From Pseudomonas sp. PSE14 (lineage in GTDB: Bacteria > Pseudomonadota > Gammaproteobacteria > Pseudomonadales > Pseudomonadaceae): a stretch of 64,000 bases of DNA. The position numbers and the translations under genes are program-made. The notes beneath the pieces are model-generated. The model was not told the DNA's origin. It searched no databases and was given only the letters and a program-made list of their open reading frames with translations. Each line of letters begins with the position of its first letter. Position 1 is the first letter of the stretch. This document shows positions 1 through 64,000 of this stretch, piece after piece. The DNA lies in contig NZ_CP115669.1 of NCBI RefSeq assembly GCF_029203285.1, forward strand, positions 1,240,001 through 1,304,000, read 5' to 3'.

Positions 1-894
<894 letters not shown>

Positions 895-1128
895 GGCAGG
901 CTTCCTGGCGTACCGGGTGAATGGGCAACGCCATACTGCGCCATTTTTGTTATTTCAAAAAATTATTAATTAGAATTTATATATAACTTAAACGCTCCTG
1001 CGGGCGGTAACGGCCCGTGCGCCGTTCATGCTTTTGCCCTGGGGGGCCACGTTCGCTGCGTGTCCGGGGTCGCCAATGCGAGGGCGCAGGCTACGCTGAG
1101 AAGGCAAACCATCCCAGGAGACCACTCC

Positions 1129-1434
1129 ATGACCACCGTTCGCATTCCGCTGCTGGCACTGGCTCTGCTGTTTTCGGTGCAGGGCTTCGCCGCTACCGCC
1201 GCCCAGACCGCGCAGCAGGAAAAGATGAAGACCTGTAACGCCGATGCCACCACCAAGGCCCTCAAGGGCGACGAGCGCAAGGCTTTCATGAGCACCTGCC
1301 TGAAAGCCGGCAGCGATGCCAAGGCGATGACGCCTCAGCAGGAGAAGATGAAGACCTGCAACGCCGACGCGACCGCCAAGGCCCTCAAGGGCGACGAACG
1401 CAAGGCGTTCATGAGTACGTGTCTGAAGAAGTGA
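1129..1434 (+). CDS. psiF: PsiF-repeat family periplasmic protein
   Basis: A 101-residue protein with an N-terminal signal peptide (cleavage after about residue 21, GFAATA) followed by two near-identical PsiF repeats of about 34 residues, each with the pattern QQEKMKTCNADA then KALKGDERKAFMSTCLK. Each repeat carries two cysteines. PsiF is named from a phosphate-starvation-induced E. coli protein of unknown biochemical role. The ATG at 1129 is chosen because CAGGAG sits nine bases upstream and the signal peptide begins there; an in-frame start at 1060 would add unrelated sequence. It is monocistronic, followed by a strong terminator. I see no Pho box that I would defend. Confidence 0.85.
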   Translation: MTTVRIPLLALALLFSVQGFAATAAQTAQQEKMKTCNADATTKALKGDERKAFMSTCLKAGSDAKAMTPQQEKMKTCNADATAKALKGDERKAFMSTCLKK

Positions 1435-1470
1435 GGATGGAGTGCGGCAGGGCCGCGTGAGTTGCTGGAA

Positions 1471-1494
1471 GGGCAGCCTGGGGCTGCCCTTTTT
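1471..1494 (+). terminator. Rho-independent terminator after psiF
   Basis: An 8-bp stem GGGCAGCC/GGCTGCCC with a 3-base loop is followed by five T residues, 36 bases after the psiF stop. Confidence 0.85.
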
Positions 1495-1515
1495 CGTGTC
1501 TGACGCTTCTGCAGG

Positions 1516-1589
1516 TTCGCGAGCAAGCTCGCTCCTACAGGCAGATCTAACTTCGGTGTGCTTTTCGTAGGAGCGAGCTTGCTCGCGAA
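1516..1589. repeat. Pair of inverted REP-type extragenic palindromes
   Basis: A 23-base unit (1516-1538) and its reverse complement (1567-1589) face each other; the core is GAGCGAGCTTGCTCGC and each copy is itself partly palindromic. The same unit recurs at 22223-22290, truncated at 31502-31517, and degenerate near 28596. This is the arrangement of a Pseudomonas REP doublet (REPIN). Confidence 0.85.
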
Positions 1590-1602
1590 CCCATCTGCTT
1601 GG

Positions 1603-1701
1603 TCAGATGCCGGAAAACACCAGCCAGGCGCTGATCAAGGCGTAGGCCACGATCGTTGCATCGACCCGCAGGCCGGGCGAAAAACGTCGGGACCGGTTCA
1701 T
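1603..1701 (-). CDS. 32-residue single-span membrane microprotein
   Basis: Short ORF opening MNRSRRFSPG with a basic N terminus followed by one hydrophobic segment (about residues 15-32) that ends the protein. Its ATG overlaps the stop of the preceding 44-residue ORF as ATGA (1698-1701), which argues for translational coupling and against chance. The predicted topology is a basic cytoplasmic tail and one membrane helix. I do not recognise a named family. Function unknown. Confidence 0.5.
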   Translation of the reverse strand: MNRSRRFSPGLRVDATIVAYALISAWLVFSGI

Positions 1702-1832
1702 TTCCTGGCCACCGCGGACCAGTAGCCCTGGGCATTGCGAAATGGCTGGCGAGCCATCTGCTCGGGGCGGGTGATGCCATCGGCGAGCAGGGCGTTGACG
1801 AGGGCGGAAAAGGACTTGGCGCTGTAGCTCAT
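1698..1832 (-). CDS. 44-residue small protein, first gene of a microgene pair
   Basis: Opens MSYSAKSFSALVNALLADG and ends YWSAVARK. The start at 1832 is supported by AGGAGC eight bases upstream. The protein looks soluble and amphipathic, with no membrane segment. It is followed with ATGA overlap by the membrane microprotein at 1603-1701. The upstream gap to the rluA-like gene is about 80 bp and could hold a promoter. No family recognised; conservation in other Pseudomonas would be the test. Confidence 0.5.
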   Translation of the reverse strand: MSYSAKSFSALVNALLADGITRPEQMARQPFRNAQGYWSAVARK

Positions 1833-1910
1833 GTTCGGCTCCTGATGCTTTCTCTCCATTGGGTGGAGCCATGAAAACATCAGGGCCACTATCGACGGAA
1901 ATGGATAGCT

Positions 1911-2840
1911 TTAAGGGTGACCATCGATGAAATTGATGGAAGGCCAGGACAGCTCCAGCGTGCTTTCAAAGTGACGCGGCTCGCCCGTGAGCGGATCGAT
2001 GAAGTCCAGCCGGCGAGCCAGCAGCTTCAGCGGCTTCTCGTAGTCTTCCGGCGGGCGCTCGTCGCGTGGCGGCAGGGTGGGGTAGAGCGGGTCGAAGCAC
2101 AGCGCCGCGCCGAGGGCCGACATGTGCACGCGCAACTGGTGGCGCTTGCCGGTCACCGGGTGCAAGCCATAGCGCCATAGCGCGCCGCGCCGCTCCAGCA
2201 CCTCGATGCGCGTTTCGCTGTTGGGCGCGCCATCCACTTCCTGCATCAGGATGAACGGATCGCCATCCACCATCCGCGATTTGCGCACGTGGGGAAACGC
2301 CAGCTGCGGCAGTGCCGGGGCGATGGCCTCGTACATCTTGTCGATGCGCCGCTCGCGGAACAGCGCCTGGTAGGCGGCGCGGCTGTCGGGGTTGGCGGAG
2401 AGCAGCACCAGCCCGGCGGTAAGCCGGTCGATGCGGTGCAGCGGCACCAGCAGCGGGTTGTCCAGGCGCCTGGCCAGGCGCGCGAGCAGGGTCTGCTCGA
2501 CATACTGGCCGGAGGGCGTCACCGGCAGGAAATGCGGCTTGTCTGCCACCACCAGGTGCTCGTCGGCGTACAGGACCGACTCCTGGAACGGCACCGGCGT
2601 CTCCTGCGGTACTTCTCGGAAGTAGTGAATGCGCAAGGCTTCGCGGTAGGGATGCTGCGGGCCGATGGGCTGGCCGTCGCTGTCCAGCACCTTGCCGCGC
2701 GCCATGCGGTCCAGCCAGGTATCCCGGCTGATCGCCGGAAAGCGTGCGCACAGGCAATCCAGCACGGTCGCCCAAGGGCCGGCGGGCAGGTGCAGGGTGC
2801 TGGCGCGTTGCTGGGCGGCGGAGAAGCGGGAGCTGGACAT
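1911..2840 (-). CDS. RluA-family RNA pseudouridine synthase
   Basis: About 309 residues. The catalytic motif reads PLHRIDRLTAGLVLLS near residue 150, matching the RluA-family HRLD motif with Ile for Leu; the Asp is the catalytic residue. Later motifs YGLHPVTGKRHQLRVHM and the DPLYP segment are also characteristic. The first ~80 residues may form a divergent S4-like region. RluA enzymes isomerise uridine in 23S rRNA and/or tRNA; the exact target cannot be read from sequence. Start chosen at 2840 (MSSSRFSAAQ) because upstream extension would run toward dmeF; the ribosome-binding site is weak, so the start is uncertain by a few codons. Confidence 0.85.
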   Translation of the reverse strand: MSSSRFSAAQQRASTLHLPAGPWATVLDCLCARFPAISRDTWLDRMARGKVLDSDGQPIGPQHPYREALRIHYFREVPQETPVPFQESVLYADEHLVVADKPHFLPVTPSGQYVEQTLLARLARRLDNPLLVPLHRIDRLTAGLVLLSANPDSRAAYQALFRERRIDKMYEAIAPALPQLAFPHVRKSRMVDGDPFILMQEVDGAPNSETRIEVLERRGALWRYGLHPVTGKRHQLRVHMSALGAALCFDPLYPTLPPRDERPPEDYEKPLKLLARRLDFIDPLTGEPRHFESTLELSWPSINFIDGHP

Positions 2841-2922
2841 CGGATGCGGCGACCGGGGTTCGACAAGCCGTGCATTAGGCCGTAGCCGTGCGCCGGTCGT
2901 CAAAGCGGCGCGACTTCCGGCG

Positions 2923-3873
2923 TCAGGCCGCGACGGGGTTGATCTCCACCGTGACATGCACCAGCTCCTCGTGCACCTGCAGGCGCCGGCGCACCAGTTC
3001 GGGAGTCAGGTCGCCGGCGGTGGCCAGGCTGAGGATGCAGGCGTAGCGCGACTTGCCCACGCGCCACAGGTGCAGGTCGGTGATGCGCGCCGGCTGCGGC
3101 AGTTCGGCGACCACCTCGCGGATTTCCTCCACCACCGGATCGTTCATTTCCGCATCCAGCAGCACGCGGCTGCTCTGCTTGAGCAGGCCGACCGACCAGA
3201 TCGCTACCAGCGCGGCGCCGACGATACCCATCAGCGGGTCGAGCCAGGCCGCGCCCCAGAACATGCCGCCGATCAGCGCGACGATGGCGGCTACCGAGGT
3301 GGCGGCGTCGGCGATCACGTGCAGGTAGGCAGCACGCAGGTTGAGGTCATGGTCATGATCGTGATGATGGTCATGATCGTGGTGATGGTGGTCGTGACCA
3401 TGGTGATGATGGTGGTGCTCACCGCGCAGCAGCCAGGCGCAGACCAGGTTCACCAGCAGGCCGAGCGCGGCGATTGCGATGGCCTGTTCGTAGTGGATCG
3501 GCGTGGGGGCGAGCAGGCGCGCCACCGATTCGAACAGCATCAGCCCGGCCACGCCCAGCAGCAGGATGGCGCTGGTGTAGCTGGCCAGCACCTCGATCTT
3601 GAAGGTGCCGAAGGCGAAGCGCGCATCGCCCTTGAAACGCCGCGCCGCCACATAGGCGAAGAAGGCCAGGCCCAGCGCCAGGGCGTGGGAGCTCATGTGC
3701 CAGCCGTCGGCGAGCAGCGCCATGGAGTTGAAGATCCAGCCGCCGGCGATCTCCACTACCATCATCACGACGGTCAGCAGCGCGGCCCGCAGGGTGTTGC
3801 GTTCGGCCAGGGGATTGCCTTCGTGGAACTGGTGATCGTGCCGGCCGTCTTGCGGCTGCGCCATGTGCTGCAT
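2923..3873 (-). CDS. dmeF: Cation diffusion facilitator, Co/Ni efflux (DmeF-like)
   Basis: 316 residues with the CDF fold: about six membrane segments, with HMSSHALAL in TM2 and HVIADAATS in TM5 supplying the metal-site His and Asp residues, and a C-terminal cytoplasmic domain. Between TM4 and TM5 is a very His-rich loop (HHHHHHGHDHHHH followed by HD repeats), typical of DmeF/ZitB-type exporters. CDF proteins exchange a divalent metal for protons across the inner membrane. It is divergently transcribed from an RcnR/CsoR-class repressor at 3933, as in the DmeR-DmeF systems of alpha- and gammaproteobacteria that export cobalt and nickel. That context favours Co/Ni over Zn. A second possible start lies at 3864 (MAQPQ). 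Confidence 0.88.
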   Translation of the reverse strand: MQHMAQPQDGRHDHQFHEGNPLAERNTLRAALLTVVMMVVEIAGGWIFNSMALLADGWHMSSHALALGLAFFAYVAARRFKGDARFAFGTFKIEVLASYTSAILLLGVAGLMLFESVARLLAPTPIHYEQAIAIAALGLLVNLVCAWLLRGEHHHHHHGHDHHHHDHDHHHDHDHDLNLRAAYLHVIADAATSVAAIVALIGGMFWGAAWLDPLMGIVGAALVAIWSVGLLKQSSRVLLDAEMNDPVVEEIREVVAELPQPARITDLHLWRVGKSRYACILSLATAGDLTPELVRRRLQVHEELVHVTVEINPVAA

Positions 3874-3901
3874 GATGATGGTCCGTAATAGAAGCCTGGA
3901 T

Positions 3902-3919
3902 ACTATACCCCAGTATACT
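3902..3919. promoter_or_regulatory. Probable DmeR operator between dmeF and dmeR
   Basis: ACTATACCCCAGTATACT: a C-tract flanked by inverted AGTAT/ATACT arms. RcnR/DmeR-class repressors bind a G/C tract flanked by short inverted A/T-rich arms. It lies 29 bp upstream of the dmeF start and 14 bp upstream of dmeR, so one site could control both. Confidence 0.7.
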
Positions 3920-3932
3920 TTGGAGTGTTGAC

Positions 3933-4208
3933 GTGGGACATACCATCAAGGACCAGAAGAAGCTGCTGACCCGGGTGCGCCGCATCAAGGGGCAGAGCGA
4001 GGCGCTGGAGCGGGCGCTGGAAGCGGGTAGCGAATGTGCGGCGATCCTGCAGCAGATCGCCGCCATCCGCGGTGCGGTGAACGGCCTGATGGCCGAGGTG
4101 CTGGAAGGTCACCTGCGCGAGCACCTGGGCGCCGAGGAGCGCACCGCAGCCGAGCGCCAGGAAGACCTGGAGCAGGTGATGGGCGTGCTGCGCTCCTATC
4201 TGAAGTGA
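3933..4208 (+). CDS. dmeR: RcnR/FrmR/CsoR-family metal-responsive repressor (DmeR)
   Basis: 91 residues, all helical, with DQKKLLTRVRRIKGQSEALERAL near the N terminus (the first helix of the DUF156/CsoR fold), a conserved Cys at about residue 35 (SECAAIL) and HLREHL later, giving the His/Cys metal site seen in RcnR. The start is GTG with TGGAG upstream; the residue after the initiator (GH) may contribute an N-terminal His ligand, as in RcnR. Apo-repressor binds DNA and metal binding releases it. It is divergent from dmeF, its likely target, and convergent with the DUF2789 gene with one base between stops. Confidence 0.88.
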   Translation: MGHTIKDQKKLLTRVRRIKGQSEALERALEAGSECAAILQQIAAIRGAVNGLMAEVLEGHLREHLGAEERTAAERQEDLEQVMGVLRSYLK

Positions 4209-4209
4209 C

Positions 4210-4440
4210 TCAGCCGGACAGCCGCACCGCCAGTTCGTCGACTTCCTCGGCCCAGTCCGAGTCATCCTCCAGGGCTTCGCGCAGGAACTCCGCCTGGGCG
4301 GGACTCCAGAACGGCGCATCCGGCAGTGCCTGGCCCGCGGCCAGGCGGTGGCTGCCGAGAAAGGCGTCGATGTCCTGGCGGCCATTGGGCAGGCCGAGTT
4401 GCTTGAACAGTGCGCCGAGCGTGTGGGGGCTGGTATCCAT
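4210..4440 (-). CDS. DUF2789 family protein
   Basis: 76-residue acidic protein opening MDTSPHTLGALFKQLGLP and ending DWAEEVDELAVRLSG, the full-length pattern of DUF2789. Soluble, with no catalytic motif visible. The start has GGAGGTCC upstream. The gene stands alone, convergent with dmeR. Function unknown. Confidence 0.8.
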   Translation of the reverse strand: MDTSPHTLGALFKQLGLPNGRQDIDAFLGSHRLAAGQALPDAPFWSPAQAEFLREALEDDSDWAEEVDELAVRLSG

Positions 4441-4630
4441 GGGGACCTCCGGTGAACCCGATGAGAACAGGGGACGCGTCCGTGGACGCGGGTGGCTGCA
4501 ACAACTATAGGTGCATCTGCCCGATACCAGCGGGTGATCGGCCCGCGCGCACGGAGAATAGATAGCCAGCTTTCAATTTCCCTGGCGCCGCGTAATGATG
4601 GGCGCAGCCCTCCCACCGCCAGGCCTGTCC

Positions 4631-5833
4631 ATGAGCTCTCCCGAGCAGCGAACTGCCTCCGTCACCCTGCAGATACTCGCGACCGTTTCCTTCACGCTGA
4701 TCCTTTACCTCAGTATCGGCCTGCTGCTGCCGGTGCTGCCGGGGTTCGTCCATGAGGGGTTGGGCTATGACACGGTCACCGCCGGCGTGGTGATCAGCCT
4801 GCAGTACCTCGCCACCCTGGTCTCGCGCCCCCTGGCCGGCTACCTGACCGACACCCATGGCGCCAAGCGCGCGGTGCTCTACGGATTGGGCGTACTCGGT
4901 GCCGGCGGGCTGCTGGTGCTGCTCTCCACCAGCCTGGAGAGCGTGCGTTGGCTGAGTCTGATACTGCTGTTGGCCAGTCGCCTGTTGTTCGGCCTGGCGC
5001 AAGGGCTGCTGGGCATCGGCACCGCCAGCTGGGGCATTGCCCTGGTCGGCACGCAGAACACCGCCAAGGTGATCTCCTGGAACGGCATCGTCAGCTACGG
5101 CGGCATCGCCATCGGCGCGCCGCTGGGCGTCACCCTGTCCGCTTCGCTGGGATTGTGGAGCCTGGGCGCGAGCATCCTGCTGTGCACCGCCCTGGGCCTG
5201 CTCGCCGCCCGTGGCCGGCAGGCCGTGCCGATCATCGCCGGTACGCGCATGGCCTTCCATGCCGTGCTCGGCCGCGTGCTGCCCTATGGGATGTGCGTGA
5301 TGCTCGGTTCCATCGGCTTCGGCACCCTCGCCACTTTCATCACCCTGTATTACGGCAGCCAGGGCTGGGCCAATCCAGCCTGGTGCCTGACGGCGTTCGG
5401 CGTCTGCTTCATCGGCGCGCGGCTGTTGTTCTCGGGGACGGTCAATCGCTTCGGCGGCTTCGTGGTCGCGGTGGTCTGCCTGGCGGTGGAAGCCTGCGGC
5501 CTGCTGCTGCTCTGGCAGGCGCCAGGACCGGGCTTCGCCCTGTTGGGCGCGGCCCTCACCGGTTGCGGCCTGTCGCTGGTCTACCCGTCGCTGGGCGTGG
5601 AGGCAGTGCTGCGCATTCCGGCCAGCAGCCGCAGTGCGGGGCTGGGGGCCTATGCGTTGTTCTTCGACCTGGCGATGGGCGTGGCCGGTCCGCTGATGGG
5701 GCTGATCGCCGTCCACCACGGCTATGCGTCGACCTTCCTCGCCGCCGCCGGCCTTGCCGCCTGCGGCTTCTTCATCTGCCTCGGCCTGTTGCGCTGGACG
5801 CGGCAGCGCCATGAGGAACTGCCGCAGGACTGA
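4631..5833 (+). CDS. MFS transporter (YhhS/YfcJ-like)
   Basis: 400 residues with about twelve hydrophobic segments in two halves. After TM2 is the MFS loop motif GYLTDTHGAKRAVL, a variant of GxLaDrxGrkxxl. Long alanine/glycine/leucine helices and the overall pattern match the YhhS/YfcJ group, putative arabinose or drug exporters. Substrate cannot be assigned. Start at 4631 (MSSPEQRTAS) is preferred over 4595 because the added residues look like untranslated leader. Its stop abuts the GST stop; the two TGA codons form TGATCA. Confidence 0.8.
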   Translation: MSSPEQRTASVTLQILATVSFTLILYLSIGLLLPVLPGFVHEGLGYDTVTAGVVISLQYLATLVSRPLAGYLTDTHGAKRAVLYGLGVLGAGGLLVLLSTSLESVRWLSLILLLASRLLFGLAQGLLGIGTASWGIALVGTQNTAKVISWNGIVSYGGIAIGAPLGVTLSASLGLWSLGASILLCTALGLLAARGRQAVPIIAGTRMAFHAVLGRVLPYGMCVMLGSIGFGTLATFITLYYGSQGWANPAWCLTAFGVCFIGARLLFSGTVNRFGGFVVAVVCLAVEACGLLLLWQAPGPGFALLGAALTGCGLSLVYPSLGVEAVLRIPASSRSAGLGAYALFFDLAMGVAGPLMGLIAVHHGYASTFLAAAGLAACGFFICLGLLRWTRQRHEELPQD

Positions 5834-6436
5834 TCACACCGGCGGGAACGCCTTGAAGGCTTCCAGCGACTCGGCATGCAGCGTCCAGTCGTGCAGGGCG
5901 GGGTAGGTATCCGCCGGCATGTACTGGACGTGCAGCAACTGGATGAAGGTCCAGGCCACGGCGATGCTCAGGCCGGCCTGATCGAGACGCCCGTCGCGCG
6001 GCAACGGGTGCTCCGTGAGTTCGCGCTCCAGGGCGGCACAGGCAGCGTGCAACTGTTCCTCGACGCGCCCTTGCCACGGCATGTGCTGCTTGTCCTCCGG
6101 GCGTTGCTGCTCGTAGTAACGCTGCACGGCCTTTTCCATTGCCGCCAGCGCCAATCCCAGCAGGCGGGTGGCGCGCACTCGTGCGGTGGATTCGCCGGGC
6201 ATCAGGCTGCGTCCGGCTTCATGCTCGATCAGGTCGATGATCAGGGTGGAATCCATCAGCACCTGGCCGTCATCGAGGATCAGCGTCGGCGCCTTCACCA
6301 CCGGGTTGATCCCGCGAAACTCCTCGTAAGTGCTGAATACCGAGAGCGGGCGATGCTGGAATTCGATGTCCAGCAGACGCAGGGTGATGGCGACGCGGCG
6401 GACATAGGGGGAGTCGAGCATTCCGATCAGTTGCAT
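5834..6436 (-). CDS. Glutathione S-transferase family protein
   Basis: 200 residues. The thioredoxin-like N domain opens MQLIGMLDSPYVRRVAI, where the SPYVRR segment holds the likely catalytic Ser, and carries VKAPTLILDDGQVLMDSTLIIDLIE with the cis-Pro and the SNAIL-like E/D-S/T glutathione gamma-glutamyl site (DST). The helical C domain follows. Length is normal. Substrate unknown. Convergent with the MFS gene. Confidence 0.85.
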   Translation of the reverse strand: MQLIGMLDSPYVRRVAITLRLLDIEFQHRPLSVFSTYEEFRGINPVVKAPTLILDDGQVLMDSTLIIDLIEHEAGRSLMPGESTARVRATRLLGLALAAMEKAVQRYYEQQRPEDKQHMPWQGRVEEQLHAACAALERELTEHPLPRDGRLDQAGLSIAVAWTFIQLLHVQYMPADTYPALHDWTLHAESLEAFKAFPPV

Positions 6437-6610
6437 GGGGGCATCCTGTTCTTGGCGTTCAGAGGGAGGCTGGCGCGTTTTCCCGCGCAATGGCCATGGG
6501 TCCGGCGGCAGTCTCCGCGCAGAAGAATCGACGGCTTCTGGCGTGCGCCTTGTCGTTCTTCACCGCGAGTCGATCCGGGACCGGCGCGGTGGGCGCGCCG
6601 GTCCCAGGGA

Positions 6611-7429
6611 TCAGTAGACTTCCTCTACGTAGCGGTACGGGTAGTCCGGGCTCTTGTAGCGGCCGATCTTGCCGCGCTTGGGCAGTTCGATCTTCTCCGC
6701 GGGCACGTCCTTGTAGGGGATGTGCTTGAGCAGATGGTCGATGATGTTCAGCCGCACGCGCTTCTTGTCCTCAGAGTGCGCAACGAACCAGGGCGCCCAG
6801 GGCGTATCGGTGCTGGCGAACATCAGGTCGCGGGCGCGGGTGTATTCGTCCCATTTGGTGAAGGACTTCACGTCCATCGGCGACAGCTTCCAGATCTTGC
6901 GGCCATCGGTGATGCGATCGCCGAGGCGGCGCGCCTGCTCCTCGGGCGTTACCTCCAGCCAGTACTTGAGCAGGATGATTCCGGACTCGGTCATCATTCG
7001 CTCGAACAGCGGGGTGACGGCGAGGAACTTGTCGGCCTGCTCCTCGGTGCAGAAGCCCATCACCCGCTCGACGCCGGCGCGGTTGTACCAGCTGCGATCG
7101 AAGATCACGACCTCGCCGGCCGCGGGCAGGTGGGAGATGTAGCGTTGCACATAGAGCTGCGACTTCTCGCGCTCGGTGGGGGCCGGCAGCGCCACGGTGC
7201 GGAACACCCGCGGGCTGACGCGTTCGGTGATGGCCTTGATGGTGCCGCCCTTGCCGGCGCCGTCACGGCCTTCGAAGACGATGCAGACCTTCAGGCCCTT
7301 GTGCACTACCCACTGCTGCAGCTTGACCAACTCGACCGTCAGCTTCTTCAGCTGTTCTTCGTATTCCTTGTTACCAAGCTTCTTCGCCGGGCCCTGCTCG
7401 GCGACCTTCGACTTGCTCTTCTTGCCCAT
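6611..7429 (-). CDS. ppk2: Polyphosphate kinase 2 (PPK2)
   Basis: 272 residues. Walker A EGRDGAGKGGTIKAI, Walker B FDRSWYNRAGVERVMGFC and the lid region define the PPK2 family, which transfers phosphate from inorganic polyphosphate to nucleoside diphosphates (or, in class II, monophosphates). The lysine-rich N terminus (MGKKSKSKV) is common. The start at 7429 has GGAG at the right spacing; an alternative ATG lies four codons upstream (7441). The single-domain length fits class I or III; class cannot be settled by eye. Monocistronic and divergent from recC. Confidence 0.9.
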   Translation of the reverse strand: MGKKSKSKVAEQGPAKKLGNKEYEEQLKKLTVELVKLQQWVVHKGLKVCIVFEGRDGAGKGGTIKAITERVSPRVFRTVALPAPTEREKSQLYVQRYISHLPAAGEVVIFDRSWYNRAGVERVMGFCTEEQADKFLAVTPLFERMMTESGIILLKYWLEVTPEEQARRLGDRITDGRKIWKLSPMDVKSFTKWDEYTRARDLMFASTDTPWAPWFVAHSEDKKRVRLNIIDHLLKHIPYKDVPAEKIELPKRGKIGRYKSPDYPYRYVEEVY

Positions 7430-7853
7430 CGTGTTCTCCATTCCTGTTGGTGCGCGACAACTCGGCGCGCGTATTGAGCATAGCGGGCAGAGGCCATCGA
7501 ACCTCTGCGAAAAATAGCGTTTGGAACCGGTGGGGCGCCGGCGTGGTTCGGCAATGTCCCTCAGCCCCGGGGTGTCACAGACTAACCTCTTCACACCCGG
7601 CGACAAGTGCTTCGCCATCCCTCATATCCCGGCGATGGCGGGAGCGGGTCGCCGACGATGCTCCCTATCCTATAAGAACCCGGCGCGGTGGCGTTGCGGC
7701 ATCGCCAGCATTCTCGCGGGAGGATCAGGGAGCCAGCCTGAGTCACGCACGGCCTGAGTCTTAAAAAACTCTCCACCGCCTGCGCTTTTTTGGTGAAATG
7801 CCGGTCATCCCCGGCGGGCCGCTCCTGTTGCCCGCTCCGTACCAGGAGAGACG
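7430..7853. other. Divergent intergenic region ppk2-recC
   Basis: 424 bp without a convincing gene. CTATCCTATAAGAAC at about 7667-7681 contains a TATAAG -10-like hexamer facing recC, and AGGAGAGACG precedes the recC start. No clear operator or terminator seen. Confidence 0.4.
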
Positions 7854-10800
7854 ATGAGCGAGCAGCGACTGACCCCCGGCCTGATGGTGATCCACGGCAA
7901 CCATCCGGAAGCGCTGCGCGACCTGCTGGTGCAGTGGATGAGCCTGCATCCGCTGGCGCCGCTGGAGAACGAAGTCATCCTGGTGCAGAGCAATGGCATC
8001 GCCCAGTGGTTGAAGCTGGCGCTGGGACGCGACGTGGAAGAGGGCGGCTGTGGCGTGACCGCCGCGCTCGATGTGCAACTGCCCGCGCAGTTCCTCTGGC
8101 GCGCCTATCGCGCGGCTCTGGGGCGCGATGAGATCCCCGAGGTCTCGGTGCTCGACAAGGGCCCGCTGACCTGGCGCCTGATGCGCCTGCTGCCGACCCT
8201 GCTGGAGCGGGAAGAGTTCGCCACCCTGCAGCGCTTCCTCGCCGACGATGCCGACCTGCGCAAGCGCTATCAACTGGCCGAGCGCCTGGCCGACCTGTTC
8301 GACCAGTACCAGGTCTACCGCGCCGACTGGCTGGAAGACTGGAGCCGTGGCGTCGACCAGTTGCGCCTGGCCAACGGCACCGTGAAGGAGCTGGAAGCTG
8401 ACAATCGCTGGCAGGCCGCGCTGTGGCGCGCGCTGCTCGATGACGTCGGCCCCGAAGGCCTGGCCACCAGCCGTGCCGGCGTGCACGGGCGCTTCATCCA
8501 GAAGCTGAAGTCCGCCGAGAATCCTTTGCCGGGCTTGCCGCGCCGCGTCGTGGTATTCGGCATTTCCGCCATGCCGGCGCAGACCGTCGAAGCCCTCGCC
8601 GTGCTGGCGCGCCACGCCCAGGTGCTGCTTTGCGTGCACAACCCCTGCCGCCACCACTGGGCCGACATCGTCGCCGACAAGGACCTGCTGCGCCACGAAT
8701 ACCGCCGTCAGCGTCGCCGCGCCGGCACACCGGAGCTGCTCTCCGACGACCAGCAACACCAGTACGCCCAGCCGCTGCTGGCCGCCTGGGGCAAGCAGGG
8801 CCGCGACTACATCAACCTGCTCGACCAGTACGACGACCCGGACAGCTACCGCGCACGCCTGGGGGCGGTGAGCAACGGGCGCATCGACCTGTTCAGCGAG
8901 GACGAACCGCGCAACCTGCTCGGCCAGTTGCAGGACGACATCCTCGAACTGCGCCCGCTGGCTGAAAGCCGCGAGCACTGGCCGGCGGTCGACCCGCAGG
9001 CCGACGACTCGATCCGCTTCCACGTCGCCCACAGCGCACAGCGCGAGGTGGAAATCCTCCACGACCAGCTGCTCGCCCGCTTCGACGCCGACCCCACGCT
9101 GCGCCCGCGCGACGTGATCGTCATGGTGCCGGACATCAACCCCTACGCGCCGCACATCGAAGCCGTATTCGGCCAGCTCGCGCGCGACGACAAGCGCTTC
9201 ATTCCCTACACCCTGGCCGACCAGGGCCAGCGTGGCCGCGAGCCGCTGCTGGTGGCGCTGGAGCACCTGCTGCGGCTGCCCGACAGCCGCTTTGCGGTGA
9301 GCGAAGTCCTCGACCTGCTGGACGTGGCCGCCCTGCGCGAGCGCTTCGGCCTGGCAGACGCCGACCTGCCGCTGCTGCGCCGCTGGATCGATGGCGCCGG
9401 CGTGCGCTGGGGGCTCGATGGCCAGCAGCGCGAACGCCTCGGCCTGCCCGCCGCCGCCGAAGCCAACAGCTGGCGCTTCGGCTTGCGGCGCATGCTGCTC
9501 GGCTTCGCGGTGGGCGAGGGCGAGGCCTTCCAGGGCATCCAGCCCTACGCGGAAATCGGCGGGCTGGATGCCGCCGCGCTCGGCCCGCTCGCGGGGCTGC
9601 TCGGCGCCCTGGAACAGGCCTGTTCCACTCTCGCCGAAGAGGCCGCGCCGCGGCAGTGGGTGGAGCGTCTGCGCGGGCTGCTCGACGCCTTCTTCCGGGT
9701 GACCGACGATCACGATGAACTGCTGCGCCAGCAATTGCTGGACCTGCTCGAACGCTGGCTGGAAACCTGCCAGCACGCTGGCTTCAGCGACCCATTGCCG
9801 CTCTCGGTGGTGCGCGAGGCCTGGCTCGGCGGCCTGGACGCGGGCGGCCTGAACCAGCGCTTCCTGGCCGGCGCGGTAAGCTTCTGCACGCTGATGCCGA
9901 TGCGCGCGATTCCCTTCCAGCTGGTCTGCCTGTTGGGCATGAACGACGGCGACTACCCGCGCCCGCAATCGCCGCTGGACTTCGACCTGATGCGCAACGA
10001 CTACCGCCCCGGCGACCGTTCGCGTCGCGAGGACGACCGCTACCTGTTGCTCGAAGCGCTGCTCTCGGCCCGCCGCCAGCTCTACGTCAGCTGGGTTGGC
10101 CGGAGCATTCGCGATAACACTGACCGCCCGCCGTCGGTGTTGATCGGCCAGTTGCGCGACCACCTCGCCGATGGCTGGCGACGCGCCGATGGCAGCGACC
10201 TGCTGCACGGCCTGACCCTGGAGCATCCGCTGCAACCCTTCAGCCGCGCCTACTTCGCCCAGGCGCCGGGCCAGGGCGTCGACGGCCTCTACACCTACGC
10301 CCGCGAATGGCGCGACGTGCACCGCGAACAGGATGCCGAGACGGATGACGCGCCGTTGCCGCCGCTGGCGCTCGATGCGCCGATCGGTCTGCGCACGCTG
10401 TCCGATTTCATTGCCAACCCGGTGGGCGCCTTCTTCGTCCAGCGCCTCAAGGTGCGCTTCGCCGAGGAGCAGCTCACCGGCCAGGACGAGGAGCCGTTCG
10501 AGCTCAACGGCCTGGACGTCTGGCAGCTGCAGTTCGAACTCTGCGAACGCCTGCGTCCCTGGGTGGAGCAGCATTGGCAGGCCGAGCAGCTGGATTCGCA
10601 GCTGACCGGGCAGGTGGAGCGCTTGCGCCGCGAAGGCCGCCTGCCGCTGGCGGCCTTCGGCGAGTTTTCCGCCCAGTCGCTGGTGGCGCCGCTGCAGGAC
10701 CTGCTGGCGCGCTACCGCGAGCAGCTCGAGCACTGGTCGCAGGTTGAAGAGGAGCAGCGCGAACTCAACCATGGGCATGCCGGCATCGAGCTGGCCGACT

Positions 10801-11321
10801 GGCTCGGCGGCCTGCGCCGCAATGTCGACGGCCAGCTCGCCAGCCTGCAACTGGTCAGCGGCAAGCTCCACGAAGGCAAGGGCTACAAATGGCATGGCCT
10901 GGTGCGCCCGTGGGTGCGCCATCTCGCGCTGCAACTGTGCGGCGAGCCGGTAACCAGCGTGCTGGTCGGCCTGACCGGCACCCTCGAATTCCCGCCGCTT
11001 CCCGCCGAGCAGGCGCGCGCCGAACTGAACAGCCTGATGGACGCGTGGTTCCAGGGCATGAGCCGGCCGCTGCCGGTGGCCTGCAAGACCGCCTTCGCCT
11101 GGCTGGCAGCCGGCGAGGATGCCGACCGCGCCAGGCGTGAAGCCGCCAAGCGCTACGACGGTGGCTTCAATCTCGCTGGCGAGGCGGCGTCCTCGCCGGC
11201 GCTGGCGCGGGTCTACCCGGACTTCGACAGCCTCGAGGCCAGCGGGGAATTCGCCGCCTGGGCCGAGTCGCTCTACGGGCCCCTGTTCGAATTGCTGCAG
11301 CGCAAGGAGGAGGCCGCATGA
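7854..11321 (+). CDS. recC: Exodeoxyribonuclease V gamma subunit RecC
   Basis: 1155 residues, normal for RecC. Opens MSEQRLTPGLMVIHGNHPE; the early segment NEVILVQSNGIAQWLKL and the middle stretch LLGMNDGDYPR are typical. RecC is the Chi-recognising scaffold of RecBCD: a helicase-like fold that lacks ATPase motifs and, in its C-terminal third, a degenerate nuclease fold. It helps resect double-strand breaks for RecA loading. First gene of recC-recB-recD; recB begins inside its stop codon (ATGA). Strong AGGAGA ribosome-binding site. The long antisense ORF over it is a codon-bias shadow. Confidence 0.97.
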   Translation: MSEQRLTPGLMVIHGNHPEALRDLLVQWMSLHPLAPLENEVILVQSNGIAQWLKLALGRDVEEGGCGVTAALDVQLPAQFLWRAYRAALGRDEIPEVSVLDKGPLTWRLMRLLPTLLEREEFATLQRFLADDADLRKRYQLAERLADLFDQYQVYRADWLEDWSRGVDQLRLANGTVKELEADNRWQAALWRALLDDVGPEGLATSRAGVHGRFIQKLKSAENPLPGLPRRVVVFGISAMPAQTVEALAVLARHAQVLLCVHNPCRHHWADIVADKDLLRHEYRRQRRRAGTPELLSDDQQHQYAQPLLAAWGKQGRDYINLLDQYDDPDSYRARLGAVSNGRIDLFSEDEPRNLLGQLQDDILELRPLAESREHWPAVDPQADDSIRFHVAHSAQREVEILHDQLLARFDADPTLRPRDVIVMVPDINPYAPHIEAVFGQLARDDKRFIPYTLADQGQRGREPLLVALEHLLRLPDSRFAVSEVLDLLDVAALRERFGLADADLPLLRRWIDGAGVRWGLDGQQRERLGLPAAAEANSWRFGLRRMLLGFAVGEGEAFQGIQPYAEIGGLDAAALGPLAGLLGALEQACSTLAEEAAPRQWVERLRGLLDAFFRVTDDHDELLRQQLLDLLERWLETCQHAGFSDPLPLSVVREAWLGGLDAGGLNQRFLAGAVSFCTLMPMRAIPFQLVCLLGMNDGDYPRPQSPLDFDLMRNDYRPGDRSRREDDRYLLLEALLSARRQLYVSWVGRSIRDNTDRPPSVLIGQLRDHLADGWRRADGSDLLHGLTLEHPLQPFSRAYFAQAPGQGVDGLYTYAREWRDVHREQDAETDDAPLPPLALDAPIGLRTLSDFIANPVGAFFVQRLKVRFAEEQLTGQDEEPFELNGLDVWQLQFELCERLRPWVEQHWQAEQLDSQLTGQVERLRREGRLPLAAFGEFSAQSLVAPLQDLLARYREQLEHWSQVEEEQRELNHGHAGIELADWLGGLRRNVDGQLASLQLVSGKLHEGKGYKWHGLVRPWVRHLALQLCGEPVTSVLVGLTGTLEFPPLPAEQARAELNSLMDAWFQGMSRPLPVACKTAFAWLAAGEDADRARREAAKRYDGGFNLAGEAASSPALARVYPDFDSLEASGEFAAWAESLYGPLFELLQRKEEAA

Positions 11322-14300
11322 GCGCCGTCGATTCAGGTTCGCAAGCGCTCGACCCGCTCAGCTTCCCGCTGCATGGCAGTCGGCTGATCGAGGCCAGCGC
11401 CGGCACCGGCAAGACCTTCACCATCGCCTTGCTCTACGTGCGCCTGGTTCTCGACCACGGCGGCGAACAGGCCTTCGGCCGGCCGCTGAGTCCGCCGGAG
11501 GTCCTCGTGGTGACCTTCACCGAAGCCGCGACCCAGGAGTTGCGCGAACGTATCCGCGCGCGCCTGGGTGAAGCCGCGCACTGCTTCGCCGAGCCCGAGG
11601 GCGAGCACGACGGCCTGCTGCGGACGCTGCGCGACAGCTATCCCGTCGAGCGCTGGCCGGGCTGCGCGCGTCTGCTGCGCCTGGCCGCCGAATGGATGGA
11701 TGAGGCTGCCGTCTCCACCATCCACAGCTGGTGCTACCGCATGCTGCGCGAGCACGCCTTTGACAGCGGCAGCCTGTTCACCCAGGACCTGGCCGCCGAC
11801 CAGAGCGAACTGCTCGCCGAAGCGGTGCGCGACTATTGGCGGCGCAATTTCTATCCCCTGGGCGTGGCTGCCGCCAACGCCGTGCGCCATTGCTACGCCG
11901 GCCCGGAGGCGCTGATGCGCGCCTTGCAGCCGCTGCTGGCGGCGCAGGAGGCGGGCTTCCGCTACGGCGACCAGCCGCTCGATGCGCCGACCTCGCTGGG
12001 TGAACTGCTGGAGTCCACCGGCCAGTGGTACGAGGAGCTCGAGGCCGCCCAGGCCCGCGCGCGCGAAGCCTGGACCGCGGACCGCGCGAATCTCGCCGAA
12101 CTGCTGCGCAACCTGCGCGGCGACCTCAACGGCAACAGCTATCGCGGTAAGGACGACGATGCCATCTTCGGCGGCTGGATCGAGGCGTTGGACGCCTGGA
12201 GCGAAGGCGCCGACGCACCGGACAACCTGGCCAAGTTCGGTCAGACGCGGATCAAGGTGAAGGCCAAGGCCGTGGTGCCGGAACACCCGGCATTGCAGGC
12301 CATCGACGCCTGGTGCGAGCGCGCCGAGCAGCGTCCGGAGATCGCCCCGCAGCTCCTGCTGCATGCCCTGGGCGAAGTGCGCCAGAGCCTGGAGGCGGAG
12401 AAGCAGAAGCGTGCCGAACTGGGCTTCGACGACCTGCTGGTGCGCCTCGACCGCGCGTTGGCCGGCAGCGGCGGTGAGCGCCTGGCCGAACGCATCCGCG
12501 AACAGTTCCCGGTGGCGCTGATCGACGAATTCCAGGACACCGACCCGCTGCAGTACCGCATCTTCGAGCGCGTCTACCGTATCGCGGACAACCCCAGGAA
12601 CCTCGGACTGTTCATGATCGGCGACCCCAAGCAGGCGATCTACGCCTTCCGTGGCGCCGACATCCACACCTACCTGCGCGCCCGCGCCGCCACCGCCGGG
12701 CGCCACTACACCCTGGGCACTAACTTCCGCTCCACGCGCGCCATGGTGGCGGCGGCCAACCGCTGCTTCCAGTTCGCCGAGGCGCATCCGCGCGGCGCCT
12801 TCCGTTTTGCGCAGGAGGGGCAGGACAACCCCGTACCCTTCCTCGAAGTCGGCGCCCGTGGGCGTGACGAAACCCTGCTGCTGGAAGGCGGCGAAGCGCC
12901 GGCCATGACCTTCTGGCAGTTGGACAACGACGGCCAGGTCTGCGGCTCGACTGTCTACCGCCAGGAGATGGCCGCACGCAGCGCCAGTGCCATCCAGCGC
13001 TGGCTGAGTTCGGCGCAGAGTGGCTTCCGCACGGCCGATGGCCACTGGCGCGCACTGCGCCCCGCGGACATCGCCATCCTGGTGCGGGGCCGCAGCGAGG
13101 CCGAGGCGATCCGTACCGAGCTGGCCTCACGGCGGCTGGCCAGCGTGTACCTGTCCGACCGCGACTCGGTATTCGACAGCCCCGAAGCGGTGGACCTGCT
13201 GCACTGGCTGCGCGCCTGCGCCGATCCCGGCAACGACGGCACCCTGCGCATTGCCCTGGCCACCCGCAGCCTGGCGCTGGACTGGGCAACCCTGGAGCGG
13301 TTGAACCAGGACGAGCGCTTCTGGGAAGACATGGTGCTGCGCTTCCGCGATTACCGCGTGCTCTGGCAGCAGCAGGGCGTGCTGCCGATGCTGCGCCGCC
13401 TGCTCGCCGATTTCTCCCTGCCGGCGCGCCTGCTGCGGCAGATCGACGGCGAGCGCAGCCTGACCAACCTGTTGCACCTGGCCGAGTGGCTGCAACGCGA
13501 GGCGGTGGAGCTGGACGGCGAACACGCGCTGCTGCGCGTGCTGGCCGAGCAATTGGAAAGTCCCTCCAGCGAGGAAATCCTCCGCCTGGAAAGCGACGCC
13601 GACCTGATCAAGGTGGTGACCATCCACAAGTCCAAGGGCCTGGAGTATCCGCTGGTGCTGCTGCCTTTCATCTGCAGCTGGCGCGAACTGGATGGCAAGA
13701 GCGGCACGCCGCCGAGCTTCCAGGCAGGGGAGGCGCGGGTGGTGGAACTGTCCCGCGACAAGGAGCTGGCCAAGGCGGCTTATCAACAGGCCAACGACGA
13801 ACGCCTGAGCGAGGACATGCGCCTGCTCTACGTGGCCCTGACACGCGCGCGGCATGCCGTGTGGCTGGGCGTGGCGCCGCTGGTGATGAGCAACAGCAAA
13901 AGCCCGGAACTGCACAAGGGCGCCATCGGCTACCTGCTCGGTGGCGGCAATGCTCTGGGCGTGGAAGACCTCGCCACGCGCCTGGGCGAATTGCAGGCCG
14001 GCCACGGCGAGATCGTTCTGGACGCGGCGCCCGTTGCCGACCTGCAACTGTTCGTCGGCCCGCAGGCCGGCGAACTGGGCGCGGCCCGCGAGCCGCGCCG
14101 GCGGGTGGCGGAGAAGTGGTGGATCGCCAGCTACTCCGCGCTGGCGAACCTGGCCGGCGACGAGGACATCGAGTCGCCCGCACCCGCGCCGGCGGCGGAC
14201 GAACCCACCAGCGCAGACGAAGACCTGCTGCGTGAAAGCAGCCTGGAGGAAGCCCGCGAAGCCGATGCGGTGCCGGCGCCGTTCAGCCTGCACGCCTTCC

Positions 14301-15019
14301 CCCGAGGGGCCAACCCCGGCAGCTTCCTCCATGGTCTGCTGGAGTGGGCGGCCGACGAAGGCTTCGGCACGTGCGACCCGCAGCAATTGCGCGATCAATT
14401 GGCGCGGCGTTGCCAGGTGCGCGGCTGGGAAGCCTGGATCGAGCCCCTGCACGGCTGGCTGACGCAGTTGCTGCACACCGAGTTCCGCCTGCCCGATGCC
14501 ACGCCGGTCAGCCTTGCCGGGCTCTCCAGCTACCAGAAGGAAATGGAGTTCTGGTTCGCCACCCGCCAGGTGGACAGCCAGCGCCTGGACCGCATCGTCA
14601 CCCGCCATACCCTCGGCGGCGCGGCGCGGCCGGCGCTGCAGGCCAACCAGCTCAACGGCATGCTCAAGGGCTTCATCGACCTGGTGTTCGAACACGAAGG
14701 CCGCTACTACGTGGCCGACTACAAATCCAACTGGCTCGGCGCCGACGACGAGGCCTACACCGAGCCGGCCCTGCGCGAGGCGCTGCTGGAGCACCGCTAC
14801 GACCTGCAGTACGCGCTCTACCTGTTCGCCCTGCACCGCCTGCTGCAGGCGCGCCTGCCCGACTACGACTACGAGCGGCATGTCGGCGGGGCGATGTACC
14901 TGTTCCTGCGCGGCAGCCAGTCGGCGACCCAGGGCATGTACCTGGAGCGACCGCCCAAGGCCCTGATGGAGGAACTGGACCGCCTGTTCCGCGCTGTCGA
15001 CGAGGAGATGCCGGCATGA
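11318..15019 (+). CDS. recB: Exodeoxyribonuclease V beta subunit RecB
   Basis: 1233 residues. N-terminal SF1 3'-5' helicase: Walker A EASAGTGKTFTIAL near residue 25, DEFQDTDP (Walker B/motif II) near residue 405, GDPKQAIYAFRGAD (motif III), VVTIHKSKGLEYPLV (motif V) and LLYVALTRARHA (motif VI). The C-terminal nuclease carries GFIDLVFEHEGRYYVADYKSN, with the catalytic Asp and Lys of the DYK triad near residue 1134. All helicase and nuclease residues look intact. It overlaps both neighbours by four bases, consistent with tight coupling of the heterotrimer. Confidence 0.97.
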   Translation: MSAVDSGSQALDPLSFPLHGSRLIEASAGTGKTFTIALLYVRLVLDHGGEQAFGRPLSPPEVLVVTFTEAATQELRERIRARLGEAAHCFAEPEGEHDGLLRTLRDSYPVERWPGCARLLRLAAEWMDEAAVSTIHSWCYRMLREHAFDSGSLFTQDLAADQSELLAEAVRDYWRRNFYPLGVAAANAVRHCYAGPEALMRALQPLLAAQEAGFRYGDQPLDAPTSLGELLESTGQWYEELEAAQARAREAWTADRANLAELLRNLRGDLNGNSYRGKDDDAIFGGWIEALDAWSEGADAPDNLAKFGQTRIKVKAKAVVPEHPALQAIDAWCERAEQRPEIAPQLLLHALGEVRQSLEAEKQKRAELGFDDLLVRLDRALAGSGGERLAERIREQFPVALIDEFQDTDPLQYRIFERVYRIADNPRNLGLFMIGDPKQAIYAFRGADIHTYLRARAATAGRHYTLGTNFRSTRAMVAAANRCFQFAEAHPRGAFRFAQEGQDNPVPFLEVGARGRDETLLLEGGEAPAMTFWQLDNDGQVCGSTVYRQEMAARSASAIQRWLSSAQSGFRTADGHWRALRPADIAILVRGRSEAEAIRTELASRRLASVYLSDRDSVFDSPEAVDLLHWLRACADPGNDGTLRIALATRSLALDWATLERLNQDERFWEDMVLRFRDYRVLWQQQGVLPMLRRLLADFSLPARLLRQIDGERSLTNLLHLAEWLQREAVELDGEHALLRVLAEQLESPSSEEILRLESDADLIKVVTIHKSKGLEYPLVLLPFICSWRELDGKSGTPPSFQAGEARVVELSRDKELAKAAYQQANDERLSEDMRLLYVALTRARHAVWLGVAPLVMSNSKSPELHKGAIGYLLGGGNALGVEDLATRLGELQAGHGEIVLDAAPVADLQLFVGPQAGELGAAREPRRRVAEKWWIASYSALANLAGDEDIESPAPAPAADEPTSADEDLLRESSLEEAREADAVPAPFSLHAFPRGANPGSFLHGLLEWAADEGFGTCDPQQLRDQLARRCQVRGWEAWIEPLHGWLTQLLHTEFRLPDATPVSLAGLSSYQKEMEFWFATRQVDSQRLDRIVTRHTLGGAARPALQANQLNGMLKGFIDLVFEHEGRYYVADYKSNWLGADDEAYTEPALREALLEHRYDLQYALYLFALHRLLQARLPDYDYERHVGGAMYLFLRGSQSATQGMYLERPPKALMEELDRLFRAVDEEMPA

Positions 15020-17067
15020 CTGCGCCGTTGAACACCGCCGGTGAAATGCTCGAACTGATTGGCCGTTGGGCCGAACGCGGCTGGCTGCGCGAGCTCGACC
15101 GCGCCTTCGCCACCTTCCTGGTGGAGCGGGTGGCGGATGCCCATCCGCTGTTGATCCTGGCCGCCGCGCTGGCCAGCCACCAGCTCGGTCGCGGGCATGT
15201 CTGCCTGGACCTTGCGGCGACACTGGCCGACAGCCGTTTCGCGCTGTCGCTGCCACCGGAGGGGGATTCTGCGAAGGACGCGCCCGAGCTGCCCGGCGTA
15301 CTGCTCGACAGTATGTCGTTGGAGGCGTGGCAGGCGGCGCTGAACGACCCGCGCCTGATTGGCGAGGGCGCCGGCGATACGCCGTTGGTGCGGGTCGGCA
15401 GGCGCCTGTACTTGCGGCGCTATTGGCAATATGAATGCGCGGTGCGCGCCGGGATCGACCAGCGCCTGCGCCAGGGCGAAGCCTTGCGTGCCGGCTTGCC
15501 CGCCGCGCCGTTGCGCCAGGCGCTGGATGCGTTGTTCCCGAAGAAGGCCGGCAATGCTCAGAAGAGTCAGGGGGCGGACTGGCAGAAATTGGCCTGTGCG
15601 CTGGTGGCGGGGAATGCCTTCGGCATCGTCACCGGCGGCCCCGGCACCGGCAAGACCACCACCGTGGTCAAGTTGCTGGCGCTGTTGCAAAGCCTGGCGC
15701 TGGGGGAGGGCGGGCGGCCATTGCGCATCCGTCTCGCGGCACCCACTGGCAAGGCGGCTGCGCGCCTGAATGAATCCATCGCCGGCGCCGTGCAGCGCCT
15801 GCAGCTCGACGGCCTGCCCAATGGCGAGGCCGCGCGCGAGGCGATTCCCACCGAAGTCACCACGCTGCACCGCCTGCTCGGCAGCCGCCCGGACAGTCGT
15901 CAGTTCCGCCATCACGCCGGCAACCCGTTGGCGTTGGAGCTGCTGGTGGTGGACGAAGCCTCGATGGTCGATCTGGAGATGATGGCCTCGCTGCTCGCCG
16001 CCCTGCCACCGCGCGCACGGCTGATCCTGCTCGGCGACAAGGACCAGTTGGCCTCGGTGGAAGCCGGCGCGGTACTCGGCGAACTGTGCAGCCGCGCCCG
16101 CGAAGGTCACTACCGCCCGGCCACTCGCGACTGGCTGGAAGCAGTGACGGGAGAGCCCGTCGATGCGGCGTTGCTGGACGAGCAGGGCAGCGAACTCGAC
16201 CAGGCCGTGGCCATGCTCCGCCACAGCCACCGCTTCAGCGCGGGCAGCGGCATCGGCCAGTTGGCGGAGGCCGTGAACGCCGGCGATATCCCGGCCCTGC
16301 GCGAGGTATGGAAGGCGCGCCACGAAGACCTGACCCGCATCGCCGTCGACGCCCAGGACACCCGCAGCCTGCGCGACCTGGTGGTGGACGGCGGACGTGG
16401 CGGCGATCTGTTCGGACCGGTCGGCTACCGCCATTACCTGAGCGTGCTGGCGGCCAGGCGGCCAGCCGAGAATGCCGACCAGGCGGTGCTGGACGAATGG
16501 GCCCGGCAGGTGCTGGAGGCCCATGGGCAGTTCCAGCTGCTCTGCGCCTTGCGGCGTGGTCCCTGGGGCGTCGAAGGGCTCAACACCCTGATCACTGGAA
16601 TGCTTCACAGCGAAGGGCTGATCCCCTCGACGCAGGTCTGGTTCCTCGGCCGCCCGGTGCTGGTGACGCGCAACGACTACGGCCTGGGGCTGATGAACGG
16701 CGACATCGGCATCACCCTGGCGCTGCCCCAGCCGGCGGACGACGGCAGCGTGCGCTGGGCGCCGCGCGTGGCCTTCCCGGCGGGCGACGGCAGTGATGCG
16801 ATTCGCTGGATCCTGCCCAGCCGCCTGCAGGCGGTGGAGACCGTATTCGCCATGACGGTGCACAAGTCGCAGGGCTCGGAATTCACCCACGCCGCGTTGC
16901 TGCTGCCCGACAGCCTCAACCCCATCCTCACCCGCGAGCTGGTCTACACCGGCATCACCCGTGCCCGCCGCTGGTTCACCCTGGCCAGCGCCGGACGCGG
17001 CTGGCAGGTGCTGGAGCAGGCGACGGAACGGCGGGTGCAGCGGGCGAGCGGGCTGCTGGATCGCTGA
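15016..17067 (+). CDS. recD: Exodeoxyribonuclease V alpha subunit RecD
   Basis: 683 residues. SF1B 5'-3' helicase: Walker A GGPGTGKTTTVVKL near residue 207, VVDEASMVDLEMM (motif II), LGDKDQLASVEAGAVLGEL (motif III) and the C-terminal TVHKSQGSEF and YTGITRARRWF motifs. The N-terminal ~110 residues form the RecC-interacting domain. Start set at 15016 by the ATGA overlap with the recB stop; upstream in-frame codons are shadow. Final gene of the operon, with no terminator visible and a repeat element about 40 bp downstream. Confidence 0.97.
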   Translation: MTAPLNTAGEMLELIGRWAERGWLRELDRAFATFLVERVADAHPLLILAAALASHQLGRGHVCLDLAATLADSRFALSLPPEGDSAKDAPELPGVLLDSMSLEAWQAALNDPRLIGEGAGDTPLVRVGRRLYLRRYWQYECAVRAGIDQRLRQGEALRAGLPAAPLRQALDALFPKKAGNAQKSQGADWQKLACALVAGNAFGIVTGGPGTGKTTTVVKLLALLQSLALGEGGRPLRIRLAAPTGKAAARLNESIAGAVQRLQLDGLPNGEAAREAIPTEVTTLHRLLGSRPDSRQFRHHAGNPLALELLVVDEASMVDLEMMASLLAALPPRARLILLGDKDQLASVEAGAVLGELCSRAREGHYRPATRDWLEAVTGEPVDAALLDEQGSELDQAVAMLRHSHRFSAGSGIGQLAEAVNAGDIPALREVWKARHEDLTRIAVDAQDTRSLRDLVVDGGRGGDLFGPVGYRHYLSVLAARRPAENADQAVLDEWARQVLEAHGQFQLLCALRRGPWGVEGLNTLITGMLHSEGLIPSTQVWFLGRPVLVTRNDYGLGLMNGDIGITLALPQPADDGSVRWAPRVAFPAGDGSDAIRWILPSRLQAVETVFAMTVHKSQGSEFTHAALLLPDSLNPILTRELVYTGITRARRWFTLASAGRGWQVLEQATERRVQRASGLLDR

Positions 17068-17104
17068 GGGTCGCTGGCGTGCGGCCTGGAAACTGGCGCT
17101 CTTC

Positions 17105-17172
17105 GTAGGATGGCGTGGAGCGCAGCGATACCCATCGCGGCGGATAACGCTTGAGGCGTTATGCGCCCTACG
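17105..17172. repeat. Extragenic repeat of the GATACCCATC / GGATAACGC type
   Basis: GTAGGATGGCGTGGAGCG...GATACCCATC followed by GGCGGATAACGCTTGAGGCG. Both halves recur at 31545-31703 in rearranged orientation. The surrounding 340-bp gap (17068-17408) holds no gene; its right end carries the ECF-type promoter described separately. Confidence 0.75.
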
Positions 17173-17344
17173 GGGGGCTGCTCCTACAGGTTGGCGACAA
17201 ACCCAGGCGCTTCCCTGTCAGCGCGGATTCCGCCGTGATGGATTTCGCGGACAAGAGCTAGGCGCCCCCGTCGCTCCTACGACCGCCCGTGCCTGAGCTC
17301 CACCCGCCCCACATCTGAATCCCCAGAAAAAAATTTCCCCCGCC

Positions 17345-17371
17345 TGTCGATTTCCATTGCCGCGCTTCGAC
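17345..17371 (+). promoter_or_regulatory. Putative ECF42-dependent promoter TGTCGA-N17-CGAC
   Basis: TGTCGA at 17345-17350 and CGAC at 17368-17371, 17 bases apart and 38 bp upstream of the YCII/DGPF start. From memory, ECF42 sigma factors use TGTCGA (-35) and CGA/TC (-10), and their targets are usually DGPF genes; an ECF42-type gene lies 2.6 kb downstream at 20043. Confidence 0.6.
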
Positions 17372-17408
17372 TAGAGATAGAACGCAGTCGCCATAGCGGG
17401 AGTCGAGC

Positions 17409-17777
17409 ATGAAATACCTCTGCCTGATCTACGTGGACGACAGCCGCATCGCCCAGCTGCCGGGGCCGGTGTTCCGCCAGGTGATCGACGAATGCCGCTG
17501 CAACGAGGCGTGGCTGCGCGAGAACGGCCAGTTGCTGGCGGCGCAGGCGCTGGAGCCGGTGGCCAGCGCCACCACGCTGCGCCATGCCGGTGGTGACCTG
17601 GTGATCACCGATGGTCCGTTCGCCGAGACCAAGGAGCACCTGGGCGGTTTCGTGCTGCTGGAGGCGCGTGATCTCAACGAGGCGTTGCAGATTGCCGGCC
17701 GCTTGCCGTCAGGACGGCTAGGCTGCGTCGAGGTTCGACCGGTCCGCGACTGGGACCGTTACTTTGCCGGGCAATGA
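17409..17777 (+). CDS. YCII-related (DGPF-domain) protein
   Basis: 122 residues of ferredoxin-like alpha/beta fold. Diagnostic DGPFAETKEHLGGF at about residues 60-74, preceded by VITD and followed by GCVEVRPV near the end. The DGPF/YCII family is small and soluble with a conserved Asp/His pocket but no settled activity. Its genes sit next to ECF42 sigma factors in many actinobacteria and proteobacteria. It leads a run of same-strand genes (SRPBCC, 50-residue protein, DUF899, NTF2-like) and has a matching promoter upstream. Confidence 0.88.
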   Translation: MKYLCLIYVDDSRIAQLPGPVFRQVIDECRCNEAWLRENGQLLAAQALEPVASATTLRHAGGDLVITDGPFAETKEHLGGFVLLEARDLNEALQIAGRLPSGRLGCVEVRPVRDWDRYFAGQ

Positions 17778-17804
17778 GCCCATCGACACCATCAGGAGGA
17801 TGTC

Positions 17805-18335
17805 ATGTTGAAGTGGATTGCAGTGGTCGTGGTTCTGGCCGTGGTCGTGGTGCTGGTCCTGGCGGCGAGCCGGCCGGACAGCTTCCGGGTGGAGCGCACG
17901 GTGCGCATCCAGGCGCCGCCGGAGAAGGTCTACGCCTACATCGAGGACTTCCACCGCTGGCCACAATGGTCGCCCTTCGAGAAGCTCGACCCGGATATGC
18001 AACGCAACTTCTCGGGTGCGGACAAGGGGCTCGGCGCGGTGTACGCCTGGGCCGGCAACAGCAAGGCCGGCGCGGGGCGCATGGAGATCATCGAGAGTAC
18101 CCCGGCGACGCGGGTGAGCATCGCGCTGGAGTTCCTCAAGCCGTTCAAGGCCAGCAATACCGCCGAGTTCACCCTGCTGCCGCGTGACGGCGGCACCGAC
18201 GTGACCTGGGCGATGTTCGGCCCCACGCCCTTCGTGGCGAAGATCATGCACCTGTTCTTCAGCATGGACAGCATGGTCGGCAAGGACTTCGAGGCGGGCC
18301 TGGCCAACCTCAAGCGGCTCAGCGAGCAGGGCTGA
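17805..18335 (+). CDS. Membrane-anchored SRPBCC (START/polyketide cyclase-like) protein
   Basis: 176 residues. An N-terminal hydrophobic helix (about residues 3-22) anchors or exports it; the remainder is an SRPBCC domain (FRVERTVRIQAPPEKVYAYIEDFHRWPQWSP is the canonical beta1-alpha1-alpha2 opening with the W-x-x-W-S-P signature). Such helix-grip folds bind hydrophobic ligands; the ligand is unknown. Starts 27 bp after the YCII gene with AGGAGG upstream, so very likely in the same operon. Confidence 0.85.
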   Translation: MLKWIAVVVVLAVVVVLVLAASRPDSFRVERTVRIQAPPEKVYAYIEDFHRWPQWSPFEKLDPDMQRNFSGADKGLGAVYAWAGNSKAGAGRMEIIESTPATRVSIALEFLKPFKASNTAEFTLLPRDGGTDVTWAMFGPTPFVAKIMHLFFSMDSMVGKDFEAGLANLKRLSEQG

Positions 18336-18370
18336 GCCTTCCAGCAGGGCAACCGTCAAGGAGGTCCGTC

Positions 18371-18523
18371 ATGTGCCCCGTGTGCCTTACCACCCTGACG
18401 CTGGCGGTGTCCGGCGTCCTCTGTGCCGGCGGCGCCAGCGCGCTCGCCATCACCCGGCTGCGTGGCCAACGCCGCGTACGCCCCAACCCGCAACCGGGCC
18501 GGTCCCAGGAGCGTGCAGCATGA
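18371..18523 (+). CDS. 50-residue Cys-containing membrane protein coupled to DUF899
   Basis: Opens MCPVCLTTLTLAVSGVLCAGG: CPVC directly after the initiator, a third Cys at 18, a hydrophobic segment of about 25 residues, then a basic tail. The start has AAGGAGG at ideal spacing, and its TGA overlaps the ATG of the DUF899 gene (ATGA, 18520-18523). Coupling and ribosome-binding site make it a real gene despite its size. A CxxC plus membrane helix next to a thioredoxin-like DUF899 protein suggests redox partnership; that is inference. Confidence 0.7.
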   Translation: MCPVCLTTLTLAVSGVLCAGGASALAITRLRGQRRVRPNPQPGRSQERAA

Positions 18524-19302
18524 ATCTCGCCAACCAGGCTTTTCCCCGTGTGGTCTCTCGTGATGAATGGCTGCAGGCGCGCAAGCGCTTGCTGGAGCAG
18601 GAGAAGGCCGCCACCCATGCCCGCGATGCGCTCAGCGCCGTGCGCCGGGCGTTGCCGGTGGTGCGCATCGACAAGGATTACCGCTTCGAAGGCCCTCGCG
18701 GTACTTTGCGGCTGGTGGACCTGTTCGAAGGGCGCCCGCAACTGATCGTCTACCACTTCATGTTCCACCGCGACAAAGCCCTGGGGTGCGAGGGCTGCTC
18801 CTTCCTGATCGACAACCTGGGACGGCTGGAACATCTGCATGCGCGCGGCACCACCCTGGCCATGGTCTCCCGTGCGCCGCTGCAGGAGATCGCGCCGTTC
18901 CGCGAGCGCATGGGCTGGACCCTGCCCTGGTATTCCTCGTTCGGCAGCGATTTCAACTATGACTTCCACGTCACCATCGACGAGCAGGTCGCGCCGGTGG
19001 AATACAACTACCGCGACAAGGCGGAGCTGGAACGCCTGGGCCAGGGCTACCACGTGCAGGGCGAGCAGCCGGGTATGAGCGTGTTCCTGCGCGACGGCGA
19101 CCAGGTGTTCCACAGCTACTCCACCTATGGACGCGGTCTTGAAGCGCCGCTGTTCACCTACCACCTGCTCGACCTCACGCCGCTGGGGCGTGGCGAGGGC
19201 TGGGGCGGCATGCCCGACTACGAAGGCAAGGGCATGAACTGGACGCGCTTCCACGACGAGTACGACGAGCCCGCCAAGCCGCACAGCTGCTGTGCGTCCT
19301 GA
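18520..19302 (+). CDS. DUF899 thioredoxin-like protein
   Basis: 260 residues. DUF899 signatures: RIDKDYRFEGPRGTLRLVDLFEGRPQLIVYHFMF, then a CEGC motif at residues 90-93 in the position of a thioredoxin-fold CxxC, then PWYSSFGSDFNYDFHV and VFHSYSTYGRGLE. The C terminus adds HSCCAS. The fold is thioredoxin/peroxiredoxin-like; activity has not been settled for the family. Start fixed by ATGA overlap with the preceding 50-residue gene. A paralogue is at 44255. Fourth gene of the YCII-led operon. Confidence 0.88.
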   Translation: MNLANQAFPRVVSRDEWLQARKRLLEQEKAATHARDALSAVRRALPVVRIDKDYRFEGPRGTLRLVDLFEGRPQLIVYHFMFHRDKALGCEGCSFLIDNLGRLEHLHARGTTLAMVSRAPLQEIAPFRERMGWTLPWYSSFGSDFNYDFHVTIDEQVAPVEYNYRDKAELERLGQGYHVQGEQPGMSVFLRDGDQVFHSYSTYGRGLEAPLFTYHLLDLTPLGRGEGWGGMPDYEGKGMNWTRFHDEYDEPAKPHSCCAS

Positions 19303-19328
19303 CCCGGCCCAGCGAGGAGGACAACACC

Positions 19329-19769
19329 ATGAGCGCTGCCGAAAACACCCAGGCCAACGCCGAGCTGCATGCGCTGCTGGCAAGCTGGCTGAGCGCCGTG
19401 CACGCATGCGATGCACAGGCCATCGCCGGCCACTACAGCCACGACATCCTCGCCTTCGATGCGGTGAAGCAGTTGCAGTTCAGGGGCGTGGAGGCCTACA
19501 CCAGGCACTGGGCCGAGTGCCTGCAGATGTGCACCGAGCACAGCTTCGACATGCACCAGCTGAGTTTCGAGGCCGCAGGTGACATCGCCTTTGGCCACTA
19601 CCTTTGCTATTGCGGCGGGACCGACAAGGATGGCGTGCACAACTCCGCCTGGGCGCGCGCCACGCTCGGCCTGCGTCGAGAACAGGGGCAGTGGAAGATC
19701 GCCCATGAGCACTTCTCGATTCCGTTCGATCCGGCGACCGGGCAACTGTTGTTCGACGCCAAGCCCTGA
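19329..19769 (+). CDS. SnoaL/NTF2-like (ketosteroid isomerase-like) protein
   Basis: 146 residues of the cone-shaped alpha+beta NTF2-like fold: AELHALLASWLSAVHACDAQAI, HYSHDILAFDAV, FRGVEAYTRHWAEC and, near the end, RREQGQWKIAHEHFS with P. The closest group is the calcium/calmodulin-associated and YybH-type SnoaL proteins often found with DGPF and DUF899 genes. No catalytic role can be assigned. Start has GAGGACAACACC upstream, 26 bp after DUF899; likely the last gene of the operon. Confidence 0.82.
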   Translation: MSAAENTQANAELHALLASWLSAVHACDAQAIAGHYSHDILAFDAVKQLQFRGVEAYTRHWAECLQMCTEHSFDMHQLSFEAAGDIAFGHYLCYCGGTDKDGVHNSAWARATLGLRREQGQWKIAHEHFSIPFDPATGQLLFDAKP

Positions 19770-19786
19770 ATCCATGCACCGCGATT

Positions 19787-19901
19787 CCCTCACCCCAGCC
19801 CTCTCCCGAAGGAGAGGGAGCCGATCGTGCCGGCGGAGGCCTTAGTATCCGCCGGCATCCGGACAATCCTCTCTCCCTTTGGGAGAGGGCTAGGGTGAGG
19901 G
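19787..19901. repeat. Extragenic repeat with paired CCCTCACCC / GGGTGAGGG ends
   Basis: An outer inverted repeat (CCCTCACCCCAGCCCTCTCC at the left, its complement at the right), each arm containing its own small hairpin (CCCTCTCCC...GGGAGAGGG). A second copy is at 28403-28522. The rest of the gap to 20042 holds nothing I can name. Confidence 0.8.
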
Positions 19902-20042
19902 CGGCAGGAGGCAGGGTTTAGCAAGGCTGATCGACACACCTCGCAATGATCTCCCGCGCACACCCGTCCGGCCGCTTCCCACACCATCGAAAACCCGTGC
20001 AGGATAGGCAGACCCTTCTTACCCCGAGGACCGCCGGCCGCC

Positions 20043-21296
20043 ATGCATGACTACGCCCCCCAGGCCCTGCGCGATGTGGTGGACGATGTCTATCGCCGCG
20101 AATCGCGCCGCGTGCTGGCCACGCTGATCCGCCTGCTGGGGGACTTCGACCTGGCCGAGGAGGCGTTGCACGAAGCCTTCGTCGCCGCCGTGGAGCAATG
20201 GCGACGCGATGGCGTGCCGGCCAATCCGCGCGCCTGGCTGGTGTCCGCCGGACGCTTCAAGGCCATCGACGGCCTGCGCCGCCGGTCGCGCTTCGACGCC
20301 TCGCTGCTGCAGATCGCCGAGCAGTTGGAGATCGACATGCAATCGGTGGAGGAGCAGGCCGACGAGAGCGTCGAAGACGACCGCTTGCGCCTGATCTTCA
20401 CCTGCTGCCACCCGGCGCTGCCGGCGGATGCCCAGGTGCCGCTGACCCTGCGCGAAGTCTGCGATCTGAAGACCGAGGAGATCGCCCGCGCGTATCTGGC
20501 CACGCCGTCCACCATCGCCCAGCGCATCGTCCGCGCCAAGGCGAAGATCCGCGATGCGCAGATTCCCTACCAGGTGCCGGAAGCCGCCGAGCTGCCCGAG
20601 CGCCTGGCCAGCGTGCTGCGGGTGATCTACCTGGTGTTTAACGAAGGCTATTCGGCCTCGGCGGGCGATTCGCTGACCCGCACCGACCTGTCGGCGGAAG
20701 CCATCCGCCTAGGCCGCCAGTTGCTCGAACTGCTACCGGAAGCGGAAGTGATGGGGCTCCTGGCGCTGATGCTGCTGCACGAATCGCGGCGCGAAGCGCG
20801 CACCGGCCCGGACGGGCAGATGGTGCTGCTCGAACAGCAGCAGCGCCGTTACTGGAACCGCGAACTGATCGACGAGGGCCGGCAACTGATCGTGGCGGCG
20901 CTGGCCACCCGCCGGGTCGGCCCCTATACCCTGCAGGCGGCGATCTCCGCCGTGCATGCGGTGGCGCCTGATTTCGCCAGCACCGACTGGGTGGAGATCG
21001 TTGGCCTGTACGACGCCCTGCTGGGCATCCAGCCGTCGCCGGTGATCGAACTCAACCGCGCGGTGGCGCTGGCCATGCGCGACGGCCCGGAAGCCGGGCT
21101 CGAACAGGTGGACGCCATTCTTGCCGGTGGCGAGCTGCAGGACTACCACTTGGCCCACGCGGCCCGCGCCGACCTGTGCCGACGCCTGGACCGCCGCGAC
21201 GAGGCGCGTGAGTCCTATACCCGGGCGCTGGAGCTGGTGCGGCAGGAGCCGGAGCGGCGCTTCCTGGAGCAGCGCCTGCGCGAACTGGCCGAATAA
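20043..21296 (+). CDS. ECF42-type RNA polymerase sigma factor with C-terminal TPR-like extension
   Basis: 417 residues, far longer than a normal ECF factor. Sigma2: VVDDVYRRESRRVLATLIRLLGDFDLAEEALHEAFVAA, with the WLVSAGRFKAIDGLRRR region. Sigma4: LTLREVCDLKTEEIARAYLATPSTIAQRIVRAKAKIRD. After about residue 190 comes a long helical region (VIYLVFNEGYSAS, then ALMLLHESRREAR, ELNRAVALAMRDGPEAGL) that is the DUF6596/SnoaL-free C-terminal domain of ECF42. In ECF42 this domain replaces an anti-sigma factor as the control module. No anti-sigma gene is adjacent. The nearby YCII-led operon is the expected target. Confidence 0.9.
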   Translation: MHDYAPQALRDVVDDVYRRESRRVLATLIRLLGDFDLAEEALHEAFVAAVEQWRRDGVPANPRAWLVSAGRFKAIDGLRRRSRFDASLLQIAEQLEIDMQSVEEQADESVEDDRLRLIFTCCHPALPADAQVPLTLREVCDLKTEEIARAYLATPSTIAQRIVRAKAKIRDAQIPYQVPEAAELPERLASVLRVIYLVFNEGYSASAGDSLTRTDLSAEAIRLGRQLLELLPEAEVMGLLALMLLHESRREARTGPDGQMVLLEQQQRRYWNRELIDEGRQLIVAALATRRVGPYTLQAAISAVHAVAPDFASTDWVEIVGLYDALLGIQPSPVIELNRAVALAMRDGPEAGLEQVDAILAGGELQDYHLAHAARADLCRRLDRRDEARESYTRALELVRQEPERRFLEQRLRELAE

Positions 21297-21330
21297 CCGC
21301 CATGGCTGCGGGATAGCGGGCAGGGGAGGG

Positions 21331-22104
21331 TTACAGGCTGCTCACCAGGTGCCCACCATCCACCGCCAGCACGGCACCGGTCATGAAGGCGCCGGCGTCG
21401 CTGGCCAGCAGCAGGAAAGGGCCTTCCAGCTCGCGGAGCTGGCCCAGGCGGCGCATGGGCACGATGTCGCGGATATAGGCCTGACCCTTCTCGCTGTCGA
21501 AGTAGGCGTCGTTCATTTCCGTCTTGAAGTAGCCCGGCGCGATGGCGTTGACCCGCACCTGGTAGCGCGCCAGCTCCAGCGCCAGGGATTTGCTCAGCTG
21601 CACCACGCCGGCCTTGGCCGCGCAGTAGTGGCTGTAGCCGCCACCCACGCGCAGGCCGAGGATGGAAGCGATGTTGACGATGCTGCCGCCGCGCTGGGCC
21701 TTGGCCAGGCGCTGCGCCGCGCACTGGGCCACGCGCCAGACGCCATCGAGGTTGGTGGAGAGCATGGCGCGCCAATCGTCCTCGCTGATCTCCAGCACCC
21801 GCTTGCCGTTGCCGATGCCGGCATTGTTGAGCACCACGTCGACCAAGCCGAACTGCGCTTCGGCACTGTCGAAGGCCGCTTCCACGCTGATGCGGTCGGT
21901 CACGTCCAACGCTACCGGGTACGCTTCGCCGCCGTCGGCACGGATGGCTTCAGCCAGTTCTGCCAGCCGTTCGGTGCGCCGCGCTGCCAACACGACGCGG
22001 CCGCCAGCATGAGCGGCAACCCGTGCCAGGTGTGCGCCGATGCCGCTGGAGGCACCGGTGACCAGCACGGTCTTGCCGGTGAGGGAGAAGAGGTCGTTGT
22101 TCAT
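21331..22104 (-). CDS. SDR-family NAD(P)-dependent oxidoreductase
   Basis: 257 residues. Cofactor motif VTGASSGIGAHLA near residue 15, NNAGIG, the Ser of the SIVNIAS strand, YSHYCAAK catalytic Tyr-Lys, and the PGYFKTEM loop. Classical SDR; AARRTER after beta2 suggests NADP preference. No substrate assigned. The start at 22104 (MNNDLFSL) is chosen over 22146. Both neighbours are too far away to give an operon. Confidence 0.88.
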   Translation of the reverse strand: MNNDLFSLTGKTVLVTGASSGIGAHLARVAAHAGGRVVLAARRTERLAELAEAIRADGGEAYPVALDVTDRISVEAAFDSAEAQFGLVDVVLNNAGIGNGKRVLEISEDDWRAMLSTNLDGVWRVAQCAAQRLAKAQRGGSIVNIASILGLRVGGGYSHYCAAKAGVVQLSKSLALELARYQVRVNAIAPGYFKTEMNDAYFDSEKGQAYIRDIVPMRRLGQLRELEGPFLLLASDAGAFMTGAVLAVDGGHLVSSL

Positions 22105-22222
22105 GGGCTGCACCTTGGTTGACGGGGCGAAATCGCTGACCGCCAAGGTTAGCCCGAGGCACCCTCAAGGGCATGCAGGGGGCGCCATTCGCACCGCGAA
22201 TGACGAGCCCTAGGGGCTCTTC

Positions 22223-22290
22223 GTAGGAGCGAGCTTGCTCGCGAACCGCCCAGCGCGGGAGCACTACTGAAATCCGTTCGCGAGCAAGCT
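22223..22290. repeat. Inverted REP pair, second copy in window
   Basis: Unit at 22223-22245 identical to that at 1567-1589, facing a decayed copy beginning at 22277 (TTCGCGAGCAAGCT). The short spacer and opposed orientation match a REP doublet. Confidence 0.85.
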
Positions 22291-22313
22291 CACCCCGACA
22301 GGGAGCAGAAAAG

Positions 22314-22342
22314 AAAAAGCCCGGCACAAGGCCGGGCTTTTT
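22314..22342 (-). terminator. Rho-independent terminator after the PauD-like gene
   Basis: AAAAAGCCCGGC and GCCGGGCTTTTT surround a 5-base loop. It serves the minus-strand gene ending at 22360; A and T runs on both sides make it bidirectional. Confidence 0.85.
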
Positions 22343-22359
22343 CATGACGCGGGAGAAGC

Positions 22360-23163
22360 TCAGGCGGCGAGGGCTCGGGCCTGCTTCTTCTTGACCTGCT
22401 GGCGGCATGCGTCGCCGAAGGCCTTGAAGATCTTCACCGAGTCGGGGTTCTGCGCGGCTTGCCACTCCGGGTGCCACTGCACCGCGAAGAGGAAGGGCGA
22501 CAGGCTCGGGGCGTGGATCGCCTCGACCAGACCGTCTTCGGCATGGGCGATGGCTTCGATACCCTTGCCCAGGTTCTTCAGGCCCTGGCCGTGCAGCGAG
22601 TTCACGCGGATCTCGTCGCCCAGCAACTGCTGCAGCCAGCTGCCTTTCTGCAGGCGCACGCCGTGGACCTGGCTGTACTGCACGTCGACCGGGTCTTCGG
22701 GATTTTCGCGATGGTCGTTGAAGCCGGGTTCGGCATAGACCTTCTGGTAGATGTCACCACCGAGCGCGACGTTGATTTCCTGCATGCCGCGGCAGATGCC
22801 GAAGATCGGCAGGCCACGGGCGATGGCGGCCTTGATCAGCGGCATGTCGAAGTTGTCGCGGTCCTTGTCCTGGCCCTTGCCGGGAGTTTCGTTCTCCTGG
22901 CCATACAGGGTCGGATCGATGTTGCTACCTGCGCCGGTGAGGTACACACCGTCGGCCATGTCGAGGTATTGCTCGAGGTCTTCGATGCCGCAGCAGGTCG
23001 GCACCAGTACCGGCACGCAATCGGACTGTTCGACCAGGGGCACGATGTATTTGTGGGTCATTACCTGATAGTCGTGGCCTTTGCGCTCTTGGCTGCCCAT
23101 GGACATCAGGACGACGGGTTTGCGGAGGGTCTGTTTCTTGTTGCCAATGTTGCTGTTGGACAT
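22360..23163 (-). CDS. Gamma-glutamyl-gamma-aminobutyrate hydrolase family protein (PuuD/PauD-like class I GATase)
   Basis: 267 residues. Nucleophile elbow GICRGMQEINVALGG (Cys near residue 124) and the FAVQWHPEW segment with the His-Glu of the triad are in place, as in PuuD, which hydrolyses gamma-glutamyl-GABA during putrescine breakdown. Pseudomonas carries several PauD paralogues in polyamine catabolism; no other pau/spu gene is adjacent, so the pathway is inferred. The Lys/Ala-rich C-terminal tail (VKKKQARALAA) is unusual. A 373-bp AT-rich region precedes it. Confidence 0.87.
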   Translation of the reverse strand: MSNSNIGNKKQTLRKPVVLMSMGSQERKGHDYQVMTHKYIVPLVEQSDCVPVLVPTCCGIEDLEQYLDMADGVYLTGAGSNIDPTLYGQENETPGKGQDKDRDNFDMPLIKAAIARGLPIFGICRGMQEINVALGGDIYQKVYAEPGFNDHRENPEDPVDVQYSQVHGVRLQKGSWLQQLLGDEIRVNSLHGQGLKNLGKGIEAIAHAEDGLVEAIHAPSLSPFLFAVQWHPEWQAAQNPDSVKIFKAFGDACRQQVKKKQARALAA

Positions 23164-23536
23164 ATGTCACCTTTGGACGGGCTGCAGCCCATCGTTTTTG
23201 TGCAGGCGCACCGCTCTGAGCTGGGCTACCTGAGGTTCCGAGCACTGCCGGGAACGCACAGAAGGCGAAATTTCCCGGTCGAAACCTGCCTACCAGCCTG
23301 CCAGAGCCGTTAAATATGTCAAACGATTTCGGCGGGTGGCGTCAAAAATAATGGCCGAGACATTGTCGAACAATGTTTTTAACTTTTTGTTTTTAAAGGA
23401 TTTTTATAAATATCCATTCGAAGCAAAAAGTCCATTATTTAAAACGCGCGTCAATAATGGTGAAAAATTCTGAACGTTTTTTCATGGCGGCTGACAGCGT
23501 ACCCCCAGCGGCGCGCTCTGCCTTGCGGCTTGCCGC
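23164..23536. other. AT-rich intergenic region upstream of the PauD-like gene
   Basis: 373 bp with no gene. From about 23330 to 23480 it is notably A/T rich (runs such as TTTTTAACTTTTTGTTTTTAA), unlike its surroundings, and probably holds the promoter and a regulator or nucleoid-protein site. I could not define a specific operator. Confidence 0.4.
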
Positions 23537-25189
23537 TTAGTCGCACTCGATGCGGTTGCGTCCGTTCTGCTTGGCGCAATAGAGCGCGCGGTCGCTGCGC
23601 GAAAGGGCGGCCTCGGCGGACACATCGCTGCCCTGCAAGGCCGTGATGCCGATGCTGATGCTCAGCGGAATGCGCTCGCAGCCCAGCAGCACTGGCTGGT
23701 CGTCCAGTTGCTGTTGCAGGCGCTTGGCGAACGCCACGGCGCTGCCGACATCCGCATCGCCCAGCACCACGGCGAACTCTTCGCCGCCCATGCGCCCGGC
23801 AAAGTCGATGCGGCGGATCGCGCGGCCGAGGATGCGGGCGAAATGGCGCAGCGCTTCGTCGCCCACGCCATGGCCCCAGCGATCATTGATGGATTTGAAG
23901 TGATCCAGGTCGCACATCAGGATCGCTGCGCTGCGCACGAGTCCACGCTGCACACGGCCCAGTTCGGCCTCGATCAACTGCATGAAGTGGCGCCGGTTGG
24001 GCAACTGAGTGAGGAAGTCGGTCGTTGCCAACACCTGCAATTCGGCTTCGATGCGCTTGCGCTCGGTGATGTCGGTGAACAGGCCATGCCAGATCACGCT
24101 GCCGTCGGCCAGGCGCTTGGGCTGGGCGTTGCCCTGGCGCCAGAGCATGCCACGCCCGGGCAGCAGCACACGGAACTCGTACCGCCACGGCCGCAGCGTC
24201 GCCGCGGAGGCATCCAGGGAGGCGAGGAGGGCGGGCAGGTCGTCGGGGTGTACCAGGGTGCGCAGGATCGCTGAATTGCCGCTGACCTGCTCGGCGCTCA
24301 TGCCGAAGATTTCCCTGACGCCGGCGCTGACGTAGGGGAAGGTGCCGGTGCCATCGGGCAGGTGGCGGAACTGGAAGACCATGCCGGGAATTTCGTCGGT
24401 CAGGTCGGTGAGCAGCTCGACGTTCTGCCGCAGCTGCTCCGAGACTCCCCGCAGCGCGGTGATGTCGGTGGTGGTGCCGATCATGCGCAGGGGGCGGCCG
24501 GCGTCGTCGCGCTCGACGACCTTGCCGCGGCTGCAGACCCAGATGTAGTGGCCCGCCTTGTGGCGCAGCCGGTGCTCCACTTCATAGGCCGGCGTGCGGC
24601 CTTCGAAGTGCGCATTGATGGTTGCCTGGACATAGCTGAGATCGTCGGGATGCACGCGCAGGTAAGCATCGTCGATTCGATGGCCGATTTCGTTGTCGGC
24701 ATAGCCCAGCAGAGCTTTCCAGCCGGGGGAGTAATGAATCTCGCCCGTGGGAACGTGGCGGTCCCACACGCCCGTGCCGCTGCCGGCGATGGCCAGCGCC
24801 AGGCAGCTTTCGTCAGCCCGGCAGAACAGTTCCTGAGCGATGCTGGCGGCATCGTCCAGTGCGCATCGGGTGGCGGCATCCAGCGTGCGTGGCTGGTCGT
24901 CCAGCACGCACAGCCAGCCAAGGGTGGTGCCATCGGCGGCGCGCAGGACTGCGGTGCCCAGCGGGTGCAGGTCGCCCTCGCGGCTGCGCAGGGGCGCCGA
25001 GGCGGCATTGAGGCAGAGCAGGGTGGCAAAGGACTGCGCCGCTTCGTGCGTCAGGCCATCGAAGCCGAGCAGGCGGCCATGGGCGTCGGCCAGCAATGCG
25101 GCGACCGCGCCGAAGCGGTAGCGGGCAAGGCGCAGGAGACTGTCGAATCGCCCGTATTCCTGTACTTCAGGATCAGTGGAAGTCCGCAT
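23537..25189 (-). CDS. PAS-PAS diguanylate cyclase (GGEEF)
   Basis: 550 residues. Residues 1-125 form a GAF-like N domain (LADAHGRLLGFDGLTHE). PAS1 (~135-250; WDRHVPTGEIHYSPGWKALLGY) and its PAC end in GTTTDITALRG; PAS2 (~265-380) ends in FTDITERKRIEAEL. The C-terminal GGDEF domain (TDFLTQLPNRRHFMQ) has an intact RMGGEEF active site, so c-di-GMP synthesis is expected. There is no EAL domain. An RxxD inhibitory site five residues before GGEEF is not evident (RRIDFAGRMGGEEF), so product inhibition may be absent. No membrane segment, so it is cytosolic. Monocistronic. Confidence 0.92.
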   Translation of the reverse strand: MRTSTDPEVQEYGRFDSLLRLARYRFGAVAALLADAHGRLLGFDGLTHEAAQSFATLLCLNAASAPLRSREGDLHPLGTAVLRAADGTTLGWLCVLDDQPRTLDAATRCALDDAASIAQELFCRADESCLALAIAGSGTGVWDRHVPTGEIHYSPGWKALLGYADNEIGHRIDDAYLRVHPDDLSYVQATINAHFEGRTPAYEVEHRLRHKAGHYIWVCSRGKVVERDDAGRPLRMIGTTTDITALRGVSEQLRQNVELLTDLTDEIPGMVFQFRHLPDGTGTFPYVSAGVREIFGMSAEQVSGNSAILRTLVHPDDLPALLASLDASAATLRPWRYEFRVLLPGRGMLWRQGNAQPKRLADGSVIWHGLFTDITERKRIEAELQVLATTDFLTQLPNRRHFMQLIEAELGRVQRGLVRSAAILMCDLDHFKSINDRWGHGVGDEALRHFARILGRAIRRIDFAGRMGGEEFAVVLGDADVGSAVAFAKRLQQQLDDQPVLLGCERIPLSISIGITALQGSDVSAEAALSRSDRALYCAKQNGRNRIECD

Positions 25190-25384
25190 GGGATGACTGC
25201 TTCCTCACCGGAGAATGGGGGCGTTCCCGTCTGGCGGCGCGGACGATGACGTCTCGTGGCCGACAGATGGCCCTATGAAATCACGGCGCGGGTATACGCC
25301 ACAATCTCCCTGTGAGGCAGGGGCGACGAGTGAACCGGCGGCCGGTGCCGGTCCGGCCGCTTGCGTACCGCCGGGTCCGGGTAC

Positions 25385-25729
25385 TCAGCTCAGGAGTTGG
25401 TCGATCAGGACGGCATTGGTGTAGATCAGGCTGCCATCGCTGGCCCGGTGGCCCACCAGGTGGAAGTGCCCGCGCTGGTCACTGTGGCTCAGGTAGACGC
25501 GGTACTGGCAGTCGGAGAGCGGACCAAAGCCTTCGGGCATCTTCAGGTCGAGGTTGTCCAGGTCGGCATCCACCATGACGTCACGCTTGCCGCTGTTCTG
25601 CAGGTAGTCCTCGGCCTGCTCCAGGCGTAGGTGATCGGCGTCGCTGACGAAGAAATGGATGTCCTCCAGTGGAATGGGTTTCTGGTCGGCGCTGGTCTTG
25701 CACCAGCCTTCGAGAGTCATCGCGCTCAT
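25385..25729 (-). CDS. Uncharacterised 114-residue protein
   Basis: Opens MSAMTLEGWCKTS and ends IYTNAVLIDQLLS. Acidic and soluble, with no signal peptide; a central DADLDNLDLKMP and YRVYLSHSDQRGHFHLVGHR segment suggest a beta-sheet domain. I do not recognise the family. GGAGG lies upstream of the start. Codon usage is like its neighbours, so probably a genus-level gene. It precedes the cyclase on the same strand, about 195 bp away, so probably a separate unit. Confidence 0.7.
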   Translation of the reverse strand: MSAMTLEGWCKTSADQKPIPLEDIHFFVSDADHLRLEQAEDYLQNSGKRDVMVDADLDNLDLKMPEGFGPLSDCQYRVYLSHSDQRGHFHLVGHRASDGSLIYTNAVLIDQLLS

Positions 25730-25844
25730 ATGAGGTGGCCTCCTTCAGCAGTGCGGGCATTTGGGTTTGCCGCGACTGTCACTGCTTTTGACCGCCGGTA
25801 TTGGAGTGTGATTCAACCTATATTGCGCCGGTGATGGACGGGCA

Positions 25845-25872
25845 TAAAAAAAGCCGCTCCGGGGAGCGGCTC
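25845..25872 (-). terminator. Rho-independent terminator, minus strand
   Basis: On the minus strand, AGCCGCTCC CC GGAGCGGCT is followed by seven T residues. It is about 235 bp past the porin stop; the interval (25873-26104) contains two other palindromic stretches and no gene. Confidence 0.8.
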
Positions 25873-26050
25873 GAAGGACGTTGAAGGAGCAATCACAATA
25901 TCAACGTCAGGAGTCATCTTTCGATAATCGACGATAGGCGATATCGAAAGCGGGAGAGATGGCAGGAATTCTAGAAAGTTCGAAGGTGTGGATAAACCAC
26001 GCTTCGGGGAAGAGACTTTCTGTCTCAGTGCAATAATGCAGGATCAATAG

Positions 26051-26086
26051 CGGAACAACTCTCGGAAGAGTCCGAAAGTTGTTCCG
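26051..26086. other. Long imperfect hairpin downstream of the porin gene
   Basis: CGGAACAACT (26051-26060) pairs with AGTTGTTCCG (26077-26086), with a second inner stem CTCGGA/TCCGA. It lies 18 bp past the porin stop on the minus strand and lacks a U run. It may stabilise the porin mRNA 3' end or act as a weak terminator. Confidence 0.55.
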
Positions 26087-26104
26087 TGATGGCTATCGGC
26101 CGTA

Positions 26105-27433
26105 TTACAGGATCGACAGCGGATAATCGACGATCAGACGAAGCTCGTTGTTATCCGATTCGCCCTGGTCGGAGTTGGCGCGGTGGAATGCCTGGCGCAG
26201 GCGGAACGACATGTCCTTCACCGGGCCGGACTGCACGACGTACTTGGCTTCGAAGTCGGTCTCGTGGTGCTTGCCGTCTTCGCCATACAGGCCCACGTAC
26301 TGGCCGTTCGGGTCGGCGTGGGTGCCGTCGATGTTGCTGCCGTTGATGTAGCGGGTCATGAAGCTCAGGCCCGGCACGCCGTAGGTGTCCATCGCCAGGT
26401 CGTAACGCACCTGCCAGGAGCGCTCGCCCGGACCGTTGAAGTCGGAGAACTGCACGGAGTTGGCGAGGAAGATCGAGTCACCGCCGGCGCCCGCGCCGTT
26501 GTCGCCGAAGCCGACGTAGTCGAACGGGGTATCGCCGTTGACCTTCTGGAAGGCCAGGGTGACGGTGTGCGCCTGCAGGAAGGAGTACGCGGCGGCCAGC
26601 GACCAGGTGGTGTTGCTGATCTCGCCGGCCTTGGCCTGGCCGTAGTCGGTGGTGCGGTAGATGTTGAAGTCCAGGCCCAGCGACTGGTCATTGCCCAGCG
26701 GTTGCAGGTAGTTCACGTTGGCGTAGTACTGGCGCCAGATGTCCTCGAACTCCGAACCGTACAGCGAGGCGTTCAGGTTGTCGGTGATCGCGTACTTGCC
26801 GCCGACGTAGTCCACGCTGTCGGCTTCGACGTTCGCGTAGGTCGCGTACAGGCCGCCGTCGTGGCTGGTGGTGATCGGGCTGGTGCCGGCGGTGAAGTGC
26901 CCAGCTTCCAGGTCAAGACCTGCGATTTCGCTGCTCAGCAGGTTGAAGCCCGAGGCGGTCTGCGGAATCAGGCGGCTGCCGCCGGCGGCGAAGACCGGCG
27001 CGACCGGCTGCATGTCGCCGAATTTCAACTCGGTCTTGGAGAGTCGCACCTTCAGCGCGGCGCCTGCCTTGCCGTAGTCGTCCTCGGGGTCGCCATGGTT
27101 GTCCACCGGCAGGTTGCCGGTGCCGGTCCGGCCGCCGCCCGCATCGAGCTTGAGGCCCAGGTAGCCGAAGGCATCCACGCCGAAGCCGACGGTGCCCTGG
27201 GTGTAGCCGGAGGAGAAGTTGGCGAGGATGCCCTGGGTCCAGTCACGGTTATCGCTGAAACCATTCTTGCCGTCGTGGTCGTAGTAGTAGTTGCGCAGCA
27301 GCACGTCGAACTTGGCATCGTCGACGAAGCCCTTGGCATCGGCCTGGTCGGTGACGAAGGGTTCGGCGCCGGCGAACTGGCTGGCGGCGGCGGAAACGGC
27401 GAGCACGATAGCGCTGCGTTTGAGATGCTTCAT
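26105..27433 (-). CDS. OprD-family outer-membrane porin
   Basis: 442 residues. Signal peptide of about 23 residues (MKHLKRSAIVLAVSAAASQFAGA). The mature barrel opens with the OprD pattern FVDDAKFDVLLRNYYYDHD, then WTQGILANFSSGYTQGTVGFGVDAFGYLGLKLD and KFGDMQPVAPVFAAGGSRLIPQTASGF, and ends with the terminal strand NELRLIVDYPLSIL. OprD proteins are 18-strand specific channels for amino acids, carboxylates or aromatic acids. Sequence is closest in style to the OprE/OprQ branch, but substrate cannot be read. Monocistronic. Confidence 0.92.
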   Translation of the reverse strand: MKHLKRSAIVLAVSAAASQFAGAEPFVTDQADAKGFVDDAKFDVLLRNYYYDHDGKNGFSDNRDWTQGILANFSSGYTQGTVGFGVDAFGYLGLKLDAGGGRTGTGNLPVDNHGDPEDDYGKAGAALKVRLSKTELKFGDMQPVAPVFAAGGSRLIPQTASGFNLLSSEIAGLDLEAGHFTAGTSPITTSHDGGLYATYANVEADSVDYVGGKYAITDNLNASLYGSEFEDIWRQYYANVNYLQPLGNDQSLGLDFNIYRTTDYGQAKAGEISNTTWSLAAAYSFLQAHTVTLAFQKVNGDTPFDYVGFGDNGAGAGGDSIFLANSVQFSDFNGPGERSWQVRYDLAMDTYGVPGLSFMTRYINGSNIDGTHADPNGQYVGLYGEDGKHHETDFEAKYVVQSGPVKDMSFRLRQAFHRANSDQGESDNNELRLIVDYPLSIL

Positions 27434-27876
27434 GGATATTGCCCCTAGAGTCTTGGAGACCCGGCCCGTTGAATCGCGTGAGGGCCGGAATTTTTATAGG
27501 CAGGCACAATGAATCCGGTCATGGATCAACCACGGCGGAAGTCGCAGGAAGTTGCGTTGACATTGTTGCGATCAACTTTCTCCTGCCCGCTCCAGGCAGG
27601 AAAAAGCCAGCGTAATAATGCCGAAAGAGTGCCCGCTTTAAATAACGGAATATGAAAAGGTCTATGTCCTGAATTGTAATAATCCCTCTGTGAAGTTCGA
27701 GGGGAATATCACTCGCTCATACGATGGATGTATTGACGGATGACAAAGCGAGGGGAATGGCGATGTTGCGGGAAACATCAGTCGGCGTGGCGGTGGGAGA
27801 CGGGATGAGGCTAAGCTGCGCGTCCCGGGCGGGCCGAACGGCGCCGCTCATAGCCCCTGATAGCAGAGAGTTTCCC
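27434..27876. other. Intergenic region between the porin and RidA genes
   Basis: 443 bp of divergent promoter region. It holds GCGTTGACATTGTTGC near 27553 (TTGACA -35-like) and an AT-rich stretch 27630-27720. An in-frame extension of the RidA ORF back to 27724 looks non-coding. No repeat or named operator. Confidence 0.4.
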
Positions 27877-28266
27877 ATGGCGCAGAATGACAGCCCCTTC
27901 TTCATTCCCGACGCGGACCCCGAATCCATTTCCTCCGACGTGGCCGGTTTCGGTGGCCTGCTGGTCTCCACGCAGATCCCCACCCTGGAAGACGGCAGCC
28001 TCGAGCTGGGCGACATCAAGGCCCAGAGCGAAGCCACCCTGCGTAGCCTGAAGGTCGCGCTGGAAAAGGCCGGCAGCGGCCTGGACCACGTCCTGCACCT
28101 GACCATCTACCTGACCAGCATGGCTGACCGCGCCGCCTTCAACGAGGTGTACTGCAGCTTCTTCGGCAAGCCCTATCCGGTGCGCGCCGCCGTCGGCATC
28201 TCCGAACTGGCGGTCGAGGGCATGAAGGTCGAGGTCACCGCCATCGCTGCCAAGCGCGCAGGCTGA
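27877..28266 (+). CDS. RidA (YjgF/YER057c/UK114) family protein
   Basis: 129 residues. GFGGLLVSTQIP, ALEKAGSGLDHVLHLTIYLTSMADRAAFNEVYCSFFG and PVRAAVGISELAVEGMKVEVTAIAAK follow the RidA pattern. The arginine in PVRAAV is the residue that holds the 2-aminoacrylate carboxylate in active RidA enzymes, so deaminase activity is plausible. Start at 27877 is preferred because the family begins here; GAGAG precedes it. Followed by a strong terminator; stands alone. Confidence 0.88.
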   Translation: MAQNDSPFFIPDADPESISSDVAGFGGLLVSTQIPTLEDGSLELGDIKAQSEATLRSLKVALEKAGSGLDHVLHLTIYLTSMADRAAFNEVYCSFFGKPYPVRAAVGISELAVEGMKVEVTAIAAKRAG

Positions 28267-28307
28267 TCCCGCCTGCATCGCTGCAAGTGTGGGCCATGCC
28301 CGCGAGA

Positions 28308-28335
28308 GGGCCGCTGATGCGGCCCTTTTCTTTTT
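28308..28335 (+). terminator. Rho-independent terminator after RidA gene
   Basis: GGGCCGC TGAT GCGGCCC followed by TTTTCTTTTT, about 42 bp after the stop. Confidence 0.85.
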
Positions 28336-28402
28336 CCCCGGCCAGTGTGCTGACGCGCCGGGACGATTTCGCGGACAAGGTTCGCTCCTACAAGATCAAG
28401 GG

Positions 28403-28522
28403 CCCCTCACCCTAACCCTCTCCCGCAAGCGGGAGAGGGGACTGTTCGGTGCAGGATGAAACCGTAGTGTCAGCCGGCACGGACGGCGCCCTCTCCCTGA
28501 GGGAGAGGGCTGGGGTGAGGGG
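28403..28522. repeat. Second copy of the CCCTCACCC-ended extragenic repeat
   Basis: Same layout as 19787-19901: an outer inverted repeat of about 20 bases, each arm with its own CCCTCTCCC hairpin, with a spacer holding a related AGCCGGCAC segment. Sits between the RidA terminator and the bufferin promoter. Confidence 0.8.
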
Positions 28523-28643
28523 GAAAGCCCTGGCACAGATTCAGCCGGGACAAGACAGTTGCTCCTACAGTTCCGCGTCGCGCCTCCTCTTCGCAGGGTG
28601 GGCTTGCTCGCGAACACCCTCCGTACCGAACTCCCCCCGCAAA

Positions 28644-28659
28644 TGTATTCCTTTGTATC
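28644..28659 (+). promoter_or_regulatory. TGTAT direct repeat, probable response-regulator site (site 1)
   Basis: TGTATTCCTTTGTATC: two TGTAT half-sites one helical turn (10 bp) apart, 198 bp upstream of the EGKCG precursor start. The same layout occurs at 33630 and 35782. OmpR-family regulators bind tandem direct repeats with 10-11 bp periodicity. An inverted GGATACAGACATACAAAAG follows at 28675. Confidence 0.6.
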
Positions 28660-28856
28660 CGCCATCCCCTGACGGGATACAGACATACAAAAGACTCCCG
28701 CTCCAGATACGCCGGCGATACATCGCTACGGCGAAATAGCCCTACCCGAACGAAACAACGCGACGGCAGGGAAAACCCTTCCAGCGCCTCGTTCCAGGGA
28801 TTCGCCCTTGTGGCATTACCCGGCGCGGAACGCGCCACAGCATCTGGAGAAGCACA

Positions 28857-29327
28857 ATGACTCGTATCTCGAAAACCCAACTCGGCCTGCTCGCTGTCGC
28901 CCTGGCCGGTGGCCTGAACCTGGCGTCCTCCGCCTTCGCTGTCGAAGCGCTGCCCCAGGGCTACCAACTCGCTTCGGCGGAAAAAGCCGGGGAGGGCAAG
29001 TGTGGCGAGGGCAAATGTGGCGCCAGCGGCGCCCAGGCCAAGGCCACCCAAACCAAGGCTACCGGCACCGAAGGCAAGTGCGGTGAAGGCAAGTGCGGCG
29101 ACGCCTCCTTCGCCCGTACCGATGCCGACCACGACGGCCGCGTCTCCCGCGCCGAACTGCTGGCCGTGGCGCCCAAGGCCAACGCCGAATTCGACGCCAT
29201 CGACGCCAACCACGACGGCTTCCTTTCCGAAGGCGAAACCTACCAGTTTCGCAAGAACCAGTTCGACTCCAACGGCAAGCCGTTCCCGTCCGACCTGTAC
29301 AGCAAGCTGAGCCAGGCCAAGAACTGA
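28857..29327 (+). CDS. hvfA: EGKCG-repeat bufferin/HvfA-like RiPP metallophore precursor with EF-hand pair
   Basis: 156 residues. Signal peptide to about residue 28 (SSAFA). Two blocks of tandem [11 protein letters not shown] (residues 45-55 and 72-81) place four Cys in EGKCG motifs, the segment that DUF692/MNIO enzymes convert to oxazolone-thioamide (HvfA) or thiooxazole-type (bufferin) metal ligands. Unlike a simple HvfA, the C-terminal half carries two canonical EF-hands: D89-x-D91-x-D93-G-x-V-x-x-x-E100 and D116-x-N118-x-D120-G-x-L-x-x-x-E127. It is the first gene of an operon with the DUF692 and DUF2063 genes. The expected role is periplasmic copper sequestration; the EF-hands suggest a Ca2+-binding scaffold. 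Start has GGAGAAGCACA upstream. Confidence 0.85.
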
Positions 29328-29391
29328 TCCGCGCCGACAACCTCCCCGCGCCGCTGGCCGGGGAGGGCACTTCCCTCCGAAGGAGACCGCC

Positions 29392-30237
29392 ATGACTCTT
29401 CCCGTTTCCCTGCACGGTGCCGGCCTCGGTCTGCGTCGCGCGCTGCTGCCCGAACTGCTGACCATGGCCGACGGCGCGGTGGACTTCCTCGAAGTTGCCC
29501 CGGACAACTGGATCGGCGTCGGCGGCTCCTACGGTGAAGGCCTTGCCCGCCTGGCCGAACGCTTCCCGCTGTCCTGCCATGGCCTGTCGCTGTCCCTGGG
29601 CGGCCCCGAGCCGCTGGACCACGTCTTTCTGCGCCGCGTCCGCGAATTCCTCGACCAGCACCAGGTGCCGCTGTTCAGCGAACACCTGAGCTACTGCTCC
29701 GACGACGGCCACCTGTATGACCTGATTCCCATGCCCTTCACCGACGAAGCCGTGCGCCACATCGCCGGACGCATCCGTGAAGTGCAGGACGCCCTCGGCC
29801 GCCGTATCGCCGTGGAAAACATCTCCTACTACGCCGCGCCCTACCAGGCGCTGAGCGAAATCGACTTCCTCCGCGCCGTGCTCGCCGAAGCCGACTGCGA
29901 CCTGCTGCTGGACGTCAACAACCTCTACGTCAACGCCCACAACCATGGCTATGACGCTGCCGGTTTCCTCGCCCGCGTGCCGGCCGAGCGTGTCGTCTGC
30001 CTGCACGTGGCTGGTCACTACGACGAAGCGCCGGACCTGAAGATCGACACCCACGGCGCCGCCGTAAAGCCGGACGTCTGGAGCCTGCTGGCCAGCGCCT
30101 ACCACCACCTGGGCATGGTGCCGACGCTGCTGGAGCGCGACTTCAACCTGCCGCCGCTGGCCGAACTGCTTGGCGAAGTGAACTGCATCCGTGAGCTGCA
30201 GATGGCCGCCCGGCCGCTGGAGGTGCGTCATGGCTGA
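29392..30237 (+). CDS. hvfB: DUF692 multinuclear non-heme iron oxidative enzyme (MNIO), HvfB/BufB type
   Basis: 281 residues, TIM-barrel. Iron-ligand segments are visible in order: [11 protein letters not shown] (His), FSEHLSY (Glu/His), VENISYY (Glu/Asn), [15 protein letters not shown] (Asp, Asn, His), LHVAGHYD (His) and DTHGAAV with LLERDFN. MNIO enzymes such as MbnB, TglH and HvfB oxidise cysteines of precursor peptides to thiooxazole or oxazolone-thioamide. Here the substrate is almost certainly the EGKCG precursor 65 bp upstream. It overlaps the next gene by 8 bases. GGAGACCGCC precedes the start. Confidence 0.92.
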
Positions 30238-31003
30238 GAGCCTGCGCGAGCAGCAGCTGCGCATGACCCGCTTCATCCGCGACCCGCAGGCCAACGAGCC
30301 ACCGCCCGGCATCGAGGCACGGCGCCTGGCGGTGTACCGGCAACTGTTCTTCGGCAACCTGCAATCGCTGCTGGCCGGCAACTTCCCGGTGCTGAGTGCG
30401 AGCCTTGGCACCAAGCAATGGCAGTCGCTCACCGAAGACTTCTATGCCCGTTACCGCTGCCACACGCCGCTGTTCACCGAAGTGGCCGGCGAGTTCGTCG
30501 AGTACCTGGAAAGCCGCGCCGACCAGCCCGGCTGGGTGGCCGAACTGGCCCACTACGAATGGATCGAGACCGCGCTGCTGCTCAGCGATAAAGCCGAGCC
30601 GGCCCATGATCCGGACGGCGACCTGCTCGACGGCGTGCCGCTGCTCTCCAGTCTCGCCGTGCCGCTGGCCTATGCCTGGCCGGTCAGCCATATCGGCCCG
30701 GACAACCTCCCGCCGGCAGCGCCGGCCGAACCCGCGTTGCTGCTGGCCCGCAGAGGGGCAGACCTGAAGGTGCATTTTTCGCGCCTTGCGCCCCTGGCCC
30801 ATGCCCTGCTGGTGTCGCTGCAACAGTGGCAGCTCACCGGCCGTGAACACCTCAAGGCGCTGGCGGAAATCGCCGGCATCGAACTGGCTGCCATCGAAGG
30901 GCAGGGCATTGCCCTGTTGCGCAGCCTCAAAGAGCAAGGCGTGGTGATTGGCACCCGCCCCAACTGCACCACTTCACGTCGTCTACCATTGGCTCGCCCC
31001 TGA
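30230..31003 (+). CDS. hvfC: DUF2063 partner protein (HvfC/BufC type)
   Basis: 257 residues. N-terminal DUF2063 domain ([53 protein letters not shown]) followed by a C-terminal helical/HTH-like region. DUF2063 proteins form the RRE-containing partner that delivers the precursor to the MNIO enzyme, as MbnC does for MbnB. Start at 30230 lies 8 bases inside the DUF692 gene, indicating translational coupling. The C terminus ([12 protein letters not shown]) is basic. Length is normal. Confidence 0.88.
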
Positions 31004-31015
31004 AGGAGAAGCACC

Positions 31016-31438
31016 ATGACCGATACCCTGGCAACCGTGATCTACACCGCCCAGACCCACACCACCGGCGGCCGCGACGGGCGCGGCCAGAGCACCGACG
31101 GCGCGCTGGACCTGCCGCTGAGCCCGCCCGGCTCCGGCCGTCCCGGCACCAACCCCGAGCAGCTGTTCGCCATCGGCTGGTCCGCCTGCTTTATCGGCGC
31201 CCTGCGTCGCTCCGGCCAGAAGCTGAATATTCGCCTGCCCGGCGACGTGGCGGTGGACGCGGAAGTCTCCCTGGGCAACACCGCCGACGGCGGCTTCGCC
31301 CTGGCCGCCCAGCTCACCGTGCACCTGCCGGGTTTGTCGGCGGAGGACAAGGGGAAGCTGGTGGCCGAGGCGCACCAGATCTGCCCCTACTCCAAGGCGA
31401 CTCGCGGGAATATCGAGGTGGGGTTCGTCATTCCCTGA
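31016..31438 (+). CDS. ohr: Ohr/OsmC-family organic hydroperoxide reductase
   Basis: 140 residues. Peroxidatic Cys in GWSACFIGALR (about residue 60) and resolving Cys in AHQICPYSKATRGN (about 125) with a conserved Arg/Glu environment place it in the Ohr branch of OsmC, which reduces organic hydroperoxides using lipoyl thiols. It starts 12 bp after the DUF2063 stop with AAGGAG, so it is co-transcribed with the metallophore genes. No ohrR regulator is adjacent. The linkage suggests defence against copper-driven lipid peroxidation. A terminator follows. Confidence 0.92.
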   Translation: MTDTLATVIYTAQTHTTGGRDGRGQSTDGALDLPLSPPGSGRPGTNPEQLFAIGWSACFIGALRRSGQKLNIRLPGDVAVDAEVSLGNTADGGFALAAQLTVHLPGLSAEDKGKLVAEAHQICPYSKATRGNIEVGFVIP

Positions 31439-31460
31439 TCGCTTTCCAATCCACAGCCCA

Positions 31461-31493
31461 GCCCGCGCACCCTCACCGGTGCGCGGGCTTTTT
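31461..31493 (+). terminator. Rho-independent terminator closing the hvf-ohr operon
   Basis: GCCCGCGCACC and GGTGCGCGGGC form an 11-bp stem with a 6-base loop, followed by TTTTT. Confidence 0.9.
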
Positions 31494-31501
31494 GCTTTTG
31501 T

Positions 31502-31703
31502 GTAGGAGCGAGCTTGCCCACCGTCAGGCGTTTGGATCGGTCTCGTAGGATGGGTGGAGCGGAGCGATACCCATCGATCCCACGCGATCACAGCATGGGT
31601 ATCGCACGCTCCACCCATCCTGCGCACTGCGCGATTGCGACCGGCCGAGCATGGGGTATGAATTCCGGATGTAGGGCGAATAACGCCCCAGGCGTTATCC
31701 GCC
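31502..31703. repeat. Composite of REP remnant and GATACCCATC-type repeat
   Basis: 31502-31517 is a truncated REP unit. 31548-31574 and 31595-31620 form a long inverted repeat (GGATGGGTGGAGCG...GATACCCAT). 31670-31703 repeats the GGCGTTATCCGCC module seen inverted at 17139. This fills the 374-bp gap to 31812; no gene seen in it. Confidence 0.8.
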
Positions 31704-31812
31704 ATGCACTCCCGTTCGTAGCGAAGAGATTGGCTGATGCATCGGTAGCGGATAACTGCGAACGGTTTTGCGCCCCTTGCTGCAGGAGCGCCGAGTGGGC
31801 CGCGGCGACGGG

Positions 31813-32151
31813 TCAGTTGTAGCGCTGGGCCGCCAGTGCCCGTTCCTGGCTGATGGGCTGGAGTACCGGGTGTTGGCTTTCGATATGAATGTACAGGTAA
31901 TACCGGCCGTCCCTGTCGGATATCACGCGATGCACTTCGAAGAGTTTGTTCATCCGGCCTTTGGCACCAGGGACCAGTTGTTCATGCAGCAGATCGTATT
32001 CGCGGATGTTGTGCTGCTTGAGTGTGTCCAGGAATGGACCTTCGGCTTGGCTTCTCAACTCGATCTTGGCGGACTTCTCGACGGCCAGTATTGCCTTGAT
32101 GAGCAAGGCAAGGCCGGCCACGGCAAATAGCGCTTTTACCAACAGGCCCAT
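31813..32151 (-). CDS. Uncharacterised membrane-anchored 112-residue protein
   Basis: Opens MGLLVKALFAVAGLALLIKAI, an uncleaved-looking membrane anchor, then a soluble domain (KIELRSQAEGPFLDTLKQHNIREYDLLHEQLV, VHRVISDRDGRYYLYIHIES). Start at 32151 has AAGGAAG upstream; the longer in-frame ORF is shadow. No family recognised. It reads away from the DoxX gene with a terminator between them, so an independent unit. Confidence 0.65.
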   Translation of the reverse strand: MGLLVKALFAVAGLALLIKAILAVEKSAKIELRSQAEGPFLDTLKQHNIREYDLLHEQLVPGAKGRMNKLFEVHRVISDRDGRYYLYIHIESQHPVLQPISQERALAAQRYN

Positions 32152-32228
32152 GGGTAACTTCCTTGTATTCGACCGAGCTGATTGTGCCTCGGGCGGTAGT
32201 CCAAGGGGCATCATTCGACACGGACAAA

Positions 32229-32260
32229 GAAAAACGCCCTCTCCAATGGAGAGGGCGTTT
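32229..32260 (-). terminator. Rho-independent terminator after the minus-strand DoxX gene
   Basis: On the minus strand, AAACGCCCTCTCC ATT GGAGAGGGCGTTTTTC: a 13-bp stem followed by a T run, about 30 bp beyond the DoxX stop. Confidence 0.88.
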
Positions 32261-32288
32261 CTGCCGAACAGCCGGGGGTGGAGATCGA

Positions 32289-32804
32289 TCAGCTGACGCG
32301 CGAAGCCCCCAGGAATCGCCGCACCAGCCCATCCACGCTCAGCGCACCCGAGCCCTTGAGCATCAGCGGCAGCAATGCCACCAGGTAGATCAGCGGCAGT
32401 TTGTAGTTGCCAAAGCCATGGTCGGTGATCGAGTAGCCCTGGGCGAGTTCCGCGAGGCTCGACCACTGTGCCGGCCAGTGCACCGCGGCGATGGCGACGA
32501 GGGTCACGACGATCAGCGAAGCGGAGGCGAAGCGCGTGGCCAGGCCCAGCAACAACAGCACGGGCGCGATCAACTCGGCCCACATCGACACCTGCCAGTC
32601 GAAGCCAGCGGAGAAGTGGTTGAAGGGGAAGGGGAAGTTGGCGTGGATCTGTTCGAACCAGTTGTCGCCGTGCCATTTCTCCAGGCCCGACTCGAAGAAC
32701 TCCCAGGCCAGGAACAGCCGCAGGGGAATGTCCCAGCCCCAGGCAGCGAGACGGTCGAGTTGGTCGAAGACGGCTTTGATCGGGTTCAGGGTCAGCAGGG
32801 TCAT
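32289..32804 (-). CDS. DoxX-family membrane protein
   Basis: 171 residues, four membrane helices. DIPLRLFLAWEFFESGLEKWHGDNWF and the central FPFNHFSAGFDWQVSMWAELIAPVLLLLGLATRF are the DoxX pattern. Start at 32804 uses GAGGTG upstream; two further in-frame ATGs lie at 32816 and 32822. DoxX/SURF4-like proteins recur in bufferin and gig operons and are thought to be redox-linked membrane partners. It is the last gene of a minus-strand run headed by the ferric-reductase-like gene, 77 bp away. A second DoxX gene closes the bufA1 operon. Confidence 0.82.
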   Translation of the reverse strand: MTLLTLNPIKAVFDQLDRLAAWGWDIPLRLFLAWEFFESGLEKWHGDNWFEQIHANFPFPFNHFSAGFDWQVSMWAELIAPVLLLLGLATRFASASLIVVTLVAIAAVHWPAQWSSLAELAQGYSITDHGFGNYKLPLIYLVALLPLMLKGSGALSVDGLVRRFLGASRVS

Positions 32805-32880
32805 GGCGCACCTCATGGGCAATACAGTGGGTAAGGTTGTGTCGGCCGGGCGTCATCGGCGGTCGCGGAAGAAGGCGGAT

Positions 32881-33528
32881 TCAGCGGGTAGCGCTCAGCG
32901 CGGCAGCGGGGCGGGTTTCACGGCGCAGGCGCATGGCCAGCTTTGCAGTGAGCTTGAGGGCGACCGCCGAACTGATCAGCGCGAAGCCCAGCGGGTACCA
33001 GGAGCCCAACGGCAGGCGCTTGTAGAACGACAGGACGAAGACGGCGGCGATGACCCAGGTGCCGGTGCTGTGCAGGATCTTCCAGGCGCGGGCGCCGAGC
33101 AGCTTCACGGCGGCGGGGAAGGAGGTGACGGTCAGCAGGATGATGAACAGGTAGCCGATGGAGCCGGGGATGTTCGCGGCGACGCTGCGGCCGTGCCAGA
33201 AGGTCTCGGGGAAGAACTTCACGTAGAGCATGATCAGCACCGCGTGCACGGCATGGGAGAAGGCGAAGGCCAGCCCCAGGAAGCGCCGCTCGCGCAGCAG
33301 GCCGCGGGTGAAGGCGCTGGGTATCAGGACCGCCAGGGACGAGGCGAGGAAGGCGGCGAGGAACAGCGCGAAGGATGTACGCGCGGTGGTGCGGATTGCG
33401 CTGCGCAGGGCGTCCACCCATTGCGGCTGGGCACACAGGGCCAGCGCGGTGACGATCAGCACCAGAGCGGACAGCAGGGAGAACAGGCGCCAGCCATGCA
33501 GGCTGGCGGATTCGGCGGGACGGGTCAT
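32881..33528 (-). CDS. Ferric-reductase-like transmembrane protein (haem-binding, MsrQ/YedZ-like)
   Basis: 215 residues, about six membrane helices. Histidines suited to haem axial ligation occur in AFAFSHAVHAVLIMLYVKFFP and in WKILHSTGTWVIAAVFVLSFYKRL, the paired pattern of the ferric reductase/YedZ membrane domain. There is no flavin or NAD domain, so it would pass electrons across the membrane with another donor. Start at 33528 has AAGGAGCC. Placed between the two-component genes and DoxX and preceded by a TGTAT box, so probably part of the same regulon. Confidence 0.75.
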   Translation of the reverse strand: MTRPAESASLHGWRLFSLLSALVLIVTALALCAQPQWVDALRSAIRTTARTSFALFLAAFLASSLAVLIPSAFTRGLLRERRFLGLAFAFSHAVHAVLIMLYVKFFPETFWHGRSVAANIPGSIGYLFIILLTVTSFPAAVKLLGARAWKILHSTGTWVIAAVFVLSFYKRLPLGSWYPLGFALISSAVALKLTAKLAMRLRRETRPAAALSATR

Positions 33529-33590
33529 GGCAGGCTCCTTGGGGAACGCGGCGTGCGGGATGCCGCCGCGATTCGTGGAGCCATGCTGCC

Positions 33591-33628
33591 GACGGGCTTT
33601 ATCTCGGATGTGTCCGCTAAAGCCCGTC
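33591..33628. other. Inverted repeat in the leader of the ferric-reductase-like gene
   Basis: GACGGGCTTTA (33591-33601) and TAAAGCCCGTC (33618-33628) form an 11-bp perfect stem with a 16-base loop, 63 bp upstream of the start at 33528 and directly beside the TGTAT box. It has no U tract on the minus strand. It may be the histidine-kinase transcript end or a 5'-leader structure. Confidence 0.55.
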
Positions 33629-33629
33629 A

Positions 33630-33645
33630 TGTATCCCTTTGTACA
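33630..33645. promoter_or_regulatory. TGTAT direct repeat (site 2)
   Basis: TGTATCCCTTTGTACA on the plus strand: the same 10-bp-spaced half-sites as at 28644 and 35782, located 102 bp upstream of the minus-strand ferric-reductase-like gene and between it and the kinase stop. Its orientation relative to the gene is opposite to the other two. Confidence 0.55.
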
Positions 33646-33665
33646 GTCCTTTCACGAGCAAGGTG

Positions 33666-34976
33666 TCAGGCGGAGGGGCGCAACTCCAACTGAGCGCACA
33701 GCCCGCCGCTGGCGCGGTTGGACAGGCTCAGGGTGCCGCCCAGCGCCTGGCTCAGCTGCTGGGCGATTGCCAGCCCCAGGCCGGTGCCGCCGGTGCTGCG
33801 GTTGCGCGAGCTTTCCACGCGGTAGAAGGGTTTCACCACTTCTTCCAGTTCCTCTTCGGGGATGCCCGGGCCTTCGTCCAGTACACGAACACACACGATG
33901 CCCTGGGCGTCGCGCTCGACTTCCACCTGGGCGGAGCCGCCAAACTTGAGCGCGTTGTCCACCAGGTTGGTGAGCACCCGGCGCAGCGCATGCGGGCGGG
34001 TTTCCAGCACGGCGTTGCTGTTTCCTTGCAGCTCCACGGCTTGGCCGCTGTCCTGATAGTCGAGGACGAGACTATCGAGGAAGGCATCGAGGTTGACCTT
34101 CACCGCCGCCTCGCTGGCGCCGTCCATGCTGCGCGCATAGGCCACGCCTTCGCGGACCAGGTGCTGCATTTCCTCCAGGTCGCTCCACAGGCGCTCGCGC
34201 TCGGGGGAGTCGTCCATCTGCTCGACGCGCAGTTTCATCCGCGTGATGGGGGTCTGCAGGTCATGGGAGATGGCGGCGAGCAGTTGCATGCGTTCCTTGA
34301 GATACGATCCGATGCGACCCTGCAGTGCGTTGAAGGCGCGGGCGGCATAGGCGACTTCGCTGGGGCCGCGTTCATCCAGCTCCGGCGCCGGGGCGTCCGG
34401 GTCGAGGTGATCCACCGCCTGGGCCAGCCGGGTCAGCGGGCGGATGGCCAGGCGTACCGCGAGCCAGGTGCAGAAGAGCAGCAGTGCCAGTTGCACGATC
34501 AGCACCCAGGGCAGCCACTGCGCCACAGGTACGCCCTTGGGCGTCACGTCGATGGTCAGCGGGCTGCCGTCCTTGAGTGTCAGGTGTACCTGGAAGTGCG
34601 GGATGGAGCCTGGGATGTTCTCGAAGCGCAGTGGGTAGCGCGGCCCGACCACTTCGGCGATGGACAGGGCGGCCATCGGCGCCTCCGCCATGTTCATCGG
34701 TTCTCCCGGCTGGCCCTCGCTCAGCAGGTAGCGGTAGTTGGGCCGCTGCACCATGTGTAGCCACGCCTCGCGTTCATCCCTGGGCAGGCGGTCGAGCAGG
34801 GCGACGGCGGTGCTGACGTCGGTTTCCAGGTTGCCCAGCATCATGTTGCGGGCGCTCTGGTAGCGCTCGTAGAACTGCGAGCAGAACGACAGGCTGTAGG
34901 CGAACACCAGCCCGGCGAGGAAGATCAGCGCCAGGCGCGCGGCCAGCGTACGTGGCCAGTGCAGGACGGATTTCAT
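33666..34976 (-). CDS. Sensor histidine kinase of a two-component system
   Basis: 436 residues. TM1 at about 12-32 and TM2 at about 155-178 bracket a periplasmic domain of about 120 residues that carries Met/His-containing stretches (HMVQRPNYRY, EPMNMAEAPMAAL). HAMP follows TM2. HisKA box ISHDLQTPITRMKLRVEQM holds the phospho-accepting His. The HATPase domain has TNLVDNALKFGG, DEGPGIPEEELEEVVKPFYR and GTGLGLAIAQQL. All catalytic boxes are intact. Its ATG overlaps the response-regulator stop (ATGA). Signal not known; the metal-stress neighbourhood makes a metal or redox cue plausible. Confidence 0.92.
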   Translation of the reverse strand: MKSVLHWPRTLAARLALIFLAGLVFAYSLSFCSQFYERYQSARNMMLGNLETDVSTAVALLDRLPRDEREAWLHMVQRPNYRYLLSEGQPGEPMNMAEAPMAALSIAEVVGPRYPLRFENIPGSIPHFQVHLTLKDGSPLTIDVTPKGVPVAQWLPWVLIVQLALLLFCTWLAVRLAIRPLTRLAQAVDHLDPDAPAPELDERGPSEVAYAARAFNALQGRIGSYLKERMQLLAAISHDLQTPITRMKLRVEQMDDSPERERLWSDLEEMQHLVREGVAYARSMDGASEAAVKVNLDAFLDSLVLDYQDSGQAVELQGNSNAVLETRPHALRRVLTNLVDNALKFGGSAQVEVERDAQGIVCVRVLDEGPGIPEEELEEVVKPFYRVESSRNRSTGGTGLGLAIAQQLSQALGGTLSLSNRASGGLCAQLELRPSA

Positions 34977-35713
34977 GCGTTGGGCTCGAGCAGTTCGACG
35001 GCCAGGGCGAAGACGTAGCCTTCGCTGCGCACCGTCTTGATGTAGGCCGGCTCGCGGGCGTCATCCAAAAGGCGTTGGCGCAGGCGGCTCACCAGCAGGT
35101 CGATGGAGCGGTCGAAGATGTCCGCCTCGCGGCCTTGCGTCAGGTTCAGCAGTTGTTCGCGGCTGAGCACGCGCTGCGGGTGGTCGACGAACACGCGCAG
35201 CAGGCGGTACTCGGCGCCGCTCAGGGCGACCAGGGTGCCGTCTTCGTCGAGCAGGTGGCGCGCCGTGGTGTCCAGCTTCCAGCGGCCGAAGCCGATCAGC
35301 CGGCTGGCCTCGCTGACCTGCAGGTTCGGCGGCAGCATGCGGGTGCGGCGCAGCACGGCGTTGATCCGCGCCAGCAGCTCGCGGGCGGAGAAGGGCTTGG
35401 TGAGGTAGTCGTCGGCGCCCATTTCCAGGCCGATGATGCGGTCGGTCTCGTCGTTGCGCGCGGTGAGCATCAGCACCGGGGTGGATTTGTGCTTGCCCAC
35501 GCGCAGCTCGCGACACAGTTTCAGGCCGTCGTCGCCGGGCATCATGATGTCCAGCACGATCAGATCCACGGTGTTGCCGTCGAGGAAGGCGCGCATCTGC
35601 CGTCCGTCCGCGGCCAGGCTCACGCGCAGGCCGTTCTTCTTCAGGTAGTTGCCGACCAGCTCGCGGATCTCGCGGTCGTCATCGACGATGAGTACGTGAT
35701 CGACATGGTCCAT
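34973..35713 (-). CDS. OmpR/PhoB-family response regulator
   Basis: 246 residues. Receiver: VLIVDDDREIRELV with the acidic pair, phospho-acceptor Asp in DLIVLDIMMPGDDG, the Thr in MLTARND and Lys in YLTKPFSARELLA. C-terminal winged helix: LSGAEYRLLRVFVDHPQRVLSREQLL and VSRLRQRLLDDAREPAYIKTVRSEGYVFAL. Start at 35713 (MDHVDHVLIV) has GAGGAAC upstream. OmpR-type wings bind tandem direct repeats, and a TGTAT repeat lies 69 bp upstream of this start, suggesting autoregulation. Confidence 0.94.
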   Translation of the reverse strand: MDHVDHVLIVDDDREIRELVGNYLKKNGLRVSLAADGRQMRAFLDGNTVDLIVLDIMMPGDDGLKLCRELRVGKHKSTPVLMLTARNDETDRIIGLEMGADDYLTKPFSARELLARINAVLRRTRMLPPNLQVSEASRLIGFGRWKLDTTARHLLDEDGTLVALSGAEYRLLRVFVDHPQRVLSREQLLNLTQGREADIFDRSIDLLVSRLRQRLLDDAREPAYIKTVRSEGYVFALAVELLEPNA

Positions 35714-35781
35714 GCCGGTTCCTCGTTCGTAGTGGGTTGAGCGAAGTGTATAGCGCCGCTCCGCGCTTGCCCCGCGCGCTT

Positions 35782-35797
35782 TGTATTCCACTGTATC
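35782..35797 (+). promoter_or_regulatory. TGTAT direct repeat (site 3)
   Basis: TGTATTCCACTGTATC lies between the divergent response-regulator gene (start 35713) and the DUF2790 gene (start 35938). Same 10-bp period and the same central TCC as site 1. One site could serve both directions. Confidence 0.6.
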
Positions 35798-35937
35798 TCG
35801 CGCCGCCGTCGATACCTGGCGCGGCAATCCCGCGCCGCACGCGACACAAGCCCGATACCTCCGGCCACTGAAATGGGCGCCAACGGCAAGGCAAACCGCC
35901 TCCCGCCGGCAAACCCATCACAGGACAGGAGTTCATC

Positions 35938-36210
35938 ATGAAAGCTCTTCACCTCGGCAGCGCCTGCCTGCTTGCCGCTATCGCCACCTTCTCCAGCCTC
36001 GGCGCCCAGGCTGCCGATTCCACGCCGGTCGAGCAGTATCACTATGGCCAGAAACTCGACGTAAAGCAGGTCATCGCCATCCACGAAGACAGCGGCTCTC
36101 CGTTCGACTGCGGCATCGTCGAGGCCCGCATGGATTACCTGGATTCCCACGGCCAGGCGCACAGCCTGGGGTACCGCAAGTTCGCCACGAACTGCAACGA
36201 AGGCGGCTGA
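35938..36210 (+). CDS. DUF2790 family secreted protein
   Basis: 90 residues. Signal peptide to about residue 25 (LGAQA), then TPVEQYHYGQKLDVKQVIAIHED and the DUF2790 pattern FDCGIVEARMDYLDSHGQAHSLGYRKFATNC with two Cys likely forming a disulfide. The family is largely Pseudomonas-specific, periplasmic and of unknown function. Strong GACAGGAG upstream. It is divergent from the two-component genes and preceded by the shared TGTAT box, so likely a regulon member. dipZ follows 88 bp later. Confidence 0.85.
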   Translation: MKALHLGSACLLAAIATFSSLGAQAADSTPVEQYHYGQKLDVKQVIAIHEDSGSPFDCGIVEARMDYLDSHGQAHSLGYRKFATNCNEGG

Positions 36211-36298
36211 TTTCCCCTTGGCCCCGGCCATGGACGGCCGGGGCGTTTCTTCTCATGCCTGCTCGCAAACTCAGGGCCGCTGGCCCATCGAGGTGCCC

Positions 36299-37504
36299 AT
36301 GTTGCTCATCGCCTTTCTCGGCGGGGCGCTGACGCTGCTCAGTCCCTGCATCCTTCCCGTCCTGCCGCTGCTGCTGCAACGCGCCGGCGGCCCGGCGTGG
36401 TCGCCCTGGGTCACGCTGCTCGGGCTGGCCAGCGGCTTCGCTGTGCTGGCTAGCCTGGCCACGGTCTCCAGCAACTGGGTGATCGCCGCCAGCGAATGGG
36501 GTCGCTATGTCGCCCTGGTATTGCTCGGGGTTTCCGCATTGGCGCTGCTCTGGCCGCGCTTCAGCGATGGGTTGGGCAAACCCTGGGCCTGGATCGGCGA
36601 CCGTCTGCACGGCGAAGCCCGCCGCATGCCGCCGGCGGTTTCCGCATGGGTGCTGGGTTTTGCCGCCGGCCTGCTGTGGGCGCCTTGCGCGGGGCCGGTG
36701 CTCGGCCTGATCCTCTCCGGTGCCATGCTCCAGGGCCCTAGCGCGCAGACCAGTCTGCTGCTGTTCGCCTATGGCCTGGGCAGCGCCACTGTGCTCGGTA
36801 TCGTCCTCTTCGCTGGCCGCCGGCTGATGCAGCACCTGCGCCCGCGCATGGCCGTCATCGAAGGTCTGCGTCGCGCCACCGGCGTGCTCGCCCTGCTGGC
36901 GGTGGTCGGCATCGCCAGCGGCGCCAGCGCGCAGCTTGCCTCCGGCAGTTCGTCCATTCTGGTGAACAGCCTGGAACACAAGGTCATCGACAGCGTGCCC
37001 GCGCTGCTCACCAGGCTCATGCCCGGCGATACCGCCCAGGGCGCCGAACGCCTGCCGGACCTCGGCGCCGCCCCGGAGCTCGCGGGCGCGGTGGAGTGGA
37101 TCAACAGCCCCGAACTGAAGACGCAGGGCCTGCGCGGCAAGGTGGTATTGATCGACTTCTGGACCTACGACTGCATCAACTGCCAGTACAGCCTGCCGTA
37201 CGTGAACGCCTGGGCGAAGCAGTACGCGGACCAGGGCCTGGTGGTGATCGGCGTGCACACCCCGGAATACCCCTACGAGCGCATCCGGGCCAATGTCCGC
37301 GACGCGGTGAAGCGCCACGACATCCACTACCCGGTGGCGCTGGATAACCAGTACCGCATCTGGAACGCCTTCGGTAACCAGTACTGGCCGGCGCACTACT
37401 TCATCGATGCCAAGGGGCGGATTCGCCACCTGGCGATCGGGGAGGGTGGGTATGGGGAACAGGAAGAGGTGATCAAGGCGCTGTTGAAGGAGAAAGCGAA
37501 GTAA
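36299..37504 (+). CDS. DipZ-like fusion of CcdA membrane domain and TlpA/thioredoxin domain
   Basis: 401 residues. The N-terminal ~200 residues form a CcdA-type domain whose paired redox cysteines sit in LSPCILPVLPLLL (TM1) and LLWAPCAGPVLGLIL (TM4). After a linker the periplasmic C-terminal domain (about residues 265-400) is thioredoxin/TlpA-like with active site WTYDCINCQYSLPYV and the cis-Pro region PVALDNQYRIWNAFGN. The protein would carry reducing power from cytosolic thioredoxin to periplasmic thiols. Start at 36299 has GAGGTG; upstream codons are shadow. It is 88 bp after the DUF2790 gene. Reduction of bufferin cysteines would be a fitting role, but that is inference. Confidence 0.9.
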   Translation: MLLIAFLGGALTLLSPCILPVLPLLLQRAGGPAWSPWVTLLGLASGFAVLASLATVSSNWVIAASEWGRYVALVLLGVSALALLWPRFSDGLGKPWAWIGDRLHGEARRMPPAVSAWVLGFAAGLLWAPCAGPVLGLILSGAMLQGPSAQTSLLLFAYGLGSATVLGIVLFAGRRLMQHLRPRMAVIEGLRRATGVLALLAVVGIASGASAQLASGSSSILVNSLEHKVIDSVPALLTRLMPGDTAQGAERLPDLGAAPELAGAVEWINSPELKTQGLRGKVVLIDFWTYDCINCQYSLPYVNAWAKQYADQGLVVIGVHTPEYPYERIRANVRDAVKRHDIHYPVALDNQYRIWNAFGNQYWPAHYFIDAKGRIRHLAIGEGGYGEQEEVIKALLKEKAK

Positions 37505-37529
37505 CTGCCGGCTGAGCGATGGTCAATTG

Positions 37530-37556
37530 AAAAGCCCCGCGTTTGCGGGGCTTTTC
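37530..37556 (+). terminator. Rho-independent terminator after dipZ (bidirectional)
   Basis: AAAAGCCCCGC GTTT GCGGGGCTTTT; also positioned to terminate the convergent higBA operon. Confidence 0.88.
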
Positions 37557-37563
37557 AACTGCT

Positions 37564-37965
37564 TCAGAAGAACACGTCAGTAGGTACGTTGAATCGTTCG
37601 CTGAGCGCCCGAATATGACGGACGTTGAGCTGGCGTTTGCCGTTGAGGATTTCGGATACCACGGACTGCGCACCTATCTCCGGCAGGTCATTCTGGGTCA
37701 ACTGATGCTCGGTCATGAGAAAACGTAGTACTTCACGCCCTGGCACGTCTGGAATGGGATAGTGCTCGGTATCGTAGGCGGCGATCATGTCGCCGATCTG
37801 CGAGGCCAGAGAACTGAGCGGATGGTTCTCTTTGCCGCCGATTTCATCGAGCAGTTCGTCCAGCGCTTCGACCAGGGTGTCGTAGTCCGCCTCGGTGTTT
37901 GGTGGTGTGAGCAGCGGAGCGACGAAGCGCCAGTGCTCTGCGGCCTGTTTCAGTAGTGCACTCAT
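37564..37965 (-). CDS. higA: HigA-type antitoxin with C-terminal XRE helix-turn-helix
   Basis: 133 residues. The N-terminal half (LLKQAAEHWRFVAPLLTPPNTEADYDTLVEALDELLDEIG) is the HigA toxin-facing region; the C-terminal half is an XRE fold (LRFLMTEHQLTQNDLPEIGAQSVVSEILNGKRQLNVRHIRALSERF). ATG at 37965 has GAGG upstream; a GTG two codons earlier is possible. It lies 7 bases downstream of the toxin stop, the toxin-first order typical of higBA. It should repress its own operon through the palindromes at 38271-38327. Confidence 0.9.
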   Translation of the reverse strand: MSALLKQAAEHWRFVAPLLTPPNTEADYDTLVEALDELLDEIGGKENHPLSSLASQIGDMIAAYDTEHYPIPDVPGREVLRFLMTEHQLTQNDLPEIGAQSVVSEILNGKRQLNVRHIRALSERFNVPTDVFF

Positions 37966-37972
37966 GCGCACC

Positions 37973-38257
37973 TCACTTCCATTGATTGCGGTCGTACTCT
38001 TTATGATCGAGTACGGCCCGGATGAAAACCTTCTTGAAGACGTAATCCACGGTGGCGACCAGCCTCAGCTTGTTACCACCGATATCGAACACATGCTTGT
38101 CGCCCACCTTGTCCACGCTGGGAAAGATTTGCTTCATCGCGGCAAAGTCCTTCGGCTCCACCTTTTTCATCAGCCGGCACCAGGCGTCGAGTGCGGTGGA
38201 GGAGTGGGGCCAACTTTCCTGAGCTTCCCGAATACGCTTCTGGGTAATGACATGCAT
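37973..38257 (-). CDS. higB: HigB-type mRNA interferase toxin
   Basis: 94 residues, RelE/HigB fold. MHVITQKRIREAQESWPHSSTALDAWCRLMKK, then FDIGGNKLRLVATVDYVFKKVFIRAVLDHKEYDRNQWK, the conserved HigB C-terminal strand with catalytic His/Asp/Tyr residues (DHKEYD). HigB cleaves mRNA on the ribosome. Start at 38257 is 14 bp from the first operator palindrome. Together with higA a complete type II toxin-antitoxin module. Confidence 0.92.
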   Translation of the reverse strand: MHVITQKRIREAQESWPHSSTALDAWCRLMKKVEPKDFAAMKQIFPSVDKVGDKHVFDIGGNKLRLVATVDYVFKKVFIRAVLDHKEYDRNQWK

Positions 38258-38270
38258 GCTCGATGTTCGT

Positions 38271-38327
38271 ATCGCAAATTGCTATACGGAATCGTATTAC
38301 TCCACCGGGGATATAGCAAGTTGCTAT
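38271..38327. promoter_or_regulatory. Twin palindromic operators of higBA
   Basis: ATCGCAAATTGCTAT (38271-38285) and ATAGCAAGTTGCTAT (38313-38327) share AT-N-GCAA-N-TTGCTAT and have centres 42 bp apart, four helical turns, placing two HigA dimers on one face of the promoter. Confidence 0.75.
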
Positions 38328-38414
38328 GTGATGTCTGGCTACGAAGACTGCCCAATGGCTGGATTCGCGCAGATCCGATGTGGTCGGCCTGCACGGCCAA
38401 CGGAGTACCCGTCC

Positions 38415-39056
38415 TCACCACCGCAACAACTTCGGCCCCAGCAACGCCCCCGCCACAGTGGGCACGAGCATCCCCAGCAGGTACCAGACGCCCCAGAACG
38501 GCACGCCCATTTCCGGGCAGTGCAGGCAGTAGGCGAGGGTGGCGGTAGCCCCGGCGAGCAGGCCGCCGGCGGCGCCGGCCTGACGCAGGCGGGTAGGGGC
38601 GAGGCCGCGCAGGGCCCAGAACACGGCGGCGAACGTCGGCAGCGAAAGCAGGGTGATGTTCAGCGGGCAGGTGCGCCAGGTGCGGCCGAGGATCAGGTCG
38701 GCGCGGGCTTCCGGCGGCGCGCCGACGAGGGTGACGGCCGCGCCCAGCCAGACCAGCAGCAGGGGCAGGACGAGCAGCGTCCAGGCGGCGCCGCCGCGCA
38801 CGCCCGGCCGGGCCAGGCGCTGGTTGAGCCAGAGGGCGAGCAGGGCGAGGCTGCCGGGCAGCGCGACCTTGGCCCAGAACAGCGGGGTGCGCGCCACCTC
38901 GGCGAGGTCGGCGCGTACGCCATACAGCGCCGCCATCAGCAGCAGCGCGCCGAGGCCGCCGCCGAGCAGCGCAAGGCCCAGGCGGCGCGCCAGGGCGTGG
39001 CGCTCCACGGGGCCTTCGCCGCTGGCGAGCAGGTCGATCAGTTCATTGGTGTTCAT
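38415..39056 (-). CDS. nrsF: NrsF-type anti-sigma factor (DUF1109)
   Basis: 213 residues with six hydrophobic segments and a short cytoplasmic N terminus ([19 protein letters not shown]) that would hold the sigma factor. Three cysteines: C130 (TWRTCPLN) and C177/C180 (LAYCLHCPEMG). Caulobacter NrsF has its two metal-sensing cysteines at almost the same positions (about 131 and 181). Metal or dichromate attack on them is thought to release SigF. It overlaps the sigma gene by 14 bases. The bufA1 operon is divergent, matching the Caulobacter arrangement in function. Confidence 0.88.
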   Translation of the reverse strand: MNTNELIDLLASGEGPVERHALARRLGLALLGGGLGALLLMAALYGVRADLAEVARTPLFWAKVALPGSLALLALWLNQRLARPGVRGGAAWTLLVLPLLLVWLGAAVTLVGAPPEARADLILGRTWRTCPLNITLLSLPTFAAVFWALRGLAPTRLRQAGAAGGLLAGATATLAYCLHCPEMGVPFWGVWYLLGMLVPTVAGALLGPKLLRW

Positions 39057-39603
39057 CGTTACGCTTACCTCGAATCATGCCGGCCAGCGCCTTCAGGCCA
39101 CGGTGGATGCCGACCTTGACCGCCGAACTGGACAGCCCGGTGAGACGCGCGGTCTCTTCCACCGACAGTCCCTCCAGCTTCACATGGACGATCGGCAAAC
39201 GCTGGCGCTCGGGCAGGTGCTGGAGCAGCTTGCCCAGGTCGCGGCTGGCCTGCGCGGTCTCCTCGTCGCCCTCGGCGAACAGGTCACTGTCGTCGTCCAG
39301 CGGGTCATGCAGCGCATCGCGCCGGGCGAAGGCGCGGAAGTGGTCGGCCAGCTTGTAGCGGGCGATGGCCTGCACCCAGGCGGTCAGCGGCTGGTCGGCG
39401 CGATAGGTGTGACGGGCGTTGTGGACCGCCAGCAGGACTTCCTGCAGCAGGTCCTCGATCTCGCTGGGGCGTCGCTCCAGGCGCCGTCGCAAAAAACCGC
39501 GCACATGGCTCGCCAGGTGCGCGAGAAATTCGCGATAGGCCGCCGCATCACCCGCCATGCCGCGCAGCAGCAGGGCCTGCAACTGCGCTTCACGCGCGCT
39601 CAA
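39043..39603 (-). CDS. sigF: SigF-type ECF sigma factor
   Basis: About 186 residues from the TTG start I prefer. Sigma2: [31 protein letters not shown], then [41 protein letters not shown]. Sigma4: [47 protein letters not shown]. The longest ORF would start at an ATG at 39630, but that codon lies across the -10 element of a promoter matching the bufA1 one. TTG at 39603 (GAGAGGA four bases upstream) fits both the promoter and the usual N terminus. Held by NrsF, whose gene overlaps its 3' end. Confidence 0.88.
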
Positions 39604-39619
39604 TGCGTCCTCTCGGGTA

Positions 39620-39646
39620 GTTCGTTGCATCGGCCGCCTGGGTTAC
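39620..39646 (-). promoter_or_regulatory. SigF-type promoter of sigF-nrsF (GTAACC-N16-CGAAC)
   Basis: On the minus strand GTAACC (39646-39641), 16 bases, then CGAACTACC (from 39624). The bufA1 promoter has GTAACC, 16 bases, CGAATTACT. The shared spacing and flanks imply autoregulation. Confidence 0.7.
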
Positions 39647-39779
39647 ATCCGTGAGCAAATTTTCTTTTCCGGATCGCTCTGCTGTCAGTGGCGGGCAATC
39701 CCTGGGCATGAAAAACGTCAGCACTTCATAACGTTAGCGGGGGTGATGGAAAAATCTCAAAAAAAATTTCCAGGTGCCT

Positions 39780-39806
39780 GTAACCACCGCCGCGCAGCAC
39801 ACGAAT
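39780..39806 (+). promoter_or_regulatory. SigF-type promoter of the bufA1 operon (GTAACC-N16-CGAAT)
   Basis: GTAACC at 39780-39785 and CGAAT at 39802-39806, 57 bp upstream of the bufA1 start. As I recall, Caulobacter SigF promoters show a GTAACC -35 and CGAA -10. Confidence 0.72.
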
Positions 39807-39862
39807 TACTCCACGAGCCCGGCAGTTCGCCGAGCCATTCCAACCCTCGTGGAGACGACATC

Positions 39863-40150
39863 ATGAAAAGCCTCACCCTCGCCACCGCCGCCCTTGCTCT
39901 CGCCTCCCTGGCTGGCGTTGCCCTCGCGGACGACACGAAGACCCCGGCCGGCAGCGGCGCGGCCATGGAGAAGTGCTACGGCGTGGCCATGGCCGGCAAG
40001 AACGACTGCAAGGCCGGCGCTGGCACCACCTGCGCGGGCAGCGCCAAGAAGGACTACGACGGCATGCACTGGAAGAACGTCCCGGCAGGCACCTGCACCA
40101 CCATCAAGACGCCCCACGGCATGGGCTCGCTCACCCCGATGAAGTCCTGA
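39863..40150 (+). CDS. bufA1: BufA1-type bufferin precursor (DUF2282)
   Basis: 95 residues. Signal peptide to about residue 22 (GVALA). Core: [14 protein letters not shown] (C38, C49), [13 protein letters not shown] (C57) and VPAGTCTTI (C78), the four-Cys pattern of DUF2282. In Caulobacter BufA1 these cysteines are converted to thiooxazole groups by the DUF692/DUF2063 pair and bind copper. Strong GGAGAC upstream of the start. It leads bufA1-bufB-bufC-doxX behind a SigF-type promoter. The C terminus ([11 protein letters not shown]) is typical. Confidence 0.93.
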
Positions 40151-40166
40151 CAGGGAGGCGCCGACC

Positions 40167-41000
40167 ATGTCTGTGTGCAACCGAATGGGCGCCGGTCTGG
40201 GGCTGAAGGCCGAGCATTACGGCGAAGCCTGGACGTGCGACGCCGACGGCCTGTGGTTCGAGGTCCATCCGGAGAACTACATGGTCGGCGGCCCTCGCCG
40301 CACCTGGCTTGAGCGGATGGCCGAGCGCCACCCGCTCTCGCTGCACGGCGTCTCGCTGTCGCTGGCGGCGGACGCCCCGCCGGACGCGGAGCACCTGCAA
40401 CGCCTGCGTGGGCTGGTGGACCTCGTCGAGCCGGCGCTGGTCTCCGAGCACCTGGCCTGGTCCGCCTGGCAGGGCCGATACCACCCGGACCTGCTGCCCT
40501 TCCCGCGGACTGACGAGGCCCTGGCGCGCATCGCCGACAATATCCAGCGCACCCAGGACGCCCTCGGTCGACGCATCGCCATCGAGAACCCGAGCCATTA
40601 TCTGCGCCTGGACGGCCACGACTGGGACGAGATCGACTTCCTCGCCGAACTGGTGCGGCGCACGGGTTGCGCGCTGCTGCTGGACGTCAACAACGTCCAT
40701 GTCAGCGCCCACAACCTCGACTACAGTGCCGCCGCTTACCTGGACCGGGTGCCCGCCGAGGCCATCGCCGAGATTCATCTTGCCGGGTACAGCCACGACG
40801 AAGGCGGCACGTTGTTGATCGACTCCCACGACGCTGCCATCGCCGAGCCGGTCTGGGCGCTCTACCAACGCCTGGTCCAGCGCATCGGGCCACGGCCTAC
40901 GCTGATCGAGCGGGATGACCATATCCCCGCGTTCGGCGAACTGCTGGCCGAGCGCGAGATCGCCCAGGCCACGCTGAATCTCGCAGGAGGCTGCCCATGA
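40167..41000 (+). CDS. bufB: DUF692 MNIO enzyme, BufB type
   Basis: 277 residues. Opens [19 protein letters not shown], the MNIO start. Ligand segments: [66 protein letters not shown] and LIERDDHIP. It differs clearly from the other DUF692 at 29392 and matches the BufB group that pairs with DUF2282. It should install thiooxazoles on BufA1. GGGAGGCG precedes the start, 17 bp after bufA1; overlaps bufC by 4 bases (ATGA). Confidence 0.94.
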
Positions 41001-41752
41001 AACGCACCCTCGGCCAGTTCCAGGACGCCTTCATCGACGCCCTCTACCAGCGCCCGGCACCCGAACTGGATGCGCTGACCTCACAGGCGGCCTTCGCCGT
41101 CTACCGCAACACCGTGCTCAAGGGCTGCGTGGACGCCCTCTGTGACAACTACCCCAGCGTCGAGCGGCTGGTCGGCACGCCATGGATGCGCGCCGCTGCC
41201 GCCGAATACGCCTGGCGCTCGCCACCGACTGATGCGCGGATGGCGCGCTACGGGGCGGCGTTCCCGGCCTTTCTCGCGGATCTGGAAAGCGCCCGCGAGT
41301 TGCCGTACCTGGCCGATGTGGCGCGGCTGGATCGCGACTGGCTGGAGGTTTTCTGCGCGCCCACCGAGCCGAGCCTGGAACTGACGTCGCTGGTGGGCAT
41401 GACCGCCAGCGACCTCGGCGGGCTCTGCCTGCAACCACGCCGCGCGGTGCGCTGGCGCTGGTTCGAGACACAGCCGGTATACAGCCTCTGGCACTGCAGC
41501 CGCGAAGGCCTGGACTGGTCGGAGGAACTGCCATGGATCGGCGAGGGTGCGCTGCTGGTGGCCGGCTCCGAGGGCGTTGTCGGGCTACCGCTGGAGAAAG
41601 GCGGCTGTGCCTTCCTCGATGCCTGCGCCGCCGGCCATGTCCTCGACCAGGTCTCGACGCTGGCGCTGGAGGCTCAGCCCGATCTGGACTTCACCGACCT
41701 GCTCGGCCGCCTGCTGCGCGCCAATGTCTTCCGTCCCCTTTGCCTCGATTGA
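40997..41752 (+). CDS. bufC: DUF2063 partner protein, BufC type
   Basis: 251 residues. N-terminal DUF2063: [79 protein letters not shown]. The C-terminal region includes a beta-rich RRE-like part ([23 protein letters not shown]). It is required with BufB for precursor modification. ATGA overlap with bufB. 12 bp before the DoxX gene. Confidence 0.9.
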
Positions 41753-41763
41753 AGGAGCCCGCC

Positions 41764-42225
41764 ATGGACATCGCCCATCCCTCTCCCGCGTCCCCCCGCC
41801 GGCTGTGGAACCAGTTGGCCGACTGCCTGCAGCACTGTCTTGGCGAATCCTTCCTGTGCCTGGTGGCGCGGTTGGGGATTGCTTCGGTGTTCTTCATGTC
41901 CGGGCGGACCAAGGTCGAGGGCCTGCTGACCATCACCCCGAGCACCTACGACCTGTTCCAGACCGAGTACGCGCTGCCGCTGATCTCGCCGTACCTCGCG
42001 GCGCACCTGGCGACCTACGCCGAACACCTGTTCCCGATCCTGCTGGTGCTCGGCCTGTTCACCCGCCTGTCGGCGCTGGCGCTATTGGGGATGACCACGG
42101 TGATCGAAGTCTTCGTCTATCCGGACGCTTGGCCCACGCACCTGTCATGGGCCGGCCTGTTGCTGCTGCTGATCGCGCGCGGGGCGGGTGGATGGTCGCT
42201 GGATCGGCTGTTGCGGCTGCGCTGA
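41764..42225 (+). CDS. DoxX-family protein of the bufferin operon
   Basis: 153 residues, four membrane helices. [34 protein letters not shown], then [49 protein letters not shown]: the DoxX pattern found as the last gene of gig/buf operons. Start at 41764 with AAGGAGCCCGCC. Probably supports export or membrane redox chemistry for the metallophore; no direct evidence. Stop lies 7 bp from the convergent stop at 42233. Confidence 0.9.
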
Positions 42226-42232
42226 CCGTCGG

Positions 42233-42877
42233 TCAAGCCGTGCGCCGGGCGGGCCGGCGCACGGCGCGCAGCTTGCCGCTGCTGCCACCGCCGCAGAAGA
42301 AGCGCTCGCCGCCGTCGGACTCCAGCCCGGAGACGCCGATGCCGTCCGGCATCTCCACGCTCTCCAGCACCTCGCCGGTGCCGGGGTCGATGCGCCGGAT
42401 GTCACTGTGTTCGTTCTCCCAGGTGCCGTGCCAGAGCTCACCCTCGACCCAGGAAACCCCGGTGACGAAGCGGTTGGACTCCAGCGTACGCAGCACCTTC
42501 CCGCTGTCCGGGTCGATCTGGTGGATCTTCCGCTCGCGGTACTGCCCGACCCAGAGCGTGCCCTCGGCCCAGGCCAGGCCCGAATCGGCGCCATTGCCGG
42601 GGGCGGGGATGCTGGCCAGCACTTCGCCGGTCGCCAGATCGATCTTCTGGATGCGCGCATCGGCGATCTGGTACAGGTGCCGGCCATCGAAGGCCGTCCC
42701 GGCATCGCCGGGGACGTTCAGGGTGCGGACGGTTTTGCCGTTGTCCGGGTCGAGGGCGATCAGCTTCTCACCGGCGGCGAACCACACGCGTTCGCCGTCG
42801 AAGGTGACGCCGTGGACCGCGTCTACCCCGGGGAAGGGGCCGAATTCGCCGAGGATCTCGGCAGTTGAACGTTTCAT
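42233..42877 (-). CDS. Beta-propeller repeat protein (YncE/glutamine-cyclotransferase-like)
   Basis: 214 residues of repeated blade motifs: DPDNGKTVRTLNVP, DLATGEVLASIPAP, DPDSGKVLRTLES, DPGTGEVLESVEMP, each preceded by a W-x-x motif (RVWFAAG, TLWVGQY, ELWHGTW). No signal peptide, so cytosolic. The blade spacing of about 45 residues gives four to five blades. The C-terminal tail (AVRRPARRTA) is basic. It is 37 bp downstream of the TPR-HTH regulator on the same strand. No enzyme activity can be assigned. Confidence 0.75.
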   Translation of the reverse strand: MKRSTAEILGEFGPFPGVDAVHGVTFDGERVWFAAGEKLIALDPDNGKTVRTLNVPGDAGTAFDGRHLYQIADARIQKIDLATGEVLASIPAPGNGADSGLAWAEGTLWVGQYRERKIHQIDPDSGKVLRTLESNRFVTGVSWVEGELWHGTWENEHSDIRRIDPGTGEVLESVEMPDGIGVSGLESDGGERFFCGGGSSGKLRAVRRPARRTA

Positions 42878-42913
42878 GGGGCAGTCCTCGTCTGAAGGGA
42901 TCGAGACTCCAGC

Positions 42914-44131
42914 CTAGTTCCCCGACCAGGGCGTGGGGAGTAACAAGGTCGTCGCGAAACCCGGCACCGTGGGGGCGGTCCAGCGCCGCGCACGCCCCTG
43001 GCCGAAGGACTGCACCTTACCGGCTTCCGCCAGGGCGTCGAGCGCACGCTGCACGGTGCGCTGGCTGGCGCCCAGCGCCAGGGCCAGCGCCGAACTCGAC
43101 CACGCCTCGCCATCGGCCAGGCACGCCAGCACTCCCGCGTGGCGCTCCTCCAGCGGCCGGGCCAGTACCCAGACCTGCGTGGCCAGCGGCACCAGGGTGA
43201 AGCCACGCGGCGTTGCCTTCACCTCGGCCAGCGCAGCGAGCGCCTTGCGCAGGCGGCCGATCTCCACCCGCAGGCGGGCGCGGTGGGTTTCGTCCGGCGT
43301 GTGGGTGCGGAAGGCACGGGCGATCAGCGTGTTGCGCGGCATATCGGCGGGCCAGCTTTCGGCCAGCGCCTGGGCCAGGCAGAACAGCACCGGACGGCGC
43401 GCCAGCGAGATCGCCAGCTCGCCCCGGCACACCGCATAGCGGCAGGCATCCACCAGCAGCGCATCGGAGGCCCGCAGTTGCTCCACTTCATCGAGCCGCA
43501 GTGGTCGCGTGTGACTGCCATCGATCAACCGGGCCGCGGGCGCCTCGAGCAGCGCCATGGCCCGCTCGACCTCCGCCAGCAGCGCGGGAATGCCAGCGCG
43601 CTGGGCATGCAGCAGGGCCTGGGAAAGGGCCTCCCGCGCCGCCGCACTCTGCACCCGGCGCAAGGCGATGCCGGCGCTGATCAGCGCGTGAGTCGTGCCC
43701 AGGGCCGGGGGCAGGGGGGCGGGGTCGAGCTCCGCCAACTGCCGCTCGGCGTCGTCGACCCGGCCGATCAGCAGCAGGCGGCGGATTTCCAGGTAGCTGG
43801 CGTGAGAGGCATTCAGCCGGTCGCCGTGCGTCTCCAGCGTCGCCCGAGCGGCGGCCAGCGCTTTAGGCGGCCAACCGAGGTCTCGGCTGGCGAGCGCCAC
43901 TTCCGCCTCGGCGACGATACAGCGGGCGCGCGACATCGCCTCCCGTGGCCCGAAGGCGCGAGCCGCCCGGCGTAGCAGCAAGCGGGCACGGTCCAGGTCG
44001 CCCAACTGCGCCATGGCGATGCCGCGCAACGCCAGCGCTGGCGGATCCTCGCGCAGGGCGATGCGGTTCAGCGCCGTCAGCGGGTCGCCCGCCGCCAGCG
44101 CCCGCGCGGCGGCCGTTACCAGGGAGTCCAT
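42914..44131 (-). CDS. TPR-like transcriptional regulator with C-terminal HTH
   Basis: 405 residues. Residues ~1-190 are helical repeats (ALRGIAMAQLGDLDRARLLLRRAARAFGP, ALAAARATLETHGDRLNASHASYLEIRRLLLIGRVDDAERQLAELD). A central region (MPRNTLIARAFRTHTPDETHRARLRVEIGRLRKALAAL) resembles an OmpR/SARP-like winged helix. The C-terminal HTH is ALALALGASQRTVQRALDALAEAGKVQSFGQGRARRW. Divergent from the DUF899 gene at 44255, its likely target. Ligand unknown. Confidence 0.75.
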   Translation of the reverse strand: MDSLVTAAARALAAGDPLTALNRIALREDPPALALRGIAMAQLGDLDRARLLLRRAARAFGPREAMSRARCIVAEAEVALASRDLGWPPKALAAARATLETHGDRLNASHASYLEIRRLLLIGRVDDAERQLAELDPAPLPPALGTTHALISAGIALRRVQSAAAREALSQALLHAQRAGIPALLAEVERAMALLEAPAARLIDGSHTRPLRLDEVEQLRASDALLVDACRYAVCRGELAISLARRPVLFCLAQALAESWPADMPRNTLIARAFRTHTPDETHRARLRVEIGRLRKALAALAEVKATPRGFTLVPLATQVWVLARPLEERHAGVLACLADGEAWSSSALALALGASQRTVQRALDALAEAGKVQSFGQGRARRWTAPTVPGFATTLLLPTPWSGN

Positions 44132-44254
44132 CGCAGTCTTGCCACGCTTGTCATTCCCGCCACATTTGTCACTCCCGCCATGCCTGGCCCCGAGCCTAGC
44201 CTATCCCTCGCCCATCGACCGATTTGTCGCCACCGGCGACCGGAGGATTTCCCC

Positions 44255-45010
44255 ATGGCTATGCACCCCCTCGCCACCCGCGAACAATGGCTGACGGCCC
44301 GCCTGGAACTGCTCGAAGCGGAAAAGGCCCTGACCCGCCAGAGCGACGAACTCGCCCGCCGGCGCCAGGCGCTGCCCTGGGTCAAGGTCGACAAGGCTTA
44401 CCGCTTCGACACGGCGGATGGCCCTGCCACCCTTGCCGAACTGTTCCAGGGGCGCTCGCAACTCTTGGTCTACCACTTCATGTTCGGCCCGGACTACAGC
44501 GCCGGCTGCCCGTCCTGCTCGGCTATCGCCGACGGCTTCGACGGCATCGTCGTCCACCTGGCCAACCATGACGTGACGCTCTGCGCCGTTTCCCGCGCGC
44601 CACTGGAAAAACTGCAGGCCTACCAGCGGCGCATGGGCTGGCGCTTCCCCTGGGCCTCATCGAAGGACAGCGACTTCAACTTCGACTTCAACGTCGCCTT
44701 CACCCAGGAACAGCAGCGCGTCGGCGCGATCGACTACAACTACGGGCGAAGCGAGCCGGCTCTCGACATCTCCCGTATCCCCGAAACCATGACCCGCTTC
44801 GCCGCCCGCTGCGGCACCGACGTCCCGACTTTCGCCCGTGACCGCCCCGGCCTGAGCACCTTCATTCGCGAGGACGGTGCCATCTACCACAGCTACTCCA
44901 CCTATGCGCGTGGACTGGATGCCCTGTGGAGCATGTACACCTGGCTGGACCGGGCGCCGCTTGGGCGCAATGAGCAGGGTTTCTGGTGGCGGCGGCATGA
45001 TGAGTATTGA
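44255..45010 (+). CDS. DUF899 thioredoxin-like protein (paralogue 2)
   Basis: 251 residues. WVKVDKAYRFDTADGPATLAELFQGRSQLLVYHFMF, CPSC (CxxC-like site), FPWASSKDSDFNFDFNV and IYHSYSTYARGLDALW follow DUF899. It is the second paralogue in the window (the other at 18520) but has no 50-residue partner and no ECF42-type promoter. GGAGGATTTCCCC upstream of the start. It is divergent from the TPR-HTH regulator, which probably controls it. Confidence 0.88.
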   Translation: MAMHPLATREQWLTARLELLEAEKALTRQSDELARRRQALPWVKVDKAYRFDTADGPATLAELFQGRSQLLVYHFMFGPDYSAGCPSCSAIADGFDGIVVHLANHDVTLCAVSRAPLEKLQAYQRRMGWRFPWASSKDSDFNFDFNVAFTQEQQRVGAIDYNYGRSEPALDISRIPETMTRFAARCGTDVPTFARDRPGLSTFIREDGAIYHSYSTYARGLDALWSMYTWLDRAPLGRNEQGFWWRRHDEY

Positions 45011-45020
45011 GTGTGAAAGC

Positions 45021-45060
45021 GCAAAGCCCCCGAGGGCGTGGCGCGTTCGAGGGCTTTGTT
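45021..45060 (+). terminator. Probable terminator after DUF899 paralogue 2
   Basis: CAAAGCCC (from 45022) pairs with GGGCTTTG (45051-45058), followed by TTTC. The long loop makes it weaker than the others in the window. Confidence 0.55.
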
Positions 45061-45129
45061 TCAGGGAGTCTGGAATGCGCGGAGGAAATTTGATGTCTGC
45101 GGCAAACGCTTCAGGTTCAGCCCGCAAGT

Positions 45130-45594
45130 TCAGCGCGCCGAAGCACTCACCACAGCGGCGGGCCCTTCGGAGAGAAAGCACTTGTAGACCCTGGCTTTCA
45201 CCCGCCAGCCTGCCGCGGTTCTTTCCAGCCGGTCTTCGTATTGCCCCCACATCGAATAGAGCGCCCCGGTACAGTCATTGATGCCGCGATGGACGGCGTA
45301 GTAATGGACTTTGCTGGTGGCGGAGTTGCCGTCGATGTCGATGCTGAAGTTGCCGACGTTGTGGTGCGTCGCGCCGCAGTTGGAGCCTTCCCCCAGGTTC
45401 AGGTGCATCGAGGCGATCAGGCTCTTGAGATTGGGGCTGACCACGCCGGGGCCCAGGGCCTGGGTGTAGTCCCCGGTCGCTTCCTCCATGAAGACGTCGC
45501 CCAGTTCATCGAAGCGTTTGCTGTCGACGAGGTCGCAATAGCGGACGTAGAGGCCTTCGATTTCCAGACGGTCGATCCAGTGGTTTTCAGGCAT
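45130..45594 (-). CDS. SnoaL-like (NTF2-fold) protein
   Basis: 154 residues. MPENHWIDRLEIEGLYVRYCDLVDSKRFDELGDVFMEEATGDYT and the closing LYSMWGQYEDRLERTAAGWRVKARVYK fit SnoaL_4-type proteins, including ring-hydroxylating dioxygenase small-subunit-like members. Central HHNVGNFSIDIDGNSATSKVHYYAVHR. Start at 45594 with GGAGTCCGAGTC. It lies at the edge of a catabolic-looking cluster (aldolase, GMC, Rieske) and could be a lyase, hydratase or oxygenase subunit. Confidence 0.8.
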   Translation of the reverse strand: MPENHWIDRLEIEGLYVRYCDLVDSKRFDELGDVFMEEATGDYTQALGPGVVSPNLKSLIASMHLNLGEGSNCGATHHNVGNFSIDIDGNSATSKVHYYAVHRGINDCTGALYSMWGQYEDRLERTAAGWRVKARVYKCFLSEGPAAVVSASAR

Positions 45595-45813
45595 GACTCG
45601 GACTCCGATCACTGTGGCGTGAATTGATGGTCCATGGCGGTAGGTGGGTTATGGCGCCCACCTGATCCGGACTCGCTGCCACTCTAAGAGACCAGCAATG
45701 GGCGGTGCCTCGTCCATTTGCGGCACGCCAGGTCGCATCGCATCAAGTCGCCGGCGACGCCTTCCCTAGACTCGGAGACGACCCCGGCGTACCCGCGCCT
45801 CCGAGGAGCTGCC

Positions 45814-46575
45814 ATGCACACCGAATCCGTTGCCGTTTTCGACGCTTACGCACAGGATCATGCCCAGGCTCGCGCCGAGCTGGCCTGCGCCTTCCGCTGG
45901 ACCGCCCGGCTGGGGATGCATGAAGCGATCGCCAACCACTTCAGCCTGGCCGTTTCCGACGATGGCCGGCGCTTCCTGATCAACCCCTATGGCCGGCACT
46001 TCTCGCGGGTCCGCGCCAGCGATTTGTTGCTGCTCGACGCTGACGACCCTTCCGCGCTGGACCGCCCGGACGCCCCCGACATCACCGCCTGGGCCCTGCA
46101 CGGCGCCTTGCACCGTCGCCACCGGCATGCGCGCTGCATCCTCCATGTGCACTCGAAGTACGCCACCGCGCTGGCCTGCCTGGCCGATTCGCGCCTGCCG
46201 CCGATCGAGCAGAACGCCATGCGCTTCTTCGAGCGCGTGGCCATCGACGAGGGTTTTGACGGCATGGGCCTGGGGGACGAGGCCGAGCGGGTCAGCCGCC
46301 AGCTCGGCGACAAGCCGATCCTGCTGATGGGCAACCACGGCGTGCTGGTGGCGGCGCCGAGCGTGGCGCAGGCCTTCGATGACCTCTACTACTTCGAGCG
46401 GGCCTGCGAGATCTATCTCACCGCGCTTTCCTGCGGCCGTCCGCTGCACATCGCCAGCGACGAGGTGGCGCGCAAGACCTGCCGCCAGTGGCTGGACTAC
46501 CCGGACTTCGCCGTCCGCCATTTCGCCGCGTTGCAGGCGATCCTCGATGAGGAAGAACCCGACTACCGCGCCTGA
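45814..46575 (+). CDS. Class II aldolase/adducin-family protein
   Basis: 253 residues. LACAFRWTARLGMHEAIANHFSL (opening helix), FLINPYGRHFSRV, zinc ligands in CILHVHSKYATALACL (His-x-His) and the later MGNHGVLV with His. A Glu in the active site region precedes (PIEQNAMRFFE). The zinc-dependent aldolase fold is complete; substrate unknown, possibly a product of the oxygenase cluster. AGGAGCTGCC upstream of the start. Confidence 0.88.
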   Translation: MHTESVAVFDAYAQDHAQARAELACAFRWTARLGMHEAIANHFSLAVSDDGRRFLINPYGRHFSRVRASDLLLLDADDPSALDRPDAPDITAWALHGALHRRHRHARCILHVHSKYATALACLADSRLPPIEQNAMRFFERVAIDEGFDGMGLGDEAERVSRQLGDKPILLMGNHGVLVAAPSVAQAFDDLYYFERACEIYLTALSCGRPLHIASDEVARKTCRQWLDYPDFAVRHFAALQAILDEEEPDYRA

Positions 46576-46606
46576 CGGGTCGCCCGCCGACGCGTTGCAG
46601 GCGCCG

Positions 46607-47656
46607 CTAGTGCGGCAGCAGCGAAGGGTCGTGTGCCAACGGCTGGCGCATGACCGGCGCATTCAGGCTCTGCGAGCGGTCGTTGCTCGGCGGGCAGCCA
46701 AATTTGGCGCGATAGGCGCGGGAAAAGTGTTCGAGCGAGCCAAAGCCGGCGCTGGCGGCGACCTGGGCCACGCTCATGCGGGTCTGTTGCAGCAGGTTGT
46801 GGGCGCGCGCCAGGCGCAGGCTGAGGTAGTACTTGAGCGGGGTCAGGCCGGTGTGCTGCATGAACTGTCGCTCCAGCTGCCGGCGTGACAGCGAGACCTG
46901 CTCGGCAATGACCTCGCAGCTCAAGGGTTCCTCCAGGTGCTGCTCCATCAACTCGATGGCGCGGCTCATCTTGCCGGCCTGGGCGTGCAGGCTGCGGCGG
47001 TAGCCTTCGGCTTGCTGAACCTGCGGCTCGCGCACCTGCTCGATGAGCATGTGCATGGCCACTTCGCGCGCCAGGTTGCCGCCGGCCAGGCTGTCCAGCC
47101 AGCTGAGGAGCATGTCCAGCACTGCGGTGGCGCCTGCGCAGGTCAGGCGCGTGCGGCCCAGGTAGTAGAGCTGCGCGCAGGCCTGCACCTTCGGGTAGCT
47201 CTCCTGGAAGCCTTGCAGGTTGTCCCAGTGCACCGCGGCGGGGTGGCCGTCGAGTACACCGGCGGCGGCCAGCAGTTCAGTGCCGGTCTCGATGCCGACC
47301 AGTACCGCGCCGAAGGCCGCCTGGCGCTTGATCCAGGCCTTGAGCGCGGGGTTACGCGCGTGGCGGTGCACGTCGAAGCTGGCGATCACCACGCAGGCGT
47401 CGAATTCACCGGGTTCGCCGATGCTTGCCTGGGGGCTGGCGAGCAGGCCGTTGCTGGCGGGTACCGGCTGGCCGTCCACCGACAGCAGGGTCCACTGGAA
47501 CAGGCTGCGCTGGGCCAGCCAGTTGGCAATCGACAGCGGCTCGATCAGCGCCGCCAGGCCGAAGTTGGAGAACGACGGCAGCAGCAGGATGCCGATGCGC
47601 AGAGGAGGACGGCTGGGGTCCTGCCAATCCAGGCTGAGGGGTTCGGTTCGCTTCAT
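46607..47656 (-). CDS. GlxA-family transcriptional regulator (DJ-1/PfpI domain plus AraC HTH)
   Basis: 349 residues. N-terminal class I GATase/DJ-1-like domain (IGILLLPSFSNFGLAALIEPLSIANWL; ACVVIASFDVHRHARNPALKAWIKRQ; TCAGATAVLDMLLSWLDSL). The C-terminal AraC domain is KMSRAIELMEQHLEEPLSCEVIAEQVSLSRRQLERQFMQHTGLTPLKYYLSLRLARAHNLL. This architecture includes GbdR, CdhR and ArgR of Pseudomonas, which sense betaine, carnitine or arginine compounds. It precedes the GMC and Rieske genes on the same strand and probably activates them. Confidence 0.88.
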   Translation of the reverse strand: MKRTEPLSLDWQDPSRPPLRIGILLLPSFSNFGLAALIEPLSIANWLAQRSLFQWTLLSVDGQPVPASNGLLASPQASIGEPGEFDACVVIASFDVHRHARNPALKAWIKRQAAFGAVLVGIETGTELLAAAGVLDGHPAAVHWDNLQGFQESYPKVQACAQLYYLGRTRLTCAGATAVLDMLLSWLDSLAGGNLAREVAMHMLIEQVREPQVQQAEGYRRSLHAQAGKMSRAIELMEQHLEEPLSCEVIAEQVSLSRRQLERQFMQHTGLTPLKYYLSLRLARAHNLLQQTRMSVAQVAASAGFGSLEHFSRAYRAKFGCPPSNDRSQSLNAPVMRQPLAHDPSLLPH

Positions 47657-47728
47657 GGTGATACCTGGCACGGAAGTGGGCCCGCCGCGCCTATGCAAGC
47701 GGAGCGGGCCGGCTTTGGCAAGTGCGCT

Positions 47729-49390
47729 TCAGCGCTGGCATTCGCGCCAGCGCGGGTGAACCCAAACCGGCGCATCGCTGGCTGGCAGTGGGCCGTGGCC
47801 CCGGATCAGGTCGCTGGCTTTCTCGGCGATCATCACAGTGGGCGCGTTGGTATTGCCGCTGACGATCTCCGGCATGATCGACGCATCGACCACGCGTAGC
47901 CCGCGCAGGCCGTGCACGCGCAGCTGCGGGTCGACCACCGCCTCGGCGTCGCCTGCCAGGCCCATCTTGCAGGTGCCGCTGGCGTGGTAGCCCGTCTCGG
48001 TGACGCGCCGGGCCCAGGCGTCGAGCTGGGCGTCGCTGAGCTGGTCGGCGCCGGGCACCAGCTCGTCTCCGGCATAGGCGGCCATGGCCGGCTGGGCGAG
48101 GATTTCGCGCACCAGGCGGGCGCCGGCGCGCATGTCGGCGCGGTCGCGCTCGGTGGTCAGGTAGTTGAAGACGATGCGCGGCGCCTGGCGCGGATCGGCA
48201 CTGGCCAGGCTGACGCTGCCCAGGCTGGTCGGGCGCATCAGGTCGATATGCACCTGGAAGGCGTGTTCCGGCACCAGGTCGACGCTGCCCGGCTTTACCG
48301 CCAGCGGCATGAAGGTCAGCTGCAGGTCGGGAAACTCGACCCCGGCCCGTGAGCGGATGAATGCGCCGGCCTCGAAGTGATTGCTTGCCGCGAGCCCATC
48401 GTGACTGGCGAACCAGCGGGCGCCGATGAGCCACTTGCCGGGGGCGCGGGTCCAGGGGTAGATGGAGACCGGGCGCTTGCAGCGGTACTGCACCACGGTG
48501 TCCGGGTGGTCGTTGAGGCGTTGGCCGACGCCCGGCAGGTCACGCACCACGGGGATGCCCAGGCGCTCCAGTTCCTTGGCCGGCCCGACGCCGGAGAGCA
48601 TCAACAACTGTGGCGAGTTGATGGCGCCGGCGCTGAGCAGCACTTCATTGCGTGCGCGCACCTGATGCAGTTCGCCGTCCATTTCGAACTCGACGCCATA
48701 GGCCTGGTCGCCATCGAAGAGGATGCGCCGGCTCAACGCCGAGGTCGCCACGGTGACGTTGCCGCCTTTCAGGGCCTCGGCCAGGTAGCCGCGCGCGGTA
48801 CTCCAGCGCTTGCCGTCGCGGGTGGTGCGGTCCACCGGGCCGAAGCCTTCCTGGCGATAGCCGTTGAGGTCGGGGCTGTAGCCGTAGCCGGCCTGCTGGC
48901 CGGCCTGGATGAAGGCCCGGCACAGCGGCGGCGAGGTATCGCCGGGGGTGACGTGGAGCAGCCCGGCGTCGCCCCGGTAGGCGTCGGCGCCGTCGCGATG
49001 GTTCTGCGCGCGGATGAAATACGGCAGCACCTCGTGATAACTCCAGCCCTCGCAGCCGCGCTCGGCCCAGCCGTCGTAGTCGCGGGCATGGCCACGGATG
49101 TAGACCATGCCGTTGATCGAGGAGGAACCGCCCAGCGTGCGCCCGCGCGGGGTGCCGATGCGGCGGTGGTCCAGGCCCGGTTCCGGCTCGCTGGTGTAGC
49201 TCCAGTTGAAGCGCGTGCCGCCCACCACGATGCCCACGGCGGAGGGCATGTCGATGGTCCAGCTGCGGTCCGCCGGGCCGGATTCCAGCACCAGGATGCG
49301 CAGCGCCGGGTTCTCGCCCAGGCGCTTGGCCAGCACGCAGCCGGCCGAACCCGCGCCGATGATCACGTAGTCGTATTCATGCCCGAGCAT
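47729..49390 (-). CDS. GMC-family FAD-dependent oxidoreductase (choline dehydrogenase-like)
   Basis: 553 residues. FAD motif YVIIGAGSAGCVLAKRL at the N terminus, GMC signature 1 LGGSSSINGMVYIRGHARDYD, signature 2 near GAINSPQLLMLSGVGP, and the C-terminal ASGTCKMG and IMPEIVSGNTNAPTVMIAEKASD with the catalytic His. Flavin-dependent oxidation of a primary alcohol is expected. It sits downstream of the Rieske oxygenase gene (31 bp gap), so the two are co-transcribed; substrate unknown. Confidence 0.92.
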   Translation of the reverse strand: MLGHEYDYVIIGAGSAGCVLAKRLGENPALRILVLESGPADRSWTIDMPSAVGIVVGGTRFNWSYTSEPEPGLDHRRIGTPRGRTLGGSSSINGMVYIRGHARDYDGWAERGCEGWSYHEVLPYFIRAQNHRDGADAYRGDAGLLHVTPGDTSPPLCRAFIQAGQQAGYGYSPDLNGYRQEGFGPVDRTTRDGKRWSTARGYLAEALKGGNVTVATSALSRRILFDGDQAYGVEFEMDGELHQVRARNEVLLSAGAINSPQLLMLSGVGPAKELERLGIPVVRDLPGVGQRLNDHPDTVVQYRCKRPVSIYPWTRAPGKWLIGARWFASHDGLAASNHFEAGAFIRSRAGVEFPDLQLTFMPLAVKPGSVDLVPEHAFQVHIDLMRPTSLGSVSLASADPRQAPRIVFNYLTTERDRADMRAGARLVREILAQPAMAAYAGDELVPGADQLSDAQLDAWARRVTETGYHASGTCKMGLAGDAEAVVDPQLRVHGLRGLRVVDASIMPEIVSGNTNAPTVMIAEKASDLIRGHGPLPASDAPVWVHPRWRECQR

Positions 49391-49420
49391 AGGGTTCTCC
49401 CATCACCTGTCAGCGTGAGG

Positions 49421-50581
49421 TCAGCGGCCGGCGATGCCGTCGAACACCAGCTTGTGGAAGTGGTGCACCAGGTGCTCGCTCTCGTTGCTGCGCTCGGCGT
49501 CGATCATGTAGCGGCCCTGGTCGTAGCCGAGGGAGCGCAGGCCCTTCTGCACGCTGATGTTGAGCTCGATGTCTTCCGGGCCGAGCTCCTCGTTCATCCA
49601 CTTCATGCAGGCGTGGGAGACCTCCGGGACTTCTTCGTGCGGGCTGTAGTAGCCAAAGCGCAGCAGCGAGCGTTCGGCATCCAGCGGAATCATGATGAAG
49701 GTGCCGAGGAACTCGGAGAACGGGAAGGTGTAGAAGGTGTTGTTCGGCCACAGGCCGATGTTGAAGAAGCGCTCGTCGGGGTTGCGCGGGCCGCTGAGCT
49801 TCACCCCGTAGGCATCCTCGGCCTGCAGGTTGGCCGGGGCGATGTAGGTCCACCAGTTGTCGCGCTTGGTCAGGCGGTAGCCCTTGAAGTCGATCAGCTT
49901 GGCCAGGTCGATATGGCAGGGGCCGGAAAGCTTGAAGTGATAGCCCTCGATGGAGTTGTCCATGATCACTTTCCAGTTGGCCGGAACGATCACGTCCTGT
50001 TCCTCGATCAGGCGCATCTTGCCCAGGTCGGGGAAGACCGCGCGCATTTCCTCGTCGGCCTCGGGGAAGAGTTCGGCCAGTGCCGGAGCCTCGGCGTCGA
50101 AGTTGAAGTAGACGAAGCCGCCGAGCTCCTCGACGCGGATTTTTGGGATGTTGAAATCCTGCTTGTCGAAGGCGATCAGCCGCTCGCTGCGGGGCGCGCT
50201 GCGCAGGCTGCCGTCCATTTCGTAGCACCAGGAGTGATAGGCGCAGCGCAGGACCCGCGTGTTGTTGCCCCGGCGGACGTCGAGCAGGCGATTGCCGCGA
50301 TGCTGGCAGACGTTGTGGAAGGCATTGATCTGGCCGTCGTTGCCGCAGGCCACCACCACGCTCTGGTCGAAAATGTCGCAAACCACGAACTGTCCGGGTT
50401 CGGCGAATTCGTTGCGATGCCCGGCGAGGTGCCAGGCGCTCATGAAGATGCGGTCGCGTTCGGCGGCGAAGATCTGCTCGTCGAAGAAGTAGCGCGAGGG
50501 CAGGGTGAAGGCCTCTTCCGGGCGCTGCTGGGCCCACTCTGCAATGGAAGTGCTGCGTTTGATCTGCTCGACGGATTGCAT
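49421..50581 (-). CDS. Rieske non-haem iron oxygenase, alpha subunit
   Basis: 386 residues. Rieske [2Fe-2S] ligands in HNVCQHRGNRLLD and LRCAYHSWCYEMDG. The mononuclear iron site is in VIMDNSIEGYHFKLSGPCHIDL, with the facial His-His and later Asp (YSPHEEVPEV region is beyond it). Similar in plan to betaine/carnitine/stachydrine demethylase-type RHOs (GbcA, CntA, Stc2). It needs a reductase, but none is encoded in the cluster. Start at 50581 with GGAGGAGACC nearby. Co-transcribed with the GMC gene. Confidence 0.92.
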   Translation of the reverse strand: MQSVEQIKRSTSIAEWAQQRPEEAFTLPSRYFFDEQIFAAERDRIFMSAWHLAGHRNEFAEPGQFVVCDIFDQSVVVACGNDGQINAFHNVCQHRGNRLLDVRRGNNTRVLRCAYHSWCYEMDGSLRSAPRSERLIAFDKQDFNIPKIRVEELGGFVYFNFDAEAPALAELFPEADEEMRAVFPDLGKMRLIEEQDVIVPANWKVIMDNSIEGYHFKLSGPCHIDLAKLIDFKGYRLTKRDNWWTYIAPANLQAEDAYGVKLSGPRNPDERFFNIGLWPNNTFYTFPFSEFLGTFIMIPLDAERSLLRFGYYSPHEEVPEVSHACMKWMNEELGPEDIELNISVQKGLRSLGYDQGRYMIDAERSNESEHLVHHFHKLVFDGIAGR

Positions 50582-50834
50582 GGCTGGTCTCCTCCAGACT
50601 CCGCCCCCTGGGTTCGTTTCGGGGGCTTGCTCGGGGCTTAATCTAGGGGAGGGCAAGAGGCGACTCTTGATGAAAAGCGACAACTTCGCGGGCTGGAATC
50701 ATCAACCGCGCATCGCTCCTGCTGGCTCTTCTGCGGAGTGCTGGAGCGGAGCGGTCTTAGTCCACCGGGACGAAGCCGTGGGGCATTCATGCCCCCTACA
50801 GTGGGCTCACCAATCCCTGTAGGAGGGCGCCTGC

Positions 50835-51269
50835 ATGAGCAACAGCGAAACCCTGATCGCCAACTTGCTGTATCGATATGCCGAGCTGCTGGATGGTGGA
50901 AACCTGGAAGGCGTGGCCGAGCTGTTCCGGCATGCGCGAATCAAGCTGCAGAACGGCGACGAGCGGGTCGGGGCTGACGAACTCCTGCGCATCTTCCGCC
51001 AGCAGGTAAAGATCCACCCCTGCGGCACGCCCCGCACGAAACACCTGGTCAGCAACCCGATCATCGAGGTCGACGAGGCCTCGGGCCGCGCCACGGCGAG
51101 GTCGTACTACACCGTCCTGCAGAGCACCGACAGCCTGCCGCTCCAGCCGATTGCCAGCGGTCGGTATCACGATGCCTTCGAACGCATCGACGGCGTATGG
51201 CGCTTCTCGTTCCGGGATTACACCCTGCTGGATATGACGGGCAACCTGAGTTGCCATCTGCGCGGTTGA
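50835..51269 (+). CDS. SnoaL-like (NTF2-fold) protein
   Basis: 144 residues. LIANLLYRYAELLDGGNLEGVAELFRHARI, then PCGTPRTKHLVSNPIIEVDEASGRATARSYYTVLQ and YHDAFERIDGVWRFSFRDYTL fit SnoaL_4-type proteins. Starts with GGAGGGCGCCTGC upstream and is divergent from the Rieske gene. Like the SnoaL at 45130, it probably belongs to the same catabolic cluster, as a small subunit or hydratase/isomerase. Confidence 0.85.
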   Translation: MSNSETLIANLLYRYAELLDGGNLEGVAELFRHARIKLQNGDERVGADELLRIFRQQVKIHPCGTPRTKHLVSNPIIEVDEASGRATARSYYTVLQSTDSLPLQPIASGRYHDAFERIDGVWRFSFRDYTLLDMTGNLSCHLRG

Positions 51270-51297
51270 ACGGGGCATTGATGGCATGGCTCACCGA

Positions 51298-51389
51298 CGG
51301 TCCAGCCGCCCCAGGCGGTGCTCGACACGCTGGCGTCCGGCATGCGCCTGAGCACCCGTCTGTGGGCGCGGGTCACCAGCGGCAAGTGA
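51298..51389 (+). pseudogene. Possible 3' remnant of a lost gene
   Basis: A short open frame reading QAVLDTLASGMRLSTRLWARVTSGK then stop, with no start or ribosome-binding site. It looks like the end of a protein cut off when the region was rearranged. The rest of the 329-bp gap (51270-51598) shows nothing I can name. Could be chance coding. Confidence 0.3.
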
Positions 51390-51598
51390 CAGTTTGGGTA
51401 TCGGGTGGAGAGGTTCGGGCAGGGTTGGCTGTGCCTGGAAGCCCTGGGTCGATAGCGGTCGCGGACGGCTGGCCGCTATCGACAGGCCCAAGGCAGGTGT
51501 GCAAGCGATGCGCAGTGAATCTCCGGGCGCTTCGGCTGGACCTCAGTCACGCCACTTCCGGGAAACGATCTCCCTTGCGCCCGTTCATCTATCGCCGC

Positions 51599-52528
51599 TT
51601 ACAAGGCATTCATTTCTGCAATATCACGCACCACCTGGTCTGCAGAGTGGTCGAACATCGCCTGCTCCTGCGCATCCAGAGACAGCTCGATCACCCGCAC
51701 CAGTCCCTTCTCTGACAGCACACAGGGAACGCCCATGGCGATGCCTGTTCGCCCGTACTCGCCCTCGAGAATCGCGACCGTCGGCAAAATGCTGTTTCGC
51801 CCATTGGCGATGGCATCCACCATCTGTGCAATGGCCACGCCCGGCGCATCGCAGGCGCTCCCCAGTTTCTTCAATCCCAGAATCTCGCCGCCACCCTTGC
51901 GTGTGCGCTCTACAATCCGCTCGATCTGCTCATCGGACAGGAAGTGGGACAGCGGCACCGAACCGACCGCACAGTAGCGCATCAGCGGCACCATGCTGTC
52001 GCCATGCCCGCCCAGCACCAGCGCCGTGATATCCCGAGCAGAAAACCCGGTCTCCTCGGCAATGAAACACTTCATGCGCGCGGTATCCAGTACCCCTGCC
52101 TGCCCGAATACCCGGTCACGTCCCAGCCCACTGAGACTCCAGGCCCGATAGGTCAGCACGTCGACCGGGTTCGATACCACCAGCACCGTCGCCGCCGGAG
52201 CGTGACGTTTGATGTCCAGCATGATGCTGTCGAGAATCGGCAGATTGATGCTCAAGACATCCTGACGCGACTGACCAGGCTTGCGCGGCACACCCGCCGT
52301 GATCACCACCAGCTCGGAGTCCTGCAGCAATTCGGCATTGGACCCGCCATGAACCCGGGTATCGGAACCCGACTCGACTGCCGCCTGCCAGACGTCCAGC
52401 GCCTTGCCCTGTGCCAACTCACCCTGCACATCAATCAACGTCAATTCACGGCAGAACTCTTCCCGGGCAATGATCTGAGCCGCCGCCTCGCCCACCATAC
52501 CGGCACCTACAATGGATAGCTTGTTCAC
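51599..52528 (-). CDS. mdh: Malate dehydrogenase of the LDH-like type
   Basis: 309 residues. Rossmann motif IVGAGMVGEAAAQI, cofactor Asp in LTLIDVQGELAQGKALDV (favours NAD), active-site loop AGVPRKPGQSRQDVLSIN with the Arg pair, and catalytic His in ALVLGGHGDSMVPLMRY. The MDH type 3/LDH-like family fits better than L-lactate dehydrogenase because the loop has the Arg of malate enzymes (the discriminating position is not fully settled by eye). GTG start with GGAGG upstream. Most Pseudomonas rely on Mqo, so this gene may be acquired. Confidence 0.85.
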   Translation of the reverse strand: MNKLSIVGAGMVGEAAAQIIAREEFCRELTLIDVQGELAQGKALDVWQAAVESGSDTRVHGGSNAELLQDSELVVITAGVPRKPGQSRQDVLSINLPILDSIMLDIKRHAPAATVLVVSNPVDVLTYRAWSLSGLGRDRVFGQAGVLDTARMKCFIAEETGFSARDITALVLGGHGDSMVPLMRYCAVGSVPLSHFLSDEQIERIVERTRKGGGEILGLKKLGSACDAPGVAIAQMVDAIANGRNSILPTVAILEGEYGRTGIAMGVPCVLSEKGLVRVIELSLDAQEQAMFDHSADQVVRDIAEMNAL

Positions 52529-52701
52529 CTCACACCTCCCGCGGCGCGCGCCACCAGCGATACGCCACCTATACGGAGAAGTATTACCCGCTAATCCTGA
52601 AAGGCCACCCGAAGCTGACCGAAGTCGTCGTTGATGGGCAGTCCGGGAGCCGGGACATCTCCCCCTGCCAAGGGGGGCCGGGTAAGTCAGGGTTTGAAAA
52701 G

Positions 52702-52740
52702 CGAAAAGGGGACGGATCTATTTTCCTGCTCTAATGCCCC
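52702..52740. repeat. GGGGACRGATYTATTTTCC element, copy 1
   Basis: GAAAAGGGGACGGATCTATT followed by TTCC, CTCTAAT and GCCCC. Copy 2 at 58492-58540 shares both the first block and the following AT-GCCCC end. Sits in the 255-bp gap between mdh and the nitronate monooxygenase stop; nothing else recognised there. Confidence 0.6.
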
Positions 52741-52783
52741 TTCTGGCGGAAGGCTGCCGCTGGCATTCGGCAGCTTGATCGGG

Positions 52784-53782
52784 CTAGGCGTTGCGGCGGA
52801 GACCTTCAAAGCGCCGCATTGCCCGTTGCGCGTCGTCGAGAACCTCGTCAAAGATGGCTTCCACGGTTTGCACAGCGTCAGCGAACACGACCGATGGGCC
52901 GTAGTCGAGCATGCCCAGGCGGCTATCGCCCGTCCTGTAGGCCTGGGTGGTCAGCGCTCCCATTACGTGGGGGCGATAGCGTTCGAATTCGCTCGCTCCC
53001 GCCGCGTCCAACGCCGCAACGGCTTTGGCGCTGTCATTGTTCAGAACCCGGTGATGCTGGCGCAGGCCGGTCTTCACGACGACGCTTTGCGTTCCATCGC
53101 TCTGAACCAGCTGGTCCTTGTAGTCGCGGTGAATCCACAACTCCTCGGATACCAGCATGCGTGAGCCCATCAGGATGGCGTCCGCGCCCATCATGAGCGT
53201 CGCGGCCAACTGGCTGCCGGTTCCTATCCCGCCGCCGATGACCAGCGGCGTGGAAATCTCTCTCGGGGCGTGGGCTGCCTGAACCATGCTGCTGATGCCG
53301 TAGGTGCCTGGATGGCCGCCGCAGTCGTTACCCACGACGATCACCGCATCCACGCCAAGCCGCGCGGCGGATCGGGCGTAACGAACAGCGGGGACCTTGT
53401 GCAGGACCTTGATGCCCGCCTCCCGCAGGGGCGGAAGAACTGCTTCGGGGCTCCCGCCGGAAGTCTCGACACAGAGCACCTCTTCTTCGGCGAGAATCCT
53501 CACCTGTTCCTGTAATTGAGCCGCCGCCTTGGGCTGGCCGGAAAGATAGAGATTCACGCCAAAGCCTTTGCCCGACGTGAGCTCACGGCATTGGCGCAAC
53601 TGCGTGCGAAACGCTTCCGGATCGGGGAAACCGGCCGCAACGATGAACCCCATGCCGCCAGCATTGACGACGGCCGCCACATAGCGCGCATCCGACACGC
53701 TGGGCCCCATGCCTCCGCAAAGGATGGGATGGCGAATACCGAGCATTTCGGTGATGCGGGTTTGGAAAAGGGAATGTCGCAT
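52784..53782 (-). CDS. Nitronate monooxygenase / FMN-dependent 2-nitropropane dioxygenase family
   Basis: 332 residues. TIM barrel with ILCGGMGPSVSDARYVAAVVNAGGMGFI, then CVETSGGSPEAVLPPLREAGIKVLHKVP and FMN motifs VVGNDCGGHPG and VIGGGIGTGSQLAATLMMGADAILMGSRML. Oxidises nitroalkanes or acts as enoyl reductase-like enzyme; class I catalytic His in NDCGGHPG. Start at 53782 (MRHSLFQTRI). Upstream at 53886 is a perfect TetR-type palindrome, but no TetR gene is nearby. Confidence 0.87.
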   Translation of the reverse strand: MRHSLFQTRITEMLGIRHPILCGGMGPSVSDARYVAAVVNAGGMGFIVAAGFPDPEAFRTQLRQCRELTSGKGFGVNLYLSGQPKAAAQLQEQVRILAEEEVLCVETSGGSPEAVLPPLREAGIKVLHKVPAVRYARSAARLGVDAVIVVGNDCGGHPGTYGISSMVQAAHAPREISTPLVIGGGIGTGSQLAATLMMGADAILMGSRMLVSEELWIHRDYKDQLVQSDGTQSVVVKTGLRQHHRVLNNDSAKAVAALDAAGASEFERYRPHVMGALTTQAYRTGDSRLGMLDYGPSVVFADAVQTVEAIFDEVLDDAQRAMRRFEGLRRNA

Positions 53783-53885
53783 GGGCTCTCCGACTCGATT
53801 AATCCAGAGCGTCTGATCAGGCCGAGCGTGATGACAGGCGTTGCGCACTTGGTCGTACTCAACCGAACGGTCGGTCATCTTATAG

Positions 53886-53901
53886 CTGAACAATTGTTCA
53901 G
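53886..53901. promoter_or_regulatory. TetR-type operator palindrome upstream of the nitronate monooxygenase gene
   Basis: CTGAACAATTGTTCAG, a perfect 16-base palindrome overlapping a minus-strand TTGTTC...TATAAG promoter-like sequence, about 104 bp before the gene. Its repressor gene is absent from the window and may have been lost. Confidence 0.65.
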
Positions 53902-54023
53902 TAGTAAAGGTGGGGGATGCGGCGTCGGGCTGTGGGGTGGTTGATTGCTTCCGGGCCGAAGAGGAGCTTCGTTCCGGTTCGGCAGGCGGGCGGAAAGCGG
54001 GCGTATGAGGGGTGATCGTCGTG

Positions 54024-54200
54024 CGACTCGGCCGAGTTGCTCGGCAAGCTCGACGATGATGCTGTCGGGGCCACGGATATAGGCCAGCCGGTATGCATTC
54101 TCGTAATGCATCTGGCCAATGAGTTCCGCGCCATGTGCCTGCATCCGGGCAACGACTACATCGAGGCCATCGACGGTAAACAGGATGCGACGAAGAGGGC
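54024..54200 (-). pseudogene. 3' fragment of a VOC/glyoxalase-family gene cut at the island boundary
   Basis: The minus-strand frame encodes RRILFTVDGLDVVVARMQAHGAELIG, then YENAYRLAYIRGPDSIIVELAEQLG, the closing half of a vicinal-oxygen-chelate domain, including the metal-ligand Glu of IIVELAEQL. Upstream the reading frame runs straight into the duplicated tRNA/terminator sequence at 54219-54295 with no VOC N-terminal half. The gene was therefore severed exactly at the island junction. It is the same strand and just upstream of the nitronate monooxygenase gene. Confidence 0.75.
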
Positions 54201-54218
54201 CTGGTGCTTGCCCTGGAG

Positions 54219-54295
54219 AAACAAAAGCCCCCGGCAACGAACGCTGCCGGGGGCTTTTGCATGGGATTCTGGAGCGGGCGAAGGGAATCGAACCC
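54219..54295. repeat. Distal att copy: duplicated tRNA-Gly 3' end and terminator
   Basis: 77 bases matching 58545-58621 with one mismatch (position 54282). It contains the terminator hairpin (54223-54258), the CCA end and acceptor/T-arm part of tRNA-Gly (54270-54295), then diverges. This is the classic product of integration into a tRNA gene and marks the left edge of the island. Confidence 0.85.
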
Positions 54296-54360
54296 TCTAA
54301 AACAGTGCTCTGAAGCGTTCCTATACGTTCCAATGCCACTGTTTTCGCTGTTTGGGTGTC

Positions 54361-54408
54361 TCACTCCGTAGCTTTCCGTGCCGTTGATTTCGACACATTT
54401 TCGACAGC
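54361..54408 (-). pseudogene. Possible 3' tail of a tRNA-targeting integrase (1)
   Basis: On the minus strand the frame reads AVENVSKSTARKATE then stop, 66 bases from the tRNA fragment. Tails of this kind with V/L-S-K close tyrosine integrases of Pseudomonas islands, whose 3' ends abut the att site. No recombinase core is present. The rest of 54296-54548 is non-coding and increasingly AT rich. Confidence 0.35.
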
Positions 54409-54548
54409 GTTATCCGCTATTGCTTTCAGCTGGTGCTGTTTTTTTACGGGCAGATTTTGCATCATGGCTTGATGAAGCTGTATGCGTAAATTGGGTTATT
54501 GTCCGATTATGTAATTTGTGAATATGGATTGTGGACTTATGAGGGATT

Positions 54549-55061
54549 ATGAGAACGATAGATGATACTGCCTTTTTTAAGTTTTTGATGTTGCCGCTAT
54601 TTTTGGTTCTTCTTTTCTCCTTGCTTTTTAAGGGGGTTCTGAGTGGTTTTCTCTATTCGTATGTTTCCGATGTGGTTCCAGGGGTGGCGGCACTGTCGCT
54701 GACCGCAAAATGGCATGAAGAGGGTCGTGCTATTTGGAGCGTTTTTTGGCTGACCCCTCCTTTTGTAGTTCCTGCTGTTTTGCTCTTGGCATTTTCGTAC
54801 CCTGTGCTCCGTAAAAGAAAAGTACCTACTCTGTTTGCCGTAATTTTTCTTTCTCTTGTTTTGGTTGGGACGGTTTGGTTGCTTTGGAATGGGCCAGTGG
54901 GTGCAGGGGGTGGTGGAAAATTATGGCGAATTTATCAAGGTAGCTATCTAGGTTTTTTGTCCGTTACATATTGTTTATGGGTGTCGCCATATTTAGCGCT
55001 TTGGGGCGTGGTAAAGGGTTTTCTTATAATGCTGGGTGTTGGGGCGTTTAAGGATGGTTAA
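54549..55061 (+). CDS. Uncharacterised multi-span membrane protein of the island
   Basis: 170 residues. About four or five hydrophobic stretches (KFLMLPLFLVLLFSLLFKGVL, FVVPAVLLLAFSYPVL, TLFAVIFLSLVLVGTVWLLW, LWVSPYLALWGVVKGFLIMLG). No motif recognised. Codons are A/T-rich at third position, unlike the chromosome, so acquired. It is on the opposite strand to the other island genes and separated from them by a second att-like remnant. Confidence 0.6.
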   Translation: MRTIDDTAFFKFLMLPLFLVLLFSLLFKGVLSGFLYSYVSDVVPGVAALSLTAKWHEEGRAIWSVFWLTPPFVVPAVLLLAFSYPVLRKRKVPTLFAVIFLSLVLVGTVWLLWNGPVGAGGGGKLWRIYQGSYLGFLSVTYCLWVSPYLALWGVVKGFLIMLGVGAFKDG

Positions 55062-55084
55062 GCTCGTTGGGCCAAAGCATACGC

Positions 55085-55245
55085 TTGCACTCTGAATTGC
55101 TTTGTCATGAACAGGGAGTCGAACCCTGTTCGGATGGATGTCAGCCCGGCTCTGTGCGCTCCAATTCGACATGGGGGAGGTTGGAGCTTTCTCGTTTTGA
55201 CCCATTCCGTTCCAGTGGATTCGACACTTTTTCGACAGCTCAGGT
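55085..55245 (-). other. Second att-like remnant: tRNA T-arm-like hairpin and integrase-tail-like frame
   Basis: CAGGGAGTCGAACCCTG (55112-55128) is a T-arm-like stem-loop with a GTTCGA-type loop. On the minus strand the frame just upstream (55160-55240) reads ELSKKCRIHWNGMGQNEKAP, resembling the C-terminal tail of a Pseudomonas island integrase. The sequence CGACACTTTTTCGACAGC parallels 54390-54408, so this looks like a second, older junction inside the island. Confidence 0.4.
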
Positions 55246-55310
55246 TGCGTTCTATCCAGAACTGTCAAACGTTAGTCGCTGATTTGGCGGGAATCTGCTC
55301 GGTGCCGAAA

Positions 55311-56207
55311 CTACACCCAAGATCGTGACTTTGGCCATCGCTCGTTAGGCACTTCCAGACGAGCTTTAATCCCCTCTGCGAGGGCATTGCAAAAATCTTT
55401 GTATTCGGATCGCCGCCAATGGCCTGATCTTGATTTGAATAATCTGAAGGATACTCTAACGTCAAAATCAGTGATCCATATAGTTTCAGGGTCGTCGGAG
55501 TCAATTCTGTATATTCGACCGAGATCAAATGGTTCGATTTCAAAAGAGAAATGTGAATTTGAAAGTGTTAGCTTTTTTTTGTGAATGGATAATCTGCTTC
55601 CCCTGGGAACTATGGAATATCCTCCAAACTCGTGGGGTGCCTCAGGGCTTATGTCGAAGTATTTGAGCGTGGGTCTGAGAAGTTCGGTTCCTTCTATTAA
55701 TACTGTGTCGCCAGCGGCGTCTTTCATTTTGCGATATGTTTCGCGAAATGTTCCGGGGGAGGAATATTTTTCGGATTTCCAGTCTCTCAAATCTGACGAG
55801 ATGTAGGATATTGCGTTTATTAGTATTAGCTCGACGCCTACGGAAGGGGTGTCATTTATTGTTAGTTCACTATTTAGGTATTTTATTGAATTGTTTTCTT
55901 GGTATCGCAGGATTCCGCAATCACCTGTACGGTAAAAAGGGATTATGAAATTATAGATTTCTATCTTTTCTGTGTAGCAGGAATAGGTGTTGAAGCTGGA
56001 TTTGAATGACTCTTCTTTTAGCTCTACAAATATTGAATAAGCGAATATCACGAATGAGCCAAACATTGCCATCCAACTAGCGGCTACAGATTTTGATCCA
56101 AAGTTTGGGATTACTGTTTTGAATAGAAGTGTGAACAGGCAAGCCATTATTATGAGTGTTAGGACTGCTTCAAGTGAGAATTCGTATTCTAGGAATTTCC
56201 TTAGCAT
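55311..56207 (-). CDS. Uncharacterised membrane-associated protein paired with the FRG gene
   Basis: 298 residues. Two N-terminal membrane helices (EAVLTLIIMACLFTLLFKTV and SVAASWMAMFGSFVIFAYSIFV), then a large soluble domain with no recognised motif. AT-rich. It follows the FRG-domain gene on the same strand, 57 bp downstream, so probably co-transcribed. A membrane protein beside an FRG protein is compatible with a two-gene defence or effector unit, but nothing proves this. Confidence 0.65.
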   Translation of the reverse strand: MLRKFLEYEFSLEAVLTLIIMACLFTLLFKTVIPNFGSKSVAASWMAMFGSFVIFAYSIFVELKEESFKSSFNTYSCYTEKIEIYNFIIPFYRTGDCGILRYQENNSIKYLNSELTINDTPSVGVELILINAISYISSDLRDWKSEKYSSPGTFRETYRKMKDAAGDTVLIEGTELLRPTLKYFDISPEAPHEFGGYSIVPRGSRLSIHKKKLTLSNSHFSFEIEPFDLGRIYRIDSDDPETIWITDFDVRVSFRLFKSRSGHWRRSEYKDFCNALAEGIKARLEVPNERWPKSRSWV

Positions 56208-56264
56208 TTTATCCTCGGCTTGCTCGGGGTGGAGTTTTTTTGGAATGGTTTGGATTTAATTTTG

Positions 56265-57449
56265 TCAGATTTTGTCCATGTATTTGGCGCTTATGTGGCC
56301 GGCGACATGTTCGATTTCGGGGTATATTGTTGATCTGGTAATGCCAAGCGATGCTAGTTGTTCGAGTATTTTCCCTTTTTCCTTTCCGGTAATAATTAGT
56401 CGGAATTCGTTGTTTGAGAGTAGATATTTTTCTGGAACTTCTGCAGGGTTTGCTTTTTCTTCATCGACACCGAACAATAGAAAGGCGCCGTCTTGTTTTA
56501 TTATTCTTGGGTTGTCTAGAACTGGTTTGACACATACTACTGATGGGATGTCATTGGGGTCAATTCGTGCTTCGAAGTATGGTTTTTCCCTCTGTATTTC
56601 TCTGACGAGTTTTATTGTGTCTTCATTTTCATTGAATTTCTTTATTGTGGTTTTCTTAGGGAAGCGAGAGTGAGGAGGGAGTCTGCCAATGTTTGATATT
56701 ACGCTGACTCGGTCGCTGTCGTAGTAGCGGATTTCATCCTTGGGAATTCTGAAAACAATAACTTCTGCATCTGCGGAGCCACCACCTGTGCATGCAAAAT
56801 AGAGAGCGACTAGTGGGTTGGTTGTAATGTCTAATAATCTGGTTGGCAGCGAATAGTGTTGCATTTTTACTAGTATGTTAAATGTGGAGCCGGATAGTTC
56901 GAAATCAGTGGGGCAGCGTAATACAAGTTCGTGAAATATTATGTGTTCGTTTCTTATCCATCCAGGGTTCCTGTAAAGGCTAGGCAGAAGTCTGTATGTT
57001 ACGTTTCCATGTCCTCGATAGAATATTACTGACTCAGCGTCTTGGCCTAGCCCCTCGATGGCACTTATGAATGTTCTGACGCTACCGATTTTAGGGGGGC
57101 TTTTCTCGCCTCCTTGAGTTTCCAGTACGGAGGAAGACTCTAGGTTTGCATAATTCTTAACTGCTGAAATGCCATGTAGAGCAGAGGCTCTACTTGCGTA
57201 CATCTGGCTTTGTCCAATGACCTGGCCGGATTCGGTTGTTAAAGTGAAGTAGCATTTTCCATTGCTGGTCTCTTTTATCTTGTATGCCCAATCTAGGTTC
57301 TTGTACTTTACTACCTTGTATATTGCGGCTTTTGCGGATTCGATATTTTCAAATAACTCGCTGGTTAATATTATCTCGCCGTTGCTGGCATGTAGTGAAA
57401 AGTGATATTGGCCGTTGGAGGCTTTCTTTAAATGGAATTTTCCTGTCAT
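56265..57449 (-). CDS. Fusion of two DUF1508/YegP domains and an FRG domain
   Basis: 394 residues. Residues ~3-48 (KFHLKKASNGQYHFSLHASNGEIILTSELF) and ~55-100 (YKIKETSNGKCYFTLTTESGQVIGQSQMY) are tandem DUF1508 domains. Residues ~120-270 are FRG: VIFYRGHGNVTYRLLPSLYRNPGW with the Phe-Arg-Gly signature (here YRG), then MQHYSLPTRLLDITTNPLVALYFACT. The last ~120 residues are unassigned. FRG proteins occur in phage-defence and mobile islands. AT-rich like the rest of the island. No strong ribosome-binding site visible, so the start is tentative. Confidence 0.8.
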   Translation of the reverse strand: MTGKFHLKKASNGQYHFSLHASNGEIILTSELFENIESAKAAIYKVVKYKNLDWAYKIKETSNGKCYFTLTTESGQVIGQSQMYASRASALHGISAVKNYANLESSSVLETQGGEKSPPKIGSVRTFISAIEGLGQDAESVIFYRGHGNVTYRLLPSLYRNPGWIRNEHIIFHELVLRCPTDFELSGSTFNILVKMQHYSLPTRLLDITTNPLVALYFACTGGGSADAEVIVFRIPKDEIRYYDSDRVSVISNIGRLPPHSRFPKKTTIKKFNENEDTIKLVREIQREKPYFEARIDPNDIPSVVCVKPVLDNPRIIKQDGAFLLFGVDEEKANPAEVPEKYLLSNNEFRLIITGKEKGKILEQLASLGITRSTIYPEIEHVAGHISAKYMDKI

Positions 57450-57597
57450 GTTTTGTTTGCTTTTTGTGGATGTTGAGGTTCTATTTTTATGTGTTTGTTC
57501 GGCAGGGTTTTGATGTGGATTCTGTGTGTTTAATTGTGGTGGCGTCTCTTTGGTGTATTAGCGGGATTTGGGGAGGTCGGACCGCTGTTGTTTTCTG

Positions 57598-58296
57598 CTA
57601 GCCCATTGGGCTGAAGCTACTCGCTGCCGAACAGTAGCGTTGTCTTAATTGGTCGCTACTTAATTTTCTATCACTTTCCCACTGGCGGCCCCATGCTTGG
57701 CATTCGCCCTTAAAGAATTGCTTCGCGCCTTTTCTGCACTCGCGGTAATCGATTGATCCCCGTTTGTGGTTTCCACAGACGGTTGTATCGTCGATGTAGT
57801 TGTTGATTACTGTCCACTCTGCGTAATAGCGTGCGCCGCCGCTCCATTTGTCGACCCACTCCCCGGTGTGTTCGATGCTGTTCTGGCGAGAGGCGCTCGA
57901 TGATGAGGTAGGGTTCCGGTACGCCTGTGATTGCCGAGCGGCTTCCATGCTGACGATATTTGTTGCGCCTTTGGGGACGTAGTTGGTGTCGTTGTAGACG
58001 GTTTGCTTGGGCTGATTTTGCCGGCTGTTGCGTTTGTTAACGTCATCCCAGAACAGTTGCTCTGACGTCTTCTTTGGCTGGTCGGTGGGATCGCTGAAGT
58101 CGTAGGCGGGCGTATAGCTTTCGCTGGGGTGGGATTGAGCGACTGGGGGCTCGGGCGGGAATGGCAGTTTCTGGTCTGCGACGTAGATGGCCAGGGCGGT
58201 GAAGCCAGCTCCGAGCGTGATTGCCACCACCCATTTGGTCGTGTCCTGGCGTTTACGCTTGAGGTGCTGTGGTGCGTCGTCCCAGTCTGCTTTCAT
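57598..58296 (-). CDS. Uncharacterised single-span island protein
   Basis: 232 residues. Basic start MKADWDDAPQHLKRKRQDTTK, one membrane helix (WVVAITLGAGFTALAIYVAD), then a Pro/Ser/Asn-rich linker and a C-terminal domain with paired Cys (TTVCGNHKRGSIDYRECRKGAKQFFKGECQAWG). Proteins of this shape are often found beside integrases at Pseudomonas tRNA islands. GC content is intermediate. Start ATG at 58296; a GTG at 58302 is possible. Function unknown. Confidence 0.65.
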   Translation of the reverse strand: MKADWDDAPQHLKRKRQDTTKWVVAITLGAGFTALAIYVADQKLPFPPEPPVAQSHPSESYTPAYDFSDPTDQPKKTSEQLFWDDVNKRNSRQNQPKQTVYNDTNYVPKGATNIVSMEAARQSQAYRNPTSSSSASRQNSIEHTGEWVDKWSGGARYYAEWTVINNYIDDTTVCGNHKRGSIDYRECRKGAKQFFKGECQAWGRQWESDRKLSSDQLRQRYCSAASSFSPMG

Positions 58297-58376
58297 CTGC
58301 ACTCAGTCCTTTGAGTTGTGCTGCACTGTCATTGTGCCACTGGATAGTCCTACTTTATGAAGGGATAGGGAAGGGC

Positions 58377-58490
58377 TTACGTCACTCGGCAATGCCAGGA
58401 TTGTGAGTAGGCTACGCCGTCGATGAACTCAATGCCGGTGATCACCAGCGCATTGGTTGCCATACCGTGAATTTGCACGTCGTGCAGTGT
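58377..58490 (-). pseudogene. 3' remnant of an unidentified gene at the island's right edge
   Basis: The minus-strand frame reads LHDVQIHGMATNALVITGIE, then FIDGVAYSQSWHCRVT and a stop; no start, preceded directly by the GGGGACRGATYTATTTTCC element. It reads like a true protein end (balanced composition, normal codon use). Not recognised. Confidence 0.4.
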
Positions 58491-58491
58491 T

Positions 58492-58540
58492 GGAAAAAGG
58501 GGACAGATTTATTTTCCTTGCCCTGATTGGGTAACGCCCC
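58492..58540. repeat. GGGGACRGATYTATTTTCC element, copy 2
   Basis: GAAAAAGGGGACAGATTTAT then TTTCC, GATTGGG and CGCCCC. It pairs with copy 1 at 52702 and ends at the tRNA-side direct repeat, so the element lies on both sides of the island region. Confidence 0.6.
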
Positions 58541-58544
58541 AGAA

Positions 58545-58621
58545 AAACAAAAGCCCCCGGCAACGAACGCTGCCGGGGGCTTTTGCATGGGATTCTGGAG
58601 CGGGCGATGGGAATCGAACCC
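58545..58621. repeat. Proximal att copy within tRNA-Gly and its terminator
   Basis: 77-base direct repeat (76 identical) of 54219-54295; 26 of its bases are the 3' part of the intact tRNA gene. Confidence 0.85.
58549..58584 (-). terminator. Terminator of the tRNA-Gly gene
   Basis: AAAAGCCCCCGGCA, an 8-base loop, then TGCCGGGGGCTTTT; lies 11 bases past the tRNA 3' end. An identical copy is at 54223-54258. Confidence 0.88.
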
Positions 58622-58669
58622 ACGGCTCTAGCTTGGGAAGCTAGGGTATTACCATTATACGACGCCCGC
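58596..58669 (-). tRNA. tRNA-Gly (anticodon CCC)
   Basis: 74 bases including an encoded CCA. Acceptor GCGGGCG pairs with CGCCCGC; D-arm GTATAATGGTAATAC; anticodon stem CTAGC/GCTAG with loop TTCCCAA giving CCC; T-arm GTGGGTTCGATTCCCAT. All arms pair. It is intact despite serving as the integration target: the island replaced its 3' end with an identical copy. Confidence 0.95.
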
Positions 58670-58766
58670 TTGGGGGTGCCTTTTTACCAGAAGGCGGGGG
58701 CTTAGTGAAGCCTTGGGTAGCGAGCTGTGCCGGGGACGCTGCTTTCGTGCAGTGTCGGGTGCAATG

Positions 58767-58803
58767 AAAAACCGGGGGCGGTGGGTGGTGTCCGGCCCCC
58801 GGT
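58767..58803 (-). terminator. Terminator after phaG
   Basis: On the minus strand CCGGGGGC, a 15-base loop, GCCCCCGG, then TTTTT, 18 bp past the phaG stop. Confidence 0.75.
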
Positions 58804-58820
58804 GTCGTGCGCTGGCTGCA

Positions 58821-59714
58821 TCAGCCCACCATGGCGGCAATCGGTACGCCCTGGGAGGTGGGCAGGTAGGCCGGGGCGAGCATGGGCTTGCGCTGGGGTT
58901 GGAGGAAGGCGAGGAGATGGTCTCGGGTTTCCTGCCAGCCCTGCTTGTGTTCCACGTCGATGAAGTGACCGACGTTGCGGATGGTGCGGAATTCGCAATC
59001 GCGGATCAGTTGCTGGAACAGGCGCGCGTCGGCCGGGCTGGTGTAGATGTCCAGTTCGCCGTTGAGGAACAGCAGCGGGATGTCGATGGACGAGAAATTC
59101 TCCATGTAGCTTTCCGCGCTGAGCTGGAGCACCTGGCAGATGTGGAAGTGCATCTGCTGGTATTCGTGCTCGTCGAGGCTGCTGACGTGGCGGAAGTTGT
59201 AGCGCTTGAACAGATGCGGCAGGTAGCGGCCGATGGTTTCGTTGACCAGGTTGCCGACGTTGGGGCGGTCGCACGCGGAGAGGTAGTCCAGACCGCGGTG
59301 CAGGTAGTCGAGCATCGACGCGTTGAGCAGCGGCGAGAACGAGTTGATGACCGCCTTCTTGATGCGAGCCGGGCGCTGGGCCAGGGCCAGCAGGGTGGCG
59401 ACGCCGCCCCAGGAGAAGGACATCACGACGTCGGCCTGGTAGTGCTCGATCAACCCCAGCAGCAGGGCTGCCTCGTATTCCTTGGTGATCGGTTCGCGGC
59501 AGTCGTTGTGGGGCTTGGAGCGGCCCGAGTACGGCTGGTCGTAGCAGACCACGTTGAAGTGGGGCTGCAGGTATTTCACCGTTTGCGCGAAGGAGGCGGT
59601 GGTCGCCAGCGAGCCGTTGACCAGGATGATGGTCTGGCGCGCTTCCCTGTTGGCGTGGAACTCCGTGTGTACCCGATGTTGCTGAATCTCGACGACGGCG
59701 GTTTCCGGCCTCAT
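58821..59714 (-). CDS. phaG: (R)-3-hydroxydecanoyl-ACP:CoA transacylase/thioesterase PhaG
   Basis: 297 residues, matching the PhaG length. MRPETAVVEIQQHRVHTEFH, then TIILVNGSLATTASFAQTVKYLQPHFNVVCYDQPYSGRSKPHN, nucleophile elbow VMSFSWGGVATLLAL, acid region FLNGELDIYTSPADA and catalytic His in IRNVGHFIDVEHK: the complete alpha/beta-hydrolase triad of PhaG, which links fatty-acid synthesis to medium-chain polyhydroxyalkanoate precursors. The closest alternative is RhlA, which shares the fold, but the opening and the NGSLATTASFAQT segment are PhaG-like. GGAGGAAAACGAC upstream. Stands alone. Confidence 0.92.
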   Translation of the reverse strand: MRPETAVVEIQQHRVHTEFHANREARQTIILVNGSLATTASFAQTVKYLQPHFNVVCYDQPYSGRSKPHNDCREPITKEYEAALLLGLIEHYQADVVMSFSWGGVATLLALAQRPARIKKAVINSFSPLLNASMLDYLHRGLDYLSACDRPNVGNLVNETIGRYLPHLFKRYNFRHVSSLDEHEYQQMHFHICQVLQLSAESYMENFSSIDIPLLFLNGELDIYTSPADARLFQQLIRDCEFRTIRNVGHFIDVEHKQGWQETRDHLLAFLQPQRKPMLAPAYLPTSQGVPIAAMVG

Positions 59715-60217
59715 GTCGTTTTCCTCCAGACGCAGGTCATAGGAACGCACCCACGATCGGATGCGAAGAAAGTACCCAGGCAGAGGAAAGCGCCTTGACG
59801 TGACAGCTTCGTGTCAAACGGCGAAAGTTAATATTTTCTTAATTTTCAATCGGTTACAGCGCCAACAGACAGCGTTCCGACACCGTTTCCAGTGCGGAAT
59901 GAGGGCTCTTGACCAGGCAGGGAAGGGGCGGCGTGGGGAACGGCTGCCGCTGATGAAGCGTTCTTGGACGTTGTGCGTGACTCATTGGTCACGCTTGAGC
60001 CAGAGTTAAGCAGGCGGGGTTGCGCGATGCAACAGCCGGTACGTGATTGTTCGCAATCGCCGGCCGGGAATCCGACGAAGTGACATTTATCTTTGTGACT
60101 CGCCGGCGCTTTGGAGAAGGCCGATTACACTCTTTGTGTTAATCACTTCTTCCCGCCCGCAGATGAGCGTCGTTGACGTGCTCCTCTCAAGGCCGATACC
60201 GCGGACGGAGCGGGTCA
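59715..60217. other. Divergent intergenic region phaG-solute-binding protein
   Basis: 503 bp with no convincing gene. Contains an AT-rich segment (AAAGTTAATATTTTCTTAATTTTC near 59824, written here as landmarks 59824-59847) and GTGACTCATTGGTCAC (59977-59992), a 16-base imperfect palindrome resembling a dimeric regulator site. TTACACTCTTTGTGTTAAT near 60125 is a promoter-like AT patch before the plus-strand gene. Confidence 0.45.
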
Positions 60218-61051
60218 ATGGCACTGCACCCCATGCTGCGCAATCTGCAGGTCTTGCCGGCTGCCTGGCTGTGTGCGGTAGCCATGGCCGCGGATCGCTT
60301 CGGTTGCGAGGTGCCGATCCGCGTCGCTTATACCCGCAACCTGGTGTTCTTCCACGATGACGGTGGAGGCATCGACGCTGACCTGATCGCCGAGCTGGCG
60401 CGGCGCAGTGGTTGTCGGTTCGAGGCTTCGGTGCGGCCGCGCGACGAGATCTGGCGGATGCTGGAGAGCGGCGACCTGGAGATGGGCACCAGCGGGGTTG
60501 CCACGCCGCAGCGGCGCGCCTTCACTTACCTGCTGCCGTACGTCTACCTGCGTAACAAGCTGATCGTGCCGGCGGAGCTGGGCAACCTGCAGTCGCTGGA
60601 GGACTTCCACGATATGCCCGGTGCGCGCATCGGTGTGATCGCCGGCTACCGCCATGGCCCCTATATCGACGCCATGCTGCGCATCCTGCGGGGCGAGGGG
60701 CGGGTGGTGGAGTTTCGTGATGATACGGCGCGCTTCACCGCCTTGCTCAACGGTGCTGTGGAAGGGGTGATCGGCCATGAGCTGAACCTGGAGGGCGCCC
60801 TCGTCAATCGCCCTGAGCGCGAACGGTTCCGGGTGGTGGATGTGATGAGTGGGCCGGCCACGCCGCACCACCTGATGCTCTCGCGCAAGCGCTTCACCCC
60901 GGCGCAGAGCGCCGAATGGATGCGGTTGATGGAGGCGCTGTGGCTGGATGGCAGCCTGGCCAGGATCATGCAACGCAACACGTCGCCGGCCATGGCGACC
61001 GAACTTCTCGATAGCGGATATCGCTACGGCTCAACGGACAGAGGCTGGTGA
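60218..61051 (+). CDS. Periplasmic solute-binding protein family 3 (SBP_bac_3)
   Basis: 277 residues. Signal peptide to about residue 25 (AVAMAADRF). Family-3 core: IRVAYTRNLVFFHDDGGGIDADLIAELARRSGCRFEA, DLEMGTSGVATPQRRAFTYLLPYVYLRN, GARIGVIAGYRHGPY. No ABC permease or ATPase gene is near; instead it overlaps an HD-GYP gene by one base (TGATG). It is therefore probably a sensing partner that presents a ligand to that receptor. Start at 60218 has CGGAG upstream. Confidence 0.88.
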   Translation: MALHPMLRNLQVLPAAWLCAVAMAADRFGCEVPIRVAYTRNLVFFHDDGGGIDADLIAELARRSGCRFEASVRPRDEIWRMLESGDLEMGTSGVATPQRRAFTYLLPYVYLRNKLIVPAELGNLQSLEDFHDMPGARIGVIAGYRHGPYIDAMLRILRGEGRVVEFRDDTARFTALLNGAVEGVIGHELNLEGALVNRPERERFRVVDVMSGPATPHHLMLSRKRFTPAQSAEWMRLMEALWLDGSLARIMQRNTSPAMATELLDSGYRYGSTDRGW

Positions 61052-63927
61052 TGATGAAGGCATTCAAACGGGGCGTTCCGCTGCAGCTGCTGGTGGCCGG
61101 GGCCATCATCGTCAGCATGCTGGCGCTGGCGGGCGCGTTGCTGATACAGGGCTACCGGGGCGTGGAAGGTGCGCTGGTGTCGGCGGCGGGCGAGTCGGCC
61201 AGCCAGCTGGGGGCGACCATCAACGAGCGCATCCGCCGGCTGATCGACCCGGCGGAGAGCGCGCTGCGGCTGATGACCCATGACCCCATTTCGCAGACCG
61301 ACAACCTGCCGGCGCGCCTGGAGCGCCTGCCGATGCTGGTGGAGAACCTGCGCGCCAACCGCACACTGAGCGCGGTGTACATCGGCTACCCGAACGGCGA
61401 GTTCATGCTGATCCGCGCGCTGCGCGTGCCCGAGGTGCGCCGCATCCTGCAGGCGCCGGATGAGTCGAAGTACCTGGTGCAGAGCCTGACCCTGGATGAC
61501 CAGGGCGCACTGCGCGGTGAATGGCGCTTCTACGACAAGGACCTGCAGCTGTTGCGGGTGCAGGAGCGGCCGGACTATCAGTTCGATCCCCGGCAGCGGC
61601 CGTGGTATCAGGAGTCGCTCAACACCAGCAAGACGGTACTGACCCAGCCCTATGTGTTCTTCACCACCCGCGAGATCGGCCTGACCCTGGCGCACCGCAG
61701 TGTCGACGGTGCAGCGGTGATCGGCATGGACGCCTCGGTCAACGACCTCGGCGGCGAGATGGGCGACCTGCGCCAGACGGCCCACACCGAGCTGGCGGTG
61801 GTGGATGGCAAGGGCACGGTGATCGCCTATCCGGACCTGTCCAGACTGCTGATCCATCAGGGCGAGGACTTGCGCCTGGCGACCCTGGACGAATTGGGCG
61901 TGCCAAGCCTGACCCAGCTGAATGCCGCGTCGATCCCGGCCAGTACGCCCCAGGCTTTCGAGGCGGGCGACGAGGCCTGGTACGGCATCTGGGTACCGCT
62001 GTCGAACTTCACCAGCAGCGAGGTGCGTGTGCTGATCGCCATTCCGTCCGTCGAACTGCTGGCCGGCGCTCGACAACTACTGTTCAACCAGGCCCTGTGG
62101 AGTGCTGCGCTGCTGTCGGTGCTGCTGCTGATCGGCTGGTATCTGGGGCGTCGCATCGCCCGTCCGCTGACGGCGTTGGCCGACCAGGTGGGGGCGTTGG
62201 CCGCCTTCGATTTCGCCCGTCCCATCGGGGTGAAGTCGAAGATCGCCGAGGTTCGCGACCTGAGTCGGGTGATGGGCAGCATGTCGCGCACCATCCACAA
62301 CTTCCAGGCCATTACCCTGACCCTGAGTCGGGAGACCCACCTGGACAGCATGCTCGAAGGGGTACTCTCGCGCCTGGTGGAGGCCACCGGCGTCATGGGC
62401 GGTGCCGTGTACCTGCTGGAGGACGAAGACTGCCGCTTGCGCCTGGCCTGCGCGGTGAACGGTGAGCAGTACCCGCAGTCGATGCTCATCGAAGGTTTCA
62501 CCGAGGCACAGCTGGCCGAGCGGGTGGGGCAGGCGCTGGCCAATCGCGGGCAGTACATGGAGGTGTCGCTGCGCAATCGCAGCGATGAACTGCTGGGTGT
62601 CCTCGTCCTGCAACTGGCCGGGGAGGGCGCTCGCAGCCGCCAGCCGCGGCCGCAATTCAAACGCTTCGTCGAGGAGCTCTCCGGCGCCGCGGCGGTCGCC
62701 ATAGAGACCCGCCAGCTGATCGAGGCCCAGCAACGCTTGCTGGACGCCATCATCAAGCTGCTGGCCGACGCGATCGACGCCAAGAGCCCCTACACAGGCG
62801 GCCACTGCGAACGGGTGCCGCAATTGGCGGACCTGCTGCTGCAGAAGGTGATCGACGCCCGCGATGGCGAGTACGCCAGCTTCACCATGAGCGACGCGGA
62901 GCGCTACGAGTTCCAGATCGCCGCCTGGCTGCACGACTGCGGGAAGATCACCAGCCCGGAGTACGTGGTGGACAAGGCCACCAAGCTGGAGACGCTGTAC
63001 AACCGCCTGCACGAGGTCCGCACGCGCTTCGAAGTGATCTGGCGCGATATCGAACTGGACTACTGGCGCGGTCTGGCGGCGGGGGACGACATCGGCCCGC
63101 TGGCGGCACGCCGGGACGCGCTGCATGAGGCGCTGCGCGAGGATTACGCCTTCGTCGCCCAGGCCAATATCGGCGGTGAATTCATGAAGGACGAGGATAT
63201 CGAGCGCCTGAAGCGCATCGGCGAACGCCGCTGGCTGCGTCATTTCGATGATCGCCTGGGCATCTCCCGCGATGAGCTGGAACGCTTGCGCGGCCGCCCG
63301 GAGCCCACCTTGCCGGTGGAAGAGTTCCTGCTCGCCGACAAGCCCGAGCACCGCGAACACTGGGGCGAGCGCAAGCCACCGGTGGATCGGGACGACCCGC
63401 GCAACGTCTGGGGCTTCGACATGCGCCTGCCGCCCTATGCGAGCAACCAAGGCGAGTTGTACAACCTGGGAATTCGGCGTGGCACGCTCAACGAGGAGGA
63501 GCGCTTCAAGATCAACGAGCACATCGTCCAGACCTTGATGATGCTCACCACCCTGCCGCTGCCGCGCCACCTGCGCCGGGTGCCGACCATCGCCGCCAAC
63601 CACCACGAGAAGGTGGATGGCACCGGCTACCCGCGCAAGTTGTCGAGGGAGCAGATGAGCATTCCCGAGCGGGTGATGGCGATCGCCGACATCTTCGAAG
63701 CGCTGACCGCCGCCGACCGCCCGTACAAGGCGCCGAAGACGCTGTCGGAATCGCTGAAGATCCTGGCCTTCATGGCCCGCGACCAGCATATCGATGCGGA
63801 GCTGTTCCGGGTGTTCCTGATCCAGGGGGTGTACCTGGAGTACGGCGCACGCTTCCTGCGGCCGGAGCAGATGGATGAGGTGGATGTGCAGGCGATGCTG
63901 CAGGTGCTGGAGGGGGTGAAGGCGTAG
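61051..63927 (+). CDS. HD-GYP c-di-GMP phosphodiesterase with dCache and GAF sensory domains
   Basis: 958 residues. TM1 about 12-32, a periplasmic dCache domain (about 40-330; RRLIDPAESALRLMTHD, YIGYPNGEFMLIRALR, YDKDLQLLRVQERPDYQFDPRQRPWY, HTELAVVDGKGTVIAYPDL), TM2 about 345-368, HAMP, a GAF domain (about 420-560) and HD-GYP. Catalytic HDCGKITSPEYVVDK at about 628 and NHHEKVDGTGYPRKL at about 851 are intact. An insertion of roughly 130-150 residues separates them, more than in typical HD-GYP domains. It should hydrolyse c-di-GMP in response to a periplasmic signal, probably via the overlapping solute-binding protein. Confidence 0.92.
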   Translation: MMKAFKRGVPLQLLVAGAIIVSMLALAGALLIQGYRGVEGALVSAAGESASQLGATINERIRRLIDPAESALRLMTHDPISQTDNLPARLERLPMLVENLRANRTLSAVYIGYPNGEFMLIRALRVPEVRRILQAPDESKYLVQSLTLDDQGALRGEWRFYDKDLQLLRVQERPDYQFDPRQRPWYQESLNTSKTVLTQPYVFFTTREIGLTLAHRSVDGAAVIGMDASVNDLGGEMGDLRQTAHTELAVVDGKGTVIAYPDLSRLLIHQGEDLRLATLDELGVPSLTQLNAASIPASTPQAFEAGDEAWYGIWVPLSNFTSSEVRVLIAIPSVELLAGARQLLFNQALWSAALLSVLLLIGWYLGRRIARPLTALADQVGALAAFDFARPIGVKSKIAEVRDLSRVMGSMSRTIHNFQAITLTLSRETHLDSMLEGVLSRLVEATGVMGGAVYLLEDEDCRLRLACAVNGEQYPQSMLIEGFTEAQLAERVGQALANRGQYMEVSLRNRSDELLGVLVLQLAGEGARSRQPRPQFKRFVEELSGAAAVAIETRQLIEAQQRLLDAIIKLLADAIDAKSPYTGGHCERVPQLADLLLQKVIDARDGEYASFTMSDAERYEFQIAAWLHDCGKITSPEYVVDKATKLETLYNRLHEVRTRFEVIWRDIELDYWRGLAAGDDIGPLAARRDALHEALREDYAFVAQANIGGEFMKDEDIERLKRIGERRWLRHFDDRLGISRDELERLRGRPEPTLPVEEFLLADKPEHREHWGERKPPVDRDDPRNVWGFDMRLPPYASNQGELYNLGIRRGTLNEEERFKINEHIVQTLMMLTTLPLPRHLRRVPTIAANHHEKVDGTGYPRKLSREQMSIPERVMAIADIFEALTAADRPYKAPKTLSESLKILAFMARDQHIDAELFRVFLIQGVYLEYGARFLRPEQMDEVDVQAMLQVLEGVKA

Positions 63928-63955
63928 GGCGTACAACCGTTCGCGGTTGTACGCC
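63928..63955 (+). other. Perfect 12-bp hairpin with TTCG loop directly after the HD-GYP stop
   Basis: GGCGTACAACCG TTCG CGGTTGTACGCC begins one base after TAG. UUCG tetraloops are very stable. No U run follows, so it is an RNA 3'-end stabiliser or a repeat rather than a standard terminator. The remaining 45 bases of the window show nothing else. Confidence 0.7.
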
Positions 63956-64000
63956 GATACACCGAGCGCATCGTTGGCTCCATGGCAGAGCCCGGAGAGG

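Follow-up and report, generated by a model that had tools for sequence, protein, structure and literature searches.

The window analysed here, a stretch of 64,000 nucleotides from Pseudomonas sp. PSE14, contains a region (28644..42225) that, according to gene calls and profile searches, is flanked by two MNIO (DUF692) RiPP operons (Table 1). The genome as a whole carries two MNIO genes and one DUF2282 gene. An earlier note on this DNA had named an EGKCG-repeat precursor with DUF692 and DUF2063 genes (28.9–31.0 kb), a DUF2282 precursor with DUF692, DUF2063 and DoxX genes (39.9–42.2 kb) and, in between, a two-component system, a membrane protein, a DoxX, DUF2790, a DipZ fusion and SigF/NrsF; all of these proved to be present. 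The region consists of two blocks side by side and is not one island: block 1 (28.64–37.5 kb) comprises efhP-hvfB-hvfC-ohr, hvfX with a reductase-like gene, the two-component system and DUF2790-dipZ, and block 2 (38.4–42.2 kb) is a sigF-nrsF/Buf1 operon of the standard type, in which exact SigF promoters point in the two directions. Both operons are expected to yield a small protein with cysteines converted into copper-binding groups. They seem to answer to separate regulators, and the one in block 1 has the look of a core target of BfmRS.

Table 1 Features of the region, with positions in the window, strand and supporting observations (profile scores in bits).
Feature	Position	Strand	Observation
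BfmR-type box TACAAAGGAATACA	28644..28657	-	1 mismatch; ~200 bases upstream of efhP
GATACANNGC (GATACATCGC), shorter published BfmR motif	28717..28726	+	
efhP-type precursor	28857..29327	+	Signal peptide (by eye), four EGKCG motifs, two EF-hands
hvfB-type MNIO maturase	29392..30237	+	HvfB equivalog 421, cut-off 360
hvfC-type DUF2063 partner	30230..31003	+	HvfC equivalog 260, cut-off 142 (searched from 30233, without Met)
Ohr family peroxiredoxin	31016..31438	+	12-base gap after hvfC, read from sequence; absent from earlier gene list
Small ORF	31813-32151		Absent from earlier gene list
hvfX-type DoxX membrane protein	32289..32822	-	HvfX equivalog 140, cut-off 80; start uncertain
Ferric-reductase/MsrQ-like membrane protein	32881..33528	-	Weak MsrQ match, 22, cut-off 130
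BfmR-type box TACAAAGGGATACA	33630..33643	-	Exact; upstream of reductase-hvfX genes
bfmS-type sensor histidine kinase	33666..34976	-	
bfmR-type response regulator	34973..35713	-	Searched from 35707, two residues past Met
Weak BfmR-type box	35782..35795	-	2 mismatches; bfmR-DUF2790 intergenic region
DUF2790 small exported protein	35938..36210	+	Adjoins bfmR in 19/19 other genus loci holding bfmR
DipZ-like fusion, DsbD-type membrane part and thioredoxin-like domain	36299..37504	+	Searched from 36302
HigB-type toxin/antitoxin pair	37564-38257		Absent from earlier gene list
nrsF-type anti-sigma factor	38415..39056	-	Cys130, Cys177, Cys180; Pfam NrsF 259
sigF-type ECF sigma factor	39043..39603	-	Start likely TTG at 39603
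SigF promoter motif GTAACC-N16-CGAA for sigF-nrsF	39621..39646	-	Exact
SigF promoter motif GTAACC-N16-CGAA for Buf1 operon	39780..39805	+	Exact
Buf1 (DUF2282) precursor	39863..40150	+	86, cut-off 22.4; searched from 39860
bufB-type MNIO maturase	40167..41000	+	BufB equivalog 357, cut-off 310
bufC-type DUF2063 partner	40997..41752	+	DUF2063 66.8, cut-off 27.2
DoxX membrane protein of Buf1 operon	41764..42225	+	HvfX 51.7, below cut-off 80

On sequence criteria, the first precursor is an EGKCG/EF-hand chimaera of the P. aeruginosa EfhP (PA4107) type. It scored 38.8 bits against the EGKCG model NF050137 (cut-off 19.5) and 35.9 bits for the two EF-hands (Pfam EF-hand_5, cut-off 25.9), which the earlier gene list had missed, its signal peptide being recognised by eye only. 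The HvfA equivalog NF050188 gave 28.7 bits, under its cut-off of 95, and searches of solved structures returned general relatives only. The available text of PMC12452194 (2025) describes a similar chimaera, in which two EF-hands come after a short EGKCG domain and which, as here, is encoded beside MNIO and DUF2063 genes. The maturation set HvfB/HvfC/HvfX exceeded the curated cut-offs for all three proteins. Residues Arg16 and Phe251 of HvfB, assigned from their place in the sequence and from the Asp preceding Phe rather than from an alignment with FonB, correspond to the published Lys-Cys specificity residues of FonB (Arg16 and Phe250); BufB has Ala15 and Asp251 at these sites, so that HvfB carries the Arg/Phe pair of a Lys-Cys type MNIO and BufB does not. 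An EGKCG substrate, an HvfB-type MNIO with this pair, HvfC and HvfX are likewise found in the captophorins oxazolin (HvfA) and fontiphorin (FonA), from which the window differs by the EF-hand tail of its precursor, the score below the HvfA equivalog cut-off, and the position of hvfX on the opposite strand. The ohr gene is probably the last of the efhP operon. By synteny, hvfX and the reductase-like gene are the counterparts of PA4104 and PA4103, respectively; the reductase-like protein (32881-33528) had no Pfam match.

By synteny, too, the two-component system is BfmRS (orthologues of PA4101–PA4102). The window shares with P. aeruginosa PA4101–PA4107 (bfmRS, PA4103–PA4104, efhP–PA4106–PA4105) the kinds of genes, their order and BfmR boxes at three matching promoters, but has ohr after hvfC, dipZ beside DUF2790 and the Buf1 operon next to these genes. 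The published PA4100–PA4107 order is repeated in genome G012, presumably P. paraeruginosa PA7, to which the response regulator and EfhP of the window are 90% and 60–63% identical, respectively. Solved-structure searches with the response regulator returned a chain called BfmR at 117 bits (organism not shown), and otherwise, as with the histidine kinase, general relatives only. The DipZ-like protein (thioredoxin-like part 51 bits; DsbD_2 24.0, just below the cut-off of 24.9) is encoded next to bfmR in 18/19 other genus loci holding bfmR, a proximity that would also fit DsbRS, the copper-sensing system controlling dsbDEG in P. aeruginosa (described in the accessible part of PMC10141476). We regard this identity as highly improbable, given a gene order that matches PA4101–PA4107 and given that all three corresponding promoters carry the published BfmR box, and it was set aside on synteny. 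Across 59 aligned sequences including that of the window, residues 35–160 of the BfmS sensor domain contain no Cys (the BfmS of the window has one at position 32), and His127 and His131 are kept in 98%, a hint only.

BfmR-type boxes were scored by counting mismatches to the published motif TACAA-N3-GATACA. In the window, the promoters corresponding to those of bfmR, PA4103 and PA4107 carry boxes with 2, 0 and 1 mismatches, and the genome has no exact match other than the TACAAAGGGATACA box. The position and strand of the efhP box recur at most efhP genes elsewhere: in a set of 33 efhP upstream regions that are under 70% alike, a box occurs at ≤1 mismatch in 26 and at ≤2 in 32, compared with 0.2% and 3% of shuffled controls. 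Boxes were also present in 5/5 reductase upstream regions (≤1 mismatch) and 13/13 distinct bfmR upstream regions (≤2), and in 5/9 distinct hvfX regions (≤2), the reductase gene coming first in the other four. None was found at ≤2 mismatches upstream of Buf1 (0/2 regions), sigF (0/2), ohr (0/4) or the histidine kinase (0/2). In the P. aeruginosa-like genome itself (L191), efhP has only a weak box, with 2 mismatches and on the other strand. The window holds five BfmR-type matches, a number reached by 8/100 shuffles; the shorter motif, with two matches against 1.09 expected by chance, is weak alone. The case for both BfmR-type and SigF boxes rests on location, since neither exceeds its reversed control genome-wide (13 versus 14 for BfmR-type boxes at ≤1 mismatch; 7 versus 5 for SigF boxes).

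Three genes of block 1 also occur together across genomes. In 25 genus genomes, efhP, an HvfB-type MNIO and BfmR are together in 20 and jointly absent from five. Family-wide, a relative of efhP was found in 62/298 genomes, several of these matches covering part of the protein only (e.g. G096, G190 and G228); BfmR accompanies it in 61/62 (the exception being G181) and an MNIO in 62/62, and 18/79 genomes with BfmR lack efhP at the threshold used. These counts include related, non-independent genomes and are given without correction for kinship.

The EfhP work in the available sections of PMC9132961 and PMC11559002 concerns Ca2+ binding and effects on the uptake of iron; copper is not its subject. 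PMC11559002 also suggests that EGKCG senses iron. Accordingly, EfhP could be mainly a calcium sensor, its EGKCG cysteines binding iron or copper unmodified or sensing redox state, with the MNIO pair modifying something else; the separation of efhP from hvfBC in 44/80 loci would agree with this. We consider such an account rather unlikely, as efhP does not occur without an MNIO in the genomes covered (44/44 genomes with solo efhP; 62/62 family-wide), 80/80 loci retain four or more KCG motifs, HvfB has the Lys-Cys specificity residues, and none of 26 loci with separated hvfBC has an EGKCG precursor within ~1.5 kb (one, L130, has an SGKCG string). Loss of EGKCG was sought, as a test of substrate status, where no MNIO is adjacent, and the motif was kept in 44/44 solo loci; an MNIO turned out to stand elsewhere in those genomes. 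BfmR is likewise present in 44/44 genomes with solo efhP, and lies within 10 kb of the MNIO in 26. Solo efhP still has an upstream box at ≤1 mismatch in 43/44 cases, and separated hvfB genes have one at ≤2 mismatches in only 14/26. Judging from these patterns, this is apparently a RiPP cluster that has been split across the chromosome yet kept under one regulator.

Block 2 has the four-Cys DUF2282 precursor, MNIO and DUF2063 genes of a Buf1 bufferin operon, in bufABC order; the cysteines were read from the sequence and the signal peptide of the precursor was assigned by eye. The NCBI model for BufA2 (Buf2) gave 21.3, below its cut-off of 60. Gene content, order and promoter motif are as in the Caulobacter sigF-nrsF/CC3254–CC3257 Buf1 operon (accessible text of PMC3511200), except that NrsF of the window falls below the NCBI equivalog cut-off (NF042994, 142 bits against 300) and the sigF promoter motif overlaps the listed start codon. 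The start of sigF is likely TTG 39603 because the listed ATG 39630 falls inside that motif. Not all Buf1 clusters have a sigF/nrsF neighbour with GTAACC-N16-CGAA promoters, as found here; in the genus, the exact motif precedes Buf1 in 24/24 regions, representing all 15 genomes with Buf1, and at ≤1 mismatch it precedes efhP in 0/119. The suggestion of two operons under two controls thus held up, with candidate BfmR-type boxes for one and SigF promoters for the other.

The same earlier note had treated the region as one island with a shared metal-stress neighbourhood. On this account, both operons and the genes between them would form one functional copper/gold/thiol-stress unit kept by selection; plausible metal or thiol links can be named for all parts (a possible gold link rests on 'gig' operons mentioned in the available text of PMC12452194), and the pairing recurs in three genomes. 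However, these three are the only joint ones among 25 genus genomes, or among the 14 holding both operon types, and no box is common to the two operons. In the three joint genomes, BufB forms one clade (100/100, on a long stem); for HvfB, neither the tree nor any of 200 bootstrap trees groups the three together, although a joint clade is not contradicted by any well-supported branch. As far as the trees indicate, HvfB and BufB differ in history within the genus. The neighbourhood divides, the two-component system, hvfX, reductase, DUF2790 and dipZ going with operon 1 and sigF/nrsF with operon 2. One joint island was rejected on distribution, trees and boxes, and a selected functional unit strikes us as quite improbable. 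The higBA pair is missing from the joint genome G019 and present in the non-joint genome G006.

We consider it probable that the region holds two independent thiooxazole-metallophore (bufferin/captophorin-type RiPP) loci, side by side and separately controlled. BfmR, set by BfmS, would activate two sets of genes, efhP-hvfB-hvfC-ohr and reductase-hvfX. Before EfhP is exported through Sec, HvfB/HvfC would convert its four EGKCG cysteines to 5-thiooxazoles by oxidation. Mature periplasmic EfhP could then bind copper (or another soft metal) at the thiooxazoles and Ca2+ at the EF-hands, and HvfX, DipZ, Ohr and the haem-type membrane protein may contribute to defence against redox and thiol stress in the envelope. 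Thiol-reactive metals may act on the NrsF cysteines and free SigF, which would transcribe both sigF-nrsF and the Buf1 operon, and BufB/BufC would modify two of the four Buf1 cysteines, allowing Buf1 to buffer periplasmic copper. That the two peptides are chemically different, as had been proposed, is doubtful for the ligand, 5-thiooxazole being reported for EGKCG and DUF2282 products alike in the available part of PMC12668002, which gives a mass change of -8 Da for two cysteines. In this scheme, gene content, boxes, co-occurrence and separate histories were read from the genomes analysed here; BfmR regulation in P. aeruginosa, SigF/NrsF in Caulobacter and thiooxazole chemistry in relatives are taken from the accessible sections of PMC4148453, PMC8025907, PMC3511200, PMC12452194 and PMC12668002; and we infer that these copies are modified and metal-binding, with metal or envelope thiol stress as the cue for BfmS.

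Both the chimaera and Buf1 types are already in print and the operons themselves are ordinary, of known kinds; the useful addition is a candidate regulatory link between BfmRS and an MNIO metallophore. In the literature excerpts available, BfmRS has been studied for biofilm, virulence and the acute-to-chronic switch. The available text of PMC8025907 lists bfmR, pa4103 and pa4107 as the three leading promoters bound by BfmR in P. aeruginosa and reports 11,268-fold activation of efhP; that of PMC12452194 has no occurrence of BfmR. Among the matches listed by an open-access text search, none had BfmR together with MNIO, bufferins or captophorin, and two reviews had BfmR with one word beginning 'oxazolin'. 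Read together, the two literatures place an MNIO metallophore system, each of its genes accounted for, under the control of these leading promoters; the BfmS signal and the chemical form of native EfhP thereby become open to direct testing. We tentatively propose, as a possibility we rate at somewhat under even, that BfmRS, at the conserved core, is a dedicated sensor and activator of the thiooxazole metallophore system, that EfhP is a copper protein which binds Ca2+ and is modified by the MNIO, that BfmS senses envelope metal/thiol stress, and that BfmR still ties the pieces together where lineages have split the cluster.

Rfam and tRNA scans of the window returned one tRNA-Gly, at 58.6 kb.

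All genes named in the earlier note are present in the window, which was drawn from a single-contig genome of 5.98 Mb (positions 1240001–1304000) with two MNIO (DUF692) genes and one DUF2282 gene in total. Search queries for hvfC, the response regulator, DipZ, the reductase and a small ORF began 1–2 codons past the likely Met, and that for Buf1 one codon before it. The further proposal, that these genes form one copper/gold/thiol-stress island, did not hold across the genus: the HvfB and BufB types lie ~11 kb apart in only 3/25 genomes (our own, G019 and G022), with HvfB present in 20, BufB in 15 and both in 14. This joint count of three, or 3/14 genomes with both types, is a lower bound because some genomes are fragmented, G002 most of all. 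The BufB proteins of the three joint genomes group together with 100/100 support and are joined to the tree by a long stem; their HvfB proteins fail to form a single clade, both in the tree and in all 200 bootstrap trees, and no well-supported branch forbids such a clade. Since DUF2790 and dipZ adjoin bfmR in 19/19 and 18/19 other genus loci with bfmR, both were counted with block 1. The HigB-type toxin/antitoxin pair between dipZ and nrsF was also seen 3' of dipZ in G006, where there is no Buf1 operon, and was not seen at the locus of joint genome G019.

Features of the two blocks and their surroundings (window coordinates)
Position	Strand	Feature
about 28400–28600		repeat-like stretch upstream of efhP
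28.64–37.5 kb		block 1: efhP-hvfB-hvfC-ohr, hvfX and reductase-like gene, two-component system, DUF2790-dipZ
28857–29327	+	precursor 1 (efhP type)
31813–32151	-	small ORF, one apparent membrane helix
37564–38257	-	HigB-type toxin (PF09907) and HTH antitoxin
38.4–42.2 kb		block 2: sigF/nrsF and Buf1 (DUF2282) operon
39601–39630	-	sigF start region; the listed ATG falls within the sigF promoter motif
39603	-	TTG, likelier sigF start
59–60 kb		two BfmR-type boxes, 2 mismatches each

Precursor 1 is a chimaera that combines EGKCG motifs, in two pairs, with two EF-hands, and has an apparent signal peptide as judged by eye; it passes the KCGExKCG domain model and fails the HvfA equivalog model, and its closest named loci point to the P. 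nitroreducens neighbourhood of Pseudomonas. The HvfB-, HvfC- and HvfX-type proteins pass curated cut-offs. An Arg/Phe pair, assigned to Lys-Cys substrates in the consulted parts of PMC13097082 (preprint PMC12668002), is carried by the window HvfB and absent from the window BufB, both compared without FonB in the alignment. Excerpts of PMC12668002 describe thiooxazoles and copper binding for EGKCG and DUF2282 products, and by analogy with these relatives both window products may share this chemistry and a copper function. EfhP literature, as far as consulted, points to Ca2+ and iron (PMC9132961, PMC11559002), with the four EGKCG repeats mentioned as a possible iron site (PMC11559002); no test of EfhP modification in any Pseudomonas was found in the open-access literature searched. 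Across 80 efhP loci the number of KCG motifs ranges from 4 to 8 (8 in L053), and locus L064 has two efhP-like genes ~1.5 kb apart. The second MNIO of G012 (L027) is of HvfB type and lies next to a distinct HvfA-like precursor, whose motifs are mostly SCG/TCG and in which no EF-hand was seen. Antisense translations of the repeat-like stretch upstream of efhP read PSPLPQGEG-like, a pattern familiar from common bacterial repeats. The small ORF has no Pfam or NCBIfam match, and its only relative among the loci compared (75%) is in G019 (L189).

By synteny, the two-component system is identified as BfmRS. The order published for P. aeruginosa, in the parts consulted, is bfmRS (PA4101-4102), PA4103 (ferric-reductase-like)-PA4104 and PA4107 efhP-PA4106-PA4105, and PA4100 is a dehydrogenase gene (PMC4148453, PMC8025907). 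G012 matches this order, has a GMC-type dehydrogenase on the far side by reading of the ORF, and carries a response regulator 90% identical to that of the window. Open-access searches found no tested signal for BfmS and, among the matches listed, no paper joining BfmR with MNIO metallophores. efhP, an HvfB-type MNIO and BfmR are jointly present in 20/25 genus genomes and jointly absent in 5/25. Among 298 family genomes (thresholds E 1e-15 or better for efhP, 1e-115 for BfmR, 1e-60 for MNIO), relatives were found in 62, 79 and 174, respectively, some efhP matches covering only part of the protein. BfmR accompanies efhP in 61/62 genomes (odds ratio 739, without kinship correction; G181 is the exception) and MNIO in 62/62; at these thresholds, 18 BfmR genomes are without efhP.

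The published 14-base BfmR motif (TACAA-N3-GATACA), at up to 2 mismatches, matched the window five times versus 2.39 expected (8/100 shuffles reach five). One match, with 1 mismatch, precedes efhP, another precedes the reductase-hvfX genes (the sole exact match genome-wide), a third precedes bfmR (2 mismatches), and two lie at 59–60 kb (2 mismatches each). Genome-wide counts at ≤1 mismatch showed no excess over the reversed motif (13 vs 14). Within 350 bases upstream of efhP, a box was found in 72/80 loci at ≤1 mismatch and 79/80 at ≤2. The efhP box of P. aeruginosa-like L191 is weak and lies on the opposite strand. Thinning of 100 efhP upstream regions to below 70% similarity left 33, of which 26 had a box at ≤1 mismatch and 32 at ≤2 (shuffles 0.2% and 3%). 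In the thinned sets, boxes preceded the reductase in 5/5 regions (≤1 mismatch), bfmR in 13/13 (≤2; 1/13 at ≤1), hvfX in 5/9 and dipZ in 5/22, and none was found before HK (n = 2), ohr (n = 4), Buf1 (n = 2) or sigF (n = 2). DUF2790 and bfmR have a common intergenic region in 11/12 loci.

In block 2, the region between sigF and Buf1 holds two exact SigF motifs, one per gene, in the form given in the consulted part of PMC3511200; the genome has 7, versus 5 for the reversed control. The motif is exact before Buf1 in 24/24 regions from 15 genomes, and at ≤1 mismatch occurs in none of 119 efhP upstream regions (repeats included). Counted from the listed start, 0/23 sigF upstream regions contain it; in the window, where the motif overlaps the listed ATG, the TTG preceded by GAGAGGA is the likelier start. 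NrsF has cysteines at 130, 177 and 180, and the mechanism described in that part of PMC3511200, in which chromium releases SigF via NrsF cysteines, may extend to the window by analogy.

hvfB was missing from the stretch examined at 44/80 efhP loci, a few stretches being short (L062 stops ~500 bases past efhP). At least four KCG motifs are kept at all 44 solo loci, and every one of the 44 genomes encodes an MNIO at another site as well as a BfmR relative (best copy 85–91% identical), the two lying within 10 kb in 26, on different contigs in 17 and 48 kb apart in one. A box at ≤1 mismatch precedes efhP at 43/44 solo loci and 29/36 loci with hvfB. Stretches of 3.0–3.8 kb at 26 of the separate MNIO loci showed no EGKCG precursor; in 14 of them hvfB has a box upstream at ≤2 mismatches. 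For P. fluorescens Pf0-1, a lone efhP was already remarked on in the consulted part of PMC4053335, and modification from another locus has been raised as a general possibility (PMC12452194). A second close BfmR-like gene (82–85% identical) occurs in 22/44 solo-efhP genomes, two of these copies having an in-frame TAG.
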